DNA of 64,000 bases. Origin: a virus. Below, in pieces: positions 1 through 64,000 of this stretch. Below the pieces are notes generated by a model. The model ran no database searches and had not been told where the DNA came from. It saw nothing but the letters and a program-made list of their open reading frames with translations. The stretch spans positions 1 to 64,000 of IMG/VR virus record IMGVR_UViG_3300036792_000218; one strand, given 5' to 3'. A program made the translations under genes and the position numbers. The first letter of the stretch is position 1. Each line of letters begins with the position of its first letter.

Positions 1-119
1 CACTCGGGGACGTCACTGGTCTCGGCGGTGAACTCCGCGCGGAGCGCTATGAGCATCGCCGCCGCCCCGTGGACGCTGATGTCGGCCGTGGTGGGCGCGG
101 CGCTTACAAGGCTGGTCAT
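1..119 (-). CDS. Hypothetical protein, truncated by the window edge
   Basis: The leftward reading frame opens with ATG at 117-119 and runs off the left edge after 39 codons. The ATG overlaps the TGA of the upstream gene (ATGA), the usual coupling in this genome. The visible part is Ala/Thr-rich, beginning MTSLVSAAPTTADI, with no recognisable domain. It is the third gene of the operon read from the promoter near 589-621. The function is unknown. Confidence 0.55.
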   Translation of the reverse strand, partial: MTSLVSAAPTTADISVHGAAAMLIALRAEFTAETSDVPE

Positions 120-379
120 GCGTTCCCCCTGGCTAGTGCCCGGAACAGGACGTGGCTGCCGCCGTCGTCGCCGGGCGTGATCACGGTGAAGCCGCGCCTG
201 CGTGCCTCGTTGCGGGCCATGCGCGCGACGTCCCGGTACGTCGGGCTGTCCGGGTAGCGGTGCGCGTCGTCGAGAGCGCTGAGCAGGCCGCCGTCGGTCA
301 GCGTCGCGACCTCGTCGCGGGTTTCCCGGCTGTGGCGGGCTGCGGCCTTGAGGTCGGGGCCCGCGTCGGCGCGCTTCAC
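116..379 (-). CDS. Hypothetical 87-residue phage protein
   Basis: The chosen start is the GTG at 377-379, which overlaps the preceding stop (GTGA); the frame is open further upstream only inside the neighbouring gene. The product begins MKRADAGPDLKAAARHS and ends in a basic segment. The segment 'SPTYRDVARMARNEARRRGF' resembles a helical basic element, but no family is recognised. It is the second gene of the first leftward operon. Confidence 0.6.
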   Translation of the reverse strand: MKRADAGPDLKAAARHSRETRDEVATLTDGGLLSALDDAHRYPDSPTYRDVARMARNEARRRGFTVITPGDDGGSHVLFRALARGNA

Positions 380-555
380 GCGGCGCTCACGAGCTCGGCG
401 CGGGCCTCGGCCTGCCAACGCTGCTTCTCGGTGCGGCGTCCCTCGCGGTGGGGGATCACCGGGCCGGCGTTGGCGCGTATCTCGTCGTTCCAGTGGCCGC
501 GCAGTCCGGACGGCTTCCCTTTCCGGGTCGGGCTGTAGATGGCCTTGGTGCTCAC
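376..555 (-). CDS. Hypothetical 59-residue basic protein, first gene of its operon
   Basis: The start is the GTG at 553-555, preceded by an AAGGGGG ribosome-binding site in the leader made by the promoter at 589-621. The longer open frame would run back through the promoter and is rejected. The product (MSTKAIYSPTRKGKPSGLRG...) is rich in Arg/Lys and Trp and has no recognised family. It is a small cytosolic protein of unknown role, translationally coupled to the next gene. Confidence 0.65.
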   Translation of the reverse strand: MSTKAIYSPTRKGKPSGLRGHWNDEIRANAGPVIPHREGRRTEKQRWQAEARAELVSAA

Positions 556-588
556 TGGTGCCCCCTTGGTAGCGGTGAACCTTACAGA

Positions 589-621
589 GACAACATTATA
601 GAGACAGCATAGTCTTGTCAA
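589..621 (-). promoter_or_regulatory. Leftward promoter/operator P1 of a seven-copy family
   Basis: On the minus strand, TTGACA (616-621) is separated by 17 bp from TAATGT (593-598). Two inverted 9-bp arms overlap the two boxes (GACAAGACT, 13 bp, AATGTTGTC). The TSS is expected in the conserved GTAAG just downstream. The leader GTAAGG..CACCGCTACCAAGGGGG is nearly identical to that of P3. It drives the genes at 555 and below. The TGA stop of the upstream gene lies inside the -35 box. Confidence 0.8.
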
Positions 622-836
622 TTTGAACACGCCGGAAGGTTGGACCGTGCCCGCCACCTGGATCGAGACCACCGAACTACCCCTCGACCAGCTGCAACGG
701 CTGGCATGACGGCGAGGGTGGCGAGCAGGTCGGCGGCGGTGTCGGGGCCGAGTTCGCCCCGGCCGGCCAGGTCGCGGACGGCGGCCTCGACGTTGGCGGG
801 GACCGTGGGCTCTTGGGTGCTTCCGGTGCTGCTCAT
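618..836 (-). CDS. Hypothetical 72-residue protein ending inside promoter P1
   Basis: An ATG start at 834-836 follows the DUF6884 gene by 20 bp, so the two probably share a transcript. The first 45 residues (MSSTGSTQEPTVPANVEAAV...) look like a short helical protein. The last 25 are Arg/Trp/Ser-rich, and the stop codon is the TGA of the TTGACA of promoter P1. The C-terminus may therefore be a recent read-through tail. No family is recognised. Confidence 0.55.
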   Translation of the reverse strand: MSSTGSTQEPTVPANVEAAVRDLAGRGELGPDTAADLLATLAVMPAVAAGRGVVRWSRSRWRARSNLPACSN

Positions 837-855
837 GTCGTTCTCCTGTCGGTTG

Positions 856-1323
856 TCAGGCGGCGGTGACGATGCTGTTGACGTGGCGCTGCTCGCCGAT
901 CCCGGCGGTGCCCTCGTAGACGTCCTGGACCCACACGTCCAGGGTGCGGAGCGCGTCGTCGAGGACGGCGAGGTAGGTGCGGGGGAGCATCCCGTACACC
1001 TGGTGGCCGTGCTCGATGCCGAGCGCTTCGGCCTGGTCGGCGATCGTGCCGGCGGTGACGCTGCCGGGCTGGCCCATCCGCAGGTCGTACGGTGCGATCG
1101 CCTCGTCGAGGGTGATCAGCCCGTGGAGGGCGGACAGGACCAGGATCCGGGTAGGCGTTCCGTTCGCGTTGCACCAGGCTGCCTCGGTTTCGGCTGCGGC
1201 GAGCGTGTGGCGGAACATGGGGCCGGTGTAGAGGTCGCGGGCCGGCGCGGGGCGGTCCTGCTTGGCCGCCCCGCAGGGGATCACGTAGGTGATGGTGGCC
1301 TGGTTCCCGTTAACGTCGCTCAC
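856..1323 (-). CDS. DUF6884 family protein
   Basis: This 155-residue protein carries the hallmarks I associate with DUF6884/YaaA-like phage proteins: VIPCGAAK near the N-terminus, RDLYTGPMFR, then LSALHGLI and a PYDLRM segment. Members are small single-domain proteins of uncertain biochemistry, often near nucleotide-metabolism or DNA-modification genes. The GTG start (1321-1323) lies about 7 bp from the -10 box of promoter P2, so the mRNA is probably leaderless, unlike the other six operons of the family. The next gene (836-618) follows after 20 bp. Confidence 0.8.
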   Translation of the reverse strand: MSDVNGNQATITYVIPCGAAKQDRPAPARDLYTGPMFRHTLAAAETEAAWCNANGTPTRILVLSALHGLITLDEAIAPYDLRMGQPGSVTAGTIADQAEALGIEHGHQVYGMLPRTYLAVLDDALRTLDVWVQDVYEGTAGIGEQRHVNSIVTAA

Positions 1324-1326
1324 AAG

Positions 1327-1359
1327 GACAACACTATCAGAACTCGTGAGCGTTGTCGC
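1327..1359 (-). promoter_or_regulatory. Leftward promoter/operator P2 of the seven-copy family
   Basis: The minus-strand -35 is GCGACA (1354-1359), the weakest of the set, with 17 bp to TAGTGT (1331-1336). The inverted arms are GACAACGCT and AGTGTTGTC, 13 bp apart. The start codon of the DUF6884 gene lies at the expected transcription start, so the message should be leaderless. Confidence 0.75.
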
Positions 1360-1360
1360 T

Positions 1361-1900
1361 TTAAAGTCCGGCGTTTCCCGAGGTCACCCACGCCACCGCC
1401 TCGTCAACCGGCACCCCAGGCCGCGCCCCCTCCGACCCCGCCGGAACCACCTCGCCCGCCGCGTAGAACCGCACCGGGAACGACCCGCCGCGCCCCGCCT
1501 GCGTCACCCACGTGTACACCGTCTGCGGCCGGAACGACCCCGGCACCAGCCCCCGCTCCGCCAGCACCGCCCGGAACTGGTACGGGCTGCACACCCCGGC
1601 CGGGAACGGCGACCCCGCCGCCTTCCGCCGGACGGCAACCGGGCCCGGCCCGGTGACCGCCGGCCCCGCAAGCCCGGCCACCGGGCGCGGCAGCGGCCGC
1701 ACCGCGAGCCTCGCCACCGTCCGGTTCAGCGGAGGCTGCTTACCGAGCACGTGCCCCGACTCGTGGCACGGGCACACCCACACCTTGACCGCCGCGGCCG
1801 ACCCGTTCTGTACCGTCTCCGGGCACAGGACGTGATCCCCCGTCACGCAGAACCCGCACAGGTGCCCGCCCGCCACCATCACTGCCTTCAACGTCGCCAT
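1361..1900 (-). CDS. Zinc-binding putative DNA-binding protein, paralogue of the next gene upstream
   Basis: In this 179-residue protein the N-terminal 60 residues carry a Cys/His cluster (CGFC, H..C, CPCHESGH) that looks like a zinc site. The C-terminal 70 residues contain QTVYTWV, FPVRFY and RPGVPVDEAVAWV. These match the C-terminus of the 221-residue protein at 1971-2636 (QKVYNWV, FPVRHV, RPGVPLTEALAWY). The shared domain resembles an excisionase-like winged helix, but that is inference. It lies 70 bp downstream of its paralogue and is probably co-transcribed from P3. Confidence 0.7.
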   Translation of the reverse strand: MATLKAVMVAGGHLCGFCVTGDHVLCPETVQNGSAAAVKVWVCPCHESGHVLGKQPPLNRTVARLAVRPLPRPVAGLAGPAVTGPGPVAVRRKAAGSPFPAGVCSPYQFRAVLAERGLVPGSFRPQTVYTWVTQAGRGGSFPVRFYAAGEVVPAGSEGARPGVPVDEAVAWVTSGNAGL

Positions 1901-1970
1901 CGCCGTTTCCCCTTGTCCGATGAAAGAGGCCCGCGCCGGGCGGCGCGGGCCGTTGCCCTCAGGTCCGCGC

Positions 1971-2636
1971 TTACTTCGCGCCGTGGTGCTCCGCGTACCA
2001 GGCCAGCGCCTCGGTGAGCGGGACGCCCGGCCGGGTCTCGCCGGGGATCTTCACCGCGTGGACCGCGCCGTCGGCGCCGACGTGGCGGACCGGGAACGAC
2101 TTGGAGCCGACCCAGTTGTAAACCTTCTGGGTGGACAGCGCCGGGCCGGCCAGTCCCTCACGGACGAGGTAGTGGCGGAACGCGATCGGGGTGATCATCC
2201 CCTCGGGGAAGTCGGCCGGGGCGTCCTTGGCGTCCTGCGCGGGGCCGGTGGCCTGCGCGGGCCGCTTGGTCCGGGGCTTCGCCGGGGTGTCCTCCTGCGC
2301 GGGGGCGGGGTCCTCGGTGGGCTCGTCCTCGGTCGCCTCGCCGGCGTCCTCGGTGATGTCCACGTGGCGGGTCTCCGCGATCACGACCACGTTGCCGTCG
2401 GGTGCGACTGCCGCGATGGTCGCGCCGTCCTGGTCCGCTGCGGTCTCGGTGTCGGCTTCGGGCTCGCCCGCTTCCGCCTGCGCGAGGATCTCGGCGATCT
2501 CGGCGCTGGCCGCTTCCATCCGGCGTCCGAAGGTGCGGACGGACATGCCGAGCGCTTCGGCTGCGCGGCTCTTGTTGCCGTCGGCGGCGGTGAGGGCTTC
2601 GGCGATCTGGGTGGCGGTGGCGGTGGTGGCGGTCAT
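1971..2636 (-). CDS. Putative DNA-binding protein with Fis-type helix-turn-helix
   Basis: In this 221-residue protein, residues about 8-40 (IAEALTAADGNKSRAAEALG, then MSVRTFGRRM) match the Fis/HTH_8 helix-turn-helix pattern. An acidic Ala/Glu/Pro-rich linker of about 90 residues follows. The C-terminal domain (YNWVGSKSFPVRH, RPGVPLTEALAW) is shared with the protein at 1361-1900. It is the first gene after promoter P3, with an AAGGGGG site before ATG 2634-2636. A two-domain regulator fits, and autoregulation at the P-family operators is possible but untested. Confidence 0.75.
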   Translation of the reverse strand: MTATTATATQIAEALTAADGNKSRAAEALGMSVRTFGRRMEAASAEIAEILAQAEAGEPEADTETAADQDGATIAAVAPDGNVVVIAETRHVDITEDAGEATEDEPTEDPAPAQEDTPAKPRTKRPAQATGPAQDAKDAPADFPEGMITPIAFRHYLVREGLAGPALSTQKVYNWVGSKSFPVRHVGADGAVHAVKIPGETRPGVPLTEALAWYAEHHGAK

Positions 2637-2671
2637 TGTGTTTCCCCCTTGGTAGCGGTGTTCCTTACAAA

Positions 2672-2704
2672 GACAACACTATCTATGGTGACCAGTGTTG
2701 TCAA
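2672..2704 (-). promoter_or_regulatory. Leftward promoter/operator P3 of the seven-copy family
   Basis: The minus strand reads TTGACA (2699-2704), 17 bp, TAGTGT (2676-2681). The inverted arms GACAACACT and AGTGTTGTC are perfect, with 13 bp between them. TTTAAG lies directly upstream of the -35 and GTAAGG at the expected start. It drives the HTH gene at 2636 and its paralogue. Confidence 0.85.
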
Positions 2705-2790
2705 CTTAAAGACGCCGACACGCCGGCCAGAAAACAGAACCGGGCGGCACCCCCGCAGGAGCACCACCCGGCCAGGCCGAGCCAACCGCG

Positions 2791-3192
2791 CTACCCGGCG
2801 TCACCCGCCATCCGCGCCGAGCAGCCCGCCGTGTCCCGGCACGCCACGTTCCCCGCCGGGTTGAACTGCTCAAGCGTCCCGCCGTCCCCGGTCGTGCCCT
2901 CCACCCCGCAGTACGAGCACGCGGGCAGCGCCTCCGCGACGATGACCAGAACGTCGACCATGGTGTCCGACCGCAGGTGCGCGACCACCGGGCGGGGCTC
3001 GCCCCCGGCCGTGTACCAGGTGCACATCCACACTTCGTTCCCGAACGACGTGCCCACCTTCCGGTCCAGGTAGCGGATGCGGCCGGCGGGACGGGCCAGG
3101 ATCATGCCGGGCTTCAGTTCCCGTGCCGGGCACTGCGAGCCGCGCACCCGCATCAAGGGCGGCGCGGTGGTTTCGGTCTCGGTGGCGGTCAT
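2791..3192 (-). CDS. Hypothetical protein with C-terminal zinc site
   Basis: The start is the ATG at 3190-3192, preceded by GAGGGGGAACC; the longer frame back to 3240 would overlap the upstream gene. In this 133-residue product, the middle contains RELKPGMILARP, a phrase common in small beta-barrel actinophage proteins. The C-terminus has CSYCG and CRDTAGC, a likely zinc ribbon. It is the third gene after promoter P4. Its role is unknown. Confidence 0.65.
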   Translation of the reverse strand: MTATETETTAPPLMRVRGSQCPARELKPGMILARPAGRIRYLDRKVGTSFGNEVWMCTWYTAGGEPRPVVAHLRSDTMVDVLVIVAEALPACSYCGVEGTTGDGGTLEQFNPAGNVACRDTAGCSARMAGDAG

Positions 3193-3236
3193 GTGGTTCC
3201 CCCTCGTGTTTGTGGTCGGGCTGGTCAGCGCGCGCC

Positions 3237-3518
3237 TCACGCGCGCGGGAGGCCGATGCGGTCGGGCATGTACGTGGAGAGTTGCAGGCCGTAGCCGTTG
3301 ACGTCGTTCCAGTCCATGCAGTAGTCGGTGAAGCTCGCCATGGTGGCGGTCTCGATCCAGGTGCGGATGTACTTGCGCCGGTAGGCCTCGCGGCTGGCCA
3401 CGTCGGGGAAGATCAGCCAGATATTCGCGAGGCCGTGGGCGTCCGTGCCGGTGCCGAGGGTGATGGTGCCCTCGGGTACGTCGGCGAGGGCGCTGGCGAT
3501 CGTGGTCACAGTTGGCAT
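3237..3518 (-). CDS. Hypothetical 93-residue protein
   Basis: The start is ATG at 3516-3518, 28 bp downstream of the preceding gene. The product (MPTVTTIASALADVPEG...) contains a Tyr/Arg/Trp-rich centre (YRRKYIRTWIE) and is otherwise unremarkable: no transmembrane segment, Cys cluster or recognised family. It is the second gene of the P4 operon. Confidence 0.6.
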   Translation of the reverse strand: MPTVTTIASALADVPEGTITLGTGTDAHGLANIWLIFPDVASREAYRRKYIRTWIETATMASFTDYCMDWNDVNGYGLQLSTYMPDRIGLPRA

Positions 3519-3545
3519 CGTGTTGCCCTTCGTGGTCGTGGCCTG

Positions 3546-3758
3546 TTAGCTGCCGGTGACGAGGCGGACTGAGTCGACGTCAACGGTGCGGGACGCGACG
3601 GGAGTCCGGCCGTCCTGGCTGTAGGCGATGCGGTTCTCGGTCCAGTAGTGGAGGGTGACGCGGGTGTCGTCGCCGCCGTCGACCCACCGCAGGTCGACGG
3701 TGTCGCCGATCAGGGCGGTTTCGCGGGTGAGCTCCTGGCCGTTGCGGCGGGTGTCCAT
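3546..3758 (-). CDS. Hypothetical 70-residue beta-rich protein
   Basis: Two in-frame ATGs exist, at 3782 and 3758. The second has a good GGAGG five bases upstream and is preferred. The first would be almost leaderless relative to promoter P4. The sequence (RWVDGGDDTRVTLHYW...) suggests a small beta barrel. No family is recognised. It is the first gene of the leftmost-facing operon adjacent to the terminase genes. Confidence 0.6.
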   Translation of the reverse strand: MDTRRNGQELTRETALIGDTVDLRWVDGGDDTRVTLHYWTENRIAYSQDGRTPVASRTVDVDSVRLVTGS

Positions 3759-3793
3759 GGGTGCCTCCGGTGTGATCGCCATCGCCTTACAAA

Positions 3794-3826
3794 GACAACA
3801 CTACCAAAGTCAATGAGTGTTGTCAC
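3794..3826 (-). promoter_or_regulatory. Leftward promoter/operator P4, divergent from the late operon
   Basis: The minus-strand -35 is GTGACA (3821-3826), with 17 bp to TAGTGT (3798-3803). The inverted arms GACAACACT and AGTGTTGTC are perfect, 13 bp apart. It lies in the divergent gap between the leftward operon and the rightward terminase genes, so a protein bound here could affect both directions. Confidence 0.8.
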
Positions 3827-3849
3827 CTTAAACACGGCGGGGGTGAGCA

Positions 3850-4356
3850 ATGCCGCGACGCCGGTCCTCCGCGACCATGGAACGCGACGCCAAGGCCTAC
3901 GACCTGTTCCGCCGCGGCCTCAGCTACCGGCAGATCGGCACCGAACTCGGCGTCAGCCACCAGGCCGCATTCGAAGCGGTCCGCCGCGCCGCGAAAGACA
4001 ACGCCGCCAACCCGCTCGAACAAGCCGAGGCACGCCAGGCCGCACTCGACCGGCTGCAGGACTACCGGCGGCACGTTCTCCGGGTCCTCACCGGAAAGCA
4101 CTACGTCGTGTCCCAGGGCGGCCACATCGTGCTCGGCCCGGACAACAAGCCGCTCATCGACACCGACCCGGTACTCAGGGCCGTCGACCGGCTGGTCAAG
4201 ATCGACCAGGAAGACAGCAGGCTCCGCGACCTGTACCCGGCGGCCAAGGCCCGCGTCGAGGTCATCACCGAGGACGCGGTAGACGCCGAACTGGCCACGC
4301 TGGCGAGGCAGGTAGCCGAGAACGATGCCCGCGCCGCTGATACTGGCACCGGCTGA
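3850..4356 (+). CDS. Putative terminase small subunit
   Basis: This 168-residue protein lies directly upstream of, and overlaps by 32 bp, the terminase large subunit. Residues about 17-45 (YDLFRRGLSYRQIGTELGVS) form a helix-turn-helix of the kind small terminases use to bind cos or pac. A coiled-coil-like segment (LEQAEARQAALDRLQDY) follows. GGGGGTGAGCA precedes the ATG. Assignment rests on the HTH and position. The packaging site is probably nearby, but I see no clear cos. Confidence 0.7.
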   Translation: MPRRRSSATMERDAKAYDLFRRGLSYRQIGTELGVSHQAAFEAVRRAAKDNAANPLEQAEARQAALDRLQDYRRHVLRVLTGKHYVVSQGGHIVLGPDNKPLIDTDPVLRAVDRLVKIDQEDSRLRDLYPAAKARVEVITEDAVDAELATLARQVAENDARAADTGTG

Positions 4357-5899
4357 GAAACTGCAGCGGCTCGCCGAGCTGCGCGAGCGCCTGCGGCTGC
4401 AGGAAGCCGAAAAGCTCCGCAAGACCGACCCGTTCGCGAAACTCGGATTCGCCCCGAACCCCGGCCCGCAGACCCGGTTCCTGTCACTGCCCGACGAGAA
4501 CATCGACGTCCTGTTCGGCGGGGCCGTCGGCGGCAGCAAGTCGACGTCGCTGCTCATGTACGCGATCCGCGCGTGCACCAGGTACCCAGGACTTCAGGCG
4601 TTCTGGTTCCGCCGTACCTTCCCCGAGCTTGAGCACTCCGTGGTCCGCCTCCTGGGCCGCTACGGGTTCGCCAGGGCGCTCGGCTGCCGGTGGCGGGCCG
4701 ACAAGCACGAGCTCCGGTTCCCCAACGGGTCGACGCTGACGTTCGCCCACGCGAAGAACGTCAAAGAGGCCACCGCGTTCCTGTCCGCCGAGATCAACCT
4801 GCTGCTGATCGACGAGCGGACCACGCTGCCGCCCGACGTCGTCGACCTCCTGTACACCCGCATCCGCACCGGTGTACCCGGTGTGCCCGTGCTCGGCTGC
4901 CGCAGCGCCACCAACCCCGGCGACGTCGGCCACTCACGGGTCCTGACCGACTACATCGACGCGACCGGCCACGGTGAGCGTGAGATCACCGACGACAACA
5001 ACCGCCGCCGCATCTTCATCCAGTCGAGGATCGGGGACACGCCCCAGCTCGGCGCCGACTACCTGAAGAACCTCGCGGGCCTGCCGGAAAAGCTCCGTAA
5101 GGCCTACCTGGAGGGCGACTGGACCGTGTTCGCCGGGCAGGTGTTCGACGAGTGGCGGCACGCCCGGCACGTCGTCAAGCCGTTCACGCTCCCCGAGTCG
5201 TGGAAACGGTACTCGGGCACCGACTGGGGCTTCGCCGCCCCCTGGTGCACCCTGTGGCTCGCGGTCGACGAGGACGGCCGCGTCTACGTGTACCGGGAGC
5301 TGTACGCGGCGCAGGTCGGCGAGACGCAGCAGGCGCAGCGGATCGTCGAAGCGGAGGCCGGCGAGCAGGTCGCCGTCCGGTACGCGGACGACGCCATGTG
5401 GGCCACCCGCGGCGAGCTCAAGAGCGTCGCCGACGTCTACGCGGAAAACGGCTGCCACCTGACCAAGGCGGGGAAGGGCCCTGACTCGCGGATCGCCCGC
5501 GTGCAGCGGATGCACACCTACCTCGGTGAGGCGCCCGCCTGCCCGTCGCACCGGGCGCAGGGGTGGGAGACGTGCCCGAAAGTCCACGTGTTCCCCGTCT
5601 GCGCGAACCTGATCCGGACCCTGCCGACGCTCCCGCACCCGACGACGGGCAACCCGGAAGACGTCGACACGAACGCCGAAGATCACGCGTACGACGCGCT
5701 CACCTATGCCCTGGTGAACCTCGGCACCGGCCCGGTGTTCATCCTTCCCGACCTGCCCGCCGCGCAGCTGACCGAAGGCGTCGAGGCGCTGCAGCAGGTG
5801 GGCGCGTTCGCCCGCCGGCCCGACCCGAACGCACCCGAGCGCGACCCGGACGACGACGAGGCCCCGACGGGCATGACGCAACGCGCCCCATGGGCCTGA
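4325..5899 (+). CDS. terL: Terminase large subunit (packaging ATPase/nuclease)
   Basis: This 524-residue protein is the motor that translocates DNA into the prohead. The ATPase domain has a Walker A-like GGAVGGSKS near residues 65-73 and Walker B LLLIDE near 159-164. The C-terminal RNase H-like nuclease domain begins around 297 with YSGTDWGF, continues through YADDAMW and ends with EDHAYDALTYAL, giving the expected acidic residues. The length is normal for siphovirus terminases. The start overlaps the small-subunit gene, and the portal follows after 20 bp. Confidence 0.93.
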   Translation: MPAPLILAPAEKLQRLAELRERLRLQEAEKLRKTDPFAKLGFAPNPGPQTRFLSLPDENIDVLFGGAVGGSKSTSLLMYAIRACTRYPGLQAFWFRRTFPELEHSVVRLLGRYGFARALGCRWRADKHELRFPNGSTLTFAHAKNVKEATAFLSAEINLLLIDERTTLPPDVVDLLYTRIRTGVPGVPVLGCRSATNPGDVGHSRVLTDYIDATGHGEREITDDNNRRRIFIQSRIGDTPQLGADYLKNLAGLPEKLRKAYLEGDWTVFAGQVFDEWRHARHVVKPFTLPESWKRYSGTDWGFAAPWCTLWLAVDEDGRVYVYRELYAAQVGETQQAQRIVEAEAGEQVAVRYADDAMWATRGELKSVADVYAENGCHLTKAGKGPDSRIARVQRMHTYLGEAPACPSHRAQGWETCPKVHVFPVCANLIRTLPTLPHPTTGNPEDVDTNAEDHAYDALTYALVNLGTGPVFILPDLPAAQLTEGVEALQQVGAFARRPDPNAPERDPDDDEAPTGMTQRAPWA

Positions 5900-5919
5900 C
5901 CCGTGCCGGGAGGTACTGA

Positions 5920-7845
5920 ATGCCCCTCGCCGACCCGCGCACCTGGTTCCGCCGTCAGGTCACGGGCGACCTGGAGGAAGCCGCGCCGAGCGCCCGCGCG
6001 CTGCCCGCCAGCGCCGTCAAGCGCGCGGGCTACGAGTCGGGCATCCCGCAGGGCGGCATCGACGAGAACAGCGCAGGGGTAGGCGCGTCGACCCAGACTG
6101 ACCGCCGGTCAGCGCTGACCGAACTGTACGAGGCGTACATTGCCTGCCCGTGGGCGTGGGCGTGCGTCAACGCGATCGCCCGCACCATCACCGCCGGCGG
6201 CCTGGTCAGCGACTGGGACAGCGACAACGGCGAAGGACAGGAACAGCCCAGCAAGCCGCCCCAGGTCCTCGCGCTCGAGGCGCTGATCGCCTACACCAAC
6301 CCGCGGCAGAACATCCGCCAGCTCCTCCGCTCGTTCATCGTCGACCTGCTGGTGTTCGGCGACGCGTTCTTGGAGATCTGCTGGTGGGGCAACCAGCCCG
6401 TCGCGCTCTACAACCTGGACAGCGCGACCACGACGCCGATCGCCGACGAGCACGGCGTGGTGTCCGGGTACGTGCAGGTGACCGACTACGGCCAGAGGGC
6501 CAAGTTCGACGAGCGCGACGTCATCCACGTGTCGCTCGACTCGCCCCGCTCCGGGATCTTCGGGATTCCCCCGATGCAGGCCGCCCTGCTGCCGATCACC
6601 GTGTGGCTGCACGCCGCGGCGACCGGCAAGGAAATGATGCGCAAGGGGTTGCCGCCGGAGATCCACGCGGACTTCCCCGCCGGCACCAGCGACAACGAGA
6701 CGAAGCGCTGGCGCGACCGCTACATGATCACGAACATCGGGCCGCGGAACATCGGCGCCCCGCGGATCACCAAGGGCGGCGCGAAGCTCAACGAGCTGCA
6801 AACCGGCAAGACGACCGACGTCCTCGCGACGAAGGACCAGGCGCGCGACGAGATCCTGTCGTGCTTCGGCGTCCCCCCGTCCAAGGCGACGGTCATCGAG
6901 TCGGGCAACCTCGGAGGCGGCACCGGCGACGACCAGCACCGCACCTACGAGGTAGACACCTGCGGGCCGATCGCCGAACTCGTCCTGGAGGCGCTGAACT
7001 TCGCGGTCACCAAGAAGGGGTTCGGGATCACCGACTGGCGCATGAAGTTCCGCGAGGTCGACTACCGGTCGTCCACGATCATCGAGAACATCCGCGACCA
7101 GCGGCTCCGGAACGGCGCGTGGACGCTGAACAAGTACCGGGCGGAGATCGGGGAGCCCCCGGTCGAGGGCGGCGACGACGCGGTACTCGTCGACCGTCAG
7201 AACCTCGTGCTGTGGGCCGACATGAGCGCCATGTCGAAGGCCGTCGTCGCGAGCAAGGGCGCCCCGGCCGTCGCGGCGGGCGAGGGCACGCCGAACGGTG
7301 AGCCGATGACCGGCGCACCGCAGGACGAGCCGCAGGACGGCCAGGAGCCGCCCGCCGAGAACGTGCCCGTCCTCGTCCTGGCCAGGTACCAGGAGCGGCT
7401 ACGCGAAGCACTCGCCGCGCTGCCCGTCACCGAATCCGACGGCGCCGGCGCGGAGGTGTACGCCCAGCTCGCCCCGGCGTTCCCGCCCTCGGCTATCGCA
7501 TGGGTCAAGAAAGTCACCTGGTCAGGCCCGAAGACCGTGCCGCTCGACCAGGTCGATACCGGCGACCGCGACGACTGGGACGCCTCGCACGAGCCGGGCG
7601 AGGTCAAGCGGCTGCGGAAGAAACTCCGCCGCAAGCTCAAGCGCGGCGAGCAGCCGAAACCGCTGATCCTCGTGAAGGCCCCCGGCTCCGGTAAGTACCT
7701 GATCGCCGACGGCCACCATCACTACCTCGCCGCGGAGGCCGAGGAGCTGACCAGCCTTCCCGCGTACACCGGCAAGGTGAGCGCGAAAGACGGGCCATGG
7801 CGGACGTTCGCCACACAGGAGAAGCGTGACCGTTCCGCGGCCTGA
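5920..7845 (+). CDS. Portal protein with C-terminal ParB-like domain
   Basis: This 641-residue protein forms the dodecameric DNA gate. Residues 1-470 look like a typical phage portal (YEAYIACPWAWACVNAIART, DLLVFGDAFLEICWWG, FGVPPSKATVIESG). A Pro/Glu-rich linker follows. The last about 115 residues (TVPLDQVDTGDRDDW, KPLILVKAPGSGKYLIADGH) resemble a ParB/Srx-like nuclease domain, with GKYLIADGHHHYLAA where ParB has its GxRR-type loop. GGGAGGTACTGA precedes the ATG. Normal portals are shorter, so the extra domain is unusual. It might act on DNA during packaging or ejection, which is inference. Confidence 0.88.
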   Translation: MPLADPRTWFRRQVTGDLEEAAPSARALPASAVKRAGYESGIPQGGIDENSAGVGASTQTDRRSALTELYEAYIACPWAWACVNAIARTITAGGLVSDWDSDNGEGQEQPSKPPQVLALEALIAYTNPRQNIRQLLRSFIVDLLVFGDAFLEICWWGNQPVALYNLDSATTTPIADEHGVVSGYVQVTDYGQRAKFDERDVIHVSLDSPRSGIFGIPPMQAALLPITVWLHAAATGKEMMRKGLPPEIHADFPAGTSDNETKRWRDRYMITNIGPRNIGAPRITKGGAKLNELQTGKTTDVLATKDQARDEILSCFGVPPSKATVIESGNLGGGTGDDQHRTYEVDTCGPIAELVLEALNFAVTKKGFGITDWRMKFREVDYRSSTIIENIRDQRLRNGAWTLNKYRAEIGEPPVEGGDDAVLVDRQNLVLWADMSAMSKAVVASKGAPAVAAGEGTPNGEPMTGAPQDEPQDGQEPPAENVPVLVLARYQERLREALAALPVTESDGAGAEVYAQLAPAFPPSAIAWVKKVTWSGPKTVPLDQVDTGDRDDWDASHEPGEVKRLRKKLRRKLKRGEQPKPLILVKAPGSGKYLIADGHHHYLAAEAEELTSLPAYTGKVSAKDGPWRTFATQEKRDRSAA

Positions 7846-8038
7846 CGCGGCCCGGCTGCTCGCCGACGTCGCCAGCGCGCTCAACGCGTGCGAGGCCGCG
7901 GCCATCACGGTCAAGCTCAAGCACGGCGCGGTCATCACCCGCAACGGGTACGTGCTGCCCGTCGGCGACGCGCAGTGGGGCGCGCGGACACTGGCCTACT
8001 CACCGTTCGGCGCACCGGAGGGAGACGACGGTGACTGA
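7826..8038 (+). CDS. Hypothetical 70-residue protein
   Basis: The GTG start at 7826 has GGAGAAGC upstream and overlaps the portal C-terminus by 20 bp. The product (MTVPRPDAARLLADVASALN...) has an Ala-rich helix followed by a short beta hairpin (HGAVITRNGYVLPVG). No family is recognised. It is coupled by overlap to the next small gene. Confidence 0.6.
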   Translation: MTVPRPDAARLLADVASALNACEAAAITVKLKHGAVITRNGYVLPVGDAQWGARTLAYSPFGAPEGDDGD

Positions 8039-8162
8039 GCCGCCGCCCGAGCAGCCCTACGAGCTACCGGGCACCAGCCCGGCATGGGAACCCGGCACGC
8101 AGCCCGATCACCCGCTGAGGGCCGTGGACGCCGCGGCCCTGATCCCGAAGCAGGTCGGCTGA
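8031..8162 (+). CDS. Hypothetical 43-residue protein
   Basis: The GTG start at 8031 follows GGAGGGAGACGACG and overlaps the stop of the previous gene. The product (MTEPPPEQPYELPG...) is Pro/Glu-rich and probably unstructured. Its TGA overlaps the ATG of the next gene. Support comes from spacing and ribosome-binding site only. Confidence 0.45.
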   Translation: MTEPPPEQPYELPGTSPAWEPGTQPDHPLRAVDAAALIPKQVG

Positions 8163-8296
8163 TGCCCGCCGGGTGGTTCTTCGGCTGGTACCCGGCCGGG
8201 TACCGCCCCGAGCGGCCCGCCCCTTGCCACGGCAAGCGCCGCGGCGTCACCAAGTCACCCAAGCGCGCCAAGCGCCGCAACCGGAGGAAAGCCTAG
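8162..8296 (+). CDS. Small basic 44-residue protein
   Basis: The ATG at 8162 overlaps the preceding TGA. The product begins MPAGWFFGWYPAGYRPERPA and ends in a cluster of Lys/Arg (KSPKRAKRRNRRKA). It could bind nucleic acid or the virion interior, but nothing in the sequence proves a role. It lies between portal and the 239-residue unknown. Confidence 0.45.
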   Translation: MPAGWFFGWYPAGYRPERPAPCHGKRRGVTKSPKRAKRRNRRKA

Positions 8297-8298
8297 CC

Positions 8299-9018
8299 AT
8301 GCAGCCCACTGTCTGCCGCACCGTCCTGTACAGGCTCCACGCGGGCGACGCCGAGCAGATCAACCGCCTCCGCGACGACTTCGCCGCGTTCAACCGGTCG
8401 CACCGGCACGCGGACCATGAGCCGGGCAGCTTCCCCGGCCGGTCGGGGCACATCGGCCACTTCGGCAACCAGGTCAGCGAAGGCGACTCCTACCCGGCGG
8501 TCGTGGTCCGCACGTTCGGCGGCAGCACGGTCAACCTCAAGGTCCTGCTCGACGGGAACGACGACTATTGGGCGACGAGCCGGGCCGAGGGCGACGAGCC
8601 GGGCCAGTGGTCCTGGCCCCTGCTGGTGACGGGCCAGCCGCTTACGGGGACGCTCACGCGCACCGCGCCGCGGGTCACCGACCTCGTGCACTACGTCAGC
8701 CACGGCAGCCCGGTCAGGGCCGACGGGTCGCAGGCGTACAAGTCGGTATGCCGGGCGGCGATCGTGACCGGCGGCCCGCACCTGGTCTCGGGGACGTTCG
8801 ACACCGGCGGCGGCGAGGCGCTGAGCTTGTGCGTGCTCAACCCCGAGGGCATGTTCTTCAACCAGCACGTCCTGTTCGACGCGGCCGTGGCCACTCCCGG
8901 TGACCCCGAGTGCCTGAGCCGCGTCAACCACGGCAACCCGTTCCGCTACTGCGAGTGCGGGTGGATCGAGGCGGCGTTCAAGGGCGGCACCTGGCACCAG
9001 CCCGGCCCCGGCTGCTGA
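8299..9018 (+). CDS. Hypothetical 239-residue protein in the head gene region
   Basis: The start is ATG at 8299 after GGAGGAAAG. The sequence is soluble and beta-rich with several His/Cys residues, ending in CECGWIEAAFKGGTWHQ. The N-terminal part (RLHAGDAEQINRLRDDFAAF) is helical. The segment from about 50 to 150 (YPAVVVRTFGGSTVNLKVLL...WSWP) resembles a small beta-barrel used by proteins encoded near portal genes. No family is recognised. Possibly a minor head protein. Confidence 0.65.
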   Translation: MQPTVCRTVLYRLHAGDAEQINRLRDDFAAFNRSHRHADHEPGSFPGRSGHIGHFGNQVSEGDSYPAVVVRTFGGSTVNLKVLLDGNDDYWATSRAEGDEPGQWSWPLLVTGQPLTGTLTRTAPRVTDLVHYVSHGSPVRADGSQAYKSVCRAAIVTGGPHLVSGTFDTGGGEALSLCVLNPEGMFFNQHVLFDAAVATPGDPECLSRVNHGNPFRYCECGWIEAAFKGGTWHQPGPGC

Positions 9019-9025
9019 TACGCCG

Positions 9026-9322
9026 ATGTGCACGCGTCCCGGTGGCCGCGACGGCGACCCCGAGTGCCTTGACGACGAAGGCGGCCCGCTCGTCGGCGAA
9101 GACGACCCGTGCCCGGACGAGGCGGACCACGACGTGTGCCCGGACGAGGCGGACCACGACGTGTGCCCGGACGAGGCGGACCACGACGTGTGCCCGGACG
9201 AGGCGGACCACGACGTGTGCCCGGACGAGGCGGACGACGACGTGTGCCCGCACTGCCAGCGCCGCCAGCACGCCCGCTGTACCGACCCGCGGTGCACCTG
9301 CTGCCTGGGGAATGAGGACTAA
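9026..9322 (+). CDS. Repeat-containing Cys/Asp-rich protein
   Basis: This 98-residue protein has five copies of the nonapeptide CPDEADHDV (the last with a D for H) at about residues 29-73. They are followed by CPHCQRRQHARC and CTCC. The Cys/His/Asp spacing suggests metal binding. The repeats are exact at DNA level (27 bp units), so copy number is probably variable. The start ATG at 9026 is 7 bp after the previous stop. The role is unknown. Confidence 0.6.
   Translation: MCTRPGGRDGDPECLDDEGGPLVGEDDPCPDEADHDVCPDEADHDVCPDEADHDVCPDEADHDVCPDEADDDVCPHCQRRQHARCTDPRCTCCLGNED
9110..9244 (+). repeat. Five 27-bp tandem repeats inside a coding region
   Basis: Units starting at 9110, 9137, 9164, 9191 and 9218 are nearly identical; the fifth differs near its end. 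The unit is a multiple of three, so gain or loss keeps the frame. A partial sixth unit begins at 9245 (TGCCCG). Confidence 0.95.
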
Positions 9323-9324
9323 CG

Positions 9325-9681
9325 ATGCGCACGGTAGCGGTCGACTTTGACGGCGTGATCCACGCGTACGGCCGGGGCTGGCAGGACGGCACGATCTACG
9401 ACGAGCCGGTTCCCGGCGCGCTCGACGCTCTCCGGACACTCATGGCGGACCACGCCGTGTTCGTGCACACCAGCCGGAACGTTGACCAGGTCGCGATGTG
9501 GCTGTCCGGCCATGGGATCGACTGCTCGCGCCTGGTCGACGATGACCGCGAATTCTGGAATGAGCTTGGCCGGGTGCTCGTGACGAACCGCAAGTACCCG
9601 GCGGTCGCCTACATCGACGACCGGGCCATCCGGTTCACCGACTGGGCGCAGGCGTTCGAAGACCTGAAGGAGTTCACCTGA
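9325..9681 (+). CDS. HAD-superfamily phosphatase-like protein
   Basis: This 118-residue protein has HAD motif I at the N-terminus (AVDFDGVIHAY, nucleophile Asp and acid/base Asp), a VFVHTSRN segment fitting motif II, a conserved Lys in TNRKYPAV, and YIDDRAIRF as motif IV. The compact cap-less fold is typical of small phage HAD proteins that remove phosphate from nucleotides or nucleic-acid ends. The substrate is unknown. Its stop overlaps the next ATG by one base. Confidence 0.85.
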   Translation: MRTVAVDFDGVIHAYGRGWQDGTIYDEPVPGALDALRTLMADHAVFVHTSRNVDQVAMWLSGHGIDCSRLVDDDREFWNELGRVLVTNRKYPAVAYIDDRAIRFTDWAQAFEDLKEFT

Positions 9682-9989
9682 TGGCCACCGTTGACGTCAC
9701 CGCCCTGGCCGACGCCGTCCGCGAAACCGGGATCGGGCTCAAGCCGGGCGACGTGCTCGCGGTACGGCTGCCCATGGAAATCAACCAGGCAGAGCTTCGC
9801 CATGCCCGGACCTACGCTGACGCCGTCGGCAGGGACGCGGGGATCACGGTCGCGCTGATTCCTGGCGAGGAGTTCGCGCACACCACGGTCAACGTCAACG
9901 TGACCGTGAACGGGACAGACCCGGAGACGCTGGCCGGCGAGGTACGCCGCCAGGTGCTTGAGCGCGCCCCGGCGGGCCCGCTCGCTTAG
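9681..9989 (+). CDS. Hypothetical 102-residue protein
   Basis: The ATG at 9681 overlaps the HAD gene stop. The product (MATVDVTALADAVRETG...) has a GLKPGDVLAVRLP beta segment, then a VNVNVTVNG strand and a basic C-terminal helix (LAGEVRRQVLER). No family is recognised. It is co-transcribed with the HAD protein. Confidence 0.6.
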   Translation: MATVDVTALADAVRETGIGLKPGDVLAVRLPMEINQAELRHARTYADAVGRDAGITVALIPGEEFAHTTVNVNVTVNGTDPETLAGEVRRQVLERAPAGPLA

Positions 9990-10107
9990 GTCAGGCTGCC
10001 GGGGCCCGGTGCCAGCCCCAAGCCCCCGTGCGGGGCGGTCAGCGCGCATGGCTCGGAATCCCGGCGCGCGCCCGCCCGGCAGCCTGCAAGAACGTACGAT
10101 CGGAGGC

Positions 10108-10278
10108 ATGTTCAGCAACGACGCGTTCGGCAAGCTCCTGCGCGGCATGCTCGGGCCACCTGACCCGCAGCCGGGACCGCCGTACGCGCACACGCTGACG
10201 CACCCGGAGACCGAGGAAGAGATGGCGGCCGAACCGGCGTTGCCGTCTTTCACCGTGGAGCGTGGCCGGCGGCGCTAG
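10108..10278 (+). CDS. Hypothetical 56-residue protein
   Basis: The start is ATG 10108 with CGGAGG upstream; the longer open frame lacks such a site. The product (MFSNDAFGKLLRGMLG...) is Pro-rich and ends in VERGRRR. It converges with, and overlaps by 4 bp, a leftward gene. It lies after a 118-bp gap in which I see no clear signal. Confidence 0.5.
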   Translation: MFSNDAFGKLLRGMLGPPDPQPGPPYAHTLTHPETEEEMAAEPALPSFTVERGRRR

Positions 10279-10520
10279 AACGGCACCCGGTCAGGCGGCG
10301 GCTCCCCGTACTGCTTGCGTGCCGCGTCCGCTGTCATGCCGATGGCCGCGCCGATCGCGTCCCACCCGATACGGAGTTGGCGCGCGTACCAAACGCGCTC
10401 ACGTTCCCGCTCGTCGAGCGCGGCGCGTTCGACTGGGATCTCACGGAGCCCGGCCATGATCGCCGCCTGCTCGCGGGCGAGGACCGCGGCGTCATCGTCG
10501 GCGAAGTCGTCACCCGTCAT
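10275..10520 (-). CDS. Leftward HTH-containing 81-residue protein
   Basis: The start is ATG at 10518-10520, overlapping the upstream stop (ATGA). The C-terminal half (RQLRIGWDAIGAAIGMTADA) is a helix-turn-helix resembling those in small phage DNA-binding proteins. It runs against the late operon and forms, with the gene at 10517-10771, a short leftward island between the small head genes and the MuF gene. Confidence 0.6.
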   Translation of the reverse strand: MTGDDFADDDAAVLAREQAAIMAGLREIPVERAALDERERERVWYARQLRIGWDAIGAAIGMTADAARKQYGEPPPDRVPF

Positions 10521-10771
10521 GGAGTCCCGTTTAGCTTCCGGTTGTACGCGGCAACGAACTTGTGAGCTGACCGGACGTTCCCCTGAACGGTCCACGAGTC
10601 AAGCACCCGGCCGTCCGGTGCCCTGAGCGAGACCAGGCTGGTCGACCCGTGACCGCCCCGGCCGGGAGACTGGATTTCGGCCTGCGCGCCAGCAGTGAGC
10701 CCGCTATCGATCCGGGCCGTGCTGATCTTCGCCGGGGCATGCCGGTACGGTGCCGTAAGTTTCTTCAACAT
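10517..10771 (-). CDS. Leftward hypothetical 84-residue protein
   Basis: The start is ATG at 10769-10771, with AAGGGGG 10 bases upstream. The product begins MLKKLTAPYRHAPAKIST, and its C-terminal half (SLVSLRAPDGRVLDSWTVQG) looks like a small beta sheet followed by a helix. No family is recognised. It is coupled to the downstream HTH gene by ATGA. Confidence 0.55.
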   Translation of the reverse strand: MLKKLTAPYRHAPAKISTARIDSGLTAGAQAEIQSPGRGGHGSTSLVSLRAPDGRVLDSWTVQGNVRSAHKFVAAYNRKLNGTP

Positions 10772-10877
10772 GGTGATCAGTCCCCCTTGACTGGTCTCCG
10801 GTTCCGCTGGCCAGGGCGAGGATGCCCCGTTTGAGCGCTTCGACTTCCTCGCGGGTCACGCCCGACTCGAAGTTCAC
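10704..10877 (-). CDS. Possible small leftward protein
   Basis: A GTG at 10875-10877 opens a 57-codon frame whose first 28 residues (MNFESGVTREEVEALKRGIL...) look like a genuine helical protein. The second half overlaps the start of the 84-residue gene in another frame. TTGACC at its 5' edge could be part of a promoter. It is weakly supported, and a truncated or frameshifted remnant is also possible. Confidence 0.3.
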   Translation of the reverse strand: MNFESGVTREEVEALKRGILALASGTGDQSRGTDHHVEETYGTVPACPGEDQHGPDR

Positions 10878-10916
10878 GAGGTCAAGCTAGCGCCAAACCA
10901 GCGGGGAGGTTGCCCC

Positions 10917-12392
10917 GTGGCCGATGCGCAGCCCGACTACTCCGGTTCCTGCATGATCGCCCTTTACCCGCCGCCCGAGGTCGCCGGGGCGCTCGCGGTA
11001 CCGGACGGCCTCAGTGCCGAGGGCATGCACCTGACGATTGCCTACACCGGCGACGCCGCCGACGTCGACCCCGAAGCGCTCAACGCAGTCGCGCGGGCAC
11101 TCGCCGGCCGGCCGCCGGTCGCCGCGGTGATCTCCGGTCACGCGCGCTTCACCGGCGGCGAGCAGGACGTGATCGTCGCCCTCGTCGACTCACCGGACCT
11201 GGAAACGCTGCGGGCCGACGCACGGGAAGCGCTGGGTGCGGCGGGAATCGCGATCCCGTCCGAGCACGGGTTCACGCCGCACATGTCGATCCGGTACTGC
11301 GCGGCTGACGACGTCGACCCCGTTGGCCGGCTGGCCTCGTTCCCCGTGGCGTTCGGCGCGGTCTCCGCCGTCCACGGCAAGGCCCGCACCGACTACCTGT
11401 TCGACGACCCGCTGCCCGGGCAAGCCAGGGAAGCCTATGCCGCGGGGTGGGCGCTGTCCGGCGGCCCCATGACCGACCGGGTTAAGGCCGGGTGCACGGC
11501 AGCGATCGCGCGCGCCCTGGAGAACCGTCACGACCCCGCTGTCCTCGAGGTAACGCTAGACCTCGGCAAGCTGCAGGGGACGTGGGCGGAGGTGTACCGG
11601 CGACGCGAGGAACTGACCGCCGGCCACGTCGACCTGATCGCCGCGGCCTGGCGGAAGCTCGTCAAGCGCCTCGACGTGCACGACCTCGTGAAGCAGTGGA
11701 AGCGCCACGCGTCGCTGCCCGCCCCGATGGAGTCAGCCGACCAGCAATGGCGGAAAGCCGCTGTCGTCGCGGTCCTCGCCTGGCTCCGCTCCGTCCTCGC
11801 CGACCCCGACTACCGGGAGCTCGCGCAGGCGGTCACCGCCGCGCTGACCGCCGGGCAGGCCGAGGGCAGGACCGCGGCGCTCGCCGTGGCCGCCGACCAG
11901 GCCGGGGCCGTCGGGTTCGACTGGGACAAGGCCTACGACGCCATGACCCGCGACGTCGCCGTGCACCTGCCCGATGCGGCCGAACCGTGGGTGCAGCGGA
12001 TCATCGCCGGCGCGGCGGCCGACGGCGGCAAGCTGCTCGCGGACCTGGCCGACGAGGGCGAGAGCGATACGGCGATCGCCAAGGCGGTCCTCGACGTGAT
12101 CGCGGGCACCACCCCGAAGGCGCTGACGCTGATCGCTGACTACGCGATGGGCGCGGCGATGGCACGCGGCTCACTCGACCTGTACGCGTCCGAGGGCCTG
12201 ACGCTGGTCGCCTGGATGACGGCCGGGGACGGCCGCGTCTGCCCTGCCTGCCAGGACAACGAGGACAACGGCCCCTACGCGCCCGAAGCGTTCCCGTCGT
12301 GCCCCGATCACTACCGCTGCCGCTGCTGCCCCGCACCCGCCCAGCCGCTCCCCGTGTCCGCTTACGCGGCGTTCCTCGTCCCGGCCGCATAG
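10917..12392 (+). CDS. 2H phosphoesterase domain fused to MuF-type head morphogenesis protein
   Basis: In this 491-residue protein, the N-terminal 130 residues contain two H-x-T/S motifs, HLT (38-40) and HMS (122-124), in the right spacing for a 2H phosphoesterase/2'-5' RNA ligase-like fold. The C-terminal 55 residues (WMTAGDGRVCPACQDNE, then CPDHYRCRC) match the Cys-rich end of SPP1 gp7/MuF head proteins, which join the portal and enter the capsid. The middle is helical. GGGGAGG precedes GTG 10917. A virion-carried enzyme acting on cyclic or linear nucleotides is a reasonable inference; the substrate cannot be read from sequence. Confidence 0.82.
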   Translation: MADAQPDYSGSCMIALYPPPEVAGALAVPDGLSAEGMHLTIAYTGDAADVDPEALNAVARALAGRPPVAAVISGHARFTGGEQDVIVALVDSPDLETLRADAREALGAAGIAIPSEHGFTPHMSIRYCAADDVDPVGRLASFPVAFGAVSAVHGKARTDYLFDDPLPGQAREAYAAGWALSGGPMTDRVKAGCTAAIARALENRHDPAVLEVTLDLGKLQGTWAEVYRRREELTAGHVDLIAAAWRKLVKRLDVHDLVKQWKRHASLPAPMESADQQWRKAAVVAVLAWLRSVLADPDYRELAQAVTAALTAGQAEGRTAALAVAADQAGAVGFDWDKAYDAMTRDVAVHLPDAAEPWVQRIIAGAAADGGKLLADLADEGESDTAIAKAVLDVIAGTTPKALTLIADYAMGAAMARGSLDLYASEGLTLVAWMTAGDGRVCPACQDNEDNGPYAPEAFPSCPDHYRCRCCPAPAQPLPVSAYAAFLVPAA

Positions 12393-12402
12393 GAGGCACC
12401 CC

Positions 12403-12804
12403 ATGGCGTTCGACGACTCCGGACGGCTCATCTGGTCCCTGGCCGGCTCCGGCCTCGGTACCACGCTCACGACGTCGGGGAACTCAGGCGGGTACACGCC
12501 TGGCACCCCGAACGCCCGCAGTGCCGTCGACCTCCGCAGGGTCGATGACCTGTGGCTGTCGGCGGTCGCGGGAGCCGGGTCCGGTACGGCGCTGACCGTG
12601 CAGGTCGACGGCTACGACGACCAGGGGAACCTGTTCCCGCAGCTGCTCAAGGTCACCGTCGCCGCCGCGCCCGGGCAGGCCGTGGCGTTCGGCGGCCGGC
12701 ACAGCGGCGGCAGCTCGTACCTCGTGCTCCCCGACTGGGGGCGCGTCTCCTGGGCGCTCACCGGCACCATGACCGGCTGCGCGATCTCCCTGTACGCCCG
12801 CTGA
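12403..12804 (+). CDS. Hypothetical structural-type 133-residue protein
   Basis: The start ATG 12403 follows AGGAGG. The product is Gly/Ser/Thr-rich and beta-rich (TVQVDGYDDQGNLFPQLLKV) and ends in WALTGTMTGCAISLYAR. No signal or membrane segment is seen. Position between MuF and protease suggests a minor head or decoration protein, but no family is recognised. Confidence 0.6.
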   Translation: MAFDDSGRLIWSLAGSGLGTTLTTSGNSGGYTPGTPNARSAVDLRRVDDLWLSAVAGAGSGTALTVQVDGYDDQGNLFPQLLKVTVAAAPGQAVAFGGRHSGGSSYLVLPDWGRVSWALTGTMTGCAISLYAR

Positions 12805-12851
12805 CCACCGTCCCCCCGCCGTACCACCAAGTCCCGTGAAAGGGGATCAGC

Positions 12852-13172
12852 ATGGCTAAGAACGGCATCGTGACCGACTACGACGACGCCGGCTACCCGC
12901 AGGTAGCCGCGTCCACCGCGAACATCACCATCGGCACCACGCAGACGGTGAAGGGCGCGCCCGGCCGGCTGGTCAAGGTCATCGTGACCACGGTCACCGC
13001 CACCGCCGTCACGACCATCTACGACTCCGCAGCCGCCGCGTCCGGCACGCCGCTGCTCGTCATCCCCATAGCCGCCCCTGTCGGCACCGTCTACACCATC
13101 GACCTGCCCGCAGTGAACGGCATCACCGTCGCGGGCGCCGGCACCGGGGCGATCACCATCGGCTACAGCTGA
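12852..13172 (+). CDS. Hypothetical 106-residue beta-rich protein, possible head decoration
   Basis: The start ATG 12852 has AAAGGGGATCAGC upstream. The sequence is almost all short hydrophobic/Thr strands (VKVIVTTVTATAVTTIYDSA) with no charged helix, like a jelly-roll or Ig-like virion protein. It lies just upstream of the protease/scaffold gene. The assignment is inference from composition and position. Confidence 0.55.
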   Translation: MAKNGIVTDYDDAGYPQVAASTANITIGTTQTVKGAPGRLVKVIVTTVTATAVTTIYDSAAAASGTPLLVIPIAAPVGTVYTIDLPAVNGITVAGAGTGAITIGYS

Positions 13173-13232
13173 CAGCCGCTGACCGCATGACACCGGCCGC
13201 ACGAGCACGAGCACGGGAAAGGAGGCGGCGGC

Positions 13233-15128
13233 GTGGCCAAGACCATCGCGACGATCACCGGCACCGCGCTCAAGCCGGGCGTGTCCCGTAACGGCCGCTG
13301 GTACAAGCCGGAGCACGTCACCGGCGCCGTCCAGAGCGCCCAGGAACGCATCGCGGCCGGCGAGAAGCCGATGGTGATGCTCACGTTCCACGGCGCCGAG
13401 GACGACAGCCGGGAGATAGCGGCGACGCTCACCGGCATGACGCTGGCCGAGGACGGCAGCGCCGAGTTCTCGGCGGGCCTGACCGACACCCCGGCCGGGT
13501 GGGACATCGCCCGGCTGACCGACACCAGCGACGGCCAGCCGGCGCACCTGCGGACCGTCAGCATCCGCGGCGCGTGGACCGGGCGCGTCCGCAAGGAACG
13601 CGGGCCCGGCGGCCAGGTCGTCGAGGTCGGGGAGGGCCTGCAGCTCGACGGCGTTGACTTCACGAAGTCACCGGGTGTCGACGGGGCGCAGATCAAGACG
13701 TTCGCGTGGGCCAAGGACGGCACCACGGAGACCACGGAGCGCGTGCTCATCACTGAGAGCGTGCAGGAGGCGCATGTGACGATCAGCGAGGAAACCGCGC
13801 CTGCCGCGCCAGCAGTGCCGGACGGGGTACGGGAATTGCTCCGCACCGTGTTCGGTGAGCACGTCGCGGAGGCGGCCACCCCGGCAGTGTCGAAGCGCGG
13901 CAGCGGCCTGTCCGACGGCTCAGGCCGCGCGTTCGCGGACCCCGGCTACCAGGCGGACAAGAAGCAGCGGTACGACCTGACCACGAAAGCCAAGGCCAAA
14001 AGCGCGTGGTCGTTCGTCAACCAGGCCGACAACGCGAAGCTGTACAGCGGCCCGCAGCTCAAGCAGATCAAGAAGCGGATCGTCGCGGCCCTGAGGAAGT
14101 TCGGGGTCACCGTCGCCGCTGAGGGCTGGTCGGTAGACCCGCCGCTGCTGCTCACCGAGGCGCTGGTCGAGTATTACGGCGGTGACCCGTCCTGCGCGGG
14201 CTCCTACAGCCTGTCCGCGACCAACGGGCCGACCACGGTCAGCATCTACTCCTACGGCTGCGACCCCGCCGACCTTCAGGTGATCCTCGCGAAGGCGTGC
14301 GAGGGCGCTGGGCTGGCCCTGAAGTCGCTCGACCCCGACATGGACGCCGACATCGACCTGCCCGGCGACGGGGACGAGAGCGCCCCGGACGAGGCCGACG
14401 CCATGGCCGAGCGGTTCGCCGCGGTGCTCCGCGGTGAGTCCGCCGAAACCCTGGACGCCCTGGTCTCCGAGGCGAGAGCGTCCGCAGCCGTCACCGAGAC
14501 GGCCACCGACCCGGCACCCGACCCGGCTGCCGCAAACCCAGAAGGAACGGAGGGCCCCGCTGTGAGCGAGACCACCCAGGAGGCGGCAGGCACGGCCACG
14601 GCTGCGCCCGCCACCCTCTCCATCCCGCAGGACATCATGGACGAGGCGATGCGGAAGGCGGCGAAGAAGGCCGCCAGGCGCGCGCTCGCCGGAACCGCGA
14701 CCACCGCCCCGGCCGAGTCCGCCCCGGCCGCGCCCGCGACCGCGGCGGTGACCGAAACCGACGAGCAGCGGATCACCCGGATCGTCGAGGCGCAGGTCGC
14801 CGCGAAGCTCGCCGAGTCGGCCGCCGCCGAGACCGAAGAGGCGCGGATCGCCCGGCTCGTCGAGCAGGGGGTGGCGGCCGCGAAGCAGCAGCTCACCGAG
14901 CAGGGCGGCGGCCCCGGCCGCAAGGGCCTCAACCCCGGCGGGACGTCGGTCAACGAGGCCGCCGGCGGCGCCGGCACCACGGCGGGCCCCGAGCTGAACG
15001 CCCACGGCATGCCGCGGGACTGGCCGGACAAGCCGCTGCACCAGTTCAGCAGCGACGAGCTTGACCAGTACGTCGGCCCGGCCGTGACCCGCCACTACCT
15101 CGGGGACCGCGCCAACCTGATCGGCTGA
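13233..15128 (+). CDS. Prohead maturation protease with DUF6582-like region and C-terminal scaffold
   Basis: This 631-residue protein has three parts. Residues 1-180 (KPGVSRNGRWYKPEHV, MLTFHGAEDDSREIAATLTG) look like a phage capsid maturation protease. Residues about 225-290 (YQADKKQRYDLTTKAKAKSA, IKKRIVAALRKFGV) match what I recognise as DUF6582. Residues 445-631 are Ala/Glu-rich and helical, as in scaffolds, ending just before the capsid gene. Two in-frame GTGs with good ribosome-binding sites (13776 and 14562) suggest internal starts. GGAGGCGGC precedes GTG 13233. Catalytic residues were not assigned. Confidence 0.75.
   Translation: MAKTIATITGTALKPGVSRNGRWYKPEHVTGAVQSAQERIAAGEKPMVMLTFHGAEDDSREIAATLTGMTLAEDGSAEFSAGLTDTPAGWDIARLTDTSDGQPAHLRTVSIRGAWTGRVRKERGPGGQVVEVGEGLQLDGVDFTKSPGVDGAQIKTFAWAKDGTTETTERVLITESVQEAHVTISEETAPAAPAVPDGVRELLRTVFGEHVAEAATPAVSKRGSGLSDGSGRAFADPGYQADKKQRYDLTTKAKAKSAWSFVNQADNAKLYSGPQLKQIKKRIVAALRKFGVTVAAEGWSVDPPLLLTEALVEYYGGDPSCAGSYSLSATNGPTTVSIYSYGCDPADLQVILAKACEGAGLALKSLDPDMDADIDLPGDGDESAPDEADAMAERFAAVLRGESAETLDALVSEARASAAVTETATDPAPDPAAANPEGTEGPAVSETTQEAAGTATAAPATLSIPQDIMDEAMRKAAKKAARRALAGTATTAPAESAPAAPATAAVTETDEQRITRIVEAQVAAKLAESAAAETEEARIARLVEQGVAAAKQQLTEQGGGPGRKGLNPGGTSVNEAAGGAGTTAGPELNAHGMPRDWPDKPLHQFSSDELDQYVGPAVTRHYLGDRANLIG
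14562..15128 (+). CDS. Probable nested scaffold protein from an internal start
   Basis: An in-frame GTG at 14562-14564 (residue 444 of the protease gene) is preceded by GGAACGGAGGG eight or so bases away, a better site than many true starts here. The 188-residue product begins MSETTQEAAGTATAAP, is helical and Ala/Glu/Arg-rich, and corresponds exactly to the scaffold-like part. Nested protease/scaffold genes are known from lambda (C/Nu3) and others. Expression of the short form is inference. Confidence 0.45.
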   Translation: MSETTQEAAGTATAAPATLSIPQDIMDEAMRKAAKKAARRALAGTATTAPAESAPAAPATAAVTETDEQRITRIVEAQVAAKLAESAAAETEEARIARLVEQGVAAAKQQLTEQGGGPGRKGLNPGGTSVNEAAGGAGTTAGPELNAHGMPRDWPDKPLHQFSSDELDQYVGPAVTRHYLGDRANLIG

Positions 15129-15235
15129 CCCCGCCTTACCCCCGCTTCACCTTCCCCTTTTTGGCCGCCAGCCGTCCCGGCTGGTGCTACCCAGCGCGGT
15201 AACGGCCGTCATCTCGAAACAGAGAGGAGACGGCC

Positions 15236-16612
15236 ATGCCGTCAGAGCTCCGCGAGGCGCTGAACGCCGCCGGCGCATCAGCCCTAGTCCCGAAGATCAT
15301 CTCCCCGATCCTGGTCGAGTACCAGCGTCGTTACGCGCCGCTGTGCCGCTCGATCCCCATGGAACCGTGGGCATCGGACATCTACTACTTCAACCAGCGG
15401 ACGCAGAACCCCGGCGGCGGCGCGGTCCCCGACGGCGGCGCCCGCCCGGTCACCAACTCGACCTACGTGCAGAACCAGTTCCAGATGAAGCACGTGGAGA
15501 GCGTCGGCGCGGTCACCGGCTACAGCCAGGAAGTGACCCGGCAGCTGATCGGCGACCTGCGGCAGACGGAAATCCAGGGGTCCATCAAGGGCTACTACTG
15601 GGACGTCGAGACGTTCATCGGCTGGGGCAACGCCGCGGCCACCCTGAACCAGGCTCAGCCGCAGTTCGACGGCCTCGACACGCTGATCAACACGTTCAGC
15701 GGCGGCACCCAGAACGCCATCGACAAGGCCGGCAACTCGTTCACCCTCGCGTTCGCGGACGAGCTGATCGACATGGTGGAGTCCAACGCCGCCATGCCGG
15801 TACAGGACGAGTCGTGGATGTTCGTCACGAGCTCGACGGGCAACAGCCGGTTCAGCCAGCTGCTGCAGAACCAGCAGCGGTTCATCGACAAAGTCGAGAT
15901 CGCTCCGGGCCTCATCGTGCCGTCGTACAGGAACATCCCGATCGTGAAGTCGTCGTTCCTGTCGATGCGAGGCTACAACGTCGGCGCGGTCACCTCCGCG
16001 ACCGCCGCGAACGCCGCGGCGACGCTGAACGGCACCTACAAGTACACGGTGTCCGCGATCATCGCCCGCCAGGGTGAGATCGCGCCGAGCGCCGAGGTGA
16101 GCCAGGCGGTCACCACGGGCAACAACGTGGTCCTGTCCTTCACCCCGCCGTCCGGTCAGGACGGGCTCGCGCCGCAGCTTTACAAGGTGTGGCGCACCGC
16201 CGCGAACGGCGCGTCGGGGTCGGAGACGTTCCTCGGCTACGTCGATGCGACGGTTGGCCTGCTCGCCGACGGCGTGACGCAGGTCCTCACCAACCAGATC
16301 GTCGACACCGGCGCGGCGCTGATCCCGATGCAGTCGAGCGGCAGCATCGTCCCGGGCATCCTGCCCGCGACGTACATCGGGACGAACACGGCGATGCTTC
16401 CCCCGTCCGCCGGCCTGGAGAACTTCTTCCTGATCAGCCGGGACCGGGGCAACCTGTGCCGCCCGTACGTGCGCGAGGCGAAGCCGCTCGACGTGTACCC
16501 GACCACGGCGGCCCCCGACACGCTGCCCTACGCAGTCATCGGGGACACCACGCTCGCGGTCCGGGCGCCCAAGTTCCTCGGGCGCCTGTACCGCACCGCG
16601 ATCGCGGTCTAG
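15236..16612 (+). CDS. Major capsid protein with an inserted Ig/FN3-like domain
   Basis: This 458-residue protein follows protease/scaffold after 107 bp. The N-terminal arm (LVPKIISPILVEYQRRYAPL) and segments VTGYSQEVTRQLIGD and LPYAVIGDTTLAVRAPKFLG fit an HK97-fold shell protein. Residues about 251-345 (YKYTVSAIIARQGEIAPSAE, LYKVWRTAANGASG) look like an FN3/Ig-like insertion that would project from the capsomer surface. GAGAGGAGACGGCC precedes the ATG. High copy number in virions is expected. Confidence 0.85.
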   Translation: MPSELREALNAAGASALVPKIISPILVEYQRRYAPLCRSIPMEPWASDIYYFNQRTQNPGGGAVPDGGARPVTNSTYVQNQFQMKHVESVGAVTGYSQEVTRQLIGDLRQTEIQGSIKGYYWDVETFIGWGNAAATLNQAQPQFDGLDTLINTFSGGTQNAIDKAGNSFTLAFADELIDMVESNAAMPVQDESWMFVTSSTGNSRFSQLLQNQQRFIDKVEIAPGLIVPSYRNIPIVKSSFLSMRGYNVGAVTSATAANAAATLNGTYKYTVSAIIARQGEIAPSAEVSQAVTTGNNVVLSFTPPSGQDGLAPQLYKVWRTAANGASGSETFLGYVDATVGLLADGVTQVLTNQIVDTGAALIPMQSSGSIVPGILPATYIGTNTAMLPPSAGLENFFLISRDRGNLCRPYVREAKPLDVYPTTAAPDTLPYAVIGDTTLAVRAPKFLGRLYRTAIAV

Positions 16613-16686
16613 CCGGTACCAGTCTGGTGTGCCCGGCGGGGGTCGGCTCTCCCGCCGGGCACACCGGTTTCACGAAAGGAATCGTC

Positions 16687-17238
16687 GTGCTGGTTTCCGG
16701 TGAACGGGACGGGCAGGTCGTCGCCCACACAGGCGGCATCTACCGTTTCCCCGCCGCCGGCCAGCCGGCCGAGGTTCCCCGCGCGCTGGCCGCGCACCTC
16801 CTGGCGGCCGGCGGGTTCCGGTCGCACCACAACAGCGAAAGCGGAGGCACCGTGCACCTGCAGAAAGACCAGGGCGGCTGCGAGATCACCCACAAGGGCA
16901 GCCAGTACGCCTGGGAAAACGACGGGGACGTCACCGAGGTCCCCGACGAGCTCGCGATGGAACTGGTACCGCTCGGCGGCTACCGGGTGGTTCAGCCGAA
17001 GGCGGCGGAAGACCCGGAGGACACCGGCGACGGCGGCACCGGCGACGGCGGCGACGGCGAGACCGGCGGCCCTGACGAGGCCGGCGACGGCACCGAAGGC
17101 GGAGACGGCGAGGACGGCGAGGACGGCCAGGGCGACGACGCCACCGGGACCACCGACCCCGACCCGGACCCGGACCCCGCCCCGGAAGGCACCGCGAAGC
17201 GCGGCCGCACTTCACGCCGCAAGACCACCACCACCTGA
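16687..17238 (+). CDS. Hypothetical protein with acidic low-complexity tail
   Basis: The start chosen is GTG 16687, six bases after AAAGGA; the frame is open far upstream only inside the capsid gene. In this 183-residue product, the N-terminal 95 residues contain two related units around GGIYRFP...VPRALAAHLLAAGG and GSQYAWENDGDVTEVPDELA. These are typical of small proteins encoded after actinophage capsid genes. The rest is Gly/Asp/Glu repeats ending in basic KRGRTSRRKTTTT. Possibly a head protein with a flexible tail. Confidence 0.65.
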   Translation: MLVSGERDGQVVAHTGGIYRFPAAGQPAEVPRALAAHLLAAGGFRSHHNSESGGTVHLQKDQGGCEITHKGSQYAWENDGDVTEVPDELAMELVPLGGYRVVQPKAAEDPEDTGDGGTGDGGDGETGGPDEAGDGTEGGDGEDGEDGQGDDATGTTDPDPDPDPAPEGTAKRGRTSRRKTTTT

Positions 17239-17270
17239 CCGCTGGTCCTCGAGCACGCAGGGGGTGAGCC

Positions 17271-17933
17271 GTGGCTGACTCGGTTGTTCCCCTTTGCAGC
17301 CCCTCGCAGTTCAAGGAGGGCGCGTTCTCTGACCTGGTCAAGGGCTACAGCGCGCAGGCCCTCGCCGACCTGCTGGCGGAGGGCACGCGGCTGTGCGAGG
17401 ACGCGACCGAACGGCGCCTCGCCCCGTTCACGATCACGGAGCTGATCAGGGCCGACGGGATCGACCCGGACGAGTACACCGACAGCGCGAACCTGCCGAT
17501 GGACATCCGGTCGACGCTCGGCGCGTCGTACGCGCAGGCGCTCGGCGCGTCGTCGCTGGTCCGCCACTGCTGGGTAAGCGAGTTCGCGCCCCGCTACCAG
17601 GACATGTGGGCCTACACCGAGGTGTCGGTCAGCATCATCCGGTCCTACGGCGGCAGCCAGGACGTGAGCCCGGCGCAGATCCTCAGCGGGCCCGAAGCGG
17701 ACTCCGGTCACCTGTGGTTCCAGCTCGGCATGTTCCTGCCGGTCGGCAGCCGCGTGCAGGTCACCTACTCGGGCGGGTACACCGTCGCGGTTCCCGCCTC
17801 CCTGGTGCGCGCCAACAAGTTCATGAGCGCGTACCTCGCCGTCAGGGAACTCAACCCGGACGACGTGCAGCACGACCCCGCCCAGCTCCACGCCGACGCC
17901 CTGATGTCCCTCGGCGGGTTCGGGAGGGACTAA
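17271..17933 (+). CDS. Head-tail connector protein
   Basis: This 220-residue protein has features of gp6-type adaptors: an N-terminal helical part (LADLLAEGTRLCEDATERRL), then a beta segment with VQVTYSGGYTV, and a C-terminal helix (LVRANKFMSAYLAVRELN). Such proteins sit under the portal. Position directly after the capsid region supports this. The GTG start is at 17271, and its stop overlaps the next ATG (TAATG). Confidence 0.7.
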   Translation: MADSVVPLCSPSQFKEGAFSDLVKGYSAQALADLLAEGTRLCEDATERRLAPFTITELIRADGIDPDEYTDSANLPMDIRSTLGASYAQALGASSLVRHCWVSEFAPRYQDMWAYTEVSVSIIRSYGGSQDVSPAQILSGPEADSGHLWFQLGMFLPVGSRVQVTYSGGYTVAVPASLVRANKFMSAYLAVRELNPDDVQHDPAQLHADALMSLGGFGRD

Positions 17934-18169
17934 TGGCACCAAGGTTCAAGGCGCACAAGGGCAGGCACCCGCGCGCCGAGTTCGAGGCGCACAAGAGCGC
18001 CGTGCACAAGCGGGTGTTCTCAGCGCACGCCAGGGCGCTCCCGGTCAAGAAACCCAAGGCCGTCAAGGTGAAGAAGCCGAAAAAGCCCAAGAAAATGAAC
18101 ATGACGAAGTACAGGACCGCGCTGAAGAAGCAGGTCACCGCGGCGCTTGAGGCCAGGCAGGGGCTTTAG
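17933..18169 (+). CDS. Small Lys/Ala-rich basic protein
   Basis: This 78-residue product is translated from ATG 17933, coupled to the connector gene by TAATG. It starts MAPRFKAHKGRHPRAEFEAH and has a histone-like stretch (VKKPKAVKVKKPKKPKK). Strong positive charge suggests DNA or polyanion binding, perhaps in the virion. No family is recognised. It ends six bases before a convergent leftward gene. Confidence 0.6.
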   Translation: MAPRFKAHKGRHPRAEFEAHKSAVHKRVFSAHARALPVKKPKAVKVKKPKKPKKMNMTKYRTALKKQVTAALEARQGL

Positions 18170-18174
18170 CGGCG

Positions 18175-18420
18175 CTAGTCCTCGCCGTCGTAGAGGGCCG
18201 GGAACGACCTCCGGGCGACACCATCGGCGTACGCCACCGCCTCCGGGGACAGGGACGCCACGGCGTAGCGGATGCGCTCCTCCGGCGTCATCCCAGCGGT
18301 CTCCCGCTCGGCCCGCTCGATGCCGCTCGTCCAGATCGCGATCAGGTCGCGGCCCGCGTCCTCCATTGCGACCGACGGCGAGAAGCGGAGCCCGAGGCGG
18401 TGCAGCAGGCGACGGAACAT
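18175..18420 (-). CDS. Leftward hypothetical 81-residue protein
   Basis: The product (MFRRLLHRLGLRFSPSV...) has a short amphipathic N-terminus followed by helices (MTPEERIRYAVASLSPEAVA). It lies 9 bp downstream of another leftward gene and converges with the late operon. No clear ribosome-binding site or family is seen. Confidence 0.5.
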   Translation of the reverse strand: MFRRLLHRLGLRFSPSVAMEDAGRDLIAIWTSGIERAERETAGMTPEERIRYAVASLSPEAVAYADGVARRSFPALYDGED

Positions 18421-18429
18421 GTCCGCAGC

Positions 18430-18975
18430 CTAGCGCGCGCTCCTCTCCCCCTCGATGACCTCGGCGGCGGCGGCAACGGCGCGGATGCGCGGGTCCGCGG
18501 CGATGATCCGGCCGAACTCGGCGAACGCCGCGGCAAGGGGCGCGATTGCCCTGGTGATCGTGTCGGCCATCGAGGCGAGGGCTGCGTGCGCCTCTTCGAT
18601 GGTGAGCAGCCTGCCGTCGTAGCGGATGTGCGTGACCGGCTGCCCGTCGGGGCAGAGCGGGCCGCCGTCATCGCTCATGGTCGCCTGCGGTTTCCCGTCG
18701 TGCCGGCAGGCGGTGCCGTCCGCGTGCAGCAGCGCCACGCCAGCAGGGGGCGGCGCGTCCCCGATCGAGACCCCTCCTGAGTGATCGCACAGCGTCCCGT
18801 CCTCGTGGACCTTCCTCGGGTGCCCTGGCTGCGAGTAGTCCTGCCCCGCGATCACCTGGCCGCCTCCGCAGTAGACGGCCTTCTTGGGCTCGGCAGGCTG
18901 GCCGGCGTCCATCGCCGGCCGCATCAAGGTCGCCGGGATCTGCTCCGGCCGGATCTCGCTCATCTCCCTGGTCAT
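18430..18975 (-). CDS. Leftward protein with repeated His/Cys DGT motifs
   Basis: This 181-residue protein starts at ATG 18973-18975; MSEIRP at 18963 is an alternative. The middle carries three related motifs (HEDGTLCDHSG, HADGTACRHDG, DDGGPLCPDGQ) that look like small metal-binding knuckles. The C-terminal 80 residues form an Ala-rich helix (AHAALASMADTITRAIAPL). The long frame upstream to 19419 is antisense to a tail gene and is rejected. It is part of a leftward island in the late region, and its function is unknown. Confidence 0.5.
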   Translation of the reverse strand: MTREMSEIRPEQIPATLMRPAMDAGQPAEPKKAVYCGGGQVIAGQDYSQPGHPRKVHEDGTLCDHSGGVSIGDAPPPAGVALLHADGTACRHDGKPQATMSDDGGPLCPDGQPVTHIRYDGRLLTIEEAHAALASMADTITRAIAPLAAAFAEFGRIIAADPRIRAVAAAAEVIEGERSAR

Positions 18976-19008
18976 GCCCGACAGGATGCCACGGGAAGGC
19001 GGTGACCT

Positions 19009-19515
19009 GTGCCGGACTACACCGGCCTTAGCTCGGTAGAGACCCGTGAGGCCGCGTGGCTCACGGCCAGCGGTGACGGGCTGCCCGCGCTGCTGACCGC
19101 CGCGGGCGGCCCGTGGGACGTCATCCAGGCGTTCTGGCCCCGCACCCCGGCCACCCAGAAAACCCAGCTCTACGTGACGTCGCTCGACGCCGACGACGTG
19201 CGGGCGGCGAACATCCGGATCAGGCCGCACTACCAGATCGTGCTCGAGTTCCACTGGCCGGTGCGGGCTACCACCCCAGGGATCGCCGAGACCGAGCAGC
19301 AGAACCTCAAGCAGGCCCTTGACCTGCTGATCCAGCGGGTACGCGGGCCGGTGGGCGACAAGACCCACGGCGGCGCGTTCCTGTCCGCCGGCGAGGACCC
19401 GAGGTTTCCGGGCGTGCACGTGTCGATCGAGCAGCCGTGGGTGACGATCCCCGCGTCCAAGGAGCTACGCGGGACCGTCACCTACTTCGCGGACGACTTC
19501 GAGCTCAACGGCTAG
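19009..19515 (+). CDS. Probable tail-completion/neck protein
   Basis: This 168-residue protein lies between connector and tail-tube genes where neck and tail-terminator proteins are encoded. The core (YQIVLEFHWPVRATTPGIAE, LDLLIQRVRGPVGDKTHGG, PWVTIPASKELRGTVTYFAD) has the alternating beta-alpha-beta layout of tail terminators. The GTG start is at 19009. It overlaps a convergent leftward gene by 11 bp. The family is inferred from position and fold impression only. Confidence 0.55.
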   Translation: MPDYTGLSSVETREAAWLTASGDGLPALLTAAGGPWDVIQAFWPRTPATQKTQLYVTSLDADDVRAANIRIRPHYQIVLEFHWPVRATTPGIAETEQQNLKQALDLLIQRVRGPVGDKTHGGAFLSAGEDPRFPGVHVSIEQPWVTIPASKELRGTVTYFADDFELNG

Positions 19516-20074
19516 AGCACGCCGGGCAGAACATCTCCATCAGCGCGCTTCCGTCCGGCTCCGTCGTGGTCCGCACGTCCCTCGGTGTCCCGCAGTCCTC
19601 GCAGGCACCGTAAAGCGTCAGCTTGCGTACCGCGTCCTCGTCCATGGCCCCCGCCTCAGATGCCGCAGGGAGCCCGGCAGGCGGCGAAACAGTACGCGCA
19701 GACCGTCGCGCCGTGGCCCGGAACTCCCCGACGGGCACACTAGCAGCCGTTTCACCCGGCCCGCTTGCCCGCTCAGCGGCGTAGCAGCGGGCCGCCGGCA
19801 GGTACGCGCCGATCCGGTAGGTGACCGGGCCGCCGTCCGCGTCGATGCTGAGCAGCGCCCCCGTGTAGCCGTGCGGGTCACCGTCGCCGGGCTGGCCGGC
19901 GTCGCGGATCTCCGCCCACGGTGACTCGCCCGCGTCGACCAGGGCGATCAGCGGCACCGTCACCAGGATCCGCGCCGCGGCGGCGGCGATCCGCAGTCTC
20001 GGCCCGTTCGGCGGGTCATCGGCGAACACCGTGAAAACCTCGCCGAACTCCCGGCCGGCCAGCTCACCCGTCAC
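19505..20074 (-). CDS. Leftward hypothetical protein with C-terminal zinc ribbon
   Basis: This 189-residue protein starts at GTG 20072-20074. The N-terminal 110 residues resemble a small alpha/beta domain (FGEVFTVFADDPPNGPRLRI). The last 46 contain YGACEDCGTPRDV and FCPACSSR, a four-Cys zinc ribbon. An internal ATG at the start of that ribbon has GGCGGGGG upstream, so a short form is possible. It is the third antisense island in the head-tail region. Confidence 0.5.
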   Translation of the reverse strand: MTGELAGREFGEVFTVFADDPPNGPRLRIAAAAARILVTVPLIALVDAGESPWAEIRDAGQPGDGDPHGYTGALLSIDADGGPVTYRIGAYLPAARCYAAERASGPGETAASVPVGEFRATARRSARTVSPPAGLPAASEAGAMDEDAVRKLTLYGACEDCGTPRDVRTTTEPDGSALMEMFCPACSSR

Positions 20075-20110
20075 CCGCCCACCGTAGCCCGAACACCGGG
20101 AGGTCTCTGC

Positions 20111-20398
20111 ATGTCCATGTCCAGGTACCGCAACGACACCGGGGGCGTGCTGACGGTCAATGACCTGATGCGCCAGGTGGGGCCGAACGAGGAATTCGAC
20201 TATGACCCGGAGACTTACGGGGTGATCCCCGGCTGCGCCCTGGTCGACGCGCCGCAGACCGAAACCGGGGCGGGCCAGGGCGACGGTACCGGCGACGCCG
20301 GCGAGCAGGAAGACACCGCGGCCGCGGCGGCCGGCGGCGACGCACCGAGGACCCGCAGGCGCAAGGGCGCAGGCGACGAGGGCAAGGAGACCGCCTGA
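20111..20398 (+). CDS. Hypothetical 95-residue protein before the tail tube
   Basis: The start ATG 20111 follows GGGAGGTCTCTGC. The N-terminal 50 residues (RYRNDTGGVLTVNDLMRQVG) form a short beta domain like those after head-completion genes. The tail is acidic low-complexity with a basic end (RTRRRKGAGDEGKE), echoing the protein at 16687. The stop overlaps the tail-tube ATG. Confidence 0.55.
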   Translation: MSMSRYRNDTGGVLTVNDLMRQVGPNEEFDYDPETYGVIPGCALVDAPQTETGAGQGDGTGDAGEQEDTAAAAAGGDAPRTRRRKGAGDEGKETA

Positions 20399-21561
20399 TG
20401 ACTTACCTGTCCCGCCTCGCCAAGCTCGGCGTAGCGAAGGAAACCACCCCGAACACGTGGCTCGCCCCGACCGTCAGCGTGCCGTTCAGCACCGCGAAGT
20501 ACGTCAACATGATCGACCAGAACCGCGACGAGTCGGTGCGGGCGAACGACGCCGTGCTGCAGGGCATCGTGCAGGGCGTCGCGTACGCCACGTGGGAGAT
20601 CGAGAGCAACAGCTACGCGGACCTGATCGGGCACTGGCTGAGGGCCATGATCGGCCCCGACACGGTGACGCCGGGCGTGTCGACGACCCTCGCGGCGAAC
20701 TGCGCCGCCGGGGCGACGTCGATCTCGCTCACCGCGACCGTGCCGGCGAACAGCATCCTCCAGATCAGTGACGCGTCCGGCGCGAACCTGGAATGGGTGC
20801 AGGTCGGCACCGTCACCGGCACGGGCCCGTACACCGCGCCGGTCACCACCCCGGCGGCGGGCACGAAGTACGCGCACACCGCGGCGGGCGGCGCGGTGCT
20901 GTCCCAGTCGACGCACCTGTTCAAGCAGAACCGCAGCTTCGCCACGGTGTGGCCGACGTACAGCTTCACGACCGACGACGGCGCCTCACAGCTGGGCTGG
21001 CCCGGCTGCGTCATGAGCGAGCTGGCCCTCAAGATCGACCCGAAGGGCCTGGTCACGTGGGGGCCGAAGTTCACCGGCTTCCCGAGCATCACCGAGGCGA
21101 CGTTCGCCTACGCCGCCTCCGCCGTGCAGCCGGTCCAGGGCTGGGCGTGGACCTGCACGAACGCCGGGGCGGCCTCCACGCGCGGCCTGACCATGGACAT
21201 CACCATGAAGCGGGCCGTCGACGCGATCAACAGCTCCGACGGCACGCAGGGGCCGCGTGAGGTGTTCCCCGGCGCGATGGAGATCGACGGCACGTACAAG
21301 GCGATCTACGAGAACCTGACCGATTACAACCTGTACGCGAACGCGGTGCAGACCCCGACGGTCCACACCCTCACGCAGCCGGTCGCGACCGGGGGCGCGG
21401 TCATCGCGGTCACCATGAGCCAGTCCGGTTACACCACGGGCGCGGTCGACCTCGGCAGCACCTACGTTCAGTCCAGCTACGGCGTGAGCGGCATCGCGAA
21501 CACCACCGACTCCGGTATCACGCAGGTGACGCTGAAGAACTTCCAGTCCGCTTCCTACTAA
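20398..21561 (+). CDS. Major tail tube protein
   Basis: This 387-residue protein, coupled by ATGA, directly precedes the frameshifting chaperone pair as tail tube genes do. The N-terminus (LSRLAKLGVAKETTPNTWLA) and DESVRANDAVLQGIVQG segment are typical of siphovirus tail tubes. Residues about 95-165 (AANCAAGATSISLTATVPAN) look like an added beta domain that may decorate the tube. It polymerises into rings around the tape measure. Confidence 0.8.
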   Translation: MTYLSRLAKLGVAKETTPNTWLAPTVSVPFSTAKYVNMIDQNRDESVRANDAVLQGIVQGVAYATWEIESNSYADLIGHWLRAMIGPDTVTPGVSTTLAANCAAGATSISLTATVPANSILQISDASGANLEWVQVGTVTGTGPYTAPVTTPAAGTKYAHTAAGGAVLSQSTHLFKQNRSFATVWPTYSFTTDDGASQLGWPGCVMSELALKIDPKGLVTWGPKFTGFPSITEATFAYAASAVQPVQGWAWTCTNAGAASTRGLTMDITMKRAVDAINSSDGTQGPREVFPGAMEIDGTYKAIYENLTDYNLYANAVQTPTVHTLTQPVATGGAVIAVTMSQSGYTTGAVDLGSTYVQSSYGVSGIANTTDSGITQVTLKNFQSASY

Positions 21562-21590
21562 ATCCAGCACGTAAACGGGGGAAATGCACG

Positions 21591-22016
21591 ATGGGTTACC
21601 GCAACCCGGTCATCACGTTCCGGTTCGACGAGCTGGTCGAGGAAGGCGACTCCTGTCACGTCGTCATCCGCAACCCGCGCCTCATGCCGGGCGCCGAGAT
21701 CAAGTCAATGGCCGGCATATCCGACGCCGGCGACGACGAAGCTACCGGCACGACGATGGACCGCGTGTTCGAGATGATCGCCAAGCTCGTCATCGGCTGG
21801 CGGGTGTACGACCCGACCACGCCGCTCAAGGTGAACGAGCACACCGGGGAACTGATCAACGACGAGGAAACCGAGCCCCGGCTGCTGCCGCTGCCCGCCA
21901 CCCCCGAACTCGTGGCGACGCTCCCGCAGGAAATCGTCATGAAGCTCATGGACGAGGTGACCGGCGCGATAAACCCTCCAAAGAGCCAGGAGGGGACTAC
22001 TTCGACAACGTCCTAG
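21591..22016 (+). CDS. Tail assembly chaperone, short form
   Basis: This 141-residue product of the unshifted frame lies between tail tube and tape measure, the invariant place for the G-type chaperone. It is acidic and helical toward the end (LPQEIVMKLMDEVTGAIN). The start ATG 21591 follows GGGGGAAATGCACG. The frame closes at TAG 22014-22016, but ribosomes can shift to the -1 frame at 21971-21977. Confidence 0.8.
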   Translation: MGYRNPVITFRFDELVEEGDSCHVVIRNPRLMPGAEIKSMAGISDAGDDEATGTTMDRVFEMIAKLVIGWRVYDPTTPLKVNEHTGELINDEETEPRLLPLPATPELVATLPQEIVMKLMDEVTGAINPPKSQEGTTSTTS

Positions 22017-22240
22017 CCACCGCCGAGAGCGTTTACGACGGCACGTGGGGAAGCGGGCCGGTGCCGGAGGAACTGGCGGACTACGAGCTGATGCGGGACA
22101 TGGGCTGGTCCTGGCCTGACCTTGAGGCCGCCCCGCCGTACGTCCGCCGGTACTGCATGGACCTGATGATCATCCGCCGCCGCGTCGAGGCCGAGCGGGC
22201 AGACCGGGGGGCGGACGGTGACCGGCAACGCCGCCCGTGA
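21591..22240 (+). CDS. Tail assembly chaperone, -1 frameshift fusion (G-T type)
   Basis: A second frame stays open to 22240 and encodes a conserved-looking domain (YDGTWGSGPVPEELADYELM, RDMGWSWPDLEAAPPYVRR) with no good start of its own. Joining at the A AAC CCT heptamer gives about 216 residues: 129 from the first frame plus 87 from the -1 frame. The G/G-T pair binds the tape measure during tail assembly and is absent from virions in known phages. The exact slip codon is inferred. Confidence 0.75.
21971..21977 (+). other. Probable -1 ribosomal slippery heptamer
   Basis: AAACCCT is phased X XXY YYZ in the first frame (A AAC CCT). A GGAGGGG purine run lies about 12 bases downstream and could stimulate slippage. 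It is the only good heptamer in the overlap of the two frames. Confidence 0.6.
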
Positions 22241-22712
22241 AGTCGCGGACAACCTGCGGCGGCTACGCGCCCTCGCCGAGACCGAGGCACCACTGGCCGC
22301 GGTGCGGGCACTGTCGCAGGGCGGCGAAACAGCCGTCAAGGTGAAGCTCACCTCGAGCACGCACACGGAGGGCACCCCGACGCCGTCGGCGCCGGGGGAA
22401 CCGCCGTCACTCATCAGCGGTGCCCTCCGCCGGTCGCTGAAACGGTCCCCGGCTGTCGTCACCGCCCCCGGCTGCGCGACGTGCGTCCTGGGGTCCTCCC
22501 TGATTTACGCGCCGGTCCACGAGTTCGGGCCGGTCACCATCACCAGCCACGGCAGCTACCCGCTGCGGAACAAGAACACGGGGCAGGTGTTCGGCCACCA
22601 GGTCATCATCCCGAGGCGCCCGTACATGGCCCCGTCGATGGCCGAGTACGTGGCATCAGGCATGGCCACCAGGGTTGCCGCCGCCGCGTGGGCGGCGGCG
22701 CTCGGCCTCTGA
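22218..22712 (+). CDS. HK97 gp10-like tail protein
   Basis: This 164-residue protein starts at GTG 22218 and overlaps the frameshift product end. The middle (GEPPSLISGALRRSLKRSPA, LIYAPVHEFG, RPYMAPSM) matches HK97 gp10-type neck/tail-completion proteins, with the YAPVHEFG signature. In most phages this gene precedes the tail tube; here it follows the chaperones, an unusual order. The last 25 residues are an Ala-rich helix. Confidence 0.7.
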   Translation: MTGNAAREVADNLRRLRALAETEAPLAAVRALSQGGETAVKVKLTSSTHTEGTPTPSAPGEPPSLISGALRRSLKRSPAVVTAPGCATCVLGSSLIYAPVHEFGPVTITSHGSYPLRNKNTGQVFGHQVIIPRRPYMAPSMAEYVASGMATRVAAAAWAAALGL

Positions 22713-22739
22713 CGTCCCGCCACCGGGGGGTGACCGCCG

Positions 22740-25700
22740 GTGTCCGGAGAACTGCCCCCGGTTGTCCAGGAATTCGGGGTCAACGGTGCCGCGTACCTTG
22801 ACGGCGTCGACGCGATGGCCGCCGCGAGCGACCGGCTCGCGGAGTCGATCGACGCGGTCCTCGCGGGCGCTGACCGGATGTCGGCGGCGCTCGACGCTGC
22901 CGCGGGCGCTGATGACCGGCTTACGGCCGCACAGGATGCCCTGGCCGCGCAGGTTGAGCGGGTCGTCGCGTCCCTTGACGGCCTGGCCGGCGCCGCTGAC
23001 GAGGCGTCCGCGTCCGCTGCGGCCGGGTTCGGGCGGGCCTCGGTGGCGGCTGACGCGCTGAGAGTCCAGGTCGGTGACTCGGCGGCGGCGGCCAAGGCGG
23101 CGGCCGGGTCGTTCGGCGAGGCCGCCGGGGCGGCGGACGCGTTCGCGGCGGCGGCCGGCCGGGCCGGGGGCGCGGCTGACGTCGAGGCCGCGAGTGCGAG
23201 ACGGGGCGGTGCGGCGGCCGCCGGCATGGGCGGCGCCATGAAGACGGCGCTGCTCGGCACGGCGATCGCCCTCGGGTACGGCATCGACAAGGCCGCCGGC
23301 TTCCAGAGCAGCATTGAGCAGCTGCACACCCAGGCCGGGATCTCGCAGTCGAAGCTCGCCGGGCTGTCACAGGGGGTCCTGAAGCTCGCCGGGCAGGTCG
23401 GCGAGGGCCCGGACAGCCTGTCTGAGTCGCTGTACCACGTGGCGTCGAACCTGGCCAGCACGGGCGCGTCGGGTACGCAGATGCTCAACGCGGTCAAGGT
23501 CGCGGCGGAGGGCGCGCAAGTCGGTAACGCCAACCTGGTCGACGTCACGAACGCGCTGGGCGCGGCGATCGCCTCCGGTATCCCCGGCGTGCAGAACTAC
23601 TCGCAGGCCATGGGTTACATGAATGCCACGGTCGGCGCCGGCGACATGAAAATGCAGGATCTTGCCGATGCTTTCGGCACTGGTGTCCTGGCGAATATCA
23701 AAATGTACGGCGTCACATTGCAGGATGTTTCCGCCGCACTCGCTACTTATGGCGATAACAACATCCGGGGTGCGAAGGCGGGCACTGACCTGCGGATGGC
23801 CGTGCAGGCGCTCGTCGCCCCGGTGTCGACCGCGGCCCCGGCCCTGAAGTCGCTCGGGCTGAACACGAAGTCGTTCGCGGACGAGATGAAGACCGGCGGC
23901 CTCAACGGCGCCCTGCAACTGCTGGTCAGCCGGATGAAGTCCGCGGGGGTCACGGCCAAGGACCAGGGTGAGCTGATCACCGAGCTGTTCGGCAAGAAGG
24001 CCGGAGCCGGGATCGGTGTCCTCGTCGGTGAGTTCGACCGGTTCCAGGGCAAGTACGCGCAGGTCAAGAAGGGCGCCGACGACTTCGCGGGCGACTGGGC
24101 TGCCCGGCAGAAGACGATGTCCCAGCAGTGGGACAACCTGAAGTCCAGCGTGCAGGCGCTGGCGATCAGCTTCGGGTCCGTCCTGCTGCCCGCCGCGACG
24201 AAGATCGTCGGGGCGCTCGCCAAGGTCGGCCAGTTCCTTGAAGCGCACCCGGCTATCGCCGCTTTTGCCGGGGCGATCCTCGCTGTCGCGGTCGCGTTCA
24301 AGATCGCGGCCACCGCCGAGGCCCTGTTCAACGCGGTTTCCGACGCGAACCCGGTGACGCTCGCGGTGATCGCGGTTATTGCCCTGGCCGCGGGCCTGTA
24401 CCTGCTGTACACGCACTGCCGGACGGTGCGGGTCGCCCTGGCCGACATCGGCGCGTTCTTCGCCGGGACGTGGCACGCCGCGGTCCGCGCGGCGGGCGCG
24501 GTGACGCAGTGGTTCGTGACCGGGCCGCTCGCGTTCGTGAAGCAGCAGCTGGCCGTGTTCGCCCAGTTCTGGGCGGCGCACGGCGCGCAGGTCGAGCAGG
24601 TCGCGAAGGGCGTCTGGAACACGATCGCGGCGATCGTCACGACGGCGTGGCATGTCATCTACGACGGGGCGATCCGTCCGGGCCTCGCGACGCTGGAGGA
24701 GATCTGGCGGGTCGCGTGGGGCGTCATCAGCGACGCGGTGAAGTTCGCCTGGAACACCATAGCGGCGATAATTCGAGCGTCAATTCGAATTTGCGTCGAC
24801 GTGATCAGCCTGGCGCTCGACCTGATAACCGGAAAATGGGGTGCAGCCTGGGCGGACCTGCGCAAACTGGGATCGGATGCCCTAAACGGGTTTATCAACG
24901 TCCTGCGCACGTTCGCCTCCGGCGCCATTCACCTGCTGTGGGACGCCGGCGTCAACATCGTGCGCGGCCTGATCCAGGGCATCGAGTCGATGGCAGGCGC
25001 CGTCATGGGCGTCGTCTCGTCGCTCGCCCACGGGGCGGTCTCCGCGTTCAAGTCCGCGCTGTCGATCTTCAGCCCGTCCCGCGTGTTCTACAGCCTCGGG
25101 TCGATGATCACGACCGGCCTCGCGAACGGCATCAGCGAAACCGCGTCGCAGGCCGAGGCCGCCGCCAACACCCTCGCCGCGAAGGTCAACGCCGCCTACG
25201 CCCGCGGCCAGATCACCGCCGTCCAGCAAACCCAGCTGATCGACCAGATCGGGCAGCACCTCGCGTCCCGGTCCGACACGCTCGGCAAGACCATGCAGAA
25301 ACTCGGCCTGGAAATGGGCCGGCAGCTGATCAGCTCGATCGCGAACGCGTCCAGCGCGTCGACGGCGAAAACAGCGGTCGACAAGCTGAACACCTACATC
25401 CTGCAAGCCTGGTCCGCCGGCGACGTGTCGTTCAACGGGGCATCCCGGCTGCTCACCTGGGTTGCGGCTGACAACTCCAGGATCCAGGGCCTCGCCGCGA
25501 AGCGGCAAAGCATCGTCGCGACGATAAAGGCCGCGGACACCTACGCCGCGAGCGTCACCAGCAGCACCGAGTCGTGGGCGAGCCTGTCGAACGCCACGTC
25601 CGTCGCCGGGGGCAGCAGCGGCGCGGACATCGGCGCGGGGATGCAAATGCAGCTCGCGCAGATCAAGACGTTCGCGACCGACATCAAGGCCCTGGCCAAG

Positions 25701-26348
25701 CGGGGACTGTCCAAGGCGCTGCTCGACCAGATCATCCAGGCCGGGCCCGCGAGCGGGCTGCCGATCGCCGAGGCGCTGATGGACGACAGCACCTCGCAGA
25801 TCAGCTCGCTCAACGCGTCCGAGTCCGCGATCACCTCCTACAGCACCAGCCTCGGGCAGACCGCGGCGAACGCGATGTACGACAGCGGAGCGCAGGCGGG
25901 CAAGGGGTTCCTGAGCGGGCTCCAGGCGCAGGAGAAGGCCATCACGGCGCAGATGGACAAGATCGCCGCGAGCATGGTCGCCACCCTCAAGAAGGACCTG
26001 AAGATCAGCAGCCCGTCGCGGGTCATGGCCGACACAGGCAAGGACACCGCCGCGGGGCTGGTGCAAGGCCTCGCCGGGGGCCAGAGCGGGGTGCAGGCGG
26101 CCGCGCACGGGCTCGCGCAGGCCATCACCGCCGGGGTGAACGGCGGCAGCGCCGCGGGGCTCCGCGTCAGCGCGGGCGCGGCGGCCGGCAGCGCGGCGGC
26201 GGGCAACACGACCGTGCAGATCACCGTGAACGGCTACATCGGCAGCGAGCAGGAGCTGGCCACGGAGCTTTTCACCCTCCTGCAGCACGCCAGCCTCCAG
26301 AACAACCGCAGGAATCCGACGAACGGCCTTGCGCTGGTGACCGTCTGA
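22740..26348 (+). CDS. Tape measure protein
   Basis: This 1202-residue protein is the largest in the window and sets tail length. The N-terminal 150 residues are Ala/Asp-rich heptad-like helices. Residues about 170-470 hold the phage tape-measure core (GLSQGVLKLAGQVGEGPDSL, FGTGVLANIKMYGV). Hydrophobic helices follow around 505-565 (AGAILAVAVAFKIAA, VIAVIALAAGLYLLY), expected to enter the host membrane. The C-terminus repeats a KISSPSRVMADTGK-type motif twice (also SIFSPSRVFYSLG). By the usual length ratio the tail would be near 180 nm. The GTG start is at 22740. Two patches near 23640-23760 and 24755-24900 use AT-richer codons. Confidence 0.9.
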   Translation: MSGELPPVVQEFGVNGAAYLDGVDAMAAASDRLAESIDAVLAGADRMSAALDAAAGADDRLTAAQDALAAQVERVVASLDGLAGAADEASASAAAGFGRASVAADALRVQVGDSAAAAKAAAGSFGEAAGAADAFAAAAGRAGGAADVEAASARRGGAAAAGMGGAMKTALLGTAIALGYGIDKAAGFQSSIEQLHTQAGISQSKLAGLSQGVLKLAGQVGEGPDSLSESLYHVASNLASTGASGTQMLNAVKVAAEGAQVGNANLVDVTNALGAAIASGIPGVQNYSQAMGYMNATVGAGDMKMQDLADAFGTGVLANIKMYGVTLQDVSAALATYGDNNIRGAKAGTDLRMAVQALVAPVSTAAPALKSLGLNTKSFADEMKTGGLNGALQLLVSRMKSAGVTAKDQGELITELFGKKAGAGIGVLVGEFDRFQGKYAQVKKGADDFAGDWAARQKTMSQQWDNLKSSVQALAISFGSVLLPAATKIVGALAKVGQFLEAHPAIAAFAGAILAVAVAFKIAATAEALFNAVSDANPVTLAVIAVIALAAGLYLLYTHCRTVRVALADIGAFFAGTWHAAVRAAGAVTQWFVTGPLAFVKQQLAVFAQFWAAHGAQVEQVAKGVWNTIAAIVTTAWHVIYDGAIRPGLATLEEIWRVAWGVISDAVKFAWNTIAAIIRASIRICVDVISLALDLITGKWGAAWADLRKLGSDALNGFINVLRTFASGAIHLLWDAGVNIVRGLIQGIESMAGAVMGVVSSLAHGAVSAFKSALSIFSPSRVFYSLGSMITTGLANGISETASQAEAAANTLAAKVNAAYARGQITAVQQTQLIDQIGQHLASRSDTLGKTMQKLGLEMGRQLISSIANASSASTAKTAVDKLNTYILQAWSAGDVSFNGASRLLTWVAADNSRIQGLAAKRQSIVATIKAADTYAASVTSSTESWASLSNATSVAGGSSGADIGAGMQMQLAQIKTFATDIKALAKRGLSKALLDQIIQAGPASGLPIAEALMDDSTSQISSLNASESAITSYSTSLGQTAANAMYDSGAQAGKGFLSGLQAQEKAITAQMDKIAASMVATLKKDLKISSPSRVMADTGKDTAAGLVQGLAGGQSGVQAAAHGLAQAITAGVNGGSAAGLRVSAGAAAGSAAAGNTTVQITVNGYIGSEQELATELFTLLQHASLQNNRRNPTNGLALVTV

Positions 26349-26361
26349 CCGGGGGTGCCGC

Positions 26362-29052
26362 GTGTCCGTGACGATCCCGGTTCACAACTGGGCGGCGGTA
26401 GCACAGCCGGCCGGGTACGACGCGTACTCAAGCCAGCCGCTCGCCTGCATCGCCGGGAACTCCGGGACCGCCGGGAACTGGATGGTGGCGGTGTGGGCGG
26501 TGCGGCAGGAGCCGAGCGGCAACCCTGCAACCTGCGCGGTCGGCGACGACGCCCACAACTACTGGGAGCCGCTCGGCCCGCCGAACGGTGTCAGCAGCGC
26601 CTCAGGGGTGACCCGCTGCGGGATCTGGGTTTCCCGCAGTCCCCGCGCGGCGGGCAACGCGTACCTGTCGCCGACCAGCCCGGTCAAGGCGATGATCCTC
26701 ACGGTGTTCGAGGTGGCGGGGCTGACGCCGTGGGAGTCGCTTTCCGCGATCGTCACCAGCATGGCGAACGCGGCGACGGCACTCGGGTCGCTGAGCCTCC
26801 CGTCGCCGGGGGCGCCGGCGCTGCTGCTGACCGCCTGCGCGTCCGACAACTCGGCATCCACTGTTTCGCTCGGCGGGGCCGGCTGGTCGATGGTCACGGG
26901 CAGCACCCCGGCCATAACCAACGGCTCCGACCACACCGCCGACCTTGAGTTCCCGTGCATGTGGCAGGTCACCAGCGCGGCGGCCTCGCCCGCCTGGTCG
27001 GCGTCCCCGGCCGCGGACCTGTCCGGGTTCGCGGCGCTGATCCTCGTCACCGTTGCCGCCCCGGTCCCCGCGTCGCAGTCGTGGCCGATGGTGCAGCTTC
27101 TCGCCGGGTTCGGCTCCGGTGCGGGCACCCCGTGGGACCAGGTCACGTTCACCGACATCAGCGCCCGGTTCCAGAAGATGGGCACGCAGCGGGGCAAGCA
27201 ATACGAATTGGATACGGCGCAGGCCGGGACGGTCAACTTCGCGCTCAGCAATAACGACGGGGCGCTGACACCCGGCTACGCCAGTTCCCCGTACCAGCCT
27301 GAGGTGTACACGCCGGTCCTCGTGCTGGTCACCTGGCCGCCGCCTCCGAACGCCGCGGCGCGGCCGTACGCGGTGTTCCGCGGCTACATGGAACGCTGGC
27401 CGCAGGCGATCACCAAGACCCGCTACCAGGTGACCAACGCGGTCGCCAGTGACGTCCTCGCGCAGCTCACCCCGCTGTCGCTGACCGTCACCCGCGCGGA
27501 AATCCTGCTGGACAACCCCGCCGGGTACTGGCCGTGCGGTGACCCGGCCGGCAACACGACCGTGCAGAACCTCGCCCAGGGTTCCCAGCTCGTCATGCAG
27601 GTCACGCAGGCGAAAGGCGGCAACGGGGGCGCCACGCAGGCGTTCGGCGCGTCATCGGCGAGCCTGTGCGGCGACGGCGGCGCCACCTCCTGGTCCCAGT
27701 CCGGCCTCGGCGCCGGGGAAACCACCCAGGGCTACACCCTCCAGGTCACCTCCGGCAGCATGCCGTCGCTGGCGGCCGGTGTCACCCTTGAGGGCTGGTT
27801 CACCGTCGATAACACCGTCCAGCCCGCCACGGTCAACCTGCTCATGTCGCTCACCGGGCCGGCCGGGCCCGTGTTCCAGGTGATCCTCGCCCAGAGCACG
27901 GGGTTCCTTTACGTCCGCGCGTACGACAAGGTCACCCGCGCCATGACGCAGACGCTCGTCAGCAACCTGACGAGCTTCGCGAGCAGCGTCGGGTTCCACC
28001 TTGCCCTGACCCTCACGCAGACGGGCTGGCAGGTTTACATCAACGCCGGGGCCTTCCCCGGCGCCACCGGGTCCTGCAACCTCGCCCCCGGCTGGTACAC
28101 GCTGTCGTTCAACGGGCAGGCGACAAGGGCCGCGACCGGGGCGATGTTCAACGGGGTCCTCAGCGAGCTCGTCCTGTTCCCCGAGGTACTGGGCCAGGAC
28201 CGGATCGTCACCCACTACTGGGCGACGCTGCTCGGGCTGGCCGCCACCGACACGGCCGGCCGGCGCATCGACCGCCTGATGCTCGAGTCGGGCTGCGGGT
28301 ACCCGCGCGTCATCACCGCGACCACCAACGGGATACAGGGCGCGGTCGACCAGCAGGGGCAGCAGCTCGCGCAGAACATCGTGAACATGGCGGAGTCCGA
28401 CGGCGGGCTGCTGTTCGTCGACGGCCCCGGTTACGTGTTCTACATGGGCCGGGGCGCCGGGTACAACCTGCCGGTCACGGGCACGTTCGGGGAGAACACG
28501 GCGGCCGGCGAGTACCCGTACCTCGACGACATCGGGTTCGACGACGACCCCGCCCAGGTTTACAACGACATCACCCTGACCCAGTTGTCGGCGCCGCAGG
28601 TGATCGGCGCCGCGGACGTGTCCGCTGTCGTCACCCCGGTCAGCACCGCCGCGGTTGCCGCGAGCGTCGAGCAGTACGGTGACCAGACGCTGCAGCAGAC
28701 CAGCTACCTGTTCGACCTGCCGATCATCCAGGACAGCGCCAACTGGATTTTCTGGACCAACGGCACCCCGCAGATCCGCGTGGCGCAGCTGACCCTCGAC
28801 CCCGGCGCGAACCCCGCCCTGTGGCCGGTCGCGCTCGGCGTCGAGGTCGGGCAGGTGTACACCGTCAACCGGCGGCTAGGCGGAACCCAGGTCGTCATCA
28901 CGGGCGAGTTCCAGGTCATGAGCGTCGCCCACACCGTTCAGGGGCGACGCTGGCAGACGAAACTGACGCTGGTCACCTACCCCGGCGTCGTCCTGACCGC
29001 AGACGACAGCGTCCGCGGGCTGCTGAACGGGTCGAACCGGCTTTCCTGGTGA
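26362..29052 (+). CDS. Large tail tip protein with LamG-like domain
   Basis: This 896-residue protein directly follows the tape measure, the place of distal tail/baseplate proteins. Residues about 470-615 (GVTLEGWFTVDNTVQ, LALTLTQTGWQVYINAG, FNGVLSELVLFPEVL) form a LamG/concanavalin-type jelly roll that commonly binds sugars. The C-terminal third (IDRLMLESGCGYPRVIT, YNDITLTQLSAPQVIG) resembles baseplate hub parts. The start GTG 26362 follows GGGGGTGCC. Probably contributes to host recognition. Confidence 0.75.
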   Translation: MSVTIPVHNWAAVAQPAGYDAYSSQPLACIAGNSGTAGNWMVAVWAVRQEPSGNPATCAVGDDAHNYWEPLGPPNGVSSASGVTRCGIWVSRSPRAAGNAYLSPTSPVKAMILTVFEVAGLTPWESLSAIVTSMANAATALGSLSLPSPGAPALLLTACASDNSASTVSLGGAGWSMVTGSTPAITNGSDHTADLEFPCMWQVTSAAASPAWSASPAADLSGFAALILVTVAAPVPASQSWPMVQLLAGFGSGAGTPWDQVTFTDISARFQKMGTQRGKQYELDTAQAGTVNFALSNNDGALTPGYASSPYQPEVYTPVLVLVTWPPPPNAAARPYAVFRGYMERWPQAITKTRYQVTNAVASDVLAQLTPLSLTVTRAEILLDNPAGYWPCGDPAGNTTVQNLAQGSQLVMQVTQAKGGNGGATQAFGASSASLCGDGGATSWSQSGLGAGETTQGYTLQVTSGSMPSLAAGVTLEGWFTVDNTVQPATVNLLMSLTGPAGPVFQVILAQSTGFLYVRAYDKVTRAMTQTLVSNLTSFASSVGFHLALTLTQTGWQVYINAGAFPGATGSCNLAPGWYTLSFNGQATRAATGAMFNGVLSELVLFPEVLGQDRIVTHYWATLLGLAATDTAGRRIDRLMLESGCGYPRVITATTNGIQGAVDQQGQQLAQNIVNMAESDGGLLFVDGPGYVFYMGRGAGYNLPVTGTFGENTAAGEYPYLDDIGFDDDPAQVYNDITLTQLSAPQVIGAADVSAVVTPVSTAAVAASVEQYGDQTLQQTSYLFDLPIIQDSANWIFWTNGTPQIRVAQLTLDPGANPALWPVALGVEVGQVYTVNRRLGGTQVVITGEFQVMSVAHTVQGRRWQTKLTLVTYPGVVLTADDSVRGLLNGSNRLSW

Positions 29053-29072
29053 ACGGCGGGGGGCGGTGAAAG

Positions 29073-30182
29073 ATGGGTAACCCGACCGTCCCCAGCCCGT
29101 TTACGTGGGTGCCCGGGCCTGTCCCCGTGTGGGGGCTGCGCGACGTCTCCAACGCCGTCAGCTTCCTGTCCGGGCCGCCGCTGTTCATGGGCTACAGCAC
29201 GTCGTTCAGCGTGCCGACCGGCCCGACCACGCCCGTGACCCTGGACACCGAGGCGGTGGACACGTGGGGCGGGCACACGCCGCCGGGAGCCCCCTACTTC
29301 TGCTGTGCGCCTGGCTGGCACCTGGTCACCGCCGCCGCCCAGTTCACCTACACGACCGCGACCGCGAAGGACTTCTCCGTGCTCCTCCAGGCGGGCAACG
29401 GGGTGACCGTGTCGCTCACCCTCCAGGGCGAGCAGGTCGCCGGCGGGTCCGGCCAGAACCCGTGCGCGAGCGCCGCCGACCTCGTGCAGCTCGTCAACGT
29501 CGGCGCGGACTTCGTTCAGATGGCAGGACGGCAGGACAGCGGCAGCGCGTCGGCGCTGGCCGGGAACCCGTACATGTCGGCCCGCTGGGTGTGCGCGAAC
29601 TCGGGGACCGCCGGGCTGGCCGTCCCCGCGAACGCGGCGTGGCCGGTGCCGCCGGCGTACGTCACGAGCGCGTTCCTGAACGCGAACATCCGCGACGCGA
29701 TCAGGTTCCTCACCTACCCGCCGATTTTCCGGGGCTACTACGCCGGGTCAGGCAACACCCTCCCGTCGCAGGCGTTCCCCGCCGGGACCGTGATCCCCCT
29801 CGACACCACCACGGGCAGCACCGTCGCCGGCGGCCCTGCGGTCGACAACTACAGCGGCTGGAATTCCGGCGGCAACTACTGGACCGCACCCGTCGCCGGC
29901 GTTTACGCCGTCTACGGGCAGGTCGCGGTGTCGACCTTCGCGGCGAACGGCACGCTAGCCGCCGGGTTCTCCGTCAACGGGACCGCCCAGTGGCTCAAGT
30001 CGTACTTCACCCAGACCGCCGCGGTTCCCCGTTCGGCGCTGGCCGCCCGGAAAATCAGGCTCAGCGCCGGCGACAGGGTGCAGCTCGTGGGATCGCAGAA
30101 CTCCGGAAGCAGCCTGGCGCTGGAAGGATCGGGCACCGCCGCTGTCTTCAACAAGCTGATCATCGTGTGGGAGTCCGCGTGA
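29073..30182 (+). CDS. Minor tail protein with two C1q-like domains
   Basis: In this 369-residue protein the two halves are related: each starts with a helix and strand (RDVSNAVSFLSGPPLFMGY; IRDAIRFLTYPPIFRGYY), contains a YFC/YWT-AP-G..V core and ends in a D.VQL.G.Q.SGS motif. The pattern of the second half (YWTAPVAGVYAVYGQV, GDRVQLVGSQNSGSS) is that of C1q/TNF-like trimeric domains in phage receptor-binding proteins. Internal duplication is evident. ATG 29073. Confidence 0.65.
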   Translation: MGNPTVPSPFTWVPGPVPVWGLRDVSNAVSFLSGPPLFMGYSTSFSVPTGPTTPVTLDTEAVDTWGGHTPPGAPYFCCAPGWHLVTAAAQFTYTTATAKDFSVLLQAGNGVTVSLTLQGEQVAGGSGQNPCASAADLVQLVNVGADFVQMAGRQDSGSASALAGNPYMSARWVCANSGTAGLAVPANAAWPVPPAYVTSAFLNANIRDAIRFLTYPPIFRGYYAGSGNTLPSQAFPAGTVIPLDTTTGSTVAGGPAVDNYSGWNSGGNYWTAPVAGVYAVYGQVAVSTFAANGTLAAGFSVNGTAQWLKSYFTQTAAVPRSALAARKIRLSAGDRVQLVGSQNSGSSLALEGSGTAAVFNKLIIVWESA

Positions 30183-30207
30183 TGCCGGGCGGTCAGGGCG
30201 GCCGGCG

Positions 30208-30729
30208 ATGACGCTCTCAGCTCCTGTCGTCCCGTCATTCCCCGCCGGGTACGGGCCGCTGCCCGCCGACTTCAACAACTGGGTTCAGGCGCCGCTCGCC
30301 GCGCTGACGTCACGGGTCGTGTTCCGTGCGGTGAAAACCAGCTCGCAGACCCTCGCCGCCGGCAACAACACGATCCAGTTCAACAGCATCCTGGAAGACC
30401 CCTACAGCGGCTGGAACCCCTCCACGTTCACGTGGACGCCGCCGGCGGCCTGGTCGGGAACCTACGTCGTCAGGGCCGGGATCGTCACCGGGGGCACCGC
30501 CGGGGGCCGCATAGGCGTCCTCGTCGGCCTCAACGGCAGCGCCCTCTACACGCTGGACACCATATGGACTTCGACCAGCGTCGCGAACTCCGCGTGCGGG
30601 GAAGCGCCCGTGCAGCTCGTCGGGGGGCAGGACCAGGTATCCGTGATCGGTTACTCCACGGTAGCCGTCAACGTGGGCACCCTCGCCGGCGAGGAATGCA
30701 CCTGCGAGATCACGTGGTACTCAAACTGA
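30208..30729 (+). CDS. Minor tail protein, single C1q-like domain
   Basis: This 173-residue protein resembles one half of the preceding protein: an N-terminal FNNWVQAPLAALTSRVVFRA, then YSGWNPSTFTWTPPAAWSGT and a CTCEITWYSN end. A trimeric C1q-like fold is likely. Together the two genes give three copies of this domain, suggesting local amplification of adhesion modules. ATG 30208. Confidence 0.6.
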   Translation: MTLSAPVVPSFPAGYGPLPADFNNWVQAPLAALTSRVVFRAVKTSSQTLAAGNNTIQFNSILEDPYSGWNPSTFTWTPPAAWSGTYVVRAGIVTGGTAGGRIGVLVGLNGSALYTLDTIWTSTSVANSACGEAPVQLVGGQDQVSVIGYSTVAVNVGTLAGEECTCEITWYSN

Positions 30730-30745
30730 CCGGGGGTGACCGCGC

Positions 30746-32002
30746 GTGGCGCTGCTAACAGTCGAGGTGACGGGCACGTTCACCGACGGGAGCGGCGAGC
30801 CGCTTGCGGGCACTGCCACGTTCACGCCGACGTCGACGGTCTACGCGGGCGGCGTGCCGGTCCTGCAGCCAGACGCTCCCGTTACCGCGCAGATCACGGA
30901 CGGGCAGCTCAAGGCGCCGTCGGGTGACCCGCTGACGCTGACCGCGACCGACAACGACGGCCTGACGGTGGAGGGGCTGACGGGATGGTGGGCGTGGAAC
31001 GCCCAGGTCACGGTGAGCGGGCAGGTACAGCCGCCCTGGTCGTTCTTCCTGCCTTACTCGTCCTCCCCGGTTGACCTGACGTCACTGGTGAACTCGCCGG
31101 CCAGCGGCGGCGGCTCCGGCACGGTCACCAGCGTCAACCACGTCGACCCCGACGGGTCGGGCAACGTCACCCTCACGGCCGCCCAGGTCGGCGCGGACGC
31201 CTCCGGTGCGGCGGCGGCAGCGCTGTCGGCCGCCGAGACGTACGCGGCCGGCGTGGCGTCGGCGGCGCAGTCCAACGCGGAGACTTACGCGGCGGCGCAG
31301 GCCAGCGCCGCGCAGTCCGCGGCCGAAGCCGCATCGGACCCGGCCGGGGCCGCCGCGACAGCCCAGGCGAACGCGGAGACGTACGCGGCCGGGGCGGTCT
31401 CGGCCGAGACGACGCGCGCTGAGACGGCCGAGGGACTGCTGATCCCCCTGACGCAGCGAGGCGCTAACTCCGGTGTCGCCACGCTCGACACCGGCGGTCA
31501 CGTTCCCACCGGGCAGCTTCCCGCCGCGACGACCGGCGCGCAGGGCGCGGTGCAGCTCGACGGGACCGCGGGCGACATCCAGCCGGTAGGCACCGCGGCC
31601 GCGGCCGGATCGGTCGGCAAGGTGGCCGACGCCGGGCACGTCCACGCGGGCCTGTCCAAGGTCACCGCGACGCCCCTGGCCGGCTACACGCTGGTCAACG
31701 GCACCGGCACCGTGTCGGGCATGACGTGGACGTCGCCGAACGACGGCCAGATGCACATGATCCTGGTGACCGCCAACATAGACGTCACCTCAAATGAGAC
31801 GGGCGGCGCGATCGGTGTCTCGCTCACGTCACCGAACGGTGTAACGCACGTTCCCGGTGTCTACGCCGCCGGCCTCAGCGCAGGGTTCGCCTACTTCACC
31901 ATGGCGTACTTCGTCGAGCCGAACACGACCGTGACGCTACAGCAGACGACCGCGCTCACCGCAGGCGCGGCGACGCTGTGGGCCGCGATCTGGGCACTCT
32001 AG
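30746..32002 (+). CDS. Tail fibre-like protein A
   Basis: This 418-residue protein has an N-terminal anchoring domain (GTFTDGSGEPLAGTATF...PPWSFFLPYSSSPVDLTSL), a GTVTSVNHVDPDGSGNVTL linker, and a long Ala/Ser/Glu helical shaft (AAQSNAETYAAAQASAAQSA). A C-terminal head (GDIQPVGTAAAAGSVGKVAD, ETGGAIGVSL, QQTTALTAGAATLWA) completes it. It shares all three parts with the next gene. The GTG start is at 30746. Likely a trimeric receptor-binding fibre. Confidence 0.75.
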   Translation: MALLTVEVTGTFTDGSGEPLAGTATFTPTSTVYAGGVPVLQPDAPVTAQITDGQLKAPSGDPLTLTATDNDGLTVEGLTGWWAWNAQVTVSGQVQPPWSFFLPYSSSPVDLTSLVNSPASGGGSGTVTSVNHVDPDGSGNVTLTAAQVGADASGAAAAALSAAETYAAGVASAAQSNAETYAAAQASAAQSAAEAASDPAGAAATAQANAETYAAGAVSAETTRAETAEGLLIPLTQRGANSGVATLDTGGHVPTGQLPAATTGAQGAVQLDGTAGDIQPVGTAAAAGSVGKVADAGHVHAGLSKVTATPLAGYTLVNGTGTVSGMTWTSPNDGQMHMILVTANIDVTSNETGGAIGVSLTSPNGVTHVPGVYAAGLSAGFAYFTMAYFVEPNTTVTLQQTTALTAGAATLWAAIWAL

Positions 32003-32018
32003 GCGGGAGGCGCCGCAC

Positions 32019-33920
32019 GTGCTTTCCTACACGGAGATAACCGGGACGTTCGCCGACGGCGGCGGCAACCGGCTATCCGGTACCGCCGAGTTCACCGTGA
32101 ACACGACGCTCTACTCCCCGGGCGGGCCGGTGTTCCAGCCGGACGTCCCGATTCAGGCGGTGATCACCGGCGGCGAGCTCCAGTCGCTGTCAGGGGGCCC
32201 GCTCCGGCTCCTTGACCTGGCCAGCGCGGGCCTGGAAATGGCCGGGCAAACCGGGTTCTGGTTCTGGACCGCCTGCGTTACCGTCGCCGGGCAGGTGCTC
32301 CCGCCGTGGAGTTTCTTCCTCGAGCATTCCGCTACGCCCGTTGACCTGTACTCACTTGCCGATACCGGCTCCGGGGGCGGCGGCGGCGGATCGGGCACCG
32401 TCACCAGCGTCAACCACGTCGGCCCCGACGGGTCGGGCAACGTCACCCTCACGGCCGCCCAGGTCGGCGCGGACGCGTCGGGTGCCGCTGCCGCCGCGCA
32501 GTCAGCCGCGGAGACCTACGCGGCGGGCGCGGCATCGGCGGCGCAGTCGGCCGCCGAGGCGGCATCGGACCCCGCCGGGTCTGCCGGCGCAGCGCAGGCG
32601 GCCAGCCTCCAGAAGTCGGCGAACCTGTCCGACCTGGCGAACGCCGCGACGGCACGCGGGAACCTCGGTCTCGGGTCGGCCGCCACGCAGCCGTCTAGCG
32701 CGTTCGACGCGGCGGGGGCCGCCGCAGCGGCACAGTCCGCAGCCGAGGCCGCATCGGACCCGGCGGGTTCCGCCTCGACGGCACAGGCCGCGAGCCTCCA
32801 GAAGCTGGCCAACCTGTCTGACCTGGCAAGCACGGCAACCTCCAGGACGAACCTCGGGCTCGGGTCAGCCGCTGTGCACCCGGCGACGGACTTCGACGTG
32901 GCCGGGGCTGCGGCGGCGGTGGCAAGCGCTATCGCGGCCGAGCTCGGTGCCGCCAGCGGCATCGCCACACTGGACGTCTCCGGCCACCTGACCGCCTCGC
33001 AACTCACCGCGGCGATCGTGGCCGCCGTCGGCGCGCTGCTCGCCGGCAACAACCTCAGCGACCTCGCGAACGCCGCCACGGCACGCGGGAACCTCGGTCT
33101 CGGGTCGGCGGCGACGCAGCCCAGCAGCGCGTTCGACACGGCCGGGGCGGCGGCAACGGCACAGGCCGCGAGCCTTCAGAAGTCGGCGAACCTTTCCGAC
33201 CTGGCCAGCGCCGCGACCTCCAGGACGAACCTCGGGCTCGGCACCGCGGCGACGCAGAACAGCGGCGCTTTCGACGCGGCCGGGGCCGCCGCAGCGGCGC
33301 AGGCGGCGGCTGAGGCGGCATCACTGCCCTCAACCGATGACCTGTCCGCGATCGCGAACGCCAACCCTGCAGCCGCGAACGTGCCGATGAACAGCAAGAA
33401 GTTCACCGGCGTGGCCAACGGCTCCGCGGCTACCGACTCGGCCGCGTTCGGGCAGATCCCGGTGGTCGACTCAACCGCTGGCGACATCCAGCCGGTAGGC
33501 ACGGCGGCGGCGGCCGGGGCGGTCGGCAAGGTGGCCGACGCCGGCCACGTGCACAAGGGCTTCGCCAAGCTCGCCACGACGGGGACCGCAGGGTTCGCGC
33601 TGCAGAACGCCACCCCGAACGTCATCTCCTGGACGGCACCAAACGACGGCGCCGTGCACATGTTCGTCGCGGTCAGCGTGGTGCACGTGACCAGTGCTGA
33701 AACGGGCGGCACGATCCAGGTCATCTACCAGTCGCCGACCTCCGGGGCCGGCAACCACTTCTCGCAGCTCCTCGCCGGCGGCCTCGGTACCGACGTCAAC
33801 GGGCAGACCGGCACCACGATCTTCGCGCTTGTCCAGCCGGGGACCACCGTCACTATCCAGCAGACCGCGGCGCTCACCGCGGGCGCCGCAACCTTGGTCG
33901 CGGAGCTGTGGGGCAACTGA
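32019..33920 (+). CDS. Tail fibre-like protein B with NLSDL repeats
   Basis: This 633-residue protein is a paralogue of the preceding fibre with the same N-terminal and C-terminal domains. Its shaft adds four copies of a repeat containing NLSDLANAATARGNLGLGSA, a motif common in tail fibres of many phages, alternating with Ala-rich helices. DNA identity between the two genes around 31118-31205 and 32396-32480 is nearly complete, pointing to recent duplication or gene conversion. The GTG start is at 32019. Confidence 0.8.
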   Translation: MLSYTEITGTFADGGGNRLSGTAEFTVNTTLYSPGGPVFQPDVPIQAVITGGELQSLSGGPLRLLDLASAGLEMAGQTGFWFWTACVTVAGQVLPPWSFFLEHSATPVDLYSLADTGSGGGGGGSGTVTSVNHVGPDGSGNVTLTAAQVGADASGAAAAAQSAAETYAAGAASAAQSAAEAASDPAGSAGAAQAASLQKSANLSDLANAATARGNLGLGSAATQPSSAFDAAGAAAAAQSAAEAASDPAGSASTAQAASLQKLANLSDLASTATSRTNLGLGSAAVHPATDFDVAGAAAAVASAIAAELGAASGIATLDVSGHLTASQLTAAIVAAVGALLAGNNLSDLANAATARGNLGLGSAATQPSSAFDTAGAAATAQAASLQKSANLSDLASAATSRTNLGLGTAATQNSGAFDAAGAAAAAQAAAEAASLPSTDDLSAIANANPAAANVPMNSKKFTGVANGSAATDSAAFGQIPVVDSTAGDIQPVGTAAAAGAVGKVADAGHVHKGFAKLATTGTAGFALQNATPNVISWTAPNDGAVHMFVAVSVVHVTSAETGGTIQVIYQSPTSGAGNHFSQLLAGGLGTDVNGQTGTTIFALVQPGTTVTIQQTAALTAGAATLVAELWGN

Positions 33921-33984
33921 CGACCCGCCGCCGCTCACGGCACGTATCACCTGATGATCATCGCGTAAGGCGGGAGGCGCGCGT

Positions 33985-34374
33985 GTGCTGCTGTGGCTGG
34001 CCGTCACCGGCCCCGGAACGAGCGTCACCCCGATCGACACGGCATCCGACAGCATCACCGGGTACATCCTCGGTTTCGGGCCGCTCGGGATTATCGCCCT
34101 CGCCCTGGCATGGCTGCTGTTCCGCGGCTGGCGGCTCGTGTCACCCGAAGGGGCGGCCACGATCCGGGCGGAAGGCCGCGCGGACCTGATCGCCGAACGG
34201 GACCGCCTGCTAGACGAGAAGCACGCCGCCGAGCGGGAGCGTGACGAGGCGTCCAAGGTGGCCCGTGACCTCGCCCCGCTGCTGTCGTCATTCATCGCGA
34301 GCACGGGCGCGCTGATCCCGATCCTCCAGGGCATCATCGCCACCGGGCGCGGACGGGGAGGCGGCACCCCTTGA
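33985..34374 (+). CDS. Small membrane protein with coiled coil
   Basis: This 129-residue protein has a GTG start at 33985 after GGGAGG. One transmembrane helix lies at about residues 28-46 (GYILGFGPLGIIALALAWLL), followed by a long charged helix (ERDRLLDEKHAAERERDEAS) and a weaker hydrophobic C-terminal stretch. Position between fibres and lysin makes a holin-like or lysis-accessory role possible, but classic holin features are not certain. Confidence 0.6.
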   Translation: MLLWLAVTGPGTSVTPIDTASDSITGYILGFGPLGIIALALAWLLFRGWRLVSPEGAATIRAEGRADLIAERDRLLDEKHAAERERDEASKVARDLAPLLSSFIASTGALIPILQGIIATGRGRGGGTP

Positions 34375-34616
34375 CCGATCCCGAAGACCTCGAGAAAGCC
34401 GAACGGGTGCAGGCTCAAGCCGCCGGGTTGAACCTCGAAGGTGTCGCCGAGCTCGCCGCCCAGGCCGTGGCCCACGGCGGGACCCCGGACATGCCTATCG
34501 GTGAGGTCCGCGACCTCGCCAGGACCGCCGTTGAGCAGGCCAGGAGCGTGACGGCCCTGCTTGAGCGCCTGTCGGCCTTGCTCGCACCGCCCCAGCCGCC
34601 GGGGGGTGACCAGTGA
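34371..34616 (+). CDS. Hypothetical 81-residue helical protein
   Basis: A TTG start at 34371 overlaps the previous stop (TTGA). The product (MTDPEDLEKAERVQAQAAGL...) is predominantly helical with a Pro-rich end and no membrane segment. It is coupled at both ends by 4-bp overlaps in the post-fibre cluster. The function is unknown. Confidence 0.6.
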   Translation: MTDPEDLEKAERVQAQAAGLNLEGVAELAAQAVAHGGTPDMPIGEVRDLARTAVEQARSVTALLERLSALLAPPQPPGGDQ

Positions 34617-34759
34617 GCGCAGCCGATGTCAAGGGCGGCGCCGAGCTCAAGGACGTCCTCGCCGAACTCGAAACGCTCATGGGCTCACTGCGGGTCAACG
34701 TCGACACGCTGCAGGCCATCCTGACCGAACCGGAGGTGCCCGATGACGCCAGAGCCTGA
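34613..34759 (+). CDS. Hypothetical 48-residue coiled-coil protein
   Basis: The GTG at 34613 overlaps the previous stop (GTGA) and is preceded by GGGGGG. The product is a single amphipathic helix (ELKDVLAELETLMGSLRVNV). It overlaps the start of the next membrane-protein gene. The function is unknown. Confidence 0.5.
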   Translation: MSAADVKGGAELKDVLAELETLMGSLRVNVDTLQAILTEPEVPDDARA

Positions 34760-35306
34760 CCCGGACACCACGGAAACCGAGCTGCTGCCACCGGACCCGT
34801 CGGACCCGCTGGCCACCGCCCGGTACCTCGGCGCGTCAATGATCCGCATGGCGGCGCAGCTGAAAGCGTCGACGACGGCGAGCGAGGACCGTGACGCGAA
34901 GCTTGACCGGTACGCGCGCCGCAGCCGCCTGTACATCTGCATCGACGTCTTCCTGACCCTCGCGCTCGCCGGGATGGGCTTCTGGGTGAGCAGCACGTCG
35001 GAGCGGGCCAGCTCGGCGAGCACCAGCGCGGCGGCGGCCAACGCGAGGGCCGCCGCGGTGACCGCCGTCGAGCAGGCGCAGCACGCCGAGGCGGTCAGCG
35101 GGTGCGTGAGCGGCAATCAGTACCGCGCCGGGGTGGTCGTCTCACTGGACCGGCTGGTGATGCTCCTTGAAGGCCCCCACCCCACCGCCGTGATACGGAA
35201 GGCAGCCGTCGGCTACGAGCGGTACGTGCTGTCGAAGAACGAGCCGAGGGACTGCGCGGCCTCCTACTCGCTACCCAAGCCGAAGGAGACCGCTAGTGCC
35301 AAGTGA
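34743..35306 (+). CDS. Membrane protein with N-terminal cytoplasmic and C-terminal external part
   Basis: This 187-residue protein has one transmembrane helix near residues 64-84 (LYICIDVFLTLALAGMGFWV), preceded by a basic helix (YARRSR), giving a cytoplasmic N-terminus. An Ala/Ser helix and a domain with two Cys (SGCVSGNQY, RDCAASY) follow. The arrangement recalls spanin-like or holin-accessory proteins of actinophages, though this is inference. CGGAGGTGCCCG precedes the ATG. Confidence 0.6.
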   Translation: MTPEPDPDTTETELLPPDPSDPLATARYLGASMIRMAAQLKASTTASEDRDAKLDRYARRSRLYICIDVFLTLALAGMGFWVSSTSERASSASTSAAAANARAAAVTAVEQAQHAEAVSGCVSGNQYRAGVVVSLDRLVMLLEGPHPTAVIRKAAVGYERYVLSKNEPRDCAASYSLPKPKETASAK

Positions 35307-35778
35307 CGACGTCGCCGCGCACGACCAGGCCGAGGGGCATCACTACCTGATGCACTTCCCGCCGCACCCGGCGCGCGAGGACGACCCGCACTACGCCGAC
35401 TTCGACCACTATCACCGCAAGACGCGGGCAGCCGCGCGGTGCTTCATCGGCGAGCGGATCGGGTTCGGTGACTGCAAGGACGCCCAGTGCAAGCCGTGCC
35501 CGCCACCCGCCGGCGGCGGCGAGCAGCCGGGTCTGGAACTCCATCACGCGCACGTCGAGTTCAGCCTTCAGAACGGCGTTGACCTCGCGGCACTGGAGAA
35601 GGACTACCCCGGCATCTCCGACCCGTCGCAGGTCGGGGCATGGGTCGAGTCGGATGCGAACTTCCGCTGGCTCTGCGCCTGGCATCATCGCGGCGCGGCC
35701 GGGGCCCACACCGCGTCGCACAGTGACTGGGAGGCCTCGCAGTACGTGCAGGGCCTGATCACGGCCGCGCCCAAGTGA
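35296..35778 (+). CDS. HNH-type endonuclease-like protein
   Basis: This 160-residue protein has LELHHAHVEF (HH pair) and LCAWHHRGAAGAHTASHSDW near the C-terminus, the arrangement of an HNH/His-Me finger. CKDAQCKPC in the middle could hold structural zinc. HNH proteins near packaging or lysis genes often aid terminase cutting or act as free-standing nucleases. GTG start at 35296. Activity is inferred from motif only. Confidence 0.65.
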   Translation: MPSDDVAAHDQAEGHHYLMHFPPHPAREDDPHYADFDHYHRKTRAAARCFIGERIGFGDCKDAQCKPCPPPAGGGEQPGLELHHAHVEFSLQNGVDLAALEKDYPGISDPSQVGAWVESDANFRWLCAWHHRGAAGAHTASHSDWEASQYVQGLITAAPK

Positions 35779-35873
35779 CCTGGCGCTGTTACCGCTGCGA
35801 TCGCCCGTTCGCCCACGCCCGGTTCCTGGTCACGCACCTGATCGAGATCCACGGGGAAGGGGCGGCCAGGTGA
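35775..35873 (+). CDS. C2H2 zinc-finger micropeptide (32 residues)
   Basis: The GTG at 35775 overlaps the HNH stop (GTGA), and its own TGA overlaps the next GTG, so it sits perfectly between two coupled genes. The product is MTWRCYRCDRPFAHARFLVT followed by HLIEIHGEGAAR, with C-x2-C and H-x4-H spacing of a single C2H2 finger. A tiny zinc finger next to an HNH gene may act with it; that is inference. Confidence 0.65.
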   Translation: MTWRCYRCDRPFAHARFLVTHLIEIHGEGAAR

Positions 35874-36286
35874 ACCGGCTAGGCGACGTCGGGGAAGTCA
35901 CCCAGACGATCCTCTACACGCCCGAGCTCAACGCGCGGGGTGTCTACGGGAATTGCCTCCAGGCGGCTGTAGCGAGCGCGCTCGGCGTGGACCTGGACGC
36001 GGTGCCGCACTTCGGGGCGTTCGCCTGGTGGGAGCCGGCGGCGCGGCTGTGGCTCCGTGGCCGGGGCCTTGACTGGCGCATGGTTAGCGGTATCCCGCCG
36101 GGCCGGTCGATCGTGGTCGGCCCGACCGTCCGGGAAACCGGAGAGCACGCGGTCGTCGGTGATGACGGGCGGATCGTCTGGGACCCTCACCCGTCACGCG
36201 CCGGGCTGACCGCCGTCAAGCGGTCGTACGTGCTCGAGGAATGGCCCGGCGCGGAGCCGAGCGGCTGCGTCTGCTGCGACGGCTAG
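35870..36286 (+). CDS. Papain/C39-like cysteine protein
   Basis: This 138-residue protein has GNCLQAAVASALGV (nucleophile Cys in a helix start), GEHAVVGDDGRIVWDP (His, then Asp), the order Cys-His-Asp of C39-like/papain-fold proteins. It may be a peptidase, amidase or an inactive relative; substrates are unknown. The start GTG 35870 is coupled to the zinc-finger micropeptide. It precedes the lysin gene, so a cell-wall role is plausible. Confidence 0.6.
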   Translation: MNRLGDVGEVTQTILYTPELNARGVYGNCLQAAVASALGVDLDAVPHFGAFAWWEPAARLWLRGRGLDWRMVSGIPPGRSIVVGPTVRETGEHAVVGDDGRIVWDPHPSRAGLTAVKRSYVLEEWPGAEPSGCVCCDG

Positions 36287-36295
36287 GGGGCAGCC

Positions 36296-37438
36296 TTGCG
36301 CGGCATCTTGGACGACCTGTTCGGGCCGGGCACGTGGGGCACCGGCGGAAACATGGTCGCCTGGGTGCTGTGCGGGGCGATCGGCGGTGCCGCGGCGTTC
36401 CTGCTGCGGCACAAGATCGGGAAGCGGCTGGCCGCGTGGTGGGCGTTCCACCACGGGCCGCACGCCGTTGCCCAGCACCTGGAAGCGCTGCGCCTGCACG
36501 AGGCAGCGAAGGCGGCCCGGCAACCAGGCCGGGGTGACAAAGGGAACGGGGGAGTCATGACAGCAAGCGCGCAGGGCTTCGACATCAGTTCGTATCAGCC
36601 TCGGCTTGACGTGGCCGCGATCCGCGCGGCCGGGCACGACTTCGGGTGGGCCAAGGCGACGAACGGTCTCAGCGGCGAGGATCCGGAGTTCGCGGCGTCG
36701 TGGGAGACGCTGCTCACCGCCGGCGTGCACCGCGGCGCCTATCACGAGATGACCGGGGCTGACCCGGTCGCGCAGGCCCGTGACTTCGTCGCCGTGGTCG
36801 CGGGGCGCGGAATCCGGCCGGGTGACATGCTCGCGATCGTCGCCACCGACTACCAGGTCAGCGGCCGGAACCTGAAAGCGTGCTGCGACGAGGTCGCGCG
36901 GCGCGTCGGGCCGCACTGCCCGGTGCTCGTGTACGCGTCCACGGGCAAGCTCCCGGCCCTCGGCGAGGCCTCCGCCTACCCGCTGTGGGCGGCCGAATGG
37001 CGGGCGAGCGCCCCCACCGACGTCGCCCCGTGGCACAAGTGGGTGTTCTGGCAGTACGCGCCCGGCGGCGGCGCGGACGGCGGCGACAAGGACGCGTTCA
37101 ACGGCACCGCGGCCGACCTCAACGCGTGGATCGCTTCGTACACCAAGACCGCCCCGGCGCCCGTGCCGGTCCCGCCGAAGCCGGTTGTCAAGGAAGCCGT
37201 CTCGGTGTCCATCACGTCGGTACAGAAGGGCAGCACCGGCCAGGCGGTGAAGAACTGGCAGGGGCTCCTGATCGCCCGCGGGTACGACCTCGGGACCAGC
37301 GGCCTGCGGAAGGACGGGGTCGACGGCGTGTTCGGTGACGGGACCGACACCGCGACCCGCCACCTCCAGGCGTCGGCGCACCTCCCGGCTACCGGGGTCG
37401 TCGACAAGGCGACGTACACCGCCGCCCTGCACACCTGA
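36296..37438 (+). CDS. GH25-type endolysin with N-terminal membrane domain and peptidoglycan-binding domain
   Basis: This 380-residue protein uses a TTG start at 36296. Residues 1-87 contain a transmembrane helix (MVAWVLCGAIGGAAAFLL) and a basic helix like free-standing small actinophage membrane proteins. ATG 36557 (residue 88) has GGGGGAG upstream and could start a soluble form. Residues 92-280 are GH25-like (GFDISSYQP, YHEMTG, YASTGKLP, WVFWQYAP). The usual catalytic D-x-E appears as TDYQ near 184-186, and the KATEG-type motif reads KATNG. Residues 308-378 form a PG_binding_1 domain. It cleaves, or at least binds, the host wall. Confidence 0.82.
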   Translation: MRGILDDLFGPGTWGTGGNMVAWVLCGAIGGAAAFLLRHKIGKRLAAWWAFHHGPHAVAQHLEALRLHEAAKAARQPGRGDKGNGGVMTASAQGFDISSYQPRLDVAAIRAAGHDFGWAKATNGLSGEDPEFAASWETLLTAGVHRGAYHEMTGADPVAQARDFVAVVAGRGIRPGDMLAIVATDYQVSGRNLKACCDEVARRVGPHCPVLVYASTGKLPALGEASAYPLWAAEWRASAPTDVAPWHKWVFWQYAPGGGADGGDKDAFNGTAADLNAWIASYTKTAPAPVPVPPKPVVKEAVSVSITSVQKGSTGQAVKNWQGLLIARGYDLGTSGLRKDGVDGVFGDGTDTATRHLQASAHLPATGVVDKATYTAALHT

Positions 37439-37517
37439 CCAAGGCTTTACCGATCGCCGCGCTTCTCGCGCGGCCCCAGGCAGACCGATTAAGCAGACCA
37501 CCAGAAAGGCATCACAG

Positions 37518-37799
37518 ATGACCACCACGCCGGCCCCTGAGCCGACCCCAGTCACCCCCGCCGCCCCGGCAAGCCCGGCGCCCCCGGCCGGGGCCAACCC
37601 GGTTACCCGTGCCGTGCACTGGCTCGAATCCCATGTCGTCCCGGCGCTGAAGTCCGTGGACGCCGCCGCGGAGCGGGTCATCAGCGAGGCGCAGAAGCTT
37701 GAGGCGGTCGTCGAGGCCGCGGACCCGGCGCTGGCCTCCCAGCTGACCGCGAGCGCGGCGGCGCTGCGGGAGATCGCGGCGGACCTCGCCGCGCTGTAG
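37518..37799 (+). CDS. Hypothetical 93-residue helical protein, last late gene
   Basis: The start is ATG 37518 after CCAGAAAGG. A Pro/Thr-rich N-terminal 35 residues is followed by a long amphipathic helix region (LKSVDAAAERVISEAQKLEA). There is no membrane segment. It is the last gene before the strong terminator and follows the lysin after 79 bp; its role is unknown. Confidence 0.6.
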   Translation: MTTTPAPEPTPVTPAAPASPAPPAGANPVTRAVHWLESHVVPALKSVDAAAERVISEAQKLEAVVEAADPALASQLTASAAALREIAADLAAL

Positions 37800-37820
37800 C
37801 GTCCGGCCTGGCCTGACATA

Positions 37821-37866
37821 GCGGGGCCCCTGGCTGCCTTCACCGGCGGCCAGGGGCCCCGCTTTT
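37821..37866 (+). terminator. Rho-independent terminator of the late operon
   Basis: GCGGGGCCCCTGGC...GCCAGGGGCCCCGC forms a perfect stem of at least 14 bp with a loop around CTTCACCGGC, followed by TTTT. It ends the rightward late operon and also separates it from the leftward cassette ending at 37975. Confidence 0.92.
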
Positions 37867-37974
37867 CGCGTGCCGTGACACTGCGGTCACAGAGTGCGGT
37901 AGCGTTCCTGTGGGGGTTGTGCAGCGGCCAGGCACCCTGAGTTGACGGGACCTGGCCGCGTCCCCTCCGGGGCG

Positions 37975-38496
37975 TTACGGGGCGTGCTCTTCACCTCTGA
38001 TGTGTGCCAGCGACTTGACCATGCTGACCAGCCAGTCCTCACGGATACGCCGGGGCGCGTCGCCGGTCTCGGGCCACAGCATGCCGTGCACCACACCGAC
38101 GGCGGCGAAGCTGGCCAGGAGCCGCGCTTCCTCGTCGGTCCCCTCGACCTGGTGCACGACGTTGACCGGCGTCAGGCACGGGATGCTCCCGCCGCCCGAC
38201 CCGTAGGCCTGCATCTTCTCGACGGTGTACGGCCCGTGCTCGGGGTTGAGCGCGAAGACGAACAGTTCGTGGGTCGCGCCGATGAACTGGCGGGCCGGCG
38301 GCTTGAAGCCGGGGATGCCGTCGCGGAGCCGCACCATGCCGAGCAGGTACTGAGCCCACAACGGGTGGGCGTGCGGTGCGGTGAGCAGCCACGAGCACAC
38401 CGTCTCGGCCGACTCTGGGACGTCGGGCAGCGGGATAAGCCGGGCGCGCCCGTAGTGCCCCTTGAACTCCGTCTCGTCGCCGGTGATCTCAGGCAC
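37975..38496 (-). CDS. Hypothetical 173-residue protein, last gene of the polysaccharide cassette
   Basis: The start ATG 38494-38496 overlaps the end of the GH26-like gene by 8 bp. The product is soluble: KGHYGRARLIPLPDVPESAE, WAQYLLGMVRLRDG, and a helical end (REDWLVSMVKSLAHI). No family is recognised. It follows the glycan genes and may simply be co-transcribed. Confidence 0.6.
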   Translation of the reverse strand: MPEITGDETEFKGHYGRARLIPLPDVPESAETVCSWLLTAPHAHPLWAQYLLGMVRLRDGIPGFKPPARQFIGATHELFVFALNPEHGPYTVEKMQAYGSGGGSIPCLTPVNVVHQVEGTDEEARLLASFAAVGVVHGMLWPETGDAPRRIREDWLVSMVKSLAHIRGEEHAP

Positions 38497-39349
38497 TCCC
38501 TGCCGCCTTCCTGAACGCGGCGAGCGCCGCCGGGTTGCCGTCGATGCTCCACTGCTTGTTGCCGGGCAAGTCGAACAGGACCACCGCCGCGAGGTGGCCA
38601 GCTTTTGCGCCGGCGAACAGGCCCCTGATCTTGGCTGCCTGCCCTGCGGCAGGTGCGGCCGCGGTTTCCGACAGGATCACCGGGCCGCCCCAGAACTTGC
38701 GCACCGCGGCGACCGTGGGCGCTATCCGGTTGCCGTAGGTCATGGACGCGGTGTCGAAATACCCATCGAGGCCGACCATGCCGACGTAGGCCTGCCCGGG
38801 CCACCAGTCGGCGGGCGCGCTGACACCGGGGCTCGCCACGTTCACGGTCCACAGCCAGGCCACGTTCGCCGCCCCGGCCTGCCGGAACAGCGTCACGACG
38901 TGCTGCCAGGCGTCGACGTAGAGCGCCGGGGTGACGTGCTTGTATCCCCACGTGTACCAGGGGCCGTTCATTTCCGGGGCGAACCCGAGGATCAGCGGCT
39001 TGCCGTAGGCCTTCGCGTCCGCGGCGAGGTTGCGGAGCCGGTCGTCGTACTTCCCGGCGGCGACGCCGGCGAGCGGGGTGCGGCGCGGAAGGACCTGCAC
39101 CAGCGGCTCGGCGGGGCCCGCGAACGCGACGGGCAGCGGGTCCCAGAGGGGAATGTAGTGCTCGACGATCGCGGGCCGTACCCCGGTCGCGGTCACGAAC
39201 GCCTGGTAGCTGGAATCAGCGGCGCCGACCAGGAGGTGACCCGGCCGCAGGGTCGAGGCCACCGGGCGCGGCGCGGCGGTCACGGCCGAGCAGGCGGCCA
39301 GCAGCGCGCACAAGGTGAGCACCGCCAGCGGGCGGCTGATCCTAGGCAT
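38489..39349 (-). CDS. GH26-like glycoside hydrolase lipoprotein
   Basis: This 286-residue protein has an N-terminal signal with lipobox LLAAC (Cys20), so it should be exported and lipid-anchored. The (beta/alpha)8 domain has GFAPEMNGPWYTWG (acid/base Glu126) and VILSETAA (nucleophile Glu228), the GH26 pattern seen in beta-mannanases and related endo-glucanases. It overlaps the GT2 synthase gene by 8 bp. Synthase-hydrolase pairs are typical of exopolysaccharide operons. The substrate is unknown. Confidence 0.82.
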   Translation of the reverse strand: MPRISRPLAVLTLCALLAACSAVTAAPRPVASTLRPGHLLVGAADSSYQAFVTATGVRPAIVEHYIPLWDPLPVAFAGPAEPLVQVLPRRTPLAGVAAGKYDDRLRNLAADAKAYGKPLILGFAPEMNGPWYTWGYKHVTPALYVDAWQHVVTLFRQAGAANVAWLWTVNVASPGVSAPADWWPGQAYVGMVGLDGYFDTASMTYGNRIAPTVAAVRKFWGGPVILSETAAAPAAGQAAKIRGLFAGAKAGHLAAVVLFDLPGNKQWSIDGNPAALAAFRKAAGSA

Positions 39350-40727
39350 CCGGTTCCTCCATCGTGACCTCGATGTTCTGCCGTGTTCCCCATCCGGTCG
39401 TCCTGCACGTCGCCGCCCCGTACCAGCGCCAGGCGCGCAGGACGGTCAGGGACCAGAGCACGGCCAGCGGGGCGAGCGACCACGTGAGCAGCCGGGACCG
39501 CCATGTCTCGTCGGACCGGCTCACCGTCAGGTAGGGCAGGCCGAGGCCGTACCCGGCGATCGCCGGGACGAGCAGGACCGACCACGACCAGTCGCCCCGC
39601 ACCACGGCGGACACGAGGACGTCGGCGAACGCCCACGCGGAGACGGCCGACAGGACCCACCCGGCCAGGTGCCACCAGAACGCGTAGGACGACAGCGGCA
39701 GGTACCGGAACCGCCACCAGGAACGGATGAACGACCCGCGCATCCACCGGAGGTACTGGCGCTTGTGGTGGCTGAACGTCTCGGGCATCGCGGCGAACGC
39801 GAACGCGGACGGCTGGTGCACCGCCCGGCCTTTCAGGTAGGCGAGCAGCGTCAGCATCGAGTCGTCGCTGAACCCGACCGGCACCCCGAAGAACGTCTCC
39901 CCGAGGTACACCGGCAGCGCCTCCCGCACCGCGCCGGCACGGTAGGCGGCGATCGCCCCGGAGTTCACCAGGACCGACCGCATGACGCTCATGCCGCCGC
40001 GGACCATCAGCTGCGACGGCAGGTAGATCAGGTCCGTGAGGCGGGCGAGCAGCGTCGTCGTGTTGTTCGCGGCGAGGAACACCCCGGCGACGCTCATGAC
40101 CCGCGGGTCGGCGAACGGGGCGATCAGCTCGGCGGCCGCGTGCTCGTCGAGCTCACTGTCGGAGTCGACGGTGACGTACACGTCGGCGTCGGGAGACGCC
40201 TCGACCGCGGCGGCCTGGGCGTGCCGCTTGCCGGCGTGCTCAATGCGTATCCAGGTGAACCGGGTGCCCGCCAGTTCGGCTAGCCGCCCGAATTCGTGGC
40301 GCAGCAGCGAGTAGTCCGCCTTCGGGTCGTCGGACCCGTCGTCGACGACGATGACGTGATCGACGCGCCGTGACTGCCTCAGCATCGACATCAGGGACCG
40401 CCGCGCGATCGCGACGTCCTCGTTGTACAGGGGAACCGCGATTGTCAGGTTCAGCGTGTCGAGCACCGCCTGCCCGAGCGGGGTGACGCGGAACGGGCGG
40501 TCGACCGCGTAGAGGGTGACCTGCCAGGCCAGCGCGAGGAACGTCAGCGCGTACAGCTCGCCGAGCGGCGTCCCGTGACCGTCGAGGACCGCGCGGGCCG
40601 CGGCTAGGTGACGGGCGCCCCATGCGGCGGAGCCGGCCAGCAGGACGGCTGAGGCGAGGGCCTGCCTGAGCGGGTGGCGGGACGCTGAGCGGGCTACGGC
40701 ACCAGTGCCGTCTTGCCCTGCCGCCAC
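39342..40727 (-). CDS. Processive family-2 glycosyltransferase (polysaccharide synthase)
   Basis: This 461-residue protein starts at GTG 40725-40727, chosen for GAGGCTCGG upstream. The frame is open back to GTG 41024 (560 residues), but the intervening reading looks partly non-coding. Membrane helices flank a GT-A domain with VVDDGSDD, DSDSELD, GFSDDSM and QYLRW (the Q-x-x-R-W of cellulose, chitin and hyaluronan synthases), and C-terminal helices (LVPAIAGYGLGLPYL) follow. It should make and export a beta-linked polysaccharide. Its place beside excisionase and integrase suggests lysogenic conversion of the host surface. Confidence 0.85.
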   Translation of the reverse strand: MAAGQDGTGAVARSASRHPLRQALASAVLLAGSAAWGARHLAAARAVLDGHGTPLGELYALTFLALAWQVTLYAVDRPFRVTPLGQAVLDTLNLTIAVPLYNEDVAIARRSLMSMLRQSRRVDHVIVVDDGSDDPKADYSLLRHEFGRLAELAGTRFTWIRIEHAGKRHAQAAAVEASPDADVYVTVDSDSELDEHAAAELIAPFADPRVMSVAGVFLAANNTTTLLARLTDLIYLPSQLMVRGGMSVMRSVLVNSGAIAAYRAGAVREALPVYLGETFFGVPVGFSDDSMLTLLAYLKGRAVHQPSAFAFAAMPETFSHHKRQYLRWMRGSFIRSWWRFRYLPLSSYAFWWHLAGWVLSAVSAWAFADVLVSAVVRGDWSWSVLLVPAIAGYGLGLPYLTVSRSDETWRSRLLTWSLAPLAVLWSLTVLRAWRWYGAATCRTTGWGTRQNIEVTMEEPDA

Positions 40728-40820
40728 CCGAGCCTCACTGACGCCGCCCACGCGGCTACCGTGGCGGCGGCGATGCCGGGTCCTTCCAGCATGGCCAGGC
40801 AGTGGGTTACCAGGTGCATC
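40695..40820 (-). CDS. Possible 41-residue membrane peptide
   Basis: ATG 40818-40820 follows GGAAAGGACCCCCG. The peptide (MHLVTHCLAMLEGPGIAAAT, VAAWAAS...) is moderately hydrophobic with a basic end, and its stop overlaps the GT2 start. It could be a small partner of the synthase or a leader peptide. Support is the ribosome-binding site and arrangement only. Confidence 0.45.
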
Positions 40821-41020
40821 GGGGGTCCTTTCCATTACGGCTGTTCGGGGGTAGACGGTGGCGGGCGAGGTGCCCGCCACCTGTCTCATCGGGAGCGTCG
40901 GCACCTTCGGGATTGCCTCGGTGAGCGCTGCCGCTGCCTGCTTGGCCGCGATGCCGTTGAGGACGTCGAGCGCTGAGAACTGGGCGCCGGTGTCGGGGCC
41001 GGTGCGCGTGGCCGGGAGGG

Positions 41021-41245
41021 TCACGCCGCGACCTCGTAGCCGAGGGACCGCATCAGGTCGGCCTTGGCGACGGTCAGCCGCCCGCGTCCCACGCCGTCCC
41101 GGTGCACAGGGAAAGGGAACCCGTCCGACTTCGCCAGCTCGTACGACTTGCGCCGGCCGTGCCCCCACGCCTTACCCGCGGTCACTACATCGACCGTGAC
41201 GGGCAGCGCCTGTAGCTCTTCCAGGGTGAGCCTCTGAACTGCCAT
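41021..41245 (-). CDS. xis: Excisionase-like DNA-binding protein
   Basis: This 74-residue protein (VDVVTAGKAWGHGRRKSYEL, then AKSDGFPFPVHRDGVGRGRL) has the short winged-helix layout of MerR/Xis-type excisionases that recognise a DNA motif through the GxGRxxxYxL helix. It is divergent from the integrase gene with two direct repeats in between, as expected for control of excision. ATG 41243-41245 follows GGAGGGGAACGTGC. Confidence 0.75.
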   Translation of the reverse strand: MAVQRLTLEELQALPVTVDVVTAGKAWGHGRRKSYELAKSDGFPFPVHRDGVGRGRLTVAKADLMRSLGYEVAA

Positions 41246-41281
41246 GCACGTTCCCCTCCGTGATGCCGCTGAATGGTCACA

Positions 41282-41319
41282 CGTGATAACGCGTTTCTAG
41301 TGCGTGATGACGCGTTTTA
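41282..41319. promoter_or_regulatory. Paired direct repeats between xis and int
   Basis: CGTGATAACGCGTTT (41282-41296) and CGTGATGACGCGTTTT (41304-41319) are spaced 22 bp apart, two helical turns, in the 163-bp divergent gap. They are likely binding sites for Xis or another repressor controlling both directions. No clear -35/-10 pair was seen. Confidence 0.55.
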
Positions 41320-41408
41320 ACGTACACCAGAATCCCCGCTAGTTGCCGCCTGTCACCGCTAGTCCGCGTTCGTGTCCCCGCGTGCCCCGCTGCGGTTACC
41401 TTGGATTC

Positions 41409-42896
41409 ATGAAGGGCAGCGTTTACCGGCAGTGCTTCTGCCGTGACCCTCAGACGAAGCGGCGCTACAGGCGCGGCAAGTGCCCCGACTGGGGCAAGCG
41501 CAGCCACGGCAGGTGGTACTTCAAGTACGACGCCCCGGCCGCTCCGGGCGAGAGCCGGCGGCGTCCCGAGACCGGCCCGTTCGGCACCAAGAAGGAAGCC
41601 GATGAAAAGCTGGCCAAGGCGCTCGCCGAGGCGGGGACGGGCGTCGCCCTGGCCGACCGCTCGCTGAAGGTCGGCCCCTACCTGCTCGCCTACCAGGCGG
41701 GCAAGCGGAACCTGAAGGACAGCACCCGCGCGACCGACGACGAGGCGTTCCGCCTGTACTGGATTCCCGCGCTCGGGTCACTGCGGCTGGCCGAGCTGCG
41801 GGACCACCACGTCGGCCAGGTCCTCACCGCCATGAGCCAGGTGAACCGGCCGCTGCCCGACGGCGGGGAGCCGTCGGAGATGCTTCGCCGCATGACCGCC
41901 GCGCGTGCCGACGACGAGCGGCGCGAGCTGCCCGCCGGCGAGAAGCGGCACAAGAAGTCCGCCAAACCGCTGTCGCCGGCGCGGGTCGAGCGGATGTTCG
42001 CCCCGTTCCGGGCCGCGATGAACGCCGCGGTGAGGACGAAGAAGATCGGGCTCAGCCCGTGCACCGGTGTCGAGCTCGAACGGGCGCGCAAGGAGCTGGC
42101 GCTGGCCTGGACGCCCGCCCGTGAGGCGAAGTTCCGCGCCCAGCTGGCGAAGCGGGTCACGGCGGCTGAGAAGGCCGCCCCGGCGGGCCGGGTGGTGACG
42201 ACGGTCCAGCGGCAGGCGCTGTGGGCGGCGAGGGACCTGCGGCCCGGCAAGGTCATGGTGTGGCTGCCGGCGCACGCCGGCACCTTCCTCGACTACGTCG
42301 ACGTCGCGCGGGAACGGCTCGCGGCGCTGTTCGCGGTGGCGTGCTACTGCGGTCTGCGCCGCGACGAGATCACCGGCCTGAGGTGGGCTGAGGTCGACGT
42401 CGGCGAGGGCGTGATCTGGGTGCGGGAAACCGGGTCGGGCAGCGGGCCGAAGTCGAACGCGGGCACGCGGCCCGTCCCGATGGCGGCGGTCGTCAGGGAC
42501 GCGCTGGCGGCGTGGGCCGAGGTGCAGGACCTCGAGCGGAGCGTCCGCGCGTCGGAGTGGCCTGATACCGACCTGGTGTTCACGCACGAGACGGGGCTGC
42601 CGCTGAGCGGCCAGTGGGTGAGTACCCGGTTCGAGGTGCTGGCGTACCGGTCGGGTATGCCGCCGGTGCGGTTCCATGACCTGCGGCACGGCACCGCGTC
42701 GATCTTGAAGGCGTCGGGGGCTGATTCGAAGATGATCGCCGCGGTGCTCGGGCACGCCCGGTCGGACTTCACTGACCGGGTGTACGTGACGCTGTTCCCC
42801 GAGGTCCAGGCGGCGGCTGCGGAGGCCGCCGCCGCGGTGGTGCCGCGCAAGAGCCGCATGCCGGGCGAAAGCACGCCGGGCGGGTCTGCGGTCTGA
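41409..42896 (+). CDS. int: Tyrosine integrase
   Basis: This 495-residue protein starts at ATG 41409; the longer frame begins in the regulatory gap. The N-terminus (MKGSVYRQCFCRDP, RRGKCPDWGKRSHG) is a Cys-containing arm-binding region of actinobacterial integrases. A core-binding domain follows, then the catalytic domain with CGLRRDEITGLRW (Arg near 315), FHDLRHGTAS (His/Arg near 422) and RVYVTLFP (Tyr near 458). A non-standard insertion lies between core-binding and catalytic parts. It integrates at the tRNA-Ser core 130 bp downstream. Confidence 0.92.
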   Translation: MKGSVYRQCFCRDPQTKRRYRRGKCPDWGKRSHGRWYFKYDAPAAPGESRRRPETGPFGTKKEADEKLAKALAEAGTGVALADRSLKVGPYLLAYQAGKRNLKDSTRATDDEAFRLYWIPALGSLRLAELRDHHVGQVLTAMSQVNRPLPDGGEPSEMLRRMTAARADDERRELPAGEKRHKKSAKPLSPARVERMFAPFRAAMNAAVRTKKIGLSPCTGVELERARKELALAWTPAREAKFRAQLAKRVTAAEKAAPAGRVVTTVQRQALWAARDLRPGKVMVWLPAHAGTFLDYVDVARERLAALFAVACYCGLRRDEITGLRWAEVDVGEGVIWVRETGSGSGPKSNAGTRPVPMAAVVRDALAAWAEVQDLERSVRASEWPDTDLVFTHETGLPLSGQWVSTRFEVLAYRSGMPPVRFHDLRHGTASILKASGADSKMIAAVLGHARSDFTDRVYVTLFPEVQAAAAEAAAAVVPRKSRMPGESTPGGSAV

Positions 42897-42910
42897 CCAG
42901 AGTCTGACCG
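42891..42910 (+). repeat. Left arm-type repeat beside attP
   Basis: GTCTGACCAG-AGTCTGACCG, a tandem pair of GTCTGACC, overlaps the integrase stop codon. The same 20 bp recurs with one change at 43154-43173, on the other side of the tRNA core. It is likely an integrase arm-binding site. Confidence 0.7.
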
Positions 42911-43026
42911 CACTCGCGAGCACCGGGGGGTCCGGGCGGATACTGGGGGACACGCGGTCAGGCCGCTGACCTGGTATCGGGTCATCCGGGGTCACGCGCG
43001 GAAACACCGGATCACGGGCCGTATCA

Positions 43027-43085
43027 CACTGCTAATGCGGTTTGGGAGTGATCCCATCCGGGGTTCAAATCCCCGATCCTCCGCC
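43027..43085 (+). other. attP core: 3' part of tRNA-Ser(GCU)
   Basis: The 59 bp starting CACTGCTAATGCGG contain the anticodon loop (CTGCTAA, anticodon GCT), the variable arm (GGGAGTGATCCC), the T arm (CCGGGGTTCAAATCCCCG) and the acceptor 3' strand ATCCTCCGCC. The 5' half and the matching anticodon-stem strand are absent, so it is not a functional tRNA gene. It should restore the host tRNA after integration. The surrounding 303-bp gene-free stretch holds only this core, the arm repeats and an inverted repeat. Confidence 0.88.
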
Positions 43086-43099
43086 CCCCGAACAGCAGA

Positions 43100-43138
43100 A
43101 ACTCCCCGGCACCCGATTCATTGAGGTGCCAGGGAGTT
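43100..43138. terminator. Inverted repeat next to attP, possible terminator
   Basis: AACTCCCCGGCACC and GGTGCCAGGGAGTT pair over 14 positions with one mismatch and an 11-base loop. No long U-run follows in either direction. It could stop both integrase and resolvase transcripts, or be an att accessory structure. Confidence 0.5.
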
Positions 43139-43153
43139 CCGTTTAGGGGCCAG

Positions 43154-43173
43154 GTCTGACCAAAGTCTGACCG
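43154..43173 (+). repeat. Right arm-type repeat beside attP
   Basis: GTCTGACCAA-AGTCTGACCG matches the left copy at 42891-42910 in 19 of 20 bases. Further half copies follow at 43185-43192 (GGTCTGAC) and, inverted, at 43197-43205 (GGTCAGACC), just inside the end of the next gene. Confidence 0.7.
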
Positions 43174-43198
43174 TCGGTGCAAACGGTCTGACGGATGG

Positions 43199-43522
43199 TC
43201 AGACCACCGGCACCGCGCCGGGGAACCGCAACAGCCGGCCCGTGCCAATGACCCGGACCACCGACGGGCACCGGCCGCCGTCGTGCGCGCAGCGCCCGCA
43301 GGGCCACCACGTCGCCTCGGGGTCTTCGAGGTGGCCGTCACAGAACACGTTGCCGGTCCAATGCTCATGCACGCACATGTACTCGACCCGGCGGGGTTCG
43401 CCGCGGTGCGGCTTGCCGTTCTCGTAGAGGCAGTCACCCGGAGGCAAGGCGCGCCAGGCCGCCGGGTCTTCCCCCTCCTCGTCTTCGTCGCCGGGTCCGT
43501 GGCACGTCATCTCCGTAATCAC
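43199..43522 (-). CDS. Hypothetical Cys/His-rich 107-residue protein
   Basis: The start GTG 43520-43522 overlaps the resolvase stop (GTGA); ATG 43510 is an alternative. The product has CVHEHWTGNVFCDGHLEDPE and WWPCGRCAHDGGRC, a likely double zinc site, with an acidic N-terminus. It ends at the arm-type repeats. It is co-transcribed with the resolvase, and its role is unknown. Confidence 0.6.
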   Translation of the reverse strand: MITEMTCHGPGDEDEEGEDPAAWRALPPGDCLYENGKPHRGEPRRVEYMCVHEHWTGNVFCDGHLEDPEATWWPCGRCAHDGGRCPSVVRVIGTGRLLRFPGAVPVV

Positions 43523-44088
43523 TGGCCGCGCACCGCCTCGGGTTCGAGCGCCCGGTAGATGGTCTGACGGGAGACGCCTAGCAGCGCGGCGATCTCGGAG
43601 ACCGGCGTCTTGGCGTCGTAGAGCTGGCGGGCGTGGGCCCGCTTCGCGTCGGTCATCTTCGACTTGCGTCCGCCGGTGCGGCCGCGGGCCCGCGCCGCGG
43701 CGAGGCCTTCGTGAGTGCCCTCCACGATCAGCTCGCGCAGCCACTCGTCGATCGCGGCGAGGATGTGGAAGACCAGGCGGCCGGTCGCGGTGGTCGTGTC
43801 GATGTCCTGCTTGAGTACCACCAGGCCGATTCCGCGCGCCTGGAGCTGCTTGGCGATCGCGAGCAGGTCGGCCAGCGACCGCATCGCGCGGGACAGCCTG
43901 GTAATCACCAGGGCGTCGCCTTCGCGGAGGTACGCCATGCAGGCGTCGAGCTCGGGCCGGCTGGCGTGCTTGCCGCTGACCCCGTGGTCGATGAAGATCC
44001 GTTCGCAGCCGTAGGCGTTCAGTTCGTCGACCTGGCTGTCGTCGCTCTGGCCGCGGGTGCTTACGCGCGCGTAGCCGATGTTGGCCAT
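43519..44088 (-). CDS. Serine resolvase/invertase
   Basis: This 189-residue protein starts at ATG 44086-44088 (MANIGYARVS), preferred to the longer frame because this is the conserved N-terminus. Ser10 in YARVSTRGQ is the catalytic residue. Segments LVITRLSRAMRSLADLL and TGRLVFHILAAIDEWLREL are conserved in Tn3/gamma-delta-type resolvases, and the C-terminus has a Hin-type HTH (PVSEIAALLGVSRQTIYRAL). It is separate from the tyrosine integrase. It may resolve multimers, invert a segment or be a transferred gene. Confidence 0.9.
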   Translation of the reverse strand: MANIGYARVSTRGQSDDSQVDELNAYGCERIFIDHGVSGKHASRPELDACMAYLREGDALVITRLSRAMRSLADLLAIAKQLQARGIGLVVLKQDIDTTTATGRLVFHILAAIDEWLRELIVEGTHEGLAAARARGRTGGRKSKMTDAKRAHARQLYDAKTPVSEIAALLGVSRQTIYRALEPEAVRGQ

Positions 44089-44295
44089 AAAGGACTGCCC
44101 CCCGTTCGCGGCCTGCCCCGGTGGCACGGCCGCCACTTAACCGTAACGCAAACGGTGGTCGTGGAACGTAGATTCCGGACGCGAGTTTCGGACACTTGTT
44201 AACAGGCACGATGCCGACCGGGCGGGGTGCGTCCGTAAACGGTCGTTTGCGGTACACGGCTCACAGGCCGTCCGGTTCAGGTCTGCCCGGTACGG

Positions 44296-44658
44296 TCAGC
44301 GCACGACCACGGAAGGATCCTGCCCGCTCGCCGCCTGTGTCTCCCCGGTCAGGTCACTGGTCAGATGCCAGAAGCCGCAGCCGGGGCATTCATAGGGCCG
44401 GAGCTCGACGCCGCGCTGAGCCTTGATATGCCCGGCCATCTGCCGGGCCCGCTCGGACGTAGGGTAGCTGCCGCTTTTGTTGTTCCGGGCGCATACCGCC
44501 GCCGCAGCCGCCGCGTGCCGTGCCTCTCTCCTGTGACGGTTCTGCTGGCTTCGTTTCCGGCAGGTCTTTGAGCAGTAGAGCGCCGGCTTGTCGCATAGCC
44601 AGAAGGAATCATCCTCGGTGTCGACGCAGAACACGGTGCCGCAGCGCTTGCAGACCAT
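44296..44658 (-). CDS. Zinc-finger protein (120 residues)
   Basis: The start is ATG 44656-44658 (MVCKRCGTVFC), since the upstream TTG has no better support. Motifs include CKRCG...FWLCDKPALYCSKTCRKR and, after a basic Ala-rich helix, YECPGCGFWHLTS. The last is a familiar zinc-ribbon ending in actinophage proteins. Probably a nucleic-acid-binding regulator. It is transcribed leftward toward the resolvase, with a 207-bp gap between that may carry its res site. Confidence 0.65.
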   Translation of the reverse strand: MVCKRCGTVFCVDTEDDSFWLCDKPALYCSKTCRKRSQQNRHRREARHAAAAAAVCARNNKSGSYPTSERARQMAGHIKAQRGVELRPYECPGCGFWHLTSDLTGETQAASGQDPSVVVR

Positions 44659-44697
44659 GAGTTCCAATCTAGGAGGTCGGGGCCGGTAACGTCAGCG

Positions 44698-44738
44698 ACA
44701 TGCGAGCTAGCGGCTAGTGAGCAAGCTAGCTGGCATGT
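44698..44738. promoter_or_regulatory. Large imperfect inverted repeat in a divergent gap
   Basis: ACATGCGAGCTAGC and GCTAGCTGGCATGT pair over 14 positions with one mismatch around a 13-base centre. It lies between a leftward zinc-finger gene and a rightward small gene. Likely an operator for a dimeric regulator; its arms differ from the P-family operators. Confidence 0.55.
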
Positions 44739-44856
44739 GCGCGGGTATGGGGCGGCCCCGGCCCGCCTGGCACCAGCGAACAGGGCGTTTCACGCAGAGT
44801 CGCACGCATGATCACTTTCCGTGCCCGGCCGCCCGGCCGGGGCGTACGGTCAGCGC

Positions 44857-45111
44857 ATGAACTCTGGAAACACTCCTGACCTGCCCGCATCCGGCACCGT
44901 GCTCAGGTCCCTGGGTGACGCGGCGGTCGCGATGCTGCTGGCCTGCCGTGGCGCCCTCGCCGCCGAGGCCGGCCTGTCCGAGGACCGGATCGCGTTCGTG
45001 ATCCCGGCGACGGCGCTGCCCGGTGTCGCGTGGCTGTACGGGTCACGGGTCGTCCGCGCGGACATCACCGGGCCGATGGTCGCGCTGTCCATGCCCACGC
45101 TGCCCGGCTAG
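44857..45111 (+). CDS. Lone rightward 84-residue protein
   Basis: The start is ATG 44857 (MNSGNTPDLPASGT). It is the only rightward gene in the 44-64 kb region and converges with the next leftward gene after 6 bp. The centre (VAMLLACRGALAAEAGLSED) is helical and the end contains VVRADITGPMVALSM. No family is recognised. Isolation and orientation suggest separate control, perhaps in lysogeny. Confidence 0.5.
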   Translation: MNSGNTPDLPASGTVLRSLGDAAVAMLLACRGALAAEAGLSEDRIAFVIPATALPGVAWLYGSRVVRADITGPMVALSMPTLPG

Positions 45112-45117
45112 GCGGGG

Positions 45118-45291
45118 TCACTCGTCGCCTGCAGCCAGCCGGATCGCCTTTTCGTCCCACGCCCCACGGGTAGCGCTACCGGGCTCGAAACGGGACGCGT
45201 ACCGGGCCAGCCCGGCAGCCGCCTCCGCCTTCGGGACTTCCCGCATTACGCCGGCGTCGACGTCGTACACCGTCACCAGGTCGCCGCTCAT
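45118..45291 (-). CDS. Hypothetical 57-residue protein
   Basis: The start ATG 45289-45291 overlaps the previous stop (ATGA). The product (MSGDLVTVYDVDAGVMREVP...) is short and acidic/helical. No family is recognised. It is the last gene of the long leftward cluster. Confidence 0.55.
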   Translation of the reverse strand: MSGDLVTVYDVDAGVMREVPKAEAAAGLARYASRFEPGSATRGAWDEKAIRLAAGDE

Positions 45292-45758
45292 GACGTGGCA
45301 CCGGGCAGGAGCGCGGGCATCACGCCGCGCCCGTAGACCGCGGCGAGCTGCGGTGCGGCCCACTCGCCGACCGTGGAGCCGTCGGGGAGGACGACGGAGT
45401 CAAGGAACTCGCGCTCGACCGTGGAGATCCCGGCCTCAACCGCTTCGAGTTTGGCCTTGACGACCAGGGCGAGGGCGCGCCACCGCTGGCGGGTTCCCTG
45501 CTCGTAGGCGACTTGGGCGGATGCCGCCGAACGGGTCTTGCCGGTCGGGGTGCGGGTGAACTCCGGGTCGCCTGGGTTCGGCATGGGTAGCCGGAACCGG
45601 ATGTGCCGGTCGGCGAGCTTGAACGCGATCGAGGCGGTCGCGTCGTCGTCGTCCCACGCGTAAGCGAACGCCTTGGCGCCGTAGCGCCGTAGCGTCCGCT
45701 CGATCTCCGCGCGTGACTTCTCGCTGGACACTTCGGTGCCCTGGGCGTAGGTGCTCAT
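45288..45758 (-). CDS. Conserved-type phage protein (156 residues)
   Basis: The protein has a helical/basic organisation: SSEKSRAEIERTLRRYGAKA, FKLADRHIRFRLPMPNPGDP, YEQGTRQRWRALALVVKAKL, EREFLDSVVLPDGSTVGEW. Proteins of this pattern are common among actinophage early genes without known function. It is coupled to both neighbours by 4-bp overlaps. Confidence 0.65.
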   Translation of the reverse strand: MSTYAQGTEVSSEKSRAEIERTLRRYGAKAFAYAWDDDDATASIAFKLADRHIRFRLPMPNPGDPEFTRTPTGKTRSAASAQVAYEQGTRQRWRALALVVKAKLEAVEAGISTVEREFLDSVVLPDGSTVGEWAAPQLAAVYGRGVMPALLPGATS

Positions 45759-45985
45759 TCGGCTTCCTCTTTCGGCTGCTCGGTTGAGGTCGTGCCCGCG
45801 CCGTCCTCGAGCGCGACGGTCAGGTACAGGCGGTCACCGTCGTAGGCGTCGGGCCCGGTGACTACGCGCACGCCCGGCATGCTGGTCAACTGGCTGGCCA
45901 GGTCCCCGGCTGACCCGCCTTGGAGTCGTACGCGGACGACGCCGGGCGGTAGCGGGGCGAACGTCCGGCCGCGACGGTCAGCCAT
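45755..45985 (-). CDS. Hypothetical 76-residue protein
   Basis: The start is ATG 45983-45985 (MADRRGRTFAPL); the longer frame overlaps the upstream gene too far. The middle (GGSAGDLASQLTSMPGVRVV) suggests a small alpha/beta fold with predicted strands VVRVRLQ and RLYLTVAL. No family is recognised. Confidence 0.55.
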   Translation of the reverse strand: MADRRGRTFAPLPPGVVRVRLQGGSAGDLASQLTSMPGVRVVTGPDAYDGDRLYLTVALEDGAGTTSTEQPKEEAE

Positions 45986-46418
45986 CGCCGTCATCCGCGC
46001 ACTCCCAGCACAGTCCGTCCTCGCCCGTCGGCTCGGCATGGCAGTTCGGGCACAGAGGGGTGCGCTCGCCGGGGGTTCCGACCTGCCGCCAGTCAAGCGC
46101 GGGCTTGTGGCCGGCGCTGGCCGCGTTGACTGCGCGGCCGTCGCCGGTGAAGTGGGACCAGCCCGCCATCAGGTCCAGGATCGGCTCACCGCAGACGGTG
46201 CAGTACGCTTCCGTCTTTTCCATGGCGGCCAGTGCTTCGAGCGCGGCGGCAAGGCTGACGGCTGCGGCTTCGAGGTCGGCCTTGGCGCCGTCCCAGCGGT
46301 CGGCGGGCGCGGTGGCCCGGACAGCGCCCCACATGCCCGCCCGCGCGAGGCCGACCTTGGAAGCGAGCTCGTCGAGGTGGGCCATCACGTCTTTGACGGA
46401 CGGCTTGTCAGCGGTCAC
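45978..46418 (-). CDS. Hypothetical 146-residue protein with zinc ribbons
   Basis: The N-terminal 70 residues are a long helix (VMAHLDELASKVGLARAGMW). Two Cys pairs (YCTVCGE and PLCPNCHA...GLCWEC) in the second half suggest one or two zinc ribbons. It is coupled to its neighbours by short overlaps. No family is recognised. Confidence 0.6.
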   Translation of the reverse strand: MTADKPSVKDVMAHLDELASKVGLARAGMWGAVRATAPADRWDGAKADLEAAAVSLAAALEALAAMEKTEAYCTVCGEPILDLMAGWSHFTGDGRAVNAASAGHKPALDWRQVGTPGERTPLCPNCHAEPTGEDGLCWECADDGDG

Positions 46419-46603
46419 CGCCGGCTCCTGCGGCGGTGGTTCCCGCCGACCGGGCCTGACTCGCGGAGCGACAGCGGGCCGAGGCGGACGGTGCCCGACT
46501 GCCAGGCGCGGCCCCGGCCGATCGGGACGGACTGGCGGAAGCGGAAGCGGAACGGGCCGATGCGGAATGACTCCGACTCCGACAGGCGGAACCTGATCCT
46601 CAT
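46415..46603 (-). CDS. Small basic 62-residue protein with FRFR repeats
   Basis: The product begins MRIRFRLSESESFRIGPFRF and contains FRFRQSVPIGRG; it reads like a compact beta protein of the DUF4236-like kind, though the match is uncertain. The basic end (NHRRRSRR) suggests nucleic-acid contact. It is overlapped by 4 bp on both sides. Confidence 0.55.
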   Translation of the reverse strand: MRIRFRLSESESFRIGPFRFRFRQSVPIGRGRAWQSGTVRLGPLSLRESGPVGGNHRRRSRR

Positions 46604-46842
46604 GACGGGTCCTTTCGTGCCGCCGTGGCGGCGTCTGTGCTGGCGTGCTGTTGCGCTTGCTCTACGAACTCGGCGCGGTACTTGACGCCTGCCTTGCGGT
46701 ACAGGTGGCCGATCGCCACCGTGACGGTTCTTGATGACAGGTGCAGGCGGTTGGCGATCTGGGTGTTTGACAAGCCCTCCACGATCAGGGCCGTGATTTC
46801 CTGCTCGCGCGGGGTCAGCGGTGTGCCTGCGGTGCCGCTCAT
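46600..46842 (-). CDS. LuxR-type HTH protein
   Basis: The start is ATG 46840-46842 (MSGTAGTPLTPREQE). Residues 8-60 form a complete LuxR/GerE DNA-binding domain (LTPREQEITALIVEGLSNTQ, IANRLHLSSRTVTVAIGHLY). There is no receiver or sensor domain in this 80-residue protein, as in free-standing phage or WhiB-like regulators. It is a candidate regulator of the leftward operons. Confidence 0.8.
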   Translation of the reverse strand: MSGTAGTPLTPREQEITALIVEGLSNTQIANRLHLSSRTVTVAIGHLYRKAGVKYRAEFVEQAQQHASTDAATAARKDPS

Positions 46843-47579
46843 GTGACCGTCCACGTAGTGACCGGCCCTTTGGTGGTCGCCGTTTTCGGGGTGGTCTCCG
46901 GTACCGCCTCGCCGTCCTCGCGCATGGCCTTCAGGCGGTACTTGACGCTGGACTTCGCGACCCCGAGCGCGCGGGCGATCGAGCACTCGGTCAGGCCGGG
47001 GTACGTCGTCAGGTGCTCGCGGATACGGGCCCGGAGGTCGTCGGCGGGGGCCTCACCCATCGCGGCGCGGCTGCCGGTTGCGGTGCTCTCACCGGGGCCG
47101 TCCCAGCGGACGGTGACGATCGCGCTTACGTTCGTGTCGCCGCTGATCATGCCGAGGACCATGCCGGCCAGGTGCCCGGCGCAGGCTTCTTCGGCCCCGG
47201 CCTCGGCACCCCAGGACGGGTCCAGGTCGGACCGTTCCACGATGAAGCGGGACGGCGCCCCGCACGGCTCGGCGTAACGGCGGCCGTCCCCGTCCTCGAC
47301 GTCGCCCTCGACGTCGGCCGTGCACACGGGCCGCTGGTCCGCGCGCCTGATGGCGAAGGCCCCGCCGTCGTCGCGCAGGTACAGGTCAAGCAGCGTCGGC
47401 AGGCACCCGCAGTCGTCGGCGCCCATGTGGTGAAAGCCGTTGGCACACCTATTGTCGGGGCACCCGCAGGAGTCCCCGGTCCAGGTGGTGCCGTTGCCCC
47501 AGTTGGCCCGGTCCCACTCGGCCGGGGTGACGCCGGCGCGGCGCAGAACCGCCCTCGCGGTCTCGTTCAGCTGGCTCAT
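46839..47579 (-). CDS. Protein with N-terminal zinc site and C-terminal winged HTH
   Basis: This 246-residue protein has near residues 37-60 several Cys/His (SCGCPDNRCANGFHHMGADD) consistent with zinc. The C-terminal 70 residues (RARIREHLTTYPGLTECSIA, RALGVAKSSVKYRLKAMRED) form a winged HTH that resembles ArsR/MarR-like DNA readers. Probably a transcriptional regulator. It is coupled to the LuxR-type gene by ATGA, so the two may act together. Confidence 0.7.
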   Translation of the reverse strand: MSQLNETARAVLRRAGVTPAEWDRANWGNGTTWTGDSCGCPDNRCANGFHHMGADDCGCLPTLLDLYLRDDGGAFAIRRADQRPVCTADVEGDVEDGDGRRYAEPCGAPSRFIVERSDLDPSWGAEAGAEEACAGHLAGMVLGMISGDTNVSAIVTVRWDGPGESTATGSRAAMGEAPADDLRARIREHLTTYPGLTECSIARALGVAKSSVKYRLKAMREDGEAVPETTPKTATTKGPVTTWTVT

Positions 47580-47591
47580 GGTTGCTGTCCT

Positions 47592-47999
47592 TCAGCGCGC
47601 GACGTGGAACGCCGGGAAGTAGCCGCCTGCCGGGTTGAATGCGACCTGGCCGCCGGCCGTACCGCAGGGGCGGCCGAACACGTCGCCGACGACCCAGGTA
47701 CCGGCCGGGTTACGGGTGGTGAAGGTGAACGCGAGGCTGAACGCCTTAGCGTCCTGCTTGGCCACGGTGCTCCGTATGACCGCGCCGGTCTGCTCGTTGA
47801 CCGCTGTCGCCTGGATGTCGTCGGCGCAGGCGCTGACGCGGACGGCCAGGCCGAGCTTGACGGGCTCGCGGACGCTGGCGTGGGCGAGCTTGACCGACAC
47901 GGTCAGGGTCTTGAAGGCCCCGGCGTGCGCTGTCGCGGGCGTGAGCGCCACGGCGGTTACGGCGGCCGCGGCCGCGATCAGGTGCCCGGTCTTAGGCAT
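47592..47999 (-). CDS. Secreted protein with Sec signal peptide
   Basis: This 135-residue protein starts at ATG 47997-47999. The N-terminus (MPKTGHLIAAAAAVTAVALT, PATAHAG) is a clear signal peptide with AHA-GA cleavage, giving about 108 exported residues, beta-rich with two Cys (ACADD, RPCGTAGG). A secreted protein in a phage early operon is unusual and could modify the envelope or block superinfection. No family is recognised. Confidence 0.7.
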   Translation of the reverse strand: MPKTGHLIAAAAAVTAVALTPATAHAGAFKTLTVSVKLAHASVREPVKLGLAVRVSACADDIQATAVNEQTGAVIRSTVAKQDAKAFSLAFTFTTRNPAGTWVVGDVFGRPCGTAGGQVAFNPAGGYFPAFHVAR

Positions 48000-48366
48000 C
48001 GTTGCCGTCCTTTCCGGGTGCCTCAGCATCCGGGTAGTTGCCGTTGGCGTACAGCCGCATCTCGTCGGTGGTGTTCACGATCGCGGTGCTGACACGCGCT
48101 ACGCCGGCGTCGAACCCGGCCGCGTACGTGTCCGGGTCACCGGGGACCAGGAGGGTCAGGGTGCGGCCCTCCGCGCGGCGCTTGACGTCGTACCAGGTCG
48201 GGTGCCAGCGCTCGTCTATCCGGGCGTCGGTGGTGTACCAGTTGCCGATGTTCGACTTGTTCGACACCCAGACCTCCTGGTGTGACTCGCCCCAGTCGAT
48301 CGCGACCACGGAGCCGGTCGGGGGTTCCTCGTCGAGCCCGGTGGGCAGCGGGTCGTTCACGGTCAC
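47992..48366 (-). CDS. Hypothetical 124-residue protein
   Basis: The start GTG 48364-48366 overlaps the upstream stop (GTGA). The product contains VVAIDWGESHQEVWVSNKSN and IDERWHPTWYDVKRRAEG, a beta-strand pattern common in small actinophage early proteins. The function is unknown. Its end overlaps the secreted-protein start by 8 bp. Confidence 0.6.
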   Translation of the reverse strand: MTVNDPLPTGLDEEPPTGSVVAIDWGESHQEVWVSNKSNIGNWYTTDARIDERWHPTWYDVKRRAEGRTLTLLVPGDPDTYAAGFDAGVARVSTAIVNTTDEMRLYANGNYPDAEAPGKDGNDA

Positions 48367-48920
48367 CGCTTGTCCTCTCCGGTCGCCGTGGCGACGTGGT
48401 CGGCCAGGCTGGCCGGCTTGAGCCCGGCGTCGTACGTGCCGGCCCCGAGGATCGTGCCGCTGACGGCGGCCTCGTCGCCGGTGCCCGGCAGGAGCCGCCA
48501 ATGGCGCTTGCGGGTTCCGGTGGAGAACCCGGTCTCCGCGTCGAACCGCATCGGGACGTCCGCCTCCGCCGTGGCGAAGACATCGGACCCGTCCGCGCCG
48601 AGCGCGGTTACCGTCGCGGGCTGCACTATTACGCCCTGGAGCGGCTGGCCGGTGGTCTCGTCGCACCGCACCAGGCGTGCGGCCATCCCGACCCGCCACT
48701 CGGTCGCGGTCGCGGCGTCGGGCGGGTCGAGGAAGAGGTGGAGGGTAACCACCCGCCCCGACTGGAGGGTCACGGTGAACGCCGCGTCCGCCGGGTCGCC
48801 GTCGAGCAGGTTGAGCGTTGACACCATGGGGGCGCCGTCGCGGAGCGCCACGTCGGGGGAGCGCACCAGCGCCCTCCTGATCGCGGCCAGGTCGGGGATG
48901 TCGAACGGGATGTCAGCCAT
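48363..48920 (-). CDS. Hypothetical 185-residue beta-rich protein
   Basis: The start is ATG 48918-48920 after AAAGGAAACCTG. N-terminal helix (LAAIRRALVRSPDVALRD), then repeated strands (AAFTVTLQSGRVVTLHLFLD). No Cys cluster, membrane helix or known family. It follows an intercistronic hairpin at 48945-48972. Confidence 0.6.
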   Translation of the reverse strand: MADIPFDIPDLAAIRRALVRSPDVALRDGAPMVSTLNLLDGDPADAAFTVTLQSGRVVTLHLFLDPPDAATATEWRVGMAARLVRCDETTGQPLQGVIVQPATVTALGADGSDVFATAEADVPMRFDAETGFSTGTRKRHWRLLPGTGDEAAVSGTILGAGTYDAGLKPASLADHVATATGEDKR

Positions 48921-48944
48921 CAGGTTTCCTTTGCTGTGGCGGGT

Positions 48945-48972
48945 GGCCCCGCAGGCGGTTGCCTGCGGGGCC
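48945..48972 (-). other. Intercistronic hairpin H1
   Basis: GGCCCCGCAGGC and GCCTGCGGGGCC form a perfect 12-bp stem with a 4-base loop. It lies between the stop of the 101-residue gene and the ribosome-binding site of the next. No U-run follows. Confidence 0.7.
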
Positions 48973-48978
48973 CGGTGG

Positions 48979-49284
48979 TCAGGCGAGGCGGCGGCGGACG
49001 GTGACGGTGAAGCTGGCGGGAATGGCGATCGTGGTGCCGGACAGGAACCAAACCCTCTTAGCCTCGATCGGCATGCGCGGCCCGCGCGGACGGCTGGTCT
49101 CGTACATGGCGTGCCAGTCGCTGACGATGGCCTTGATGCCGCTGTTGATGACGGCGCCGCGGATTCCCCGCTGCGCGGGGAACGAGACCACGAAGTCGCC
49201 GTGCCGCAGTTCGGTGAACGTGACGTCTTCCGGGTCGGCGAACTGCGGCTCGGCGGTGGCGGGTTGCGTCGTGGCGGTGGTCAT
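48979..49284 (-). CDS. Hypothetical 101-residue protein, first gene after P5
   Basis: The start is ATG 49282-49284 after GGGGGACACG. The product (MTTATTQPATAEPQFADPED...) has strand-rich core RHGDFVVSFPAQRGIRGAVI and ends SFTVTVRRRLA. No family is recognised. It follows promoter P5 directly. Confidence 0.65.
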   Translation of the reverse strand: MTTATTQPATAEPQFADPEDVTFTELRHGDFVVSFPAQRGIRGAVINSGIKAIVSDWHAMYETSRPRGPRMPIEAKRVWFLSGTTIAIPASFTVTVRRRLA

Positions 49285-49319
49285 CGTGTCCCCCGGTGGT
49301 CTCGGTAGATGCTTACGGA

Positions 49320-49352
49320 GACAACATTATCCGTTCATAATAATGTCGTCAA
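49320..49352 (-). promoter_or_regulatory. Leftward promoter/operator P5 of the seven-copy family
   Basis: The minus strand reads TTGACG (49347-49352), 17 bp, TAATGT (49324-49329). The arms are GACGACATT and AATGTTGTC, 13 bp apart. It lies 5 bp after the stop of the ParB-like gene, in a CCCTGA-ATAAG context like P6. Confidence 0.8.
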
Positions 49353-49357
49353 CTTAT

Positions 49358-50863
49358 TCAGGGCGTGTCGGCGAACCCTTCCCCGTCCTCTCCGGTCCCG
49401 GCGGCGGCCTCGGCGGCGGTGCGGGCTGCGACCTCGGCGGCGTCCACGGCGGCGGCCTCGGCGACCGCTTCGGCCTTGGCCCGCACGGCGTCGACTACGG
49501 CCTGCTCGCACGGCGCCAGGTCGTATCCCCACCCGGCGAGCGCAGTCAGGTACTCAGCCGATGCGCGCTGCGGGGTGCGCCACGTCATGGTGTCGGCGGT
49601 CAGCCACTCGCACGCCCCTATCACCAGCGCGAAGGTGACCAGGTGGGCGCGCTGCTCGGACGCCCCGGTGAGGCTGTCGGCGAGCGGTGACTTGTAGTCG
49701 CCGTAGCCGCTGTAGCCGCTGTCGGCCTCGATGCCGCCGAGCAGGGCCCGCGCGGTCTTGTGCCTGCCGCCGCTCATGCTGGTGAACGACCGGATCAGGT
49801 AGCTGTCCGCCGCGGCGAGCGCCTTGACGGTGAACAGGGCGGCACCCGCGGGCAGGTCCTTGCCGTGCAGCAGCACGTCTGTCAGCCACCGCTGGCGGAC
49901 GGTCGTCGCGGACCGCCAGGCGCTGTTACCCTCGCGTACCCGCCTCTTGTCCTCGGGTGACGTCTCGGGCTGCCCGCTGTCGTGGCGCTTCTTGTGGCCG
50001 TTGGCCTTCGGGTCGGTGCAGTACCACGACTCGTCGACGTACCTGTTGTCGCCGTGGCCCATCACGTACAGGACAACTACGTTGCCCGGGCAGTCCTTGT
50101 GGCTTGCGGGGTCGAGCCGGTTCCCGTCAGTGTCCACCCAGTAATTCAGCCCGTTCTCGTAGTGGATTGCGTCGTCGCTGACCTTGATGCCCTGCCCGTC
50201 CAGCTCGGCGGCTCGGGCGGCCTTCATGGCCCGCTCGGTGCGCTTGTCGCGGCACTGCTGAACCTGGTGGTCGAACTGGCCGGGCTGGTCGACGGCGGTC
50301 ACGGCGAGGTGCTTGGCGATCGCGGGCTCGTCGTCGAACTCGGCGATCGCCGCGGCCTGGAGCATGTCGAGCGGGTACTGGTGGGCCAGGGTGCGCGCGG
50401 TGTCGGAGGCGTGAGTCTTGCGGGCGGCGGCGATCTCGGTCCGCTCGTAGCCGGTCATTTTCTTGACCGTGACGGCGTTCGCGCCGAGGTCGAATAGCTG
50501 GGCGACGGCGGCGGCGCGGTCGGCCGTGGTCAGGCCCTCGCGGTTCTCGTTCTCGTCCCATTGCTCGAGGATCCGCGCGATCTCCGCTTCTGTGGTTCCG
50601 GCGGTGCCCTCGACGACGACGGCCGGGACCTGGCATCCGACCTCGATGCAGGCCAGCCGGCGGCGTGCCCCGAACCGCAAGACGAGTTCGCCGTCCGGGG
50701 TCCGGAGGACGCCGATCGGCTGCCGGACCCAGTTCGCGCGGATGGAGTCGATGAGTTCCTTGCTGGGCTGCGCGTCGCGGATGTTGCCCACGACGGTGAT
50801 CGCCGCGGGGTCGAGCACTTCGAGCGTCATCGCGGGTGTCTTCACTGATGCGGTCTTCGGCAT
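49358..50863 (-). CDS. ParB-like nuclease/CTPase-domain protein
   Basis: This 501-residue protein has an N-terminal ParB domain: ITVVGNIRDAQPSKELIDSI, RQPIGVLRTPDGELVLRFGA then RRRLACIEVG (the GxRRxxA loop), LEQWDENENREGLTTADRAA. A middle HTH region follows (ANAVTVKKMTGYERTEIAAA). The second half is long and Ala-rich with a zinc-free helical domain and is not typical of chromosomal ParB. No ParA is visible. Roles in DNA binding, regulation or partition are all possible. Confidence 0.82.
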   Translation of the reverse strand: MPKTASVKTPAMTLEVLDPAAITVVGNIRDAQPSKELIDSIRANWVRQPIGVLRTPDGELVLRFGARRRLACIEVGCQVPAVVVEGTAGTTEAEIARILEQWDENENREGLTTADRAAAVAQLFDLGANAVTVKKMTGYERTEIAAARKTHASDTARTLAHQYPLDMLQAAAIAEFDDEPAIAKHLAVTAVDQPGQFDHQVQQCRDKRTERAMKAARAAELDGQGIKVSDDAIHYENGLNYWVDTDGNRLDPASHKDCPGNVVVLYVMGHGDNRYVDESWYCTDPKANGHKKRHDSGQPETSPEDKRRVREGNSAWRSATTVRQRWLTDVLLHGKDLPAGAALFTVKALAAADSYLIRSFTSMSGGRHKTARALLGGIEADSGYSGYGDYKSPLADSLTGASEQRAHLVTFALVIGACEWLTADTMTWRTPQRASAEYLTALAGWGYDLAPCEQAVVDAVRAKAEAVAEAAAVDAAEVAARTAAEAAAGTGEDGEGFADTP

Positions 50864-50899
50864 TGAGTGTCCTGTCTGATCGGTGTGTGTTGTGGTGGT

Positions 50900-50927
50900 G
50901 GCCCCGCGGGCGGGTGCCTGCGGGGCC
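50900..50927 (-). other. Intercistronic hairpin H2
   Basis: GGCCCCGCGGGC and GCCTGCGGGGCC pair with one wobble-type mismatch around a GGGT loop. It lies between the 177-residue gene and the ParB-like gene. The sequence is nearly identical to H1 and H3. Confidence 0.65.
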
Positions 50928-50936
50928 GTGGGGTGG

Positions 50937-51470
50937 CTAGTCGAGCTGGACGTGGGCGGTGTTGCCGGTGATCGCGGCGACGTGCCCTACGTACGGGATT
51001 CCGGGCTCTGCGTCGGTGACCTCGATCTCGACGCGGTGACCGACGGCGACCGGCGCGGGGCCCTCGATCGGCATGTCGAGCCAGCCGGTCCCGCCGGCCT
51101 CGATGTCGGCCTGCTCGTGGCGCTCAAGCTCGACGCCGGTCATGTTCACGGCCAGGTGGTGCGGGACGGGCTGCTCGGACAGTTCAGTGATGATCAGGCT
51201 CTGGGGCTGCTCTGGGGTCTTCTCCTGGTCCCCTCCGGCCGCCAGGAGGAGCTTCGCCGGGTTGATCGTGACCGTCCGCACGGCGGCGGTGCGCTTCTTC
51301 GCGGTGGGCGCTCCGTTCATGCGCTGCAGGCGGCCGGTAACCGTCACCGCCCCGGTTGCCTTGCTCACGCTGGCGTGGGTGACCCGGAGCCGGTAGGGCA
51401 GCTTCCTGACCCAGTCCGCGCCGGCGGGAACGATGATCTCGACTCCCGGCTCGATGTCCTCGGGTGACAT
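50937..51470 (-). CDS. Hypothetical 177-residue beta-rich protein
   Basis: The start is ATG 51468-51470 after GGAGGACCAA. Two beta domains are suggested (LPYRLRVTHASVSKATGAVT, and APVAVGHRVEIEVTDAEPGI). No Cys cluster or membrane helix. It lies between hairpins H2 and H3. No family is recognised. Confidence 0.6.
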   Translation of the reverse strand: MSPEDIEPGVEIIVPAGADWVRKLPYRLRVTHASVSKATGAVTVTGRLQRMNGAPTAKKRTAAVRTVTINPAKLLLAAGGDQEKTPEQPQSLIITELSEQPVPHHLAVNMTGVELERHEQADIEAGGTGWLDMPIEGPAPVAVGHRVEIEVTDAEPGIPYVGHVAAITGNTAHVQLD

Positions 51471-51529
51471 TTGGTCCTCCTGTCGCTTGGTGCTTACGGT
51501 GGCCGGGCCGCCCGGTCTGCTTGGGGACG

Positions 51530-51558
51530 GGCCCCGCAGGCAGGTCGCCTGCGGGGCC
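51530..51558 (-). other. Intercistronic hairpin H3
   Basis: GGCCCCGCAGGC and GCCTGCGGGGCC form a perfect 12-bp stem with a 5-base loop. It lies between the stop of the 73-residue gene and the ribosome-binding site of the next. Confidence 0.7.
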
Positions 51559-51564
51559 GGGTAG

Positions 51565-51786
51565 CTAGCGCTTGATGGTCACTTCGGCGCCACGGGTGCC
51601 GTTGCCGTCGCCGATCTCACCGAACGCGGGCGAGCCCTGGATGCTGGTCAGGACGTCGCTGCGGACGTTCTCGACTACCTCGCGGGCGTAGAGCTTGCCG
51701 CCGGCGGCGGGTAGCCCGTACTTGTTGGCGTACTGCTGGACTTGCTGCTCGGTCATTTCGATGACGATCGGGACCTGGATTCGCAC
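51565..51786 (-). CDS. Hypothetical 73-residue protein
   Basis: The start is ATG 51784-51786. The N-terminus (MRIQVPIVIEMTEQQVQQYA) is a strand followed by a helix, then YAREVVENVRSDVLTSIQGS and a strand (AEVTIKR) ending in a basic tail. It is like small dimeric phage proteins, but the family is unknown. It is flanked by hairpins H3 and H4. Confidence 0.6.
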   Translation of the reverse strand: MRIQVPIVIEMTEQQVQQYANKYGLPAAGGKLYAREVVENVRSDVLTSIQGSPAFGEIGDGNGTRGAEVTIKR

Positions 51787-51814
51787 GGGGTTTCTCCTTC
51801 GGCGATCGGGGGCG

Positions 51815-51842
51815 GGCGCCGCCGGCGGGTGCCGGCGGCGCC
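51815..51842 (-). other. Intercistronic hairpin H4
   Basis: GGCGCCGCCGGC and GCCGGCGGCGCC form a perfect 12-bp stem with a GGGT loop, as in H2, but a different stem sequence. It lies between the 163-residue gene and the next. Confidence 0.65.
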
Positions 51843-51849
51843 GGGGTGG

Positions 51850-52341
51850 CTAGTAGGCGGCTAGCAGGGCGTCAAGGTCGGCTTCGGTCGGGACCGAGTT
51901 GCCGTACAGGCCGCCGTCGAAGACCACGGGGATTTCGAGCTTGCCGGCGTTCTTGCGGAATGAGCGGTAGCGCTTGAGCGCGGTTTCGTTGCGGGTCCCG
52001 GTCACGCCGTTGGAGGTGAGGTGGAAAGTGATACTCACGTGGCCGGTTGTCCAGCCGTGGTAGTAGCGGCCGCCGTCGAGGTGGGTGCGCGTGGTTTCGG
52101 GGGTGTAGCGGGGGTCGTCGCTTTCGTGGTCGAGGGCGTCGTGTCCGGTGAGGGTGTTCGCGCGGGCGCCGGTGCTCTTGGGGAACCGGGCGGCGGCTTC
52201 CCTGGCCTGCTCGATCGTCTCGGTGATCAGGGTCGCGTGGATGCTGAAGCCGCCGTCGCGGTAGGTGACGGCGGTGATGTGGTACGCGGCGCTGTCGATC
52301 CAGTCCTGGTAGTAGCCGGTCCGCCTGTCGTTCGTGTCCAT
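51850..52341 (-). CDS. Hypothetical 163-residue protein, first gene after P6
   Basis: The start is ATG 52339-52341 after AGGGGGAACACG. The core (AYHITAVTYRDGGFSIHATL, YYHGWTTGHVSITFHLTSNG) is beta-rich with several His/Tyr. A helical linker (EQAREAAARFPKSTGARANT) lies between. No family is recognised. Confidence 0.6.
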   Translation of the reverse strand: MDTNDRRTGYYQDWIDSAAYHITAVTYRDGGFSIHATLITETIEQAREAAARFPKSTGARANTLTGHDALDHESDDPRYTPETTRTHLDGGRYYHGWTTGHVSITFHLTSNGVTGTRNETALKRYRSFRKNAGKLEIPVVFDGGLYGNSVPTEADLDALLAAY

Positions 52342-52375
52342 CGTGTTCCCCCTGTGGTCCCCGGTTGCTTACAGA

Positions 52376-52408
52376 GACAACATTATGTGTGACGGTTAAA
52401 GATGTCAA
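52376..52408 (-). promoter_or_regulatory. Leftward promoter/operator P6 of the seven-copy family
   Basis: The minus strand reads TTGACA (52403-52408), 17 bp, TAATGT (52380-52385). The upstream arm has diverged (GACATCTTT), while the downstream arm AATGTTGTC is intact. It starts a few bases after the stop of the 123-residue gene (CCCTGATTAAG). Confidence 0.8.
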
Positions 52409-52413
52409 CTTAA

Positions 52414-52785
52414 TCAGGGCGTGTCGCCAAGCAAGTCCCCCTGCACCAGCGCCGCCCCGCCCCCGCCAGCGGCAGCCGGCGCCGGGTCGCGATCGGGAAA
52501 CCAGCCAAGCCGGAGACCCCGCTCCCACCTCGACGCCAGCCGCGCGTCAAGCGCCCCGTCAAGGCACAGCGCGAGCTCGTAATCGAGCAGCTTCTCCCGG
52601 CCGACCGGAATGTCAGCCGCCACCAGGGAACAGCGCGCGCAGCCCGCCCGGTGCGCCCAGAACCGCGCCGCGGCCTGGTCGCGGGCCGCCACGGCGTGCG
52701 ACAGGGACGGCTGGTAAGCCGGGTTCGGCACCGTCACCGGGGCGCGCACGGGAGCCGCGTCGAACAGCGCCCCGTCGTCAGCCAC
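52414..52785 (-). CDS. Hypothetical 123-residue protein
   Basis: The start is GTG 52783-52785 (MADDGALFDAAPVRAP), overlapping the previous stop region; the longer frame is antisense noise. The middle (WAHRAGCARCSLVAADIPVG) has a CxxC and the protein ends GDLLGDTP. No family is recognised. Its stop codon is immediately upstream of P6. Confidence 0.55.
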   Translation of the reverse strand: MADDGALFDAAPVRAPVTVPNPAYQPSLSHAVAARDQAAARFWAHRAGCARCSLVAADIPVGREKLLDYELALCLDGALDARLASRWERGLRLGWFPDRDPAPAAAGGGGAALVQGDLLGDTP

Positions 52786-53407
52786 GGCCAGCCGTGCCGT
52801 CCGCCAGCGCGGCCAGCTCGCCGGACACCTCGGCCTCATGCGCCTGGCCGATCCTGGTGGCGCTCCGGGTCGCCCTCGCGGCGTCAGCGAGGTCCGCGGT
52901 GATGTCGACGTGGCCGGCGCGGCCAAGCGGGACGCCGTCGAGCTGGTCCAGCACCTGCAGCGCCGTCCGCGCCTCGCGCAGCGCCGACTCGGCGTCCCCC
53001 AGGGCGGTCAGCAGCCGGCGTGTCAGTTCCTGCTGGCTGGTCACCGTGGCGAGCCACCCGCGCGCGTAGTCGCAGTCTTCGCAGGCGGCGCACAGCTCGC
53101 AGACCTCGTGAGCGCAGATCTTGCCCTCATGCTTGCCGGCGAAGTGGGCGGCCCGGATCGCGCACGCACCGCAGGAGCAATCTCCGGGGTGGCCGGGTGC
53201 CTCGGTGCGGATGTGCTGGCGGGTGCCGCAGGACCACTCGGCCAGTAGCATCGACGGGTCGCTGACCCGGACGCCGTACCGGACGCAGGCGAGGGCGTCG
53301 GCGTGGGCCATCGCCGCCGGGTAACCGGGCGCGGGGTCCTGTGCTGTCTTCCACTCGCCGTCGGCGGTCATGCGGAAGGTGACCGTGTACAGGGTCGCGT
53401 CAGGCAT
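52778..53407 (-). CDS. Cys-rich 209-residue protein
   Basis: The N-terminal half has DCSCGACAIRAAHF and CAHEVCELCAACEDC, a zinc-binding region with about nine Cys. The C-terminal half is a long helix (LLTALGDAESALREARTALQ). N-terminal TLYTVTFRMTADGEWKTAQD looks like a strand pair. Likely a zinc-binding regulator or scaffold. It is coupled on both sides by short overlaps. Confidence 0.6.
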   Translation of the reverse strand: MPDATLYTVTFRMTADGEWKTAQDPAPGYPAAMAHADALACVRYGVRVSDPSMLLAEWSCGTRQHIRTEAPGHPGDCSCGACAIRAAHFAGKHEGKICAHEVCELCAACEDCDYARGWLATVTSQQELTRRLLTALGDAESALREARTALQVLDQLDGVPLGRAGHVDITADLADAARATRSATRIGQAHEAEVSGELAALADGTAGRG

Positions 53408-54209
53408 TGCCGGCGTCCTTCCGGTGCGTGTAGACGGAGATGAAGGAGCCCCGGTTGTCCGGGGTGTAGTAACGGCTGGCGATCTCGGTCAGCGCCTTGT
53501 CCATGGCGCGCCGCTCGGGACTGGCGATCGTCCACGTCGCCGGGGCGTTGTCGACGTGGATGTCGATCGAGGTCATCAGGGAGGCGTGCTCGCCCCGCAC
53601 GCGGATCTTGATGCCGTCGGGGCAGTGGGGCAGCGTCTTGCCGGCGAGGGCCGCCTTGATGTCGGCGCGGACCGCCTTGGCGGCTTCGGCGAGGGTGATG
53701 TCCGGGTACTTGAGCACGGGGGCGGGGCTGTCAGGTACGGCCGGGCCCGGCTTCGGCGCGGTGCCCTCGATCACGGCGCACGCCCGGCGTAGCTTGCGCA
53801 GGCCCGCCGCTGAGAGGGGAATGTCCAGGGCGGCGGCCAGCGCGTCCCGGTCCGCGGCGGTGAGGCCGCTGCCCTCGTCGTCGAGCAGCGGGTACAGCAG
53901 CGCGCGGGCCTCCGCGATCGCGCCGAGCGCCCTGCCGATGCGCCTGCCCGCGAGCCCGGCCAGCGCCTTCGCGGTCGCGGCGGGGTCGTCGCTCTCGCGT
54001 GCCTGGTACTCGGCGATGTCCAGTTCTGCCTTGTCGAGGACCGTGCGGGTCGCGTCGATGCCGTCGCGGTCGACCGTGACGGAAGGCAAGAGCAGCAAGT
54101 CATAGTCGCGGCGGGCCGCCCGGTTCGTCCGGGGGCGGTCCTCGGCGGACGGGTCGACGTCGGGCAGGTACCCGGCGAACTGCATGCGGTCAGGGTCGGT
54201 GGTGGTCAT
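53400..54209 (-). CDS. Protein with LPD29-like C-terminal domain
   Basis: This 269-residue protein has a long helical N-terminal half (AELDIAEYQARESDDPAATA). The C-terminal 90 residues (AVRADIKAALAGKTLPHCPD, then VRGEHASLMTSIDIHVDNAP) resemble LPD29, a domain found in phage and mobile-element polyvalent proteins, with a YTPDNRGSFISVYTHR end. Its function is unknown. It is coupled by overlaps in the P7 upstream operon. Confidence 0.65.
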   Translation of the reverse strand: MTTTDPDRMQFAGYLPDVDPSAEDRPRTNRAARRDYDLLLLPSVTVDRDGIDATRTVLDKAELDIAEYQARESDDPAATAKALAGLAGRRIGRALGAIAEARALLYPLLDDEGSGLTAADRDALAAALDIPLSAAGLRKLRRACAVIEGTAPKPGPAVPDSPAPVLKYPDITLAEAAKAVRADIKAALAGKTLPHCPDGIKIRVRGEHASLMTSIDIHVDNAPATWTIASPERRAMDKALTEIASRYYTPDNRGSFISVYTHRKDAGNA

Positions 54210-54532
54210 AGGTCGTACTCCTTCGACTGGGCGAGCATCTGGGCGAGGATCCGTTCGGTTTCGGCTTGGCGCCGCTGCGCTTCTGCGGCTTCAGCGGCGG
54301 CGTGGTCGGCGTCGGACAGTTCGCGGGACTCGACGGTGGCGAGGGCGTCAATGCGGAGCGTGGTCGACCCGCTCGCCCCGTCGGCGGCCCACACGAGGCG
54401 CACGTAGTCGCCGGGGGCGTGGAAGCCGTCCCACGGTTCATCTGTCAGCGACTCGACGCGGACGGGGCCGGTGTGCAGGCCGGGGACGGTGATCAGGTCA
54501 CCCTTGCGGGCAAGCTCGATGGTCTCGTTCAC
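54206..54532 (-). CDS. Hypothetical 108-residue protein
   Basis: The start is GTG 54530-54532 (MNETIELARKGDLITVPG), overlapping the previous stop (GTGA). A small beta-barrel-like N-terminal half (RVESLTDEPWDGFHAPGDYV) is followed by a charged coiled-coil tail (AEAAEAQRRQAETERILAQM). No family is recognised. Confidence 0.6.
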   Translation of the reverse strand: MNETIELARKGDLITVPGLHTGPVRVESLTDEPWDGFHAPGDYVRLVWAADGASGSTTLRIDALATVESRELSDADHAAAEAAEAQRRQAETERILAQMLAQSKEYDL

Positions 54533-54756
54533 AGGGCGCTCCCTAGCTGTGCGTCGATGCGGTGGTCGTCGAGGTCGCGTTGGACGCTCGCGCGGGTCGC
54601 GCCGCCGGTCTTGGATTCCCACTGGCCGCATGAGCAGGCGACGTCCCAGCCGGGCCAGGAGCCGGACATGGTGCTGGCGTGCGGGATCTTCTCGCGCGGG
54701 TACGCGGCGCTGCCGTCGCCCACCCACACGAACCAGCGGCCACGGTGGGCCTTCAT
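54529..54756 (-). CDS. Hypothetical 75-residue protein
   Basis: The start is ATG 54754-54756. The product contains two Trp/Cys segments (WPGWDVACSCGQWESKTGG) and a C-terminal helix (ASVQRDLDDHRIDAQL), reminiscent of small phage zinc proteins that pair a CxC with a basic helix. No family is recognised. Confidence 0.6.
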   Translation of the reverse strand: MKAHRGRWFVWVGDGSAAYPREKIPHASTMSGSWPGWDVACSCGQWESKTGGATRASVQRDLDDHRIDAQLGSAL

Positions 54757-54786
54757 GGTTTCGGGGTCACGAGCAGGTGCGGCATG

Positions 54787-55086
54787 TCAGGCCCCCGGCT
54801 TCCGGGCGGCCAGTTCAGCGGTCCGCGCCGCGTCGCACTCGGGGTGCATGTGGTCGTTCCGTGCGGTCTGAACGAGGGCTGACCGCTCGTCGCCGGGCTG
54901 GTAGCAGTAGGCGCAGACGGGGACCATCTGCCGGGCTTCCCTGGACGGCGGCCTGCTGTTGGGGTCGCTGGCGGCGGGGCTGGCTGCTACCTGGAGGCGG
55001 CGGAGGTGCGGCTTCGCGTTCAGTTCCGCCTCGGTGAAGAAACAGCCTGCGGCGATCTGCTGCTCTTCGGTGATGTCCCTGCGCAT
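54787..55086 (-). CDS. Hypothetical 99-residue protein with zinc site
   Basis: The start is ATG 55084-55086 after AAAGGAGCAACCCCG. The C-terminal half has VCAYCYQPGDERSA and HMHPECDAARTAELA, a CxxC/HxxxC pair suggesting zinc. It lies 30 bp downstream of the SWIM-domain gene. No family is recognised. Confidence 0.6.
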   Translation of the reverse strand: MRRDITEEQQIAAGCFFTEAELNAKPHLRRLQVAASPAASDPNSRPPSREARQMVPVCAYCYQPGDERSALVQTARNDHMHPECDAARTAELAARKPGA

Positions 55087-55116
55087 CGGGGTTGCTCCTT
55101 TCTGGCGTCGGGCGGT

Positions 55117-55518
55117 TCAGGCGGCGAACGGGAGGGCGAGCGGGCGGGGGGTGATCGCGATCACGAGGCGCAGGGCGCCGGCGTGCTTGCAGGGCTGCTC
55201 GTCGGCGGTGAGGCGCCCGACGCCGTGGCGGCAGTTGCACATGCCGTCGGGGGTGACGCGGTATGTGGCGTCGAAGTCGGTGCTGTCGACGATCCAGATT
55301 CCGGGGCGGCTGCTCGGGCGGACCGCGCCGAGTTCGACGATCTCGATTGCCTCGTCGACCTGGTCGTCGGACAGGCCTGCGAGGGCGGCGGACATCTTGC
55401 GCCAGCAGGTGGGGCCGTATCCGCGGCGCTTGCTAAGGGGGCTGGTGAGCTTGCGGCCGCATCCGGGGCGCTGGCAGCGGTGCTCGTCGGTTTCGGTGAT
55501 CGCGGTGGTGGTGGTCAT
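55117..55518 (-). CDS. DUF6011/SWIM zinc-binding protein
   Basis: In this 133-residue protein, the N-terminal CQRPGCGRKLTSPLSKRRGY and GPTCWRK match the DUF6011 zinc site. The C-terminal CNCRHGVGRLTADEQPCKHA is a SWIM finger (CxC...CxH). SWIM domains bind DNA or protein and occur near recombination genes. It is the first gene after promoter P7, with GGGGGAACCACCG before ATG 55516-55518. Confidence 0.78.
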   Translation of the reverse strand: MTTTTAITETDEHRCQRPGCGRKLTSPLSKRRGYGPTCWRKMSAALAGLSDDQVDEAIEIVELGAVRPSSRPGIWIVDSTDFDATYRVTPDGMCNCRHGVGRLTADEQPCKHAGALRLVIAITPRPLALPFAA

Positions 55519-55817
55519 CGGTGGTTCCCCCTGTGAGCGCCGTTGCTTACAAGGACAACATTATAGCTAGCTAACAGTGTTGTCAATTTAAATGGGCGTG
55601 TCGCGCGCCCCACGAGCACCGACAGCCAGAACACCTCCGCAACCTCCGCAACCTTCGCGCCGACCACCCGCTCCGCCCGCGCCAACTGCCACGCCGCGTC
55701 ACGCTCCCGCCACTCGACTACCGACCGCAGGTAAGCGCCCCACGCGGCCTGCTGCGCCCCCGCCACGCCCGCCTCCGCAGACCGGCACAAGCGCAGCAGC
55801 CCCTCGTCGCTGATCAC
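55515..55817 (-). CDS. Hypothetical 100-residue protein that reads through promoter P7
   Basis: The start ATG 55815-55817 overlaps the upstream stop (ATGA). The first 75 residues (MISDEGLLRLCRSAEAGVAG...) look genuine. The frame then passes through the whole P7 promoter and stops only at the start of the SWIM gene. At P5 and P6 the equivalent genes stop with CCCTGA just upstream of TTAAG; here that reads CCCATT, so the stop seems to have been lost by mutation. Confidence 0.55.
   Translation of the reverse strand: MISDEGLLRLCRSAEAGVAGAQQAAWGAYLRSVVEWRERDAAWQLARAERVVGAKVAEVAEVFWLSVLVGRATRPFKLTTLLASYNVVLVSNGAHRGNHR
55554..55586 (-). promoter_or_regulatory. Leftward promoter/operator P7 of the seven-copy family
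   Basis: The minus strand reads TTGACA (55581-55586), 17 bp, TAATGT (55558-55563). The arms are GACAACACT and AATGTTGTC, 13 bp apart, with GCTAGC in the centre. It drives the SWIM gene leftward and lies inside the 3' part of the preceding reading frame. Confidence 0.85.
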
Positions 55818-56017
55818 GGCAGCCGCCGCACCGACCGGGCGAGCGCCCGCGGCCGGAACCGCTCCGCGCAGGCACCCGAATCACGGCAGCGGTCCAGGTC
55901 CGGCCGCGTCGGAACCACCTCAAGCGCCCCGAACGGGAGCACGACCCGGCATGCCGCGCAGGTGCCCTTGACATCCGGCAACGGCACCCACAAGACCGGC
56001 GCCGGCCTGGCCGCCAT
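55814..56017 (-). CDS. Hypothetical 67-residue zinc protein
   Basis: The start ATG 56015-56017 overlaps the upstream stop (ATGA). The product has GTCAACRVVLPFGA and RCRDSGACAERFRP, a C-x2-C and C-x6-C pair. The basic end (RSVRRLP) fits nucleic-acid binding. No family is recognised. Confidence 0.6.
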   Translation of the reverse strand: MAARPAPVLWVPLPDVKGTCAACRVVLPFGALEVVPTRPDLDRCRDSGACAERFRPRALARSVRRLP

Positions 56018-56397
56018 CAGAACGGGTCCTCGTCGTCCGGGTCGCCGGCGTCGTCCCCGGCCGCTTCGAGCTCGTACCGCCGCTGCTGTTCCTCCATGGC
56101 GACGCGTCGCGCGCGGGCCGCCTCCCACGCCGCGCGTACCGATTCCTCGGTGACCGGCCGCCTCGAGTACAGGGCGGTGCCCGCGTACTCCTGCCACGCG
56201 TGCGGGTTGCCGCCCCAGATCTTTTCCGGCAGGTCGACGTGGAACGCGGCCTGCCCGGCCAGCGTGATCTCGGTGACGTAGCCGGTCAGCTCGACGTGAC
56301 CGAGAAACGCGATGCGGAGCCACTGCCCCTCAGGCTGCTCTTCGACGGGCTCCACGCAGGTGCCGGCCGGCTCGCCCGCGAGCGGTTCGGTTGTCAT
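56017..56397 (-). CDS. Hypothetical 126-residue acidic protein
   Basis: The start is ATG 56395-56397. A beta domain (WLRIAFLGHVELTGYVTEIT, AAFHVDLPEKIWGGNPHAWQ) is followed by a charged helix and an acidic end (DDAGDPDDEDPF). The pattern recurs in actinophage early proteins of unknown function. It is coupled by 4-bp overlaps. Confidence 0.6.
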   Translation of the reverse strand: MTTEPLAGEPAGTCVEPVEEQPEGQWLRIAFLGHVELTGYVTEITLAGQAAFHVDLPEKIWGGNPHAWQEYAGTALYSRRPVTEESVRAAWEAARARRVAMEEQQRRYELEAAGDDAGDPDDEDPF

Positions 56398-56576
56398 GAC
56401 TGGCTGTCTCCCTTGAGTGCGGTCCTGATCCTGGCGGCGGCTTCGCGGAACGCCTCCGCGCGGGCCCTGGCGCAGGCCCTGGCCTTGCGGGTCACCGCCG
56501 GGTCGGCGCTGGCCGCGTGGATCGCCTTCGCCTCGGTGTCGAGGTCGACGGCAACCCAGAGAAGCGCGGCGGTCAC
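56394..56576 (-). CDS. Hypothetical 60-residue helical protein
   Basis: The start is ATG 56574-56576. The product is one long Ala/Arg-rich helix (KARACARARAEAFREAAARI). It may be a small coiled-coil partner of its neighbours. No family is recognised. Confidence 0.55.
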   Translation of the reverse strand: MTAALLWVAVDLDTEAKAIHAASADPAVTRKARACARARAEAFREAAARIRTALKGDSQS

Positions 56577-57154
56577 CGGGTGCCGTCTAGGGCTGCCGGG
56601 TCCGGGGTGCCGAGCGCTTCGGCGAGCACCACGGCACCGGCGCCGGCGCGCAGCTCGTCCGCCTCGGCGGCGATCGCGCGGCCGAGGTCGGTCAGGTCCA
56701 TCGCCTTCGCGATGAAGTCGCTGACCGCAGCGCCCACCGCCTCACCGGAGTCGTCGAGCGCCTTCGCGACCTTTTCCATGCGGGCGGTCAATGGCCCTGG
56801 TGCGGGCTGCGGCTGGCATATCTGGTGGATCGCGGCCGTGATCAGCGCGTCCGCCTCCGCCTTGGCCGCGGGGTCGGCCGGCCCGGTTGTGGGGCTGACC
56901 GCGCTGTACGGCGTGAGCCCGGCCGCGATCAGCGCATGGTAGATGTCGCTGCGCCAGGCGCCGTTCCCGAGCGGTGAACCCACGTCGAACCCGGTACCGT
57001 CGAACCACACCCCGGACAGGACGGCGGCGAGGAACGCGCCGACGGTCGACGCGCCCGCGTAGACCTGGGGCATCGGGGCGGCGAGCGCGGCGCGGACCCG
57101 CTCGGGAGTCAGGAACGCGGTGCTCGGGTCTTCGGTGACGGCGGTCTCGGTCAA
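56573..57154 (-). CDS. Hypothetical 193-residue protein
   Basis: The start is ATG 57152-57154. The N-terminal half (VGAFLAAVLSGVWFDGTGFD) is moderately hydrophobic and soluble-looking, and the C-terminal half is helical (RMEKVAKALDDSGEAVGAAV). No Cys cluster, membrane helix of full length or family is seen. Confidence 0.6.
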   Translation of the reverse strand: MTETAVTEDPSTAFLTPERVRAALAAPMPQVYAGASTVGAFLAAVLSGVWFDGTGFDVGSPLGNGAWRSDIYHALIAAGLTPYSAVSPTTGPADPAAKAEADALITAAIHQICQPQPAPGPLTARMEKVAKALDDSGEAVGAAVSDFIAKAMDLTDLGRAIAAEADELRAGAGAVVLAEALGTPDPAALDGTR

Positions 57155-57381
57155 CTGTCGACTCCTTCGGGTTGCAGGGTGGCTAGTTGCTGTTCAAGCT
57201 CGGTAACGCGGGCAGTGAGGGCCGCGTTCGCGTCACGCAGGGGCGCCAGCAGGGCGTCCTCGATCGCCCCGAACGTCTCCTTGTCTTCGGGCCTGATCTC
57301 TTCCCACGGCACCAGGCCGAGGCCGAGCCACGCCTTGCCGCTCAGCTCGTACAGGGTGCGGCCCTTCGCTGCGGCGGTCAC
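57151..57381 (-). CDS. Hypothetical 76-residue coiled-coil protein
   Basis: The start is ATG 57379-57381. The C-terminal helix has a clear leucine heptad pattern (LRDANAALTARVTELEQQLA), preceded by LSGKAWLGLGLVPWEEIRPE. Probably oligomeric. No family is recognised. Confidence 0.6.
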   Translation of the reverse strand: MTAAAKGRTLYELSGKAWLGLGLVPWEEIRPEDKETFGAIEDALLAPLRDANAALTARVTELEQQLATLQPEGVDS

Positions 57382-57752
57382 TGGTCCCGCTCCTCGATCG
57401 CGTCGCTGAGGGACGCGCCGATGGGGTCGCCGTCCCAGCCCTTCACGCCGAGCGCCTGGGCGCGCTCGATCCGCCCGTCAAGCGCGGGGGACGCGATGGC
57501 GTCGTTCAGCAGCTCGGCGGCCAGCTCGCGGAGGTCGTCGCGCTGCTGCGTGACTTCGGCCAGGGTGCGCGACTGCGCCTCGCCGGGCAGTGGCAGCGGC
57601 GCGACGGCGGCCAGTTTGTCGCGGGCGAAGTCCACCCGGCGCTCAAGCTCGTTCCCGCTGTAACCCTCGGTGCCGAGCCATTCTTCGGACGCGAGCCGCC
57701 GTAGCGCGGCAGCGAGCCAGTCCCGCTCGGCCTGCACGCGGTCCGCGCTCAC
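57378..57752 (-). CDS. Hypothetical 124-residue helical protein
   Basis: The start is GTG 57750-57752 (MSADRVQAERDWLAAALR), overlapping the upstream stop. The sequence is largely helical (RDDLRELAAELLNDAIASPA) with a LASEEWLGTEGYSGNELERR segment. No family is recognised. Confidence 0.55.
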   Translation of the reverse strand: MSADRVQAERDWLAAALRRLASEEWLGTEGYSGNELERRVDFARDKLAAVAPLPLPGEAQSRTLAEVTQQRDDLRELAAELLNDAIASPALDGRIERAQALGVKGWDGDPIGASLSDAIEERDQ

Positions 57753-58675
57753 AGGTCGGCCTCGGTGCACGCGGCGTACGGCTGCCCGTCGGGGTCGCGC
57801 ACGTCGAGCGCCCCGGCGCGGTCGCGCCACTCCTGCTCGTCGGCGGTATCGGGGAACGACTGGAGCATGTCGCGGACAAGGCCGTTCAGCCCGTCAACGT
57901 TGCGGAGCATCGCGTTTTCCAGGTCGGTCGCCGGCCGCCCCGCTGGCGTCTCGCCCGCGCCGGAAACGACCGTCAGCAGCGCGGCCGCGTTTTCCTCGGG
58001 TGAGCGCCTGAGCATTTCCTCGAACGGCATCATGCGCTCGGTCTGGCTCACGGTCATCGCGTGGTAGTCGATGGCGAGCTGGCGGATTCGCTCGCGCTCA
58101 GCGTCGCGGGCTGCCTGTACCGCGGCGGCCAGGTCGGGGCCGGGCTGCGGGCCGGCGGGCGCGAGCTGGTGCACGTGGGCGAGTTGCGCGACGATCAGGG
58201 CGGCGGTCCCGCTGGTCCATGACTCACGCAGCACCATCCCTCCCGCGCCGCCCCTGAGTAGCCGGTCGACGTCCTCGACGAGACCGCGGAACACGGGAGA
58301 CGCGTTCGAGCGCCCCGTCTCAGGGTCCGCTGTCCAGTCGGCCGCCTGTCCCTGCTGCGGCTCCTGCTCGGCCTCGTACGCCTCGCGGAACAGGTCGTCG
58401 GCAAGCCGGAAGAACTCGCCCCTGATGCCCTTGATGACCCACTGGCCGGTGTAGACGAGGGTCCAGGTCGAGTGGAGCTTGCCGAAGACGGTCGCGGTGG
58501 CCTCGGGGTCGTCGCAGTTCGCGCGGTCCTGCTCGTCGAGGACGTCGAAGTTCTCGCAGCCGGTCAGCTCGTAAACCTCGTCGAGGTTGTCGCCGGTCCA
58601 GCGGACCGCCTCGACGGTAACGGGCTTCATGCGGAAGCGCGCCGGCGGCCCCGGCGCCGGTGCCGGGCCGTTCAC
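57749..58675 (-). CDS. Hypothetical 308-residue phage protein
   Basis: Residues 14-105 (KPVTVEAVRWTGDNLDEVYE, STWTLVYTGQWVIKGIRGEF) resemble a small beta domain seen at the N-terminus of many actinophage proteins of unknown function. The C-terminal 200 residues are helical with an ARDAERERIRQLAIDYHAMT segment. No catalytic motif is visible. ATG at 58673-58675, coupled by ATGA. Confidence 0.65.
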   Translation of the reverse strand: MNGPAPAPGPPARFRMKPVTVEAVRWTGDNLDEVYELTGCENFDVLDEQDRANCDDPEATATVFGKLHSTWTLVYTGQWVIKGIRGEFFRLADDLFREAYEAEQEPQQGQAADWTADPETGRSNASPVFRGLVEDVDRLLRGGAGGMVLRESWTSGTAALIVAQLAHVHQLAPAGPQPGPDLAAAVQAARDAERERIRQLAIDYHAMTVSQTERMMPFEEMLRRSPEENAAALLTVVSGAGETPAGRPATDLENAMLRNVDGLNGLVRDMLQSFPDTADEQEWRDRAGALDVRDPDGQPYAACTEADL

Positions 58676-59121
58676 CGGGCGCCCATCAGGGCGGAGAGCG
58701 TCAGGACGGTGTCGGCGACGGCCCGCCAGCCGTCACGCGTGCGGTCGGTGGACAGCCCCCACCGGGCGTAGGCCTTGGCGGGGTCGGTGATGCCCTCGTC
58801 CGCGGCGAACGCTGCGATGGCGAGCCAGTCGCCGTCATGGGCCGGGCCGTGTGCGAGGGGGTAGAAGCCGGTGAGCGCTTCGCCGGGCGGCGGGGCGTCG
58901 CGGTTCCCGGTGAGCCACCCGTGCCACAGTTCCCTGCCGTTGTCGCCGGTGACGATCGCGTAGTCGTCGCAGGTGATGCCCGACCGCTCGGTTTCGGTGT
59001 AGTCGACGATGACGCCGGCGACGTCGCCGCGCTGGTCGATCGCCTCGCGGATCATCGGGTCCTGGTACTCGGTGTCGGCGTCGATCTGCGTCTTGCCGCG
59101 TGAGTAGACGGTGATCTTCAT
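58672..59121 (-). CDS. Hypothetical 149-residue protein
   Basis: The start is ATG 59119-59121. The N-terminus MKITVYSRGKTQIDADTEYQ reads as a thioredoxin-like strand, but the usual CxxC is absent. The middle contains ERSGITCDDYAIVTGDNGRE and the C-terminal half is helical (IAAFAADEGITDPAKAYARW). The start is 3 bp from the following gene's stop. Function unknown. Confidence 0.6.
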   Translation of the reverse strand: MKITVYSRGKTQIDADTEYQDPMIREAIDQRGDVAGVIVDYTETERSGITCDDYAIVTGDNGRELWHGWLTGNRDAPPPGEALTGFYPLAHGPAHDGDWLAIAAFAADEGITDPAKAYARWGLSTDRTRDGWRAVADTVLTLSALMGAR

Positions 59122-59907
59122 TTAGTTCGCCTCCGTGGTTTCGGTCTCTGCCAGTTCCCGCTGCAGGCGGGACGCGCGGGTGAGGCTGGCCAGGATGCGG
59201 GCCCGGCCGAGGTAGTCGAGCCGGCCCATTTCCCGGCGGATCCTCGCCTCGACCGCGGCCTCGTAGGCGGCGGCGCGCAGTCCCGCGCCGACCAGGTGCT
59301 CCGCGTCACGGAGCGTCCCGACGGCGACCCCGACGCCGTCCTCCGGGCGGACCAGGCCGGACACGGCGACCTTGCGGCTGGTGAGTGCCCTGGCGATGAT
59401 CTCGGTGAGGTGGCCGATGTCCATCGCGGGCAGTTCGGCGGGCGGCTCGGTGTCGTGACCGGGGATCTCCGGGGCGTCGCGGAGTGCGCCGACGTCGTCG
59501 GTGCCGATCCAGTCGAGGCAGGCGGCTGCGACCCGGTCAGGGTGGGCCATGTGCCCGGATGCGGCCCGGCTGCCGTCTTCGGGGTGGACGGTGACCCAGC
59601 AGCCGCGCAGCGCGGCGGTGAGCGTCGCCGGGGACACGCCGGGGTGCGGGTCGTCCCACCCGCCGGGCTTGACGGGGCGGCGGACGGCGGTGAGCGCCGC
59701 GGCGTTCGGTGACATGCCGGTGCCCGCGTCGGTGACGGTGCCGTCGTCGTCGACGTGCAGGCCGCTGACGTAGGCGATCAGGAATTCCGGGTGCCCTTCC
59801 TGCGGCAGGACGCGGTTCTCGGTGACGTACACGAGGCCGTGGTCGTAGAGCGCGACGTCGTCGGCCTGGACGTCGGCCCACGGCAGGATCAGGGTTGTGG
59901 TTGTCAT
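59122..59907 (-). CDS. Hypothetical 261-residue protein
   Basis: The start ATG 59905-59907 (MTTTTLILPWADVQADDVAL) has GGGGGAACCGA directly upstream. The first half has the beta-barrel-like ADDVALYDHGLVYVTENRVL seen in several early proteins. The second half is helical and basic (RIRREMGRLDYLGRARILAS). No catalytic motif is recognised. Confidence 0.6.
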   Translation of the reverse strand: MTTTTLILPWADVQADDVALYDHGLVYVTENRVLPQEGHPEFLIAYVSGLHVDDDGTVTDAGTGMSPNAAALTAVRRPVKPGGWDDPHPGVSPATLTAALRGCWVTVHPEDGSRAASGHMAHPDRVAAACLDWIGTDDVGALRDAPEIPGHDTEPPAELPAMDIGHLTEIIARALTSRKVAVSGLVRPEDGVGVAVGTLRDAEHLVGAGLRAAAYEAAVEARIRREMGRLDYLGRARILASLTRASRLQRELAETETTEAN

Positions 59908-60359
59908 TCGGTTCCCCCGTTGGTACTGGTTTCGGTTTCGGTTACATGCGCCTCCGCCTGGCCGGCGGAGGTGGTCGGGTGGGTGGCCGCGTACGCGGCC
60001 GCGAAGTTCCCCGCGATCCCCGCGGCGATCGCGGGCGGCGGGGCCGACGCGACTTTCGGCCGGCGCCGGCGGGTGAGCTCGCGCAGCTCGGCGAAGTCCC
60101 GGTGACCTTCCCTCGCGTGGGCGAGGCGCCACAGGGTCAGCTCGACCTCGTCGTAGGTGACGCCGGCGTTGCGGCAGCCGCCCAGGACGCCGAGCAGGAC
60201 GACCGCGTCCCAGGGCTCACGGTCGGCGGGCGCGGCCGGGTCCGCTGCGGCGCGGGCAGCCGCCCACCTGGCGCGGGCAACAGCCCAGTCGTAGACGGCC
60301 CGCCACAGGGCACGGTCAAGCTCGTCGACGACGTCGGCGGGCGGCGGGGTTTCGGTCAT
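59904..60359 (-). CDS. Hypothetical 151-residue protein
   Basis: The start is ATG 60357-60359 (MTETPPPADVVDELDRAL), coupled to the membrane micropeptide by ATGA. The middle (DREPWDAVVLLGVLGGCRNA, GVTYDEVELTLWRLAHAREG) is helical. The end is Thr/Ala-rich. No family is recognised. Confidence 0.6.
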   Translation of the reverse strand: MTETPPPADVVDELDRALWRAVYDWAVARARWAAARAAADPAAPADREPWDAVVLLGVLGGCRNAGVTYDEVELTLWRLAHAREGHRDFAELRELTRRRRPKVASAPPPAIAAGIAGNFAAAYAATHPTTSAGQAEAHVTETETSTNGGTE

Positions 60360-60439
60360 GCCATCCCCATGAACCAGCCGAGCGCGGCCATCACGATGAC
60401 CGCGAGGGCGACGAGGGCCCACTGCCGGGCGGTGGTCAC
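60356..60439 (-). CDS. 27-residue membrane micropeptide
   Basis: GTG 60437-60439 overlaps the stop of the HTH gene (GTGA), and its TGA overlaps the next ATG, so spacing is perfect for a real gene. The product MTTARQWALVALAVIVMAAL-GWFMGMA is a single transmembrane helix with an Arg near its N-terminus. It could modulate a membrane protein or abort infection, but no function is visible. Confidence 0.65.
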   Translation of the reverse strand: MTTARQWALVALAVIVMAALGWFMGMA

Positions 60440-60744
60440 CGGGTCACCGCCGGGCCCGCCGTCCCGCACTCCTGGCAGGTGAAACCGCGGCCTGGTGCGT
60501 CGTGGCAGTTGGCGCACGTCTCCGGGCTCAGCATCACGGCCAGGGGCACCCAGTAGGCGGCGGCGATCCTCTCAGCGGTGCTGAGCGTGGTGTCCATGCC
60601 CTGCTCGATCCGGCACAGGGTCGAGGGGGCGAGCTGGGTACGGCTGGCCCCCTTGTTCAGGGTCCATTCCCGTTCCTGGCGGAGTTCCCTGGCGCGGCGG
60701 CCGAACGCGATGGTGACGGGTGTCGGGGGGTTGCGGACGGTCAC
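60436..60744 (-). CDS. XRE-type HTH protein
   Basis: This 102-residue protein has residues 13-70 (GRRARELRQEREWTLNKGAS, RTQLAPSTLCRIEQGMDTTL) as an XRE/Cro-type helix-turn-helix. The C-terminal CANCHDAPGRGFTCQECG is a zinc ribbon. This combination suits a small repressor or antirepressor. It is a candidate for binding the P-family or other operators, though it sits deep in the leftward cluster. Confidence 0.78.
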   Translation of the reverse strand: MTVRNPPTPVTIAFGRRARELRQEREWTLNKGASRTQLAPSTLCRIEQGMDTTLSTAERIAAAYWVPLAVMLSPETCANCHDAPGRGFTCQECGTAGPAVTR

Positions 60745-61037
60745 GGTGCCTCACCTGTCCCGCCGGCCGGGGGCTTCGGCCGGGTGCGGGTCGCCAGGTA
60801 GTACAGGTCGGTAGCTGCCTGCTTCTGCTCGTCGGTCTGGGTGTAGACGACCTGGAGGCAGCCTTTGAGGGTCGGGTGGTCGGATACGCGGAGCATGTGA
60901 GCCCACCGGCGGCAGTCCGCGAGGTAGCGGAGCACGTGCGTTTTGAGGGCGGCGACGTCGACCACGGGCTCGACCCGCGTGCCGGTCTGCCACTCGTAGT
61001 TCATCCGGCCGCCGGTGCGGCGGAGGTCGCGGGTCAC
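60741..61037 (-). CDS. Hypothetical 98-residue protein
   Basis: The start is GTG 61035-61037, overlapping the upstream stop; ATG at MNYEWQ is an alternative. The centre (ALKTHVLRYLADCRRWAHML) is helical and QVVYTQTDEQKQAATDLYYL follows. No family is recognised. Confidence 0.55.
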   Translation of the reverse strand: MTRDLRRTGGRMNYEWQTGTRVEPVVDVAALKTHVLRYLADCRRWAHMLRVSDHPTLKGCLQVVYTQTDEQKQAATDLYYLATRTRPKPPAGGTGEAP

Positions 61038-61261
61038 CCGGTCACCTGCGTAGCGCCGGCGCCGTCGATGAACTCGTTGAGGGCGTCGCGGAGCTTGACG
61101 GCCTGGTCGGTGTCGCGGGTCAGGCACGGGTGCCCGGGCGCGATCCACTTGGGCGTCTTCGTGGCGACCGGCTGCGTGACGATCGTCAGCAGGTCGCCGT
61201 CCTCGGTGGCGGTGACGCGGTGCCCCTGCGCGTCGATCAGGTCCGCGAGTACCCGGCTCAC
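61034..61261 (-). CDS. Hypothetical 75-residue protein
   Basis: The start is ATG 61259-61261. It has a beta hairpin (HRVTATEDGDLLTIVTQPVA) then a helix (TDQAVKLRDALNEFIDGAGA). No family is recognised. Coupled to both neighbours. Confidence 0.6.
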   Translation of the reverse strand: MSRVLADLIDAQGHRVTATEDGDLLTIVTQPVATKTPKWIAPGHPCLTRDTDQAVKLRDALNEFIDGAGATQVTG

Positions 61262-61776
61262 TGGCCCGGCTCCCGCTTCCAGCCGCCGCGCAGGACCAGG
61301 CGGGCAACCTCACGGCACCTGTCGCACGGGTCCGGGACCACGCTCGTGTTGCACTGGGCACCGTGGATCGCAGCGGCCAGCCGGTCAACCTCGTCCTGGT
61401 CAGGCTCGACGGCGGCCTCCGCGTGCACGGCGATCGCGGCGGCCAGCAGCCAGGCGTCGCCCGGTTCGATGCCCTGTTCTAGCTCGCGCTCGTCGGTGCA
61501 GACGCGTCCGTTCTCAAGCCACAGGTAGTAGCCCGCTACGGCGGTGTTGTGCTCGCTGGTGCCGATCGGCAGGTCCAGCGGCCGGGGCAGGATCAGCGGC
61601 GCGGGTAGCCCGGTGGCCTCGTACAGCGCTGCGGCGGCACCGGGCACGGCGGACTTCTCAAGCTCGACGCCTCGGGTACTGCCGTGGTCGTCGATCGTGA
61701 GCCATGCGGTGGTTCCCCGGCCGCGCGTGATCTTGAGGCGCCTGCCGGCGGTGTCGGGGTAATCGAAAGGCTCCAT
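61258..61776 (-). CDS. Hypothetical 172-residue protein with two Cys pairs
   Basis: The start is ATG 61774-61776. The N-terminus (RRLKITRGRGTTAWLTIDDH) is beta-rich, the middle helical, and the end has NTSVVPDPCDRCREVARLVL, a CxxC that may pair with upstream Cys. No family is recognised. A 105-bp gap without obvious signal separates it from the VWA gene. Confidence 0.6.
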   Translation of the reverse strand: MEPFDYPDTAGRRLKITRGRGTTAWLTIDDHGSTRGVELEKSAVPGAAAALYEATGLPAPLILPRPLDLPIGTSEHNTAVAGYYLWLENGRVCTDERELEQGIEPGDAWLLAAAIAVHAEAAVEPDQDEVDRLAAAIHGAQCNTSVVPDPCDRCREVARLVLRGGWKREPGQ

Positions 61777-61881
61777 ATGGTCCTCGCTTTAATCGGGGCT
61801 TGGGGGCTGGTGTTCGTCCTCCCGCCGCGCCCCGGAAACAGGGGTGGTGCTTCCGGGTCACGGCCGCAGGACGGGCGGGGT

Positions 61882-62703
61882 TTAGTGCAGCGGGGCGGTG
61901 CCGGACAGGAGCCGCAGGTCGAGCGCGATCTCCCGGAAGCTGGACACGCCGGTCAGCGCGGCGTAGGTGAAGAACTCGTTCTTCCTGCTGATGTCCCCGA
62001 GGTGCTCGACGAACTCGTCGTGGGCGTCGCCGTAGCCGATCGCGGCGAACGCGACGACCCTGCGCTCACTGCAGGTCAGCATGAACTCGTCGAACGCGCG
62101 CGGGTCGTTGAACCGGCCGTCGCCGGCGCCGAGGATCACCTGTGCCGGGCACTCGTCGTCGGGGAGGTAGTTCGGGCTCTTGGGGTTGCGGAACTCGTTG
62201 TCGAACGCGGTGCTGACCGCGACCAGCGCCGGGGCGACGAACGTCTGAAGGCCCCGGTACACCAGGCCCCTGTAGATCTCGACCTTCTCCAGGACGTTGA
62301 GGGTGTTCAGGTCGTGCAGGTCCCGCTCGTCGTCGGACTCGTCTTCCGGCACGCCGTCCTCGTCGAGACCGAACTTGATCTCGCCGGGGTAGCAGAACGC
62401 GAAGCCGCGCACGCCGCCCCGTCCGGTGCCCTCTTCCTTCTTGGCCATCGCGTCGTCACCCTCGAACGCGGTGACGAACTCCGGCAGGGCACTGGCGACC
62501 AGCTCGACCTTCGTGATCGTCTCCTCGGGGTCGGCGTACTCCTGGTTGGACCCGGACGCGTCGAGGACCACGCCCGGCTCCTTCTTGCGGTCGGTGTTGG
62601 GCAGCTCGAACCGCTCGCGCTCGGTGCGCTTGCCGGGGATGCCCGTGACGGGCTGCTCCAGGATTTCCCCGACCGTCATGCTGGCGATGCTTCTTCCTGA
62701 CAT
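61882..62703 (-). CDS. VWA-domain protein
   Basis: This 273-residue protein starts at ATG 62701-62703. Residues 45-55 read GVVLDASGSNQ, the D-x-S-x-S metal-ion site of von Willebrand A domains (D48, S50, S52). Further VWA-like strands include LTCSERRVVAFAAIGYGDA. VWA domains mediate metal-dependent protein binding, and phage examples are known but unexplained. It precedes an intercistronic hairpin. Partner unknown. Confidence 0.78.
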   Translation of the reverse strand: MSGRSIASMTVGEILEQPVTGIPGKRTERERFELPNTDRKKEPGVVLDASGSNQEYADPEETITKVELVASALPEFVTAFEGDDAMAKKEEGTGRGGVRGFAFCYPGEIKFGLDEDGVPEDESDDERDLHDLNTLNVLEKVEIYRGLVYRGLQTFVAPALVAVSTAFDNEFRNPKSPNYLPDDECPAQVILGAGDGRFNDPRAFDEFMLTCSERRVVAFAAIGYGDAHDEFVEHLGDISRKNEFFTYAALTGVSSFREIALDLRLLSGTAPLH

Positions 62704-62721
62704 GGGCTGTTCCTTTCGTGG

Positions 62722-62749
62722 CCACGGGCGGCCCTTGTGCCGCCCGTGG
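62722..62749 (-). other. Intercistronic hairpin H5
   Basis: CCACGGGCGGC and GCCGCCCGTGG form an 11-bp perfect stem with a 6-base loop between the stop of the 107-residue gene and the VWA ribosome-binding site. The stem sequence differs from H1-H4. Confidence 0.6.
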
Positions 62750-62764
62750 GGCTTTGGGGGTTGC

Positions 62765-63088
62765 TCACCTGCGGCCCCGCGCGCGGAGCCTGGCGAGGAA
62801 CGTGCTGTGCGGGACGACGTTCTCCGGGGCGGGCTGCCTGGCTTCCTTGGCCCGCTCGCGGCGTTCCTTCTCAAGCGGGCAGGTCGCCACGTGCGGCATC
62901 AGGCGGCGCTCGTAGCCGTACGGTTCCTCACCGTCCTTCAACTGGCGGCTGAGCCACGTGCCGGTCCCGTCGCGGTACACGGCCTGGTTACCGTCCGGGT
63001 CCGGCTTCGGGTTGAGCGCGATCGACCGGTTGTTGACCGTCCGCGCCCACAGGAGCCGCGCGCCGCAGTCGCAGTTGAAGCGCCTCAC
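62765..63088 (-). CDS. Hypothetical 107-residue zinc-site protein
   Basis: The start is GTG 63086-63088, overlapping the upstream stop (GTGA). The N-terminal RRFNCDCGARLLWARTVNNR and later PHVATCPLE make a four-Cys/His site typical of small actinophage DNA-binding proteins. The C-terminal half is basic. No family is recognised. Confidence 0.6.
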   Translation of the reverse strand: MRRFNCDCGARLLWARTVNNRSIALNPKPDPDGNQAVYRDGTGTWLSRQLKDGEEPYGYERRLMPHVATCPLEKERRERAKEARQPAPENVVPHSTFLARLRARGRR

Positions 63089-63468
63089 GGGGTCGGCTCC
63101 CCGGCGTCGTCCGTGAGCGGGCGGCACGCTCCGGGGTGACCCCGGAAGAGGATGCAGCCGGGCACCCGGCAGTCAACAAGCCAGTCGACGCGGCGGCGCG
63201 GGCAATCCGGCTCGATGTCGGGGTCCTGGGGTGCCGGCCCGTTGATGTTCCAGCGGAGCCATGCCGTCGTGGTGGTGCCGTCGTCGTCAAGGCTGGCGAT
63301 CCACGAGCCGCAGTCGGGGGAGTGGCCCGCCTCGAGCATGCAGGCGGCACCGGCGACGGACACCTTGACGGGACCGCTCATGCCGTCCCCGTCGGCGGCG
63401 CTGCGAATGACTGCGGCTAGGTCGGTGTCGGTCAGGCTGGTTTCGACGTGGCAGGGGTTGAAGCTCAC
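63085..63468 (-). CDS. Hypothetical 127-residue protein with Cys cluster
   Basis: The start is GTG 63466-63468 (MSFNPCHVETSLTDTD), overlapping the upstream stop. Several Cys/His (CMLEAGHSPDCGSW, DCPRRRVDWLVDCRVPGCIL) suggest a double zinc fold. The C-terminus is GHPGACRPLTDDAG. No family is recognised. Confidence 0.6.
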   Translation of the reverse strand: MSFNPCHVETSLTDTDLAAVIRSAADGDGMSGPVKVSVAGAACMLEAGHSPDCGSWIASLDDDGTTTTAWLRWNINGPAPQDPDIEPDCPRRRVDWLVDCRVPGCILFRGHPGACRPLTDDAGEPTP

Positions 63469-63989
63469 GCGGTTCTCCTTCGAGTGTGGCGCTTGTCGAC
63501 TTCCGTCCCCCGGCAGTGCCGGCAGAGGCGCGTTTCGGGGTCCTCGTCGTACTGGTGGCCTGCGTCCCGCTGCGCGGCGGGTGCTGCGCTGGCGCGGGCA
63601 GCGGCGGCGGCATCGGCCCACCACGGGCCGTCGTGCTCAAGTCGTCCGGGGTACTTCGTGCCTGGGTCTGCGGCCACGAGGCGCATCGCTGCGACGACGA
63701 GCGGCCACGGCCGGGCAGCGATGCCGGGGCGTTCGAGCACGCGGCGGACTGACCGGGCCGACCATTCGGGGCGCGCCCGGCCGACCTCGGCGGCGAGGGC
63801 AAGCAGTTCGGGGTTTCCCTGTGCCGGGAATTCCCTCCCTCCCTCCCCTGGGTTCGCGACGGCTGCGAGCAGCGGCGGCTGATAGGGGGCGGGGGGGGTA
63901 GGGGGGGTAGGGGGGTTGGTTTTAAGATCTTTAAAACCCAAAGACCCTGAACGCGCGCGCGAGGCGTCCGTGGAACCCGGACCCTTCAC
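63465..63989 (-). CDS. Hypothetical protein, possibly continuing beyond the right edge
   Basis: This frame has 174 codons from GTG 63987-63989, but it is open to the edge, so the true start may lie outside. A Pro-rich linker is encoded by runs of G near 63891-63916. The C-terminal part (RPWPLVVAAMRLVAADPGTK, then YPGRLEHDGPWW) matches the ending of proteins encoded near actinophage replication genes. CRHCRGTEVDKRHTRRR is a zinc/basic tail. Its role in replication is inference. Confidence 0.55.
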   Translation of the reverse strand: MKGPGSTDASRARSGSLGFKDLKTNPPTPPTPPAPYQPPLLAAVANPGEGGREFPAQGNPELLALAAEVGRARPEWSARSVRRVLERPGIAARPWPLVVAAMRLVAADPGTKYPGRLEHDGPWWADAAAAARASAAPAAQRDAGHQYDEDPETRLCRHCRGTEVDKRHTRRRTA

Positions 63990-64000
63990 GACGTGAAACC

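What the first reader, a model, noticed from the sequence alone, without database searches (positions are those of the whole stretch)
589..55586. Seven-copy leftward promoter/operator family defines a phage-wide regulon
Copies at 589-621, 1327-1359, 2672-2704, 3794-3826, 49320-49352, 52376-52408 and 55554-55586 share a 31-bp inverted repeat (GACAACAYT, 13 bp, ARTGTTGTC) lying on a TTGACA-N17-TARTGT promoter. All face leftward and end in a conserved GTAAG start region. The arms are about 22 bp apart centre to centre (two turns). The downstream arm is nearly invariant; the upstream arm decays in P1, P5 and P6. One repressor or activator probably controls all the leftward operons.
Basis: partly seen in the sequence, partly recalled or inferred. 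Interest (0 to 1): 0.85.

Follow-up and report, generated by a model that had tools for sequence, protein, structure and literature searches.

The report
Multi-copy phage promoters with built-in operator
A probably temperate virus of an actinobacterium carries eleven near-identical gene switches, all pointing the same way, in which one short DNA word covers both contact points of the host's RNA polymerase, so that a single virus-specific protein could turn a whole set of small virus genes on or off together.

Summary
All seven sites are exact, on the minus strand and far beyond chance. The window is part of a closed 92-kb phage record that holds four more full copies and one degenerate copy. 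Ten of the eleven lie 27-32 nt before a start codon; the eleventh begins on a GTG start codon (leaderless). Every near-match to the half-site in the whole record lies in these sites. Comparison separates two layers. The first is a shared 'chassis', TAnnnT-N6/7-GTAAGC. It recurs as multi-copy promoters in unrelated actinophages: Zukovirus, Microbacterium phage Quhwah (a published but unexplained motif) and uncultured relatives. The second is a phage-specific dyad, GACAACAYT-N13-ARTGTTGTC, whose word was found elsewhere only in one unrelated high-GC prophage. Most likely mechanism: host sigma-A promoters of early/establishment cassettes, shut off by one phage regulator that binds a half-site on -35 and a half-site on -10. 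The regulon is not 'all leftward operons'; several leftward blocks have no site. The regulator is unproven. The best candidate is the HTH gene at record 89744-90382, outside the window, rather than the three named genes. New variant of a known kind.

The parts
585..621 (-). P1: +1 G 585; downstream arm 589-597; -10 593-598; upstream arm 611-619; -35 616-621; drives gene 376-555 (5' leader 30 nt)
1323..1359 (-). P2: GCGACA -35, TAGTGT -10, +1 = GTG start codon of gene 856-1323 (leaderless, DUF6884)
2668..2704 (-). P3: perfect 9/9 arms; drives gene 1971-2636 (Fis-type HTH); terminator-like hairpin 2773-2738 just upstream
3790..3826 (-). P4: perfect 9/9 arms; drives 3546-3758, then 3237-3509 and 2791-3192; divergent from the structural operon (TerL 4325-5899 +)
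49316..49352 (-). P5: heads the leftward genes from 49284 down to about 45118 (operon extent inferred)
52372..52408 (-). P6: heads genes 52341 down to 49358 (last is ParB-like, phrog_6218)
55550..55586 (-). P7: heads genes 55518 down to 52414 (operon extent inferred)
856..1323 (-). Leaderless gene under P2; GTG at +1 supports the transcription start at the G of GTRAG
1971..2636 (-). Regulon gene with Fis-type HTH (PF02954, 2.2e-9) and a C-terminal domain shared with gene 1361-1900; secondary candidate regulator
41409..42896 (+). Tyrosine integrase: phage is probably temperate

Best explanation
The sites are minus-strand promoters for the host's principal sigma factor (-35 near TTGACA, 17 bp, -10 TARTGT, start at the G of GTRAG), each driving a short leftward cassette of early/establishment genes. 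Over each lies a dyad operator whose one 9-bp word overlaps the -35 hexamer in one direction and the -10 in the other. One phage-encoded DNA-binding protein probably fills both half-sites, on the same DNA face two turns apart, excludes RNA polymerase, and so silences 11 transcription units together, in the prophage or after the early phase. Shown: the sites, their geometry, the absence of half-sites elsewhere, the constant leader length and the shared chassis. Inferred: transcription from them, binding, repression rather than activation, and the regulator's identity. The regulator is tentatively the HTH protein at record 89744-90382.
For: Eleven copies on one strand scoring far above null. Arms are conserved while the gap between them is near background, so each copy is held by selection rather than by recent duplication. 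The dyad score stands out (z 6.8), and the T at the inner end of the upstream arm is 11/11, where a promoter alone needs nothing. All 22 half-site matches (at most 1 mismatch) in 92 kb lie in these sites, 21 in the eleven full sites and 1 in the weak site 90398. Leader length is 27-32 nt in ten, 0 in one. Near-consensus hexamers suggest intrinsically strong promoters, which fits repression better than activation (inference). Prophage G452 carries AGCGTTGTC-N9-GACAACGCT-N13-AGTGTTGTC-N9-GACAACACT on a promoter; its two 27-bp palindromes differ symmetrically (C/G against T/A in both arms), as expected of protein recognition. The second gene behind it is a homologue of record gene 89744-90382 (phmmer 3.8e-9), which in this phage lies behind the degenerate site 90398.
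Against: No transcription or binding data. The E. coli-type promoter scan calls none of the sites, because -10 is TARTGT rather than TATAAT; the reading rests on the actinobacterial TAnnnT rule (own knowledge). Within the phage, symmetric co-variation of the arms is weak (pair 14/30 agrees in 8 of 11). The candidate regulator's family is widespread in actinophages (phrog_597 in four of five members; this gene itself had no PHROG match), and in G016 it has no visible dyad nearby. Quhwah, a lytic phage with no annotated repressor (PMC7302621), has the same chassis in multiple copies, so multiplicity does not imply lysogenic repression.
Confidence: 0.6

Rival explanations
1. The dyad is the site of an activator or of a phage-modified polymerase that turns these promoters on at one stage of infection.
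For: A lytic phage without an annotated repressor has multi-copy promoters of the same chassis with its own conserved -35 region (Quhwah GATTAGAC); G030 likewise has its own (GGGCTTTAC).
Against: Hexamers are close to consensus and the dyad covers both of them, which favours exclusion of polymerase; an activator would usually sit upstream of or replace a poor -35.
Confidence: 0.2
2. There is no regulator: the arms are only a strong promoter consensus (TTGACA plus a conserved -10/discriminator), and the symmetry is incidental.
For: The downstream arm is partly chassis: KimJongPhill has TAATGTTGTCCTCGTAAGC with no upstream arm.
Against: The upstream arm beyond -35 (ACAYT) is conserved across copies and mirrors the -10; Zukovirus copies with the same chassis lack it; the same half-site occurs as perfect palindromes in prophage G452.
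Confidence: 0.1
3. A host transcription factor reads the dyad and links the regulon to host physiology.
For: AGTGTTGTC-N9-GACAACACT lies just upstream of a TetR-like gene in one genome of the Streptomyces order, and AACGTTGTC-N9-GACAACGTT in others.
Against: The phage spacing (N13, arms turned the other way) has no convincing match in 397 actinobacterial genomes; the host of this phage is not known.
Confidence: 0.08

Closest known systems
18-bp repeated motif of Microbacterium cluster EC and EI phages (PMC7302621)
   Same: Multi-copy, one orientation, intergenic, 21-30 bp before starts; TAGACTATAGGTGTAAGC reads as -10 + 6 nt + GTAAGC
   Different: No GACAACAYT/ARTGTTGTC dyad; phages are lytic; the authors left the function open
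Zukovirus (Streptomyces phages Zuko, KimJongPhill) small-gene promoters
   Same: TTGACA-N17-TAGNGT-N6/7-GTAAGC before small leftward genes; an orthologue of record gene 86724-88016 follows such a promoter in both
   Different: No dyad over -35/-10
L5/Bxb1/R4 repressor-stoperator systems (PMC9283540, PMC6550527, PMC10276819)
   Same: One regulator, many sites over the genome, oriented with transcription, operator in early promoters
   Different: Stoperators are 13-bp asymmetric and mostly outside promoters; here every site is a dyad on a promoter and no L5/R4-type repressor was detected
Cluster O mycobacteriophage 17-bp dyads (Corndog, PMC4351075)
   Same: Many dyad sites plus several SigA-like leftward promoters
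   Different: There the more than 30 dyads lie throughout the genome with no meaningful orientation, partly inside genes
phiC31 c repressor and its conserved inverted repeats (own knowledge)
   Same: One repressor, many palindromic sites linked to early promoters in a Streptomyces phage
   Different: No c homologue was detected here, and phiC31 lacks the GTAAGC arrays

Membership tests
L5-type repressor-stoperator system | Binding sites mostly away from promoters, acting on elongation | tested here: not met
   All half-sites lie in the 11 promoters and one degenerate site
L5-type repressor-stoperator system | Asymmetric site bound by a monomer | tested here: not met
   Site is a 31-bp dyad in 11/11 copies; binding stoichiometry itself is not testable
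L5-type repressor-stoperator system | L5/R4-like repressor encoded | tested here: not met
   phmmer with R4 gp29 finds no hit in six frames; single-sequence search, so a distant homologue could be missed
phiC31 c-repressor/CIR system | c repressor homologue encoded | tested here: not met
   phmmer with phiC31 c finds no hit at E<=1 in six frames; same limit as above
phiC31 c-repressor/CIR system | 17-bp CIR palindromes near early promoters | not tested
   CIR sequence known only from memory; not searched
Cluster EC-type repeated start-region motif (chassis) | TAnnnT-N6/7-GTAAGC repeated, one orientation, about 20-32 bp before start codons | tested here: met
   11 copies with N7 (final base C in most), 27-32 nt leaders except one leaderless
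Principal-sigma (HrdB/SigA-type) promoter | TTGAC-like -35, 16-18 bp, TAnnnT -10 | tested here: met
   17 bp in the aligned copies; the stricter E. coli-type scan does not call them
Principal-sigma (HrdB/SigA-type) promoter | Transcription start mapped | not testable with these tools
   No RNA data; the leaderless GTG only supports the position

The most novel reading that the evidence does not exclude
Actinophages share a modular early promoter: a common -10/start chassis (TAnnnT-N6/7-GTAAGC) copied before many small-gene cassettes, onto which each phage writes its own operator. In this phage the operator is one word used twice, once over -35 and once over -10, giving a compact genome-wide switch with a new specificity, read by an actinophage HTH family not previously known to us as a repressor.
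Probability: 0.35. Interest if true: 0.7.

Novelty: new variant of a known kind. Interest (0 to 1): 0.52.

Why it matters
It gives a testable promoter and operator for a whole regulon of unknown small genes (including a weak ArdC-like antirestriction candidate and a ParB-like protein), offers a promoter reading for a published but unexplained repeat of Microbacterium phages, and provides a sequence handle for finding early/establishment genes in actinophages: look for TAnnnT-N6/7-GTAAGC arrays.

Tried and rejected
Same dyad in near relatives: absent from the TerL-related records scanned and from 397 actinobacterial genomes apart from one chance-level match; viral-collection scans give mostly AT-rich chance hits plus G452. 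Other repeated promoter families in G013, G016, G021, G024, G031, G035: no AT-rich promoter-like repeat among the top over-represented words. Repeated leftward promoters upstream of TerL in other relatives: only L021. Regulon genes as baits (record 86724-88016, window 49358-50863, record 91050-91646) found no viral-contig relatives. L5/R4-like or phiC31-like repressor: none found. Host use of the chassis: pattern absent from seven host genomes, but the chance expectation is also near zero, so this is uninformative. Homologues of the 2636 HTH protein in 397 genomes: none. The G030 -35 region was examined for a dyad; only weak symmetry. Transcribed attenuator: rejected, since the arms lie upstream of the inferred start. 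Structure prediction was not used: a lone small HTH protein would have told little, and most family members came from records the tool does not accept.

Full report
Observation. The seven reported sites are real and exactly placed. The window is positions 1-64000 of a 92,369-bp virus record whose first and last 127 bases are identical, so the map closes into a circle. Scanning the whole record adds full copies at 88039, 89029, 89366 and 91674 and a degenerate copy at 90398; every copy is on the minus strand. Across the circular join the sites form two groups: nine, counting the degenerate one, in a leftward stretch from 3.8 kb through the join to 86.7 kb, and three at 49-55 kb. The PWM separates the eleven (60.7-71.7 bits; leave-one-out 52-65) from Markov-2 genomes (best 10.7).

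Anatomy (coding strand). TTYAA - TTGACA - ACAYT - N11 - (A) TARTGT - TGTC - YYT - GTAAG(C). Arms GACAACAYT and ARTGTTGTC are 13 bp apart, with 88 of 99 arm positions complementary. The gap has information near background while the arms, hexamers and start region are conserved, so the copies are old and each is maintained. Inner bases of the upstream arm mirror the -10, and outer bases of the downstream arm mirror the -35; each half-site word thus overlays one polymerase contact. Both orientations of ARTGTTGTC with up to one mismatch occur 22 times in 92 kb, 21 in the eleven sites and one in the degenerate site. Leaders are 27-32 nt in ten cases; at 1319 the conserved GTAAG is GTGAG and its GTG starts the DUF6884 gene 856-1323, a leaderless mRNA that supports the +1 position. 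Terminator-like hairpins precede some sites, but their number is within the shuffled expectation. A further element, GGCGTGTC in either orientation, lies 8-14 bp upstream of -35 at seven sites (7 of its 18 genomic copies).

Extent. Gene calls (a simple codon model) put 1 to about 10 genes behind each site. Leftward blocks at 38.0-41.2, 43.2-44.1, 56.0-63.5, 64.9-70.8 and 72.9-76.5 kb have no site, so the regulon is large but is not every leftward operon. The regulon includes a weak ArdC-N match (91050-91646; E 2.7e-4, just below Pfam's cutoff), a ParB-like protein and many unknown small proteins. A tyrosine integrase makes the phage probably temperate.

Two layers. Relatives found by TerL lack this dyad. 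But G030 (TerL 51%) has its own family of about ten promoters, GGGCTTTAC-nnn-GCTTAG...TAnnnT...GTAAGCC. Zuko and KimJongPhill have arrays TTGACA-N17-TAGNGT-...-GTAAGCAAGACCGA before small leftward genes, including the orthologue of record gene 86724-88016. Quhwah has TAGACTATAGGTGTAAGC, which is the published cluster EC motif of unclear function (PMC7302621). R4 and phiC31 lack such arrays. So TAnnnT-N6/7-GTAAGC is a shared chassis, and the GACAACAYT arm is the phage-specific part. In L021 (TerL 78%) two leftward promoters carry another dyad, ACCTAGT-N11-ACTAGGT.

Regulator. The half-site recurs in one unrelated high-GC prophage, G452, as two 27-bp palindromes that differ symmetrically (AGCGTTGTC/GACAACGCT and AGTGTTGTC/GACAACACT) on a promoter. 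Only three proteins of this phage have homologues in G452 at E<=1e-3. One, record 89744-90382, matches the HTH gene that is second behind that promoter. Homologues in L021 and G031 also stand behind dyad promoters; the one in G016 does not. Four of the five aligned members match phrog_597 'DNA binding protein'. This is suggestive only, because the family is widespread. Repression is preferred to activation because the hexamers are near consensus and covered by the dyad. No L5/R4-like or phiC31-like repressor was detected.

Comparison with the known. Phage-wide operator sets are a known kind (L5 stoperators, phiC31 CIRs, Cluster O dyads), and multi-copy start-region motifs have been reported in Microbacterium phages. 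What differs here is that every site is a dyad laid over both hexamers of a promoter, with no site outside promoters, and that the promoter chassis is shared by phages whose operators differ.

Limits. There are no RNA or binding data. Operon boundaries are inferred. The E. coli-type promoter scan does not call the sites. The host is unknown. Several comparisons rest on single uncultured records.

Noticed in passing
window:1-127 and record 92243-92369: Exact 127-bp direct terminal repeat: the record is circularly closed; the ORF at 3-119 is the start of gene 92014-92361, cut by the linearisation.
   Followed up: yes
L277-L279 (G045): The octamer GTTTAAAC occurs about 31 times in this 47-kb phage contig, two of them in the -35/-10 spacer of GTAAGC-type promoters: a possible palindromic stoperator system.
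   Followed up: partly
8-14 bp upstream of -35 at seven sites (e.g. window 2717-2724, 49362-49369, 52418-52425, 55595-55602): GGCGTGTC, in opposite orientations in the two site clusters; function unknown, perhaps a small hairpin before TTYAA.
   Followed up: partly
G030 record about 57195-57235 and 58935-58970 (L124 17195-17235, 18935-18970): A terminator-like hairpin's 3' arm and T-run (GGGGGCTTTAC) appear to double as the -35 region of the next promoter.
   Followed up: no
L370 position 1501: AGTGTTGTC-N9-GACAACACT 26 bp upstream of a TetR-like gene in a genome of the Streptomyces order.
   Followed up: partly
window:1361-1900 and 1971-2636: Adjacent regulon genes share a C-terminal domain.
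   Followed up: no
window:3546-3758 and record 88787-89005: First genes of two cassettes look like paralogues (MDTRxxGQxLxRxTAxxGDTVDxRW).
   Followed up: no
record 77408-81001: WhiB protein (PF02467) and a protein with an FtsK gamma domain (PF09397), plasmid-like functions, inside a phage with a full structural module.
   Followed up: partly
L157-L162 (G035): CCTCCGTGT repeated 20 times in a 115-kb relative, which also has a 127-bp terminal repeat.
   Followed up: no
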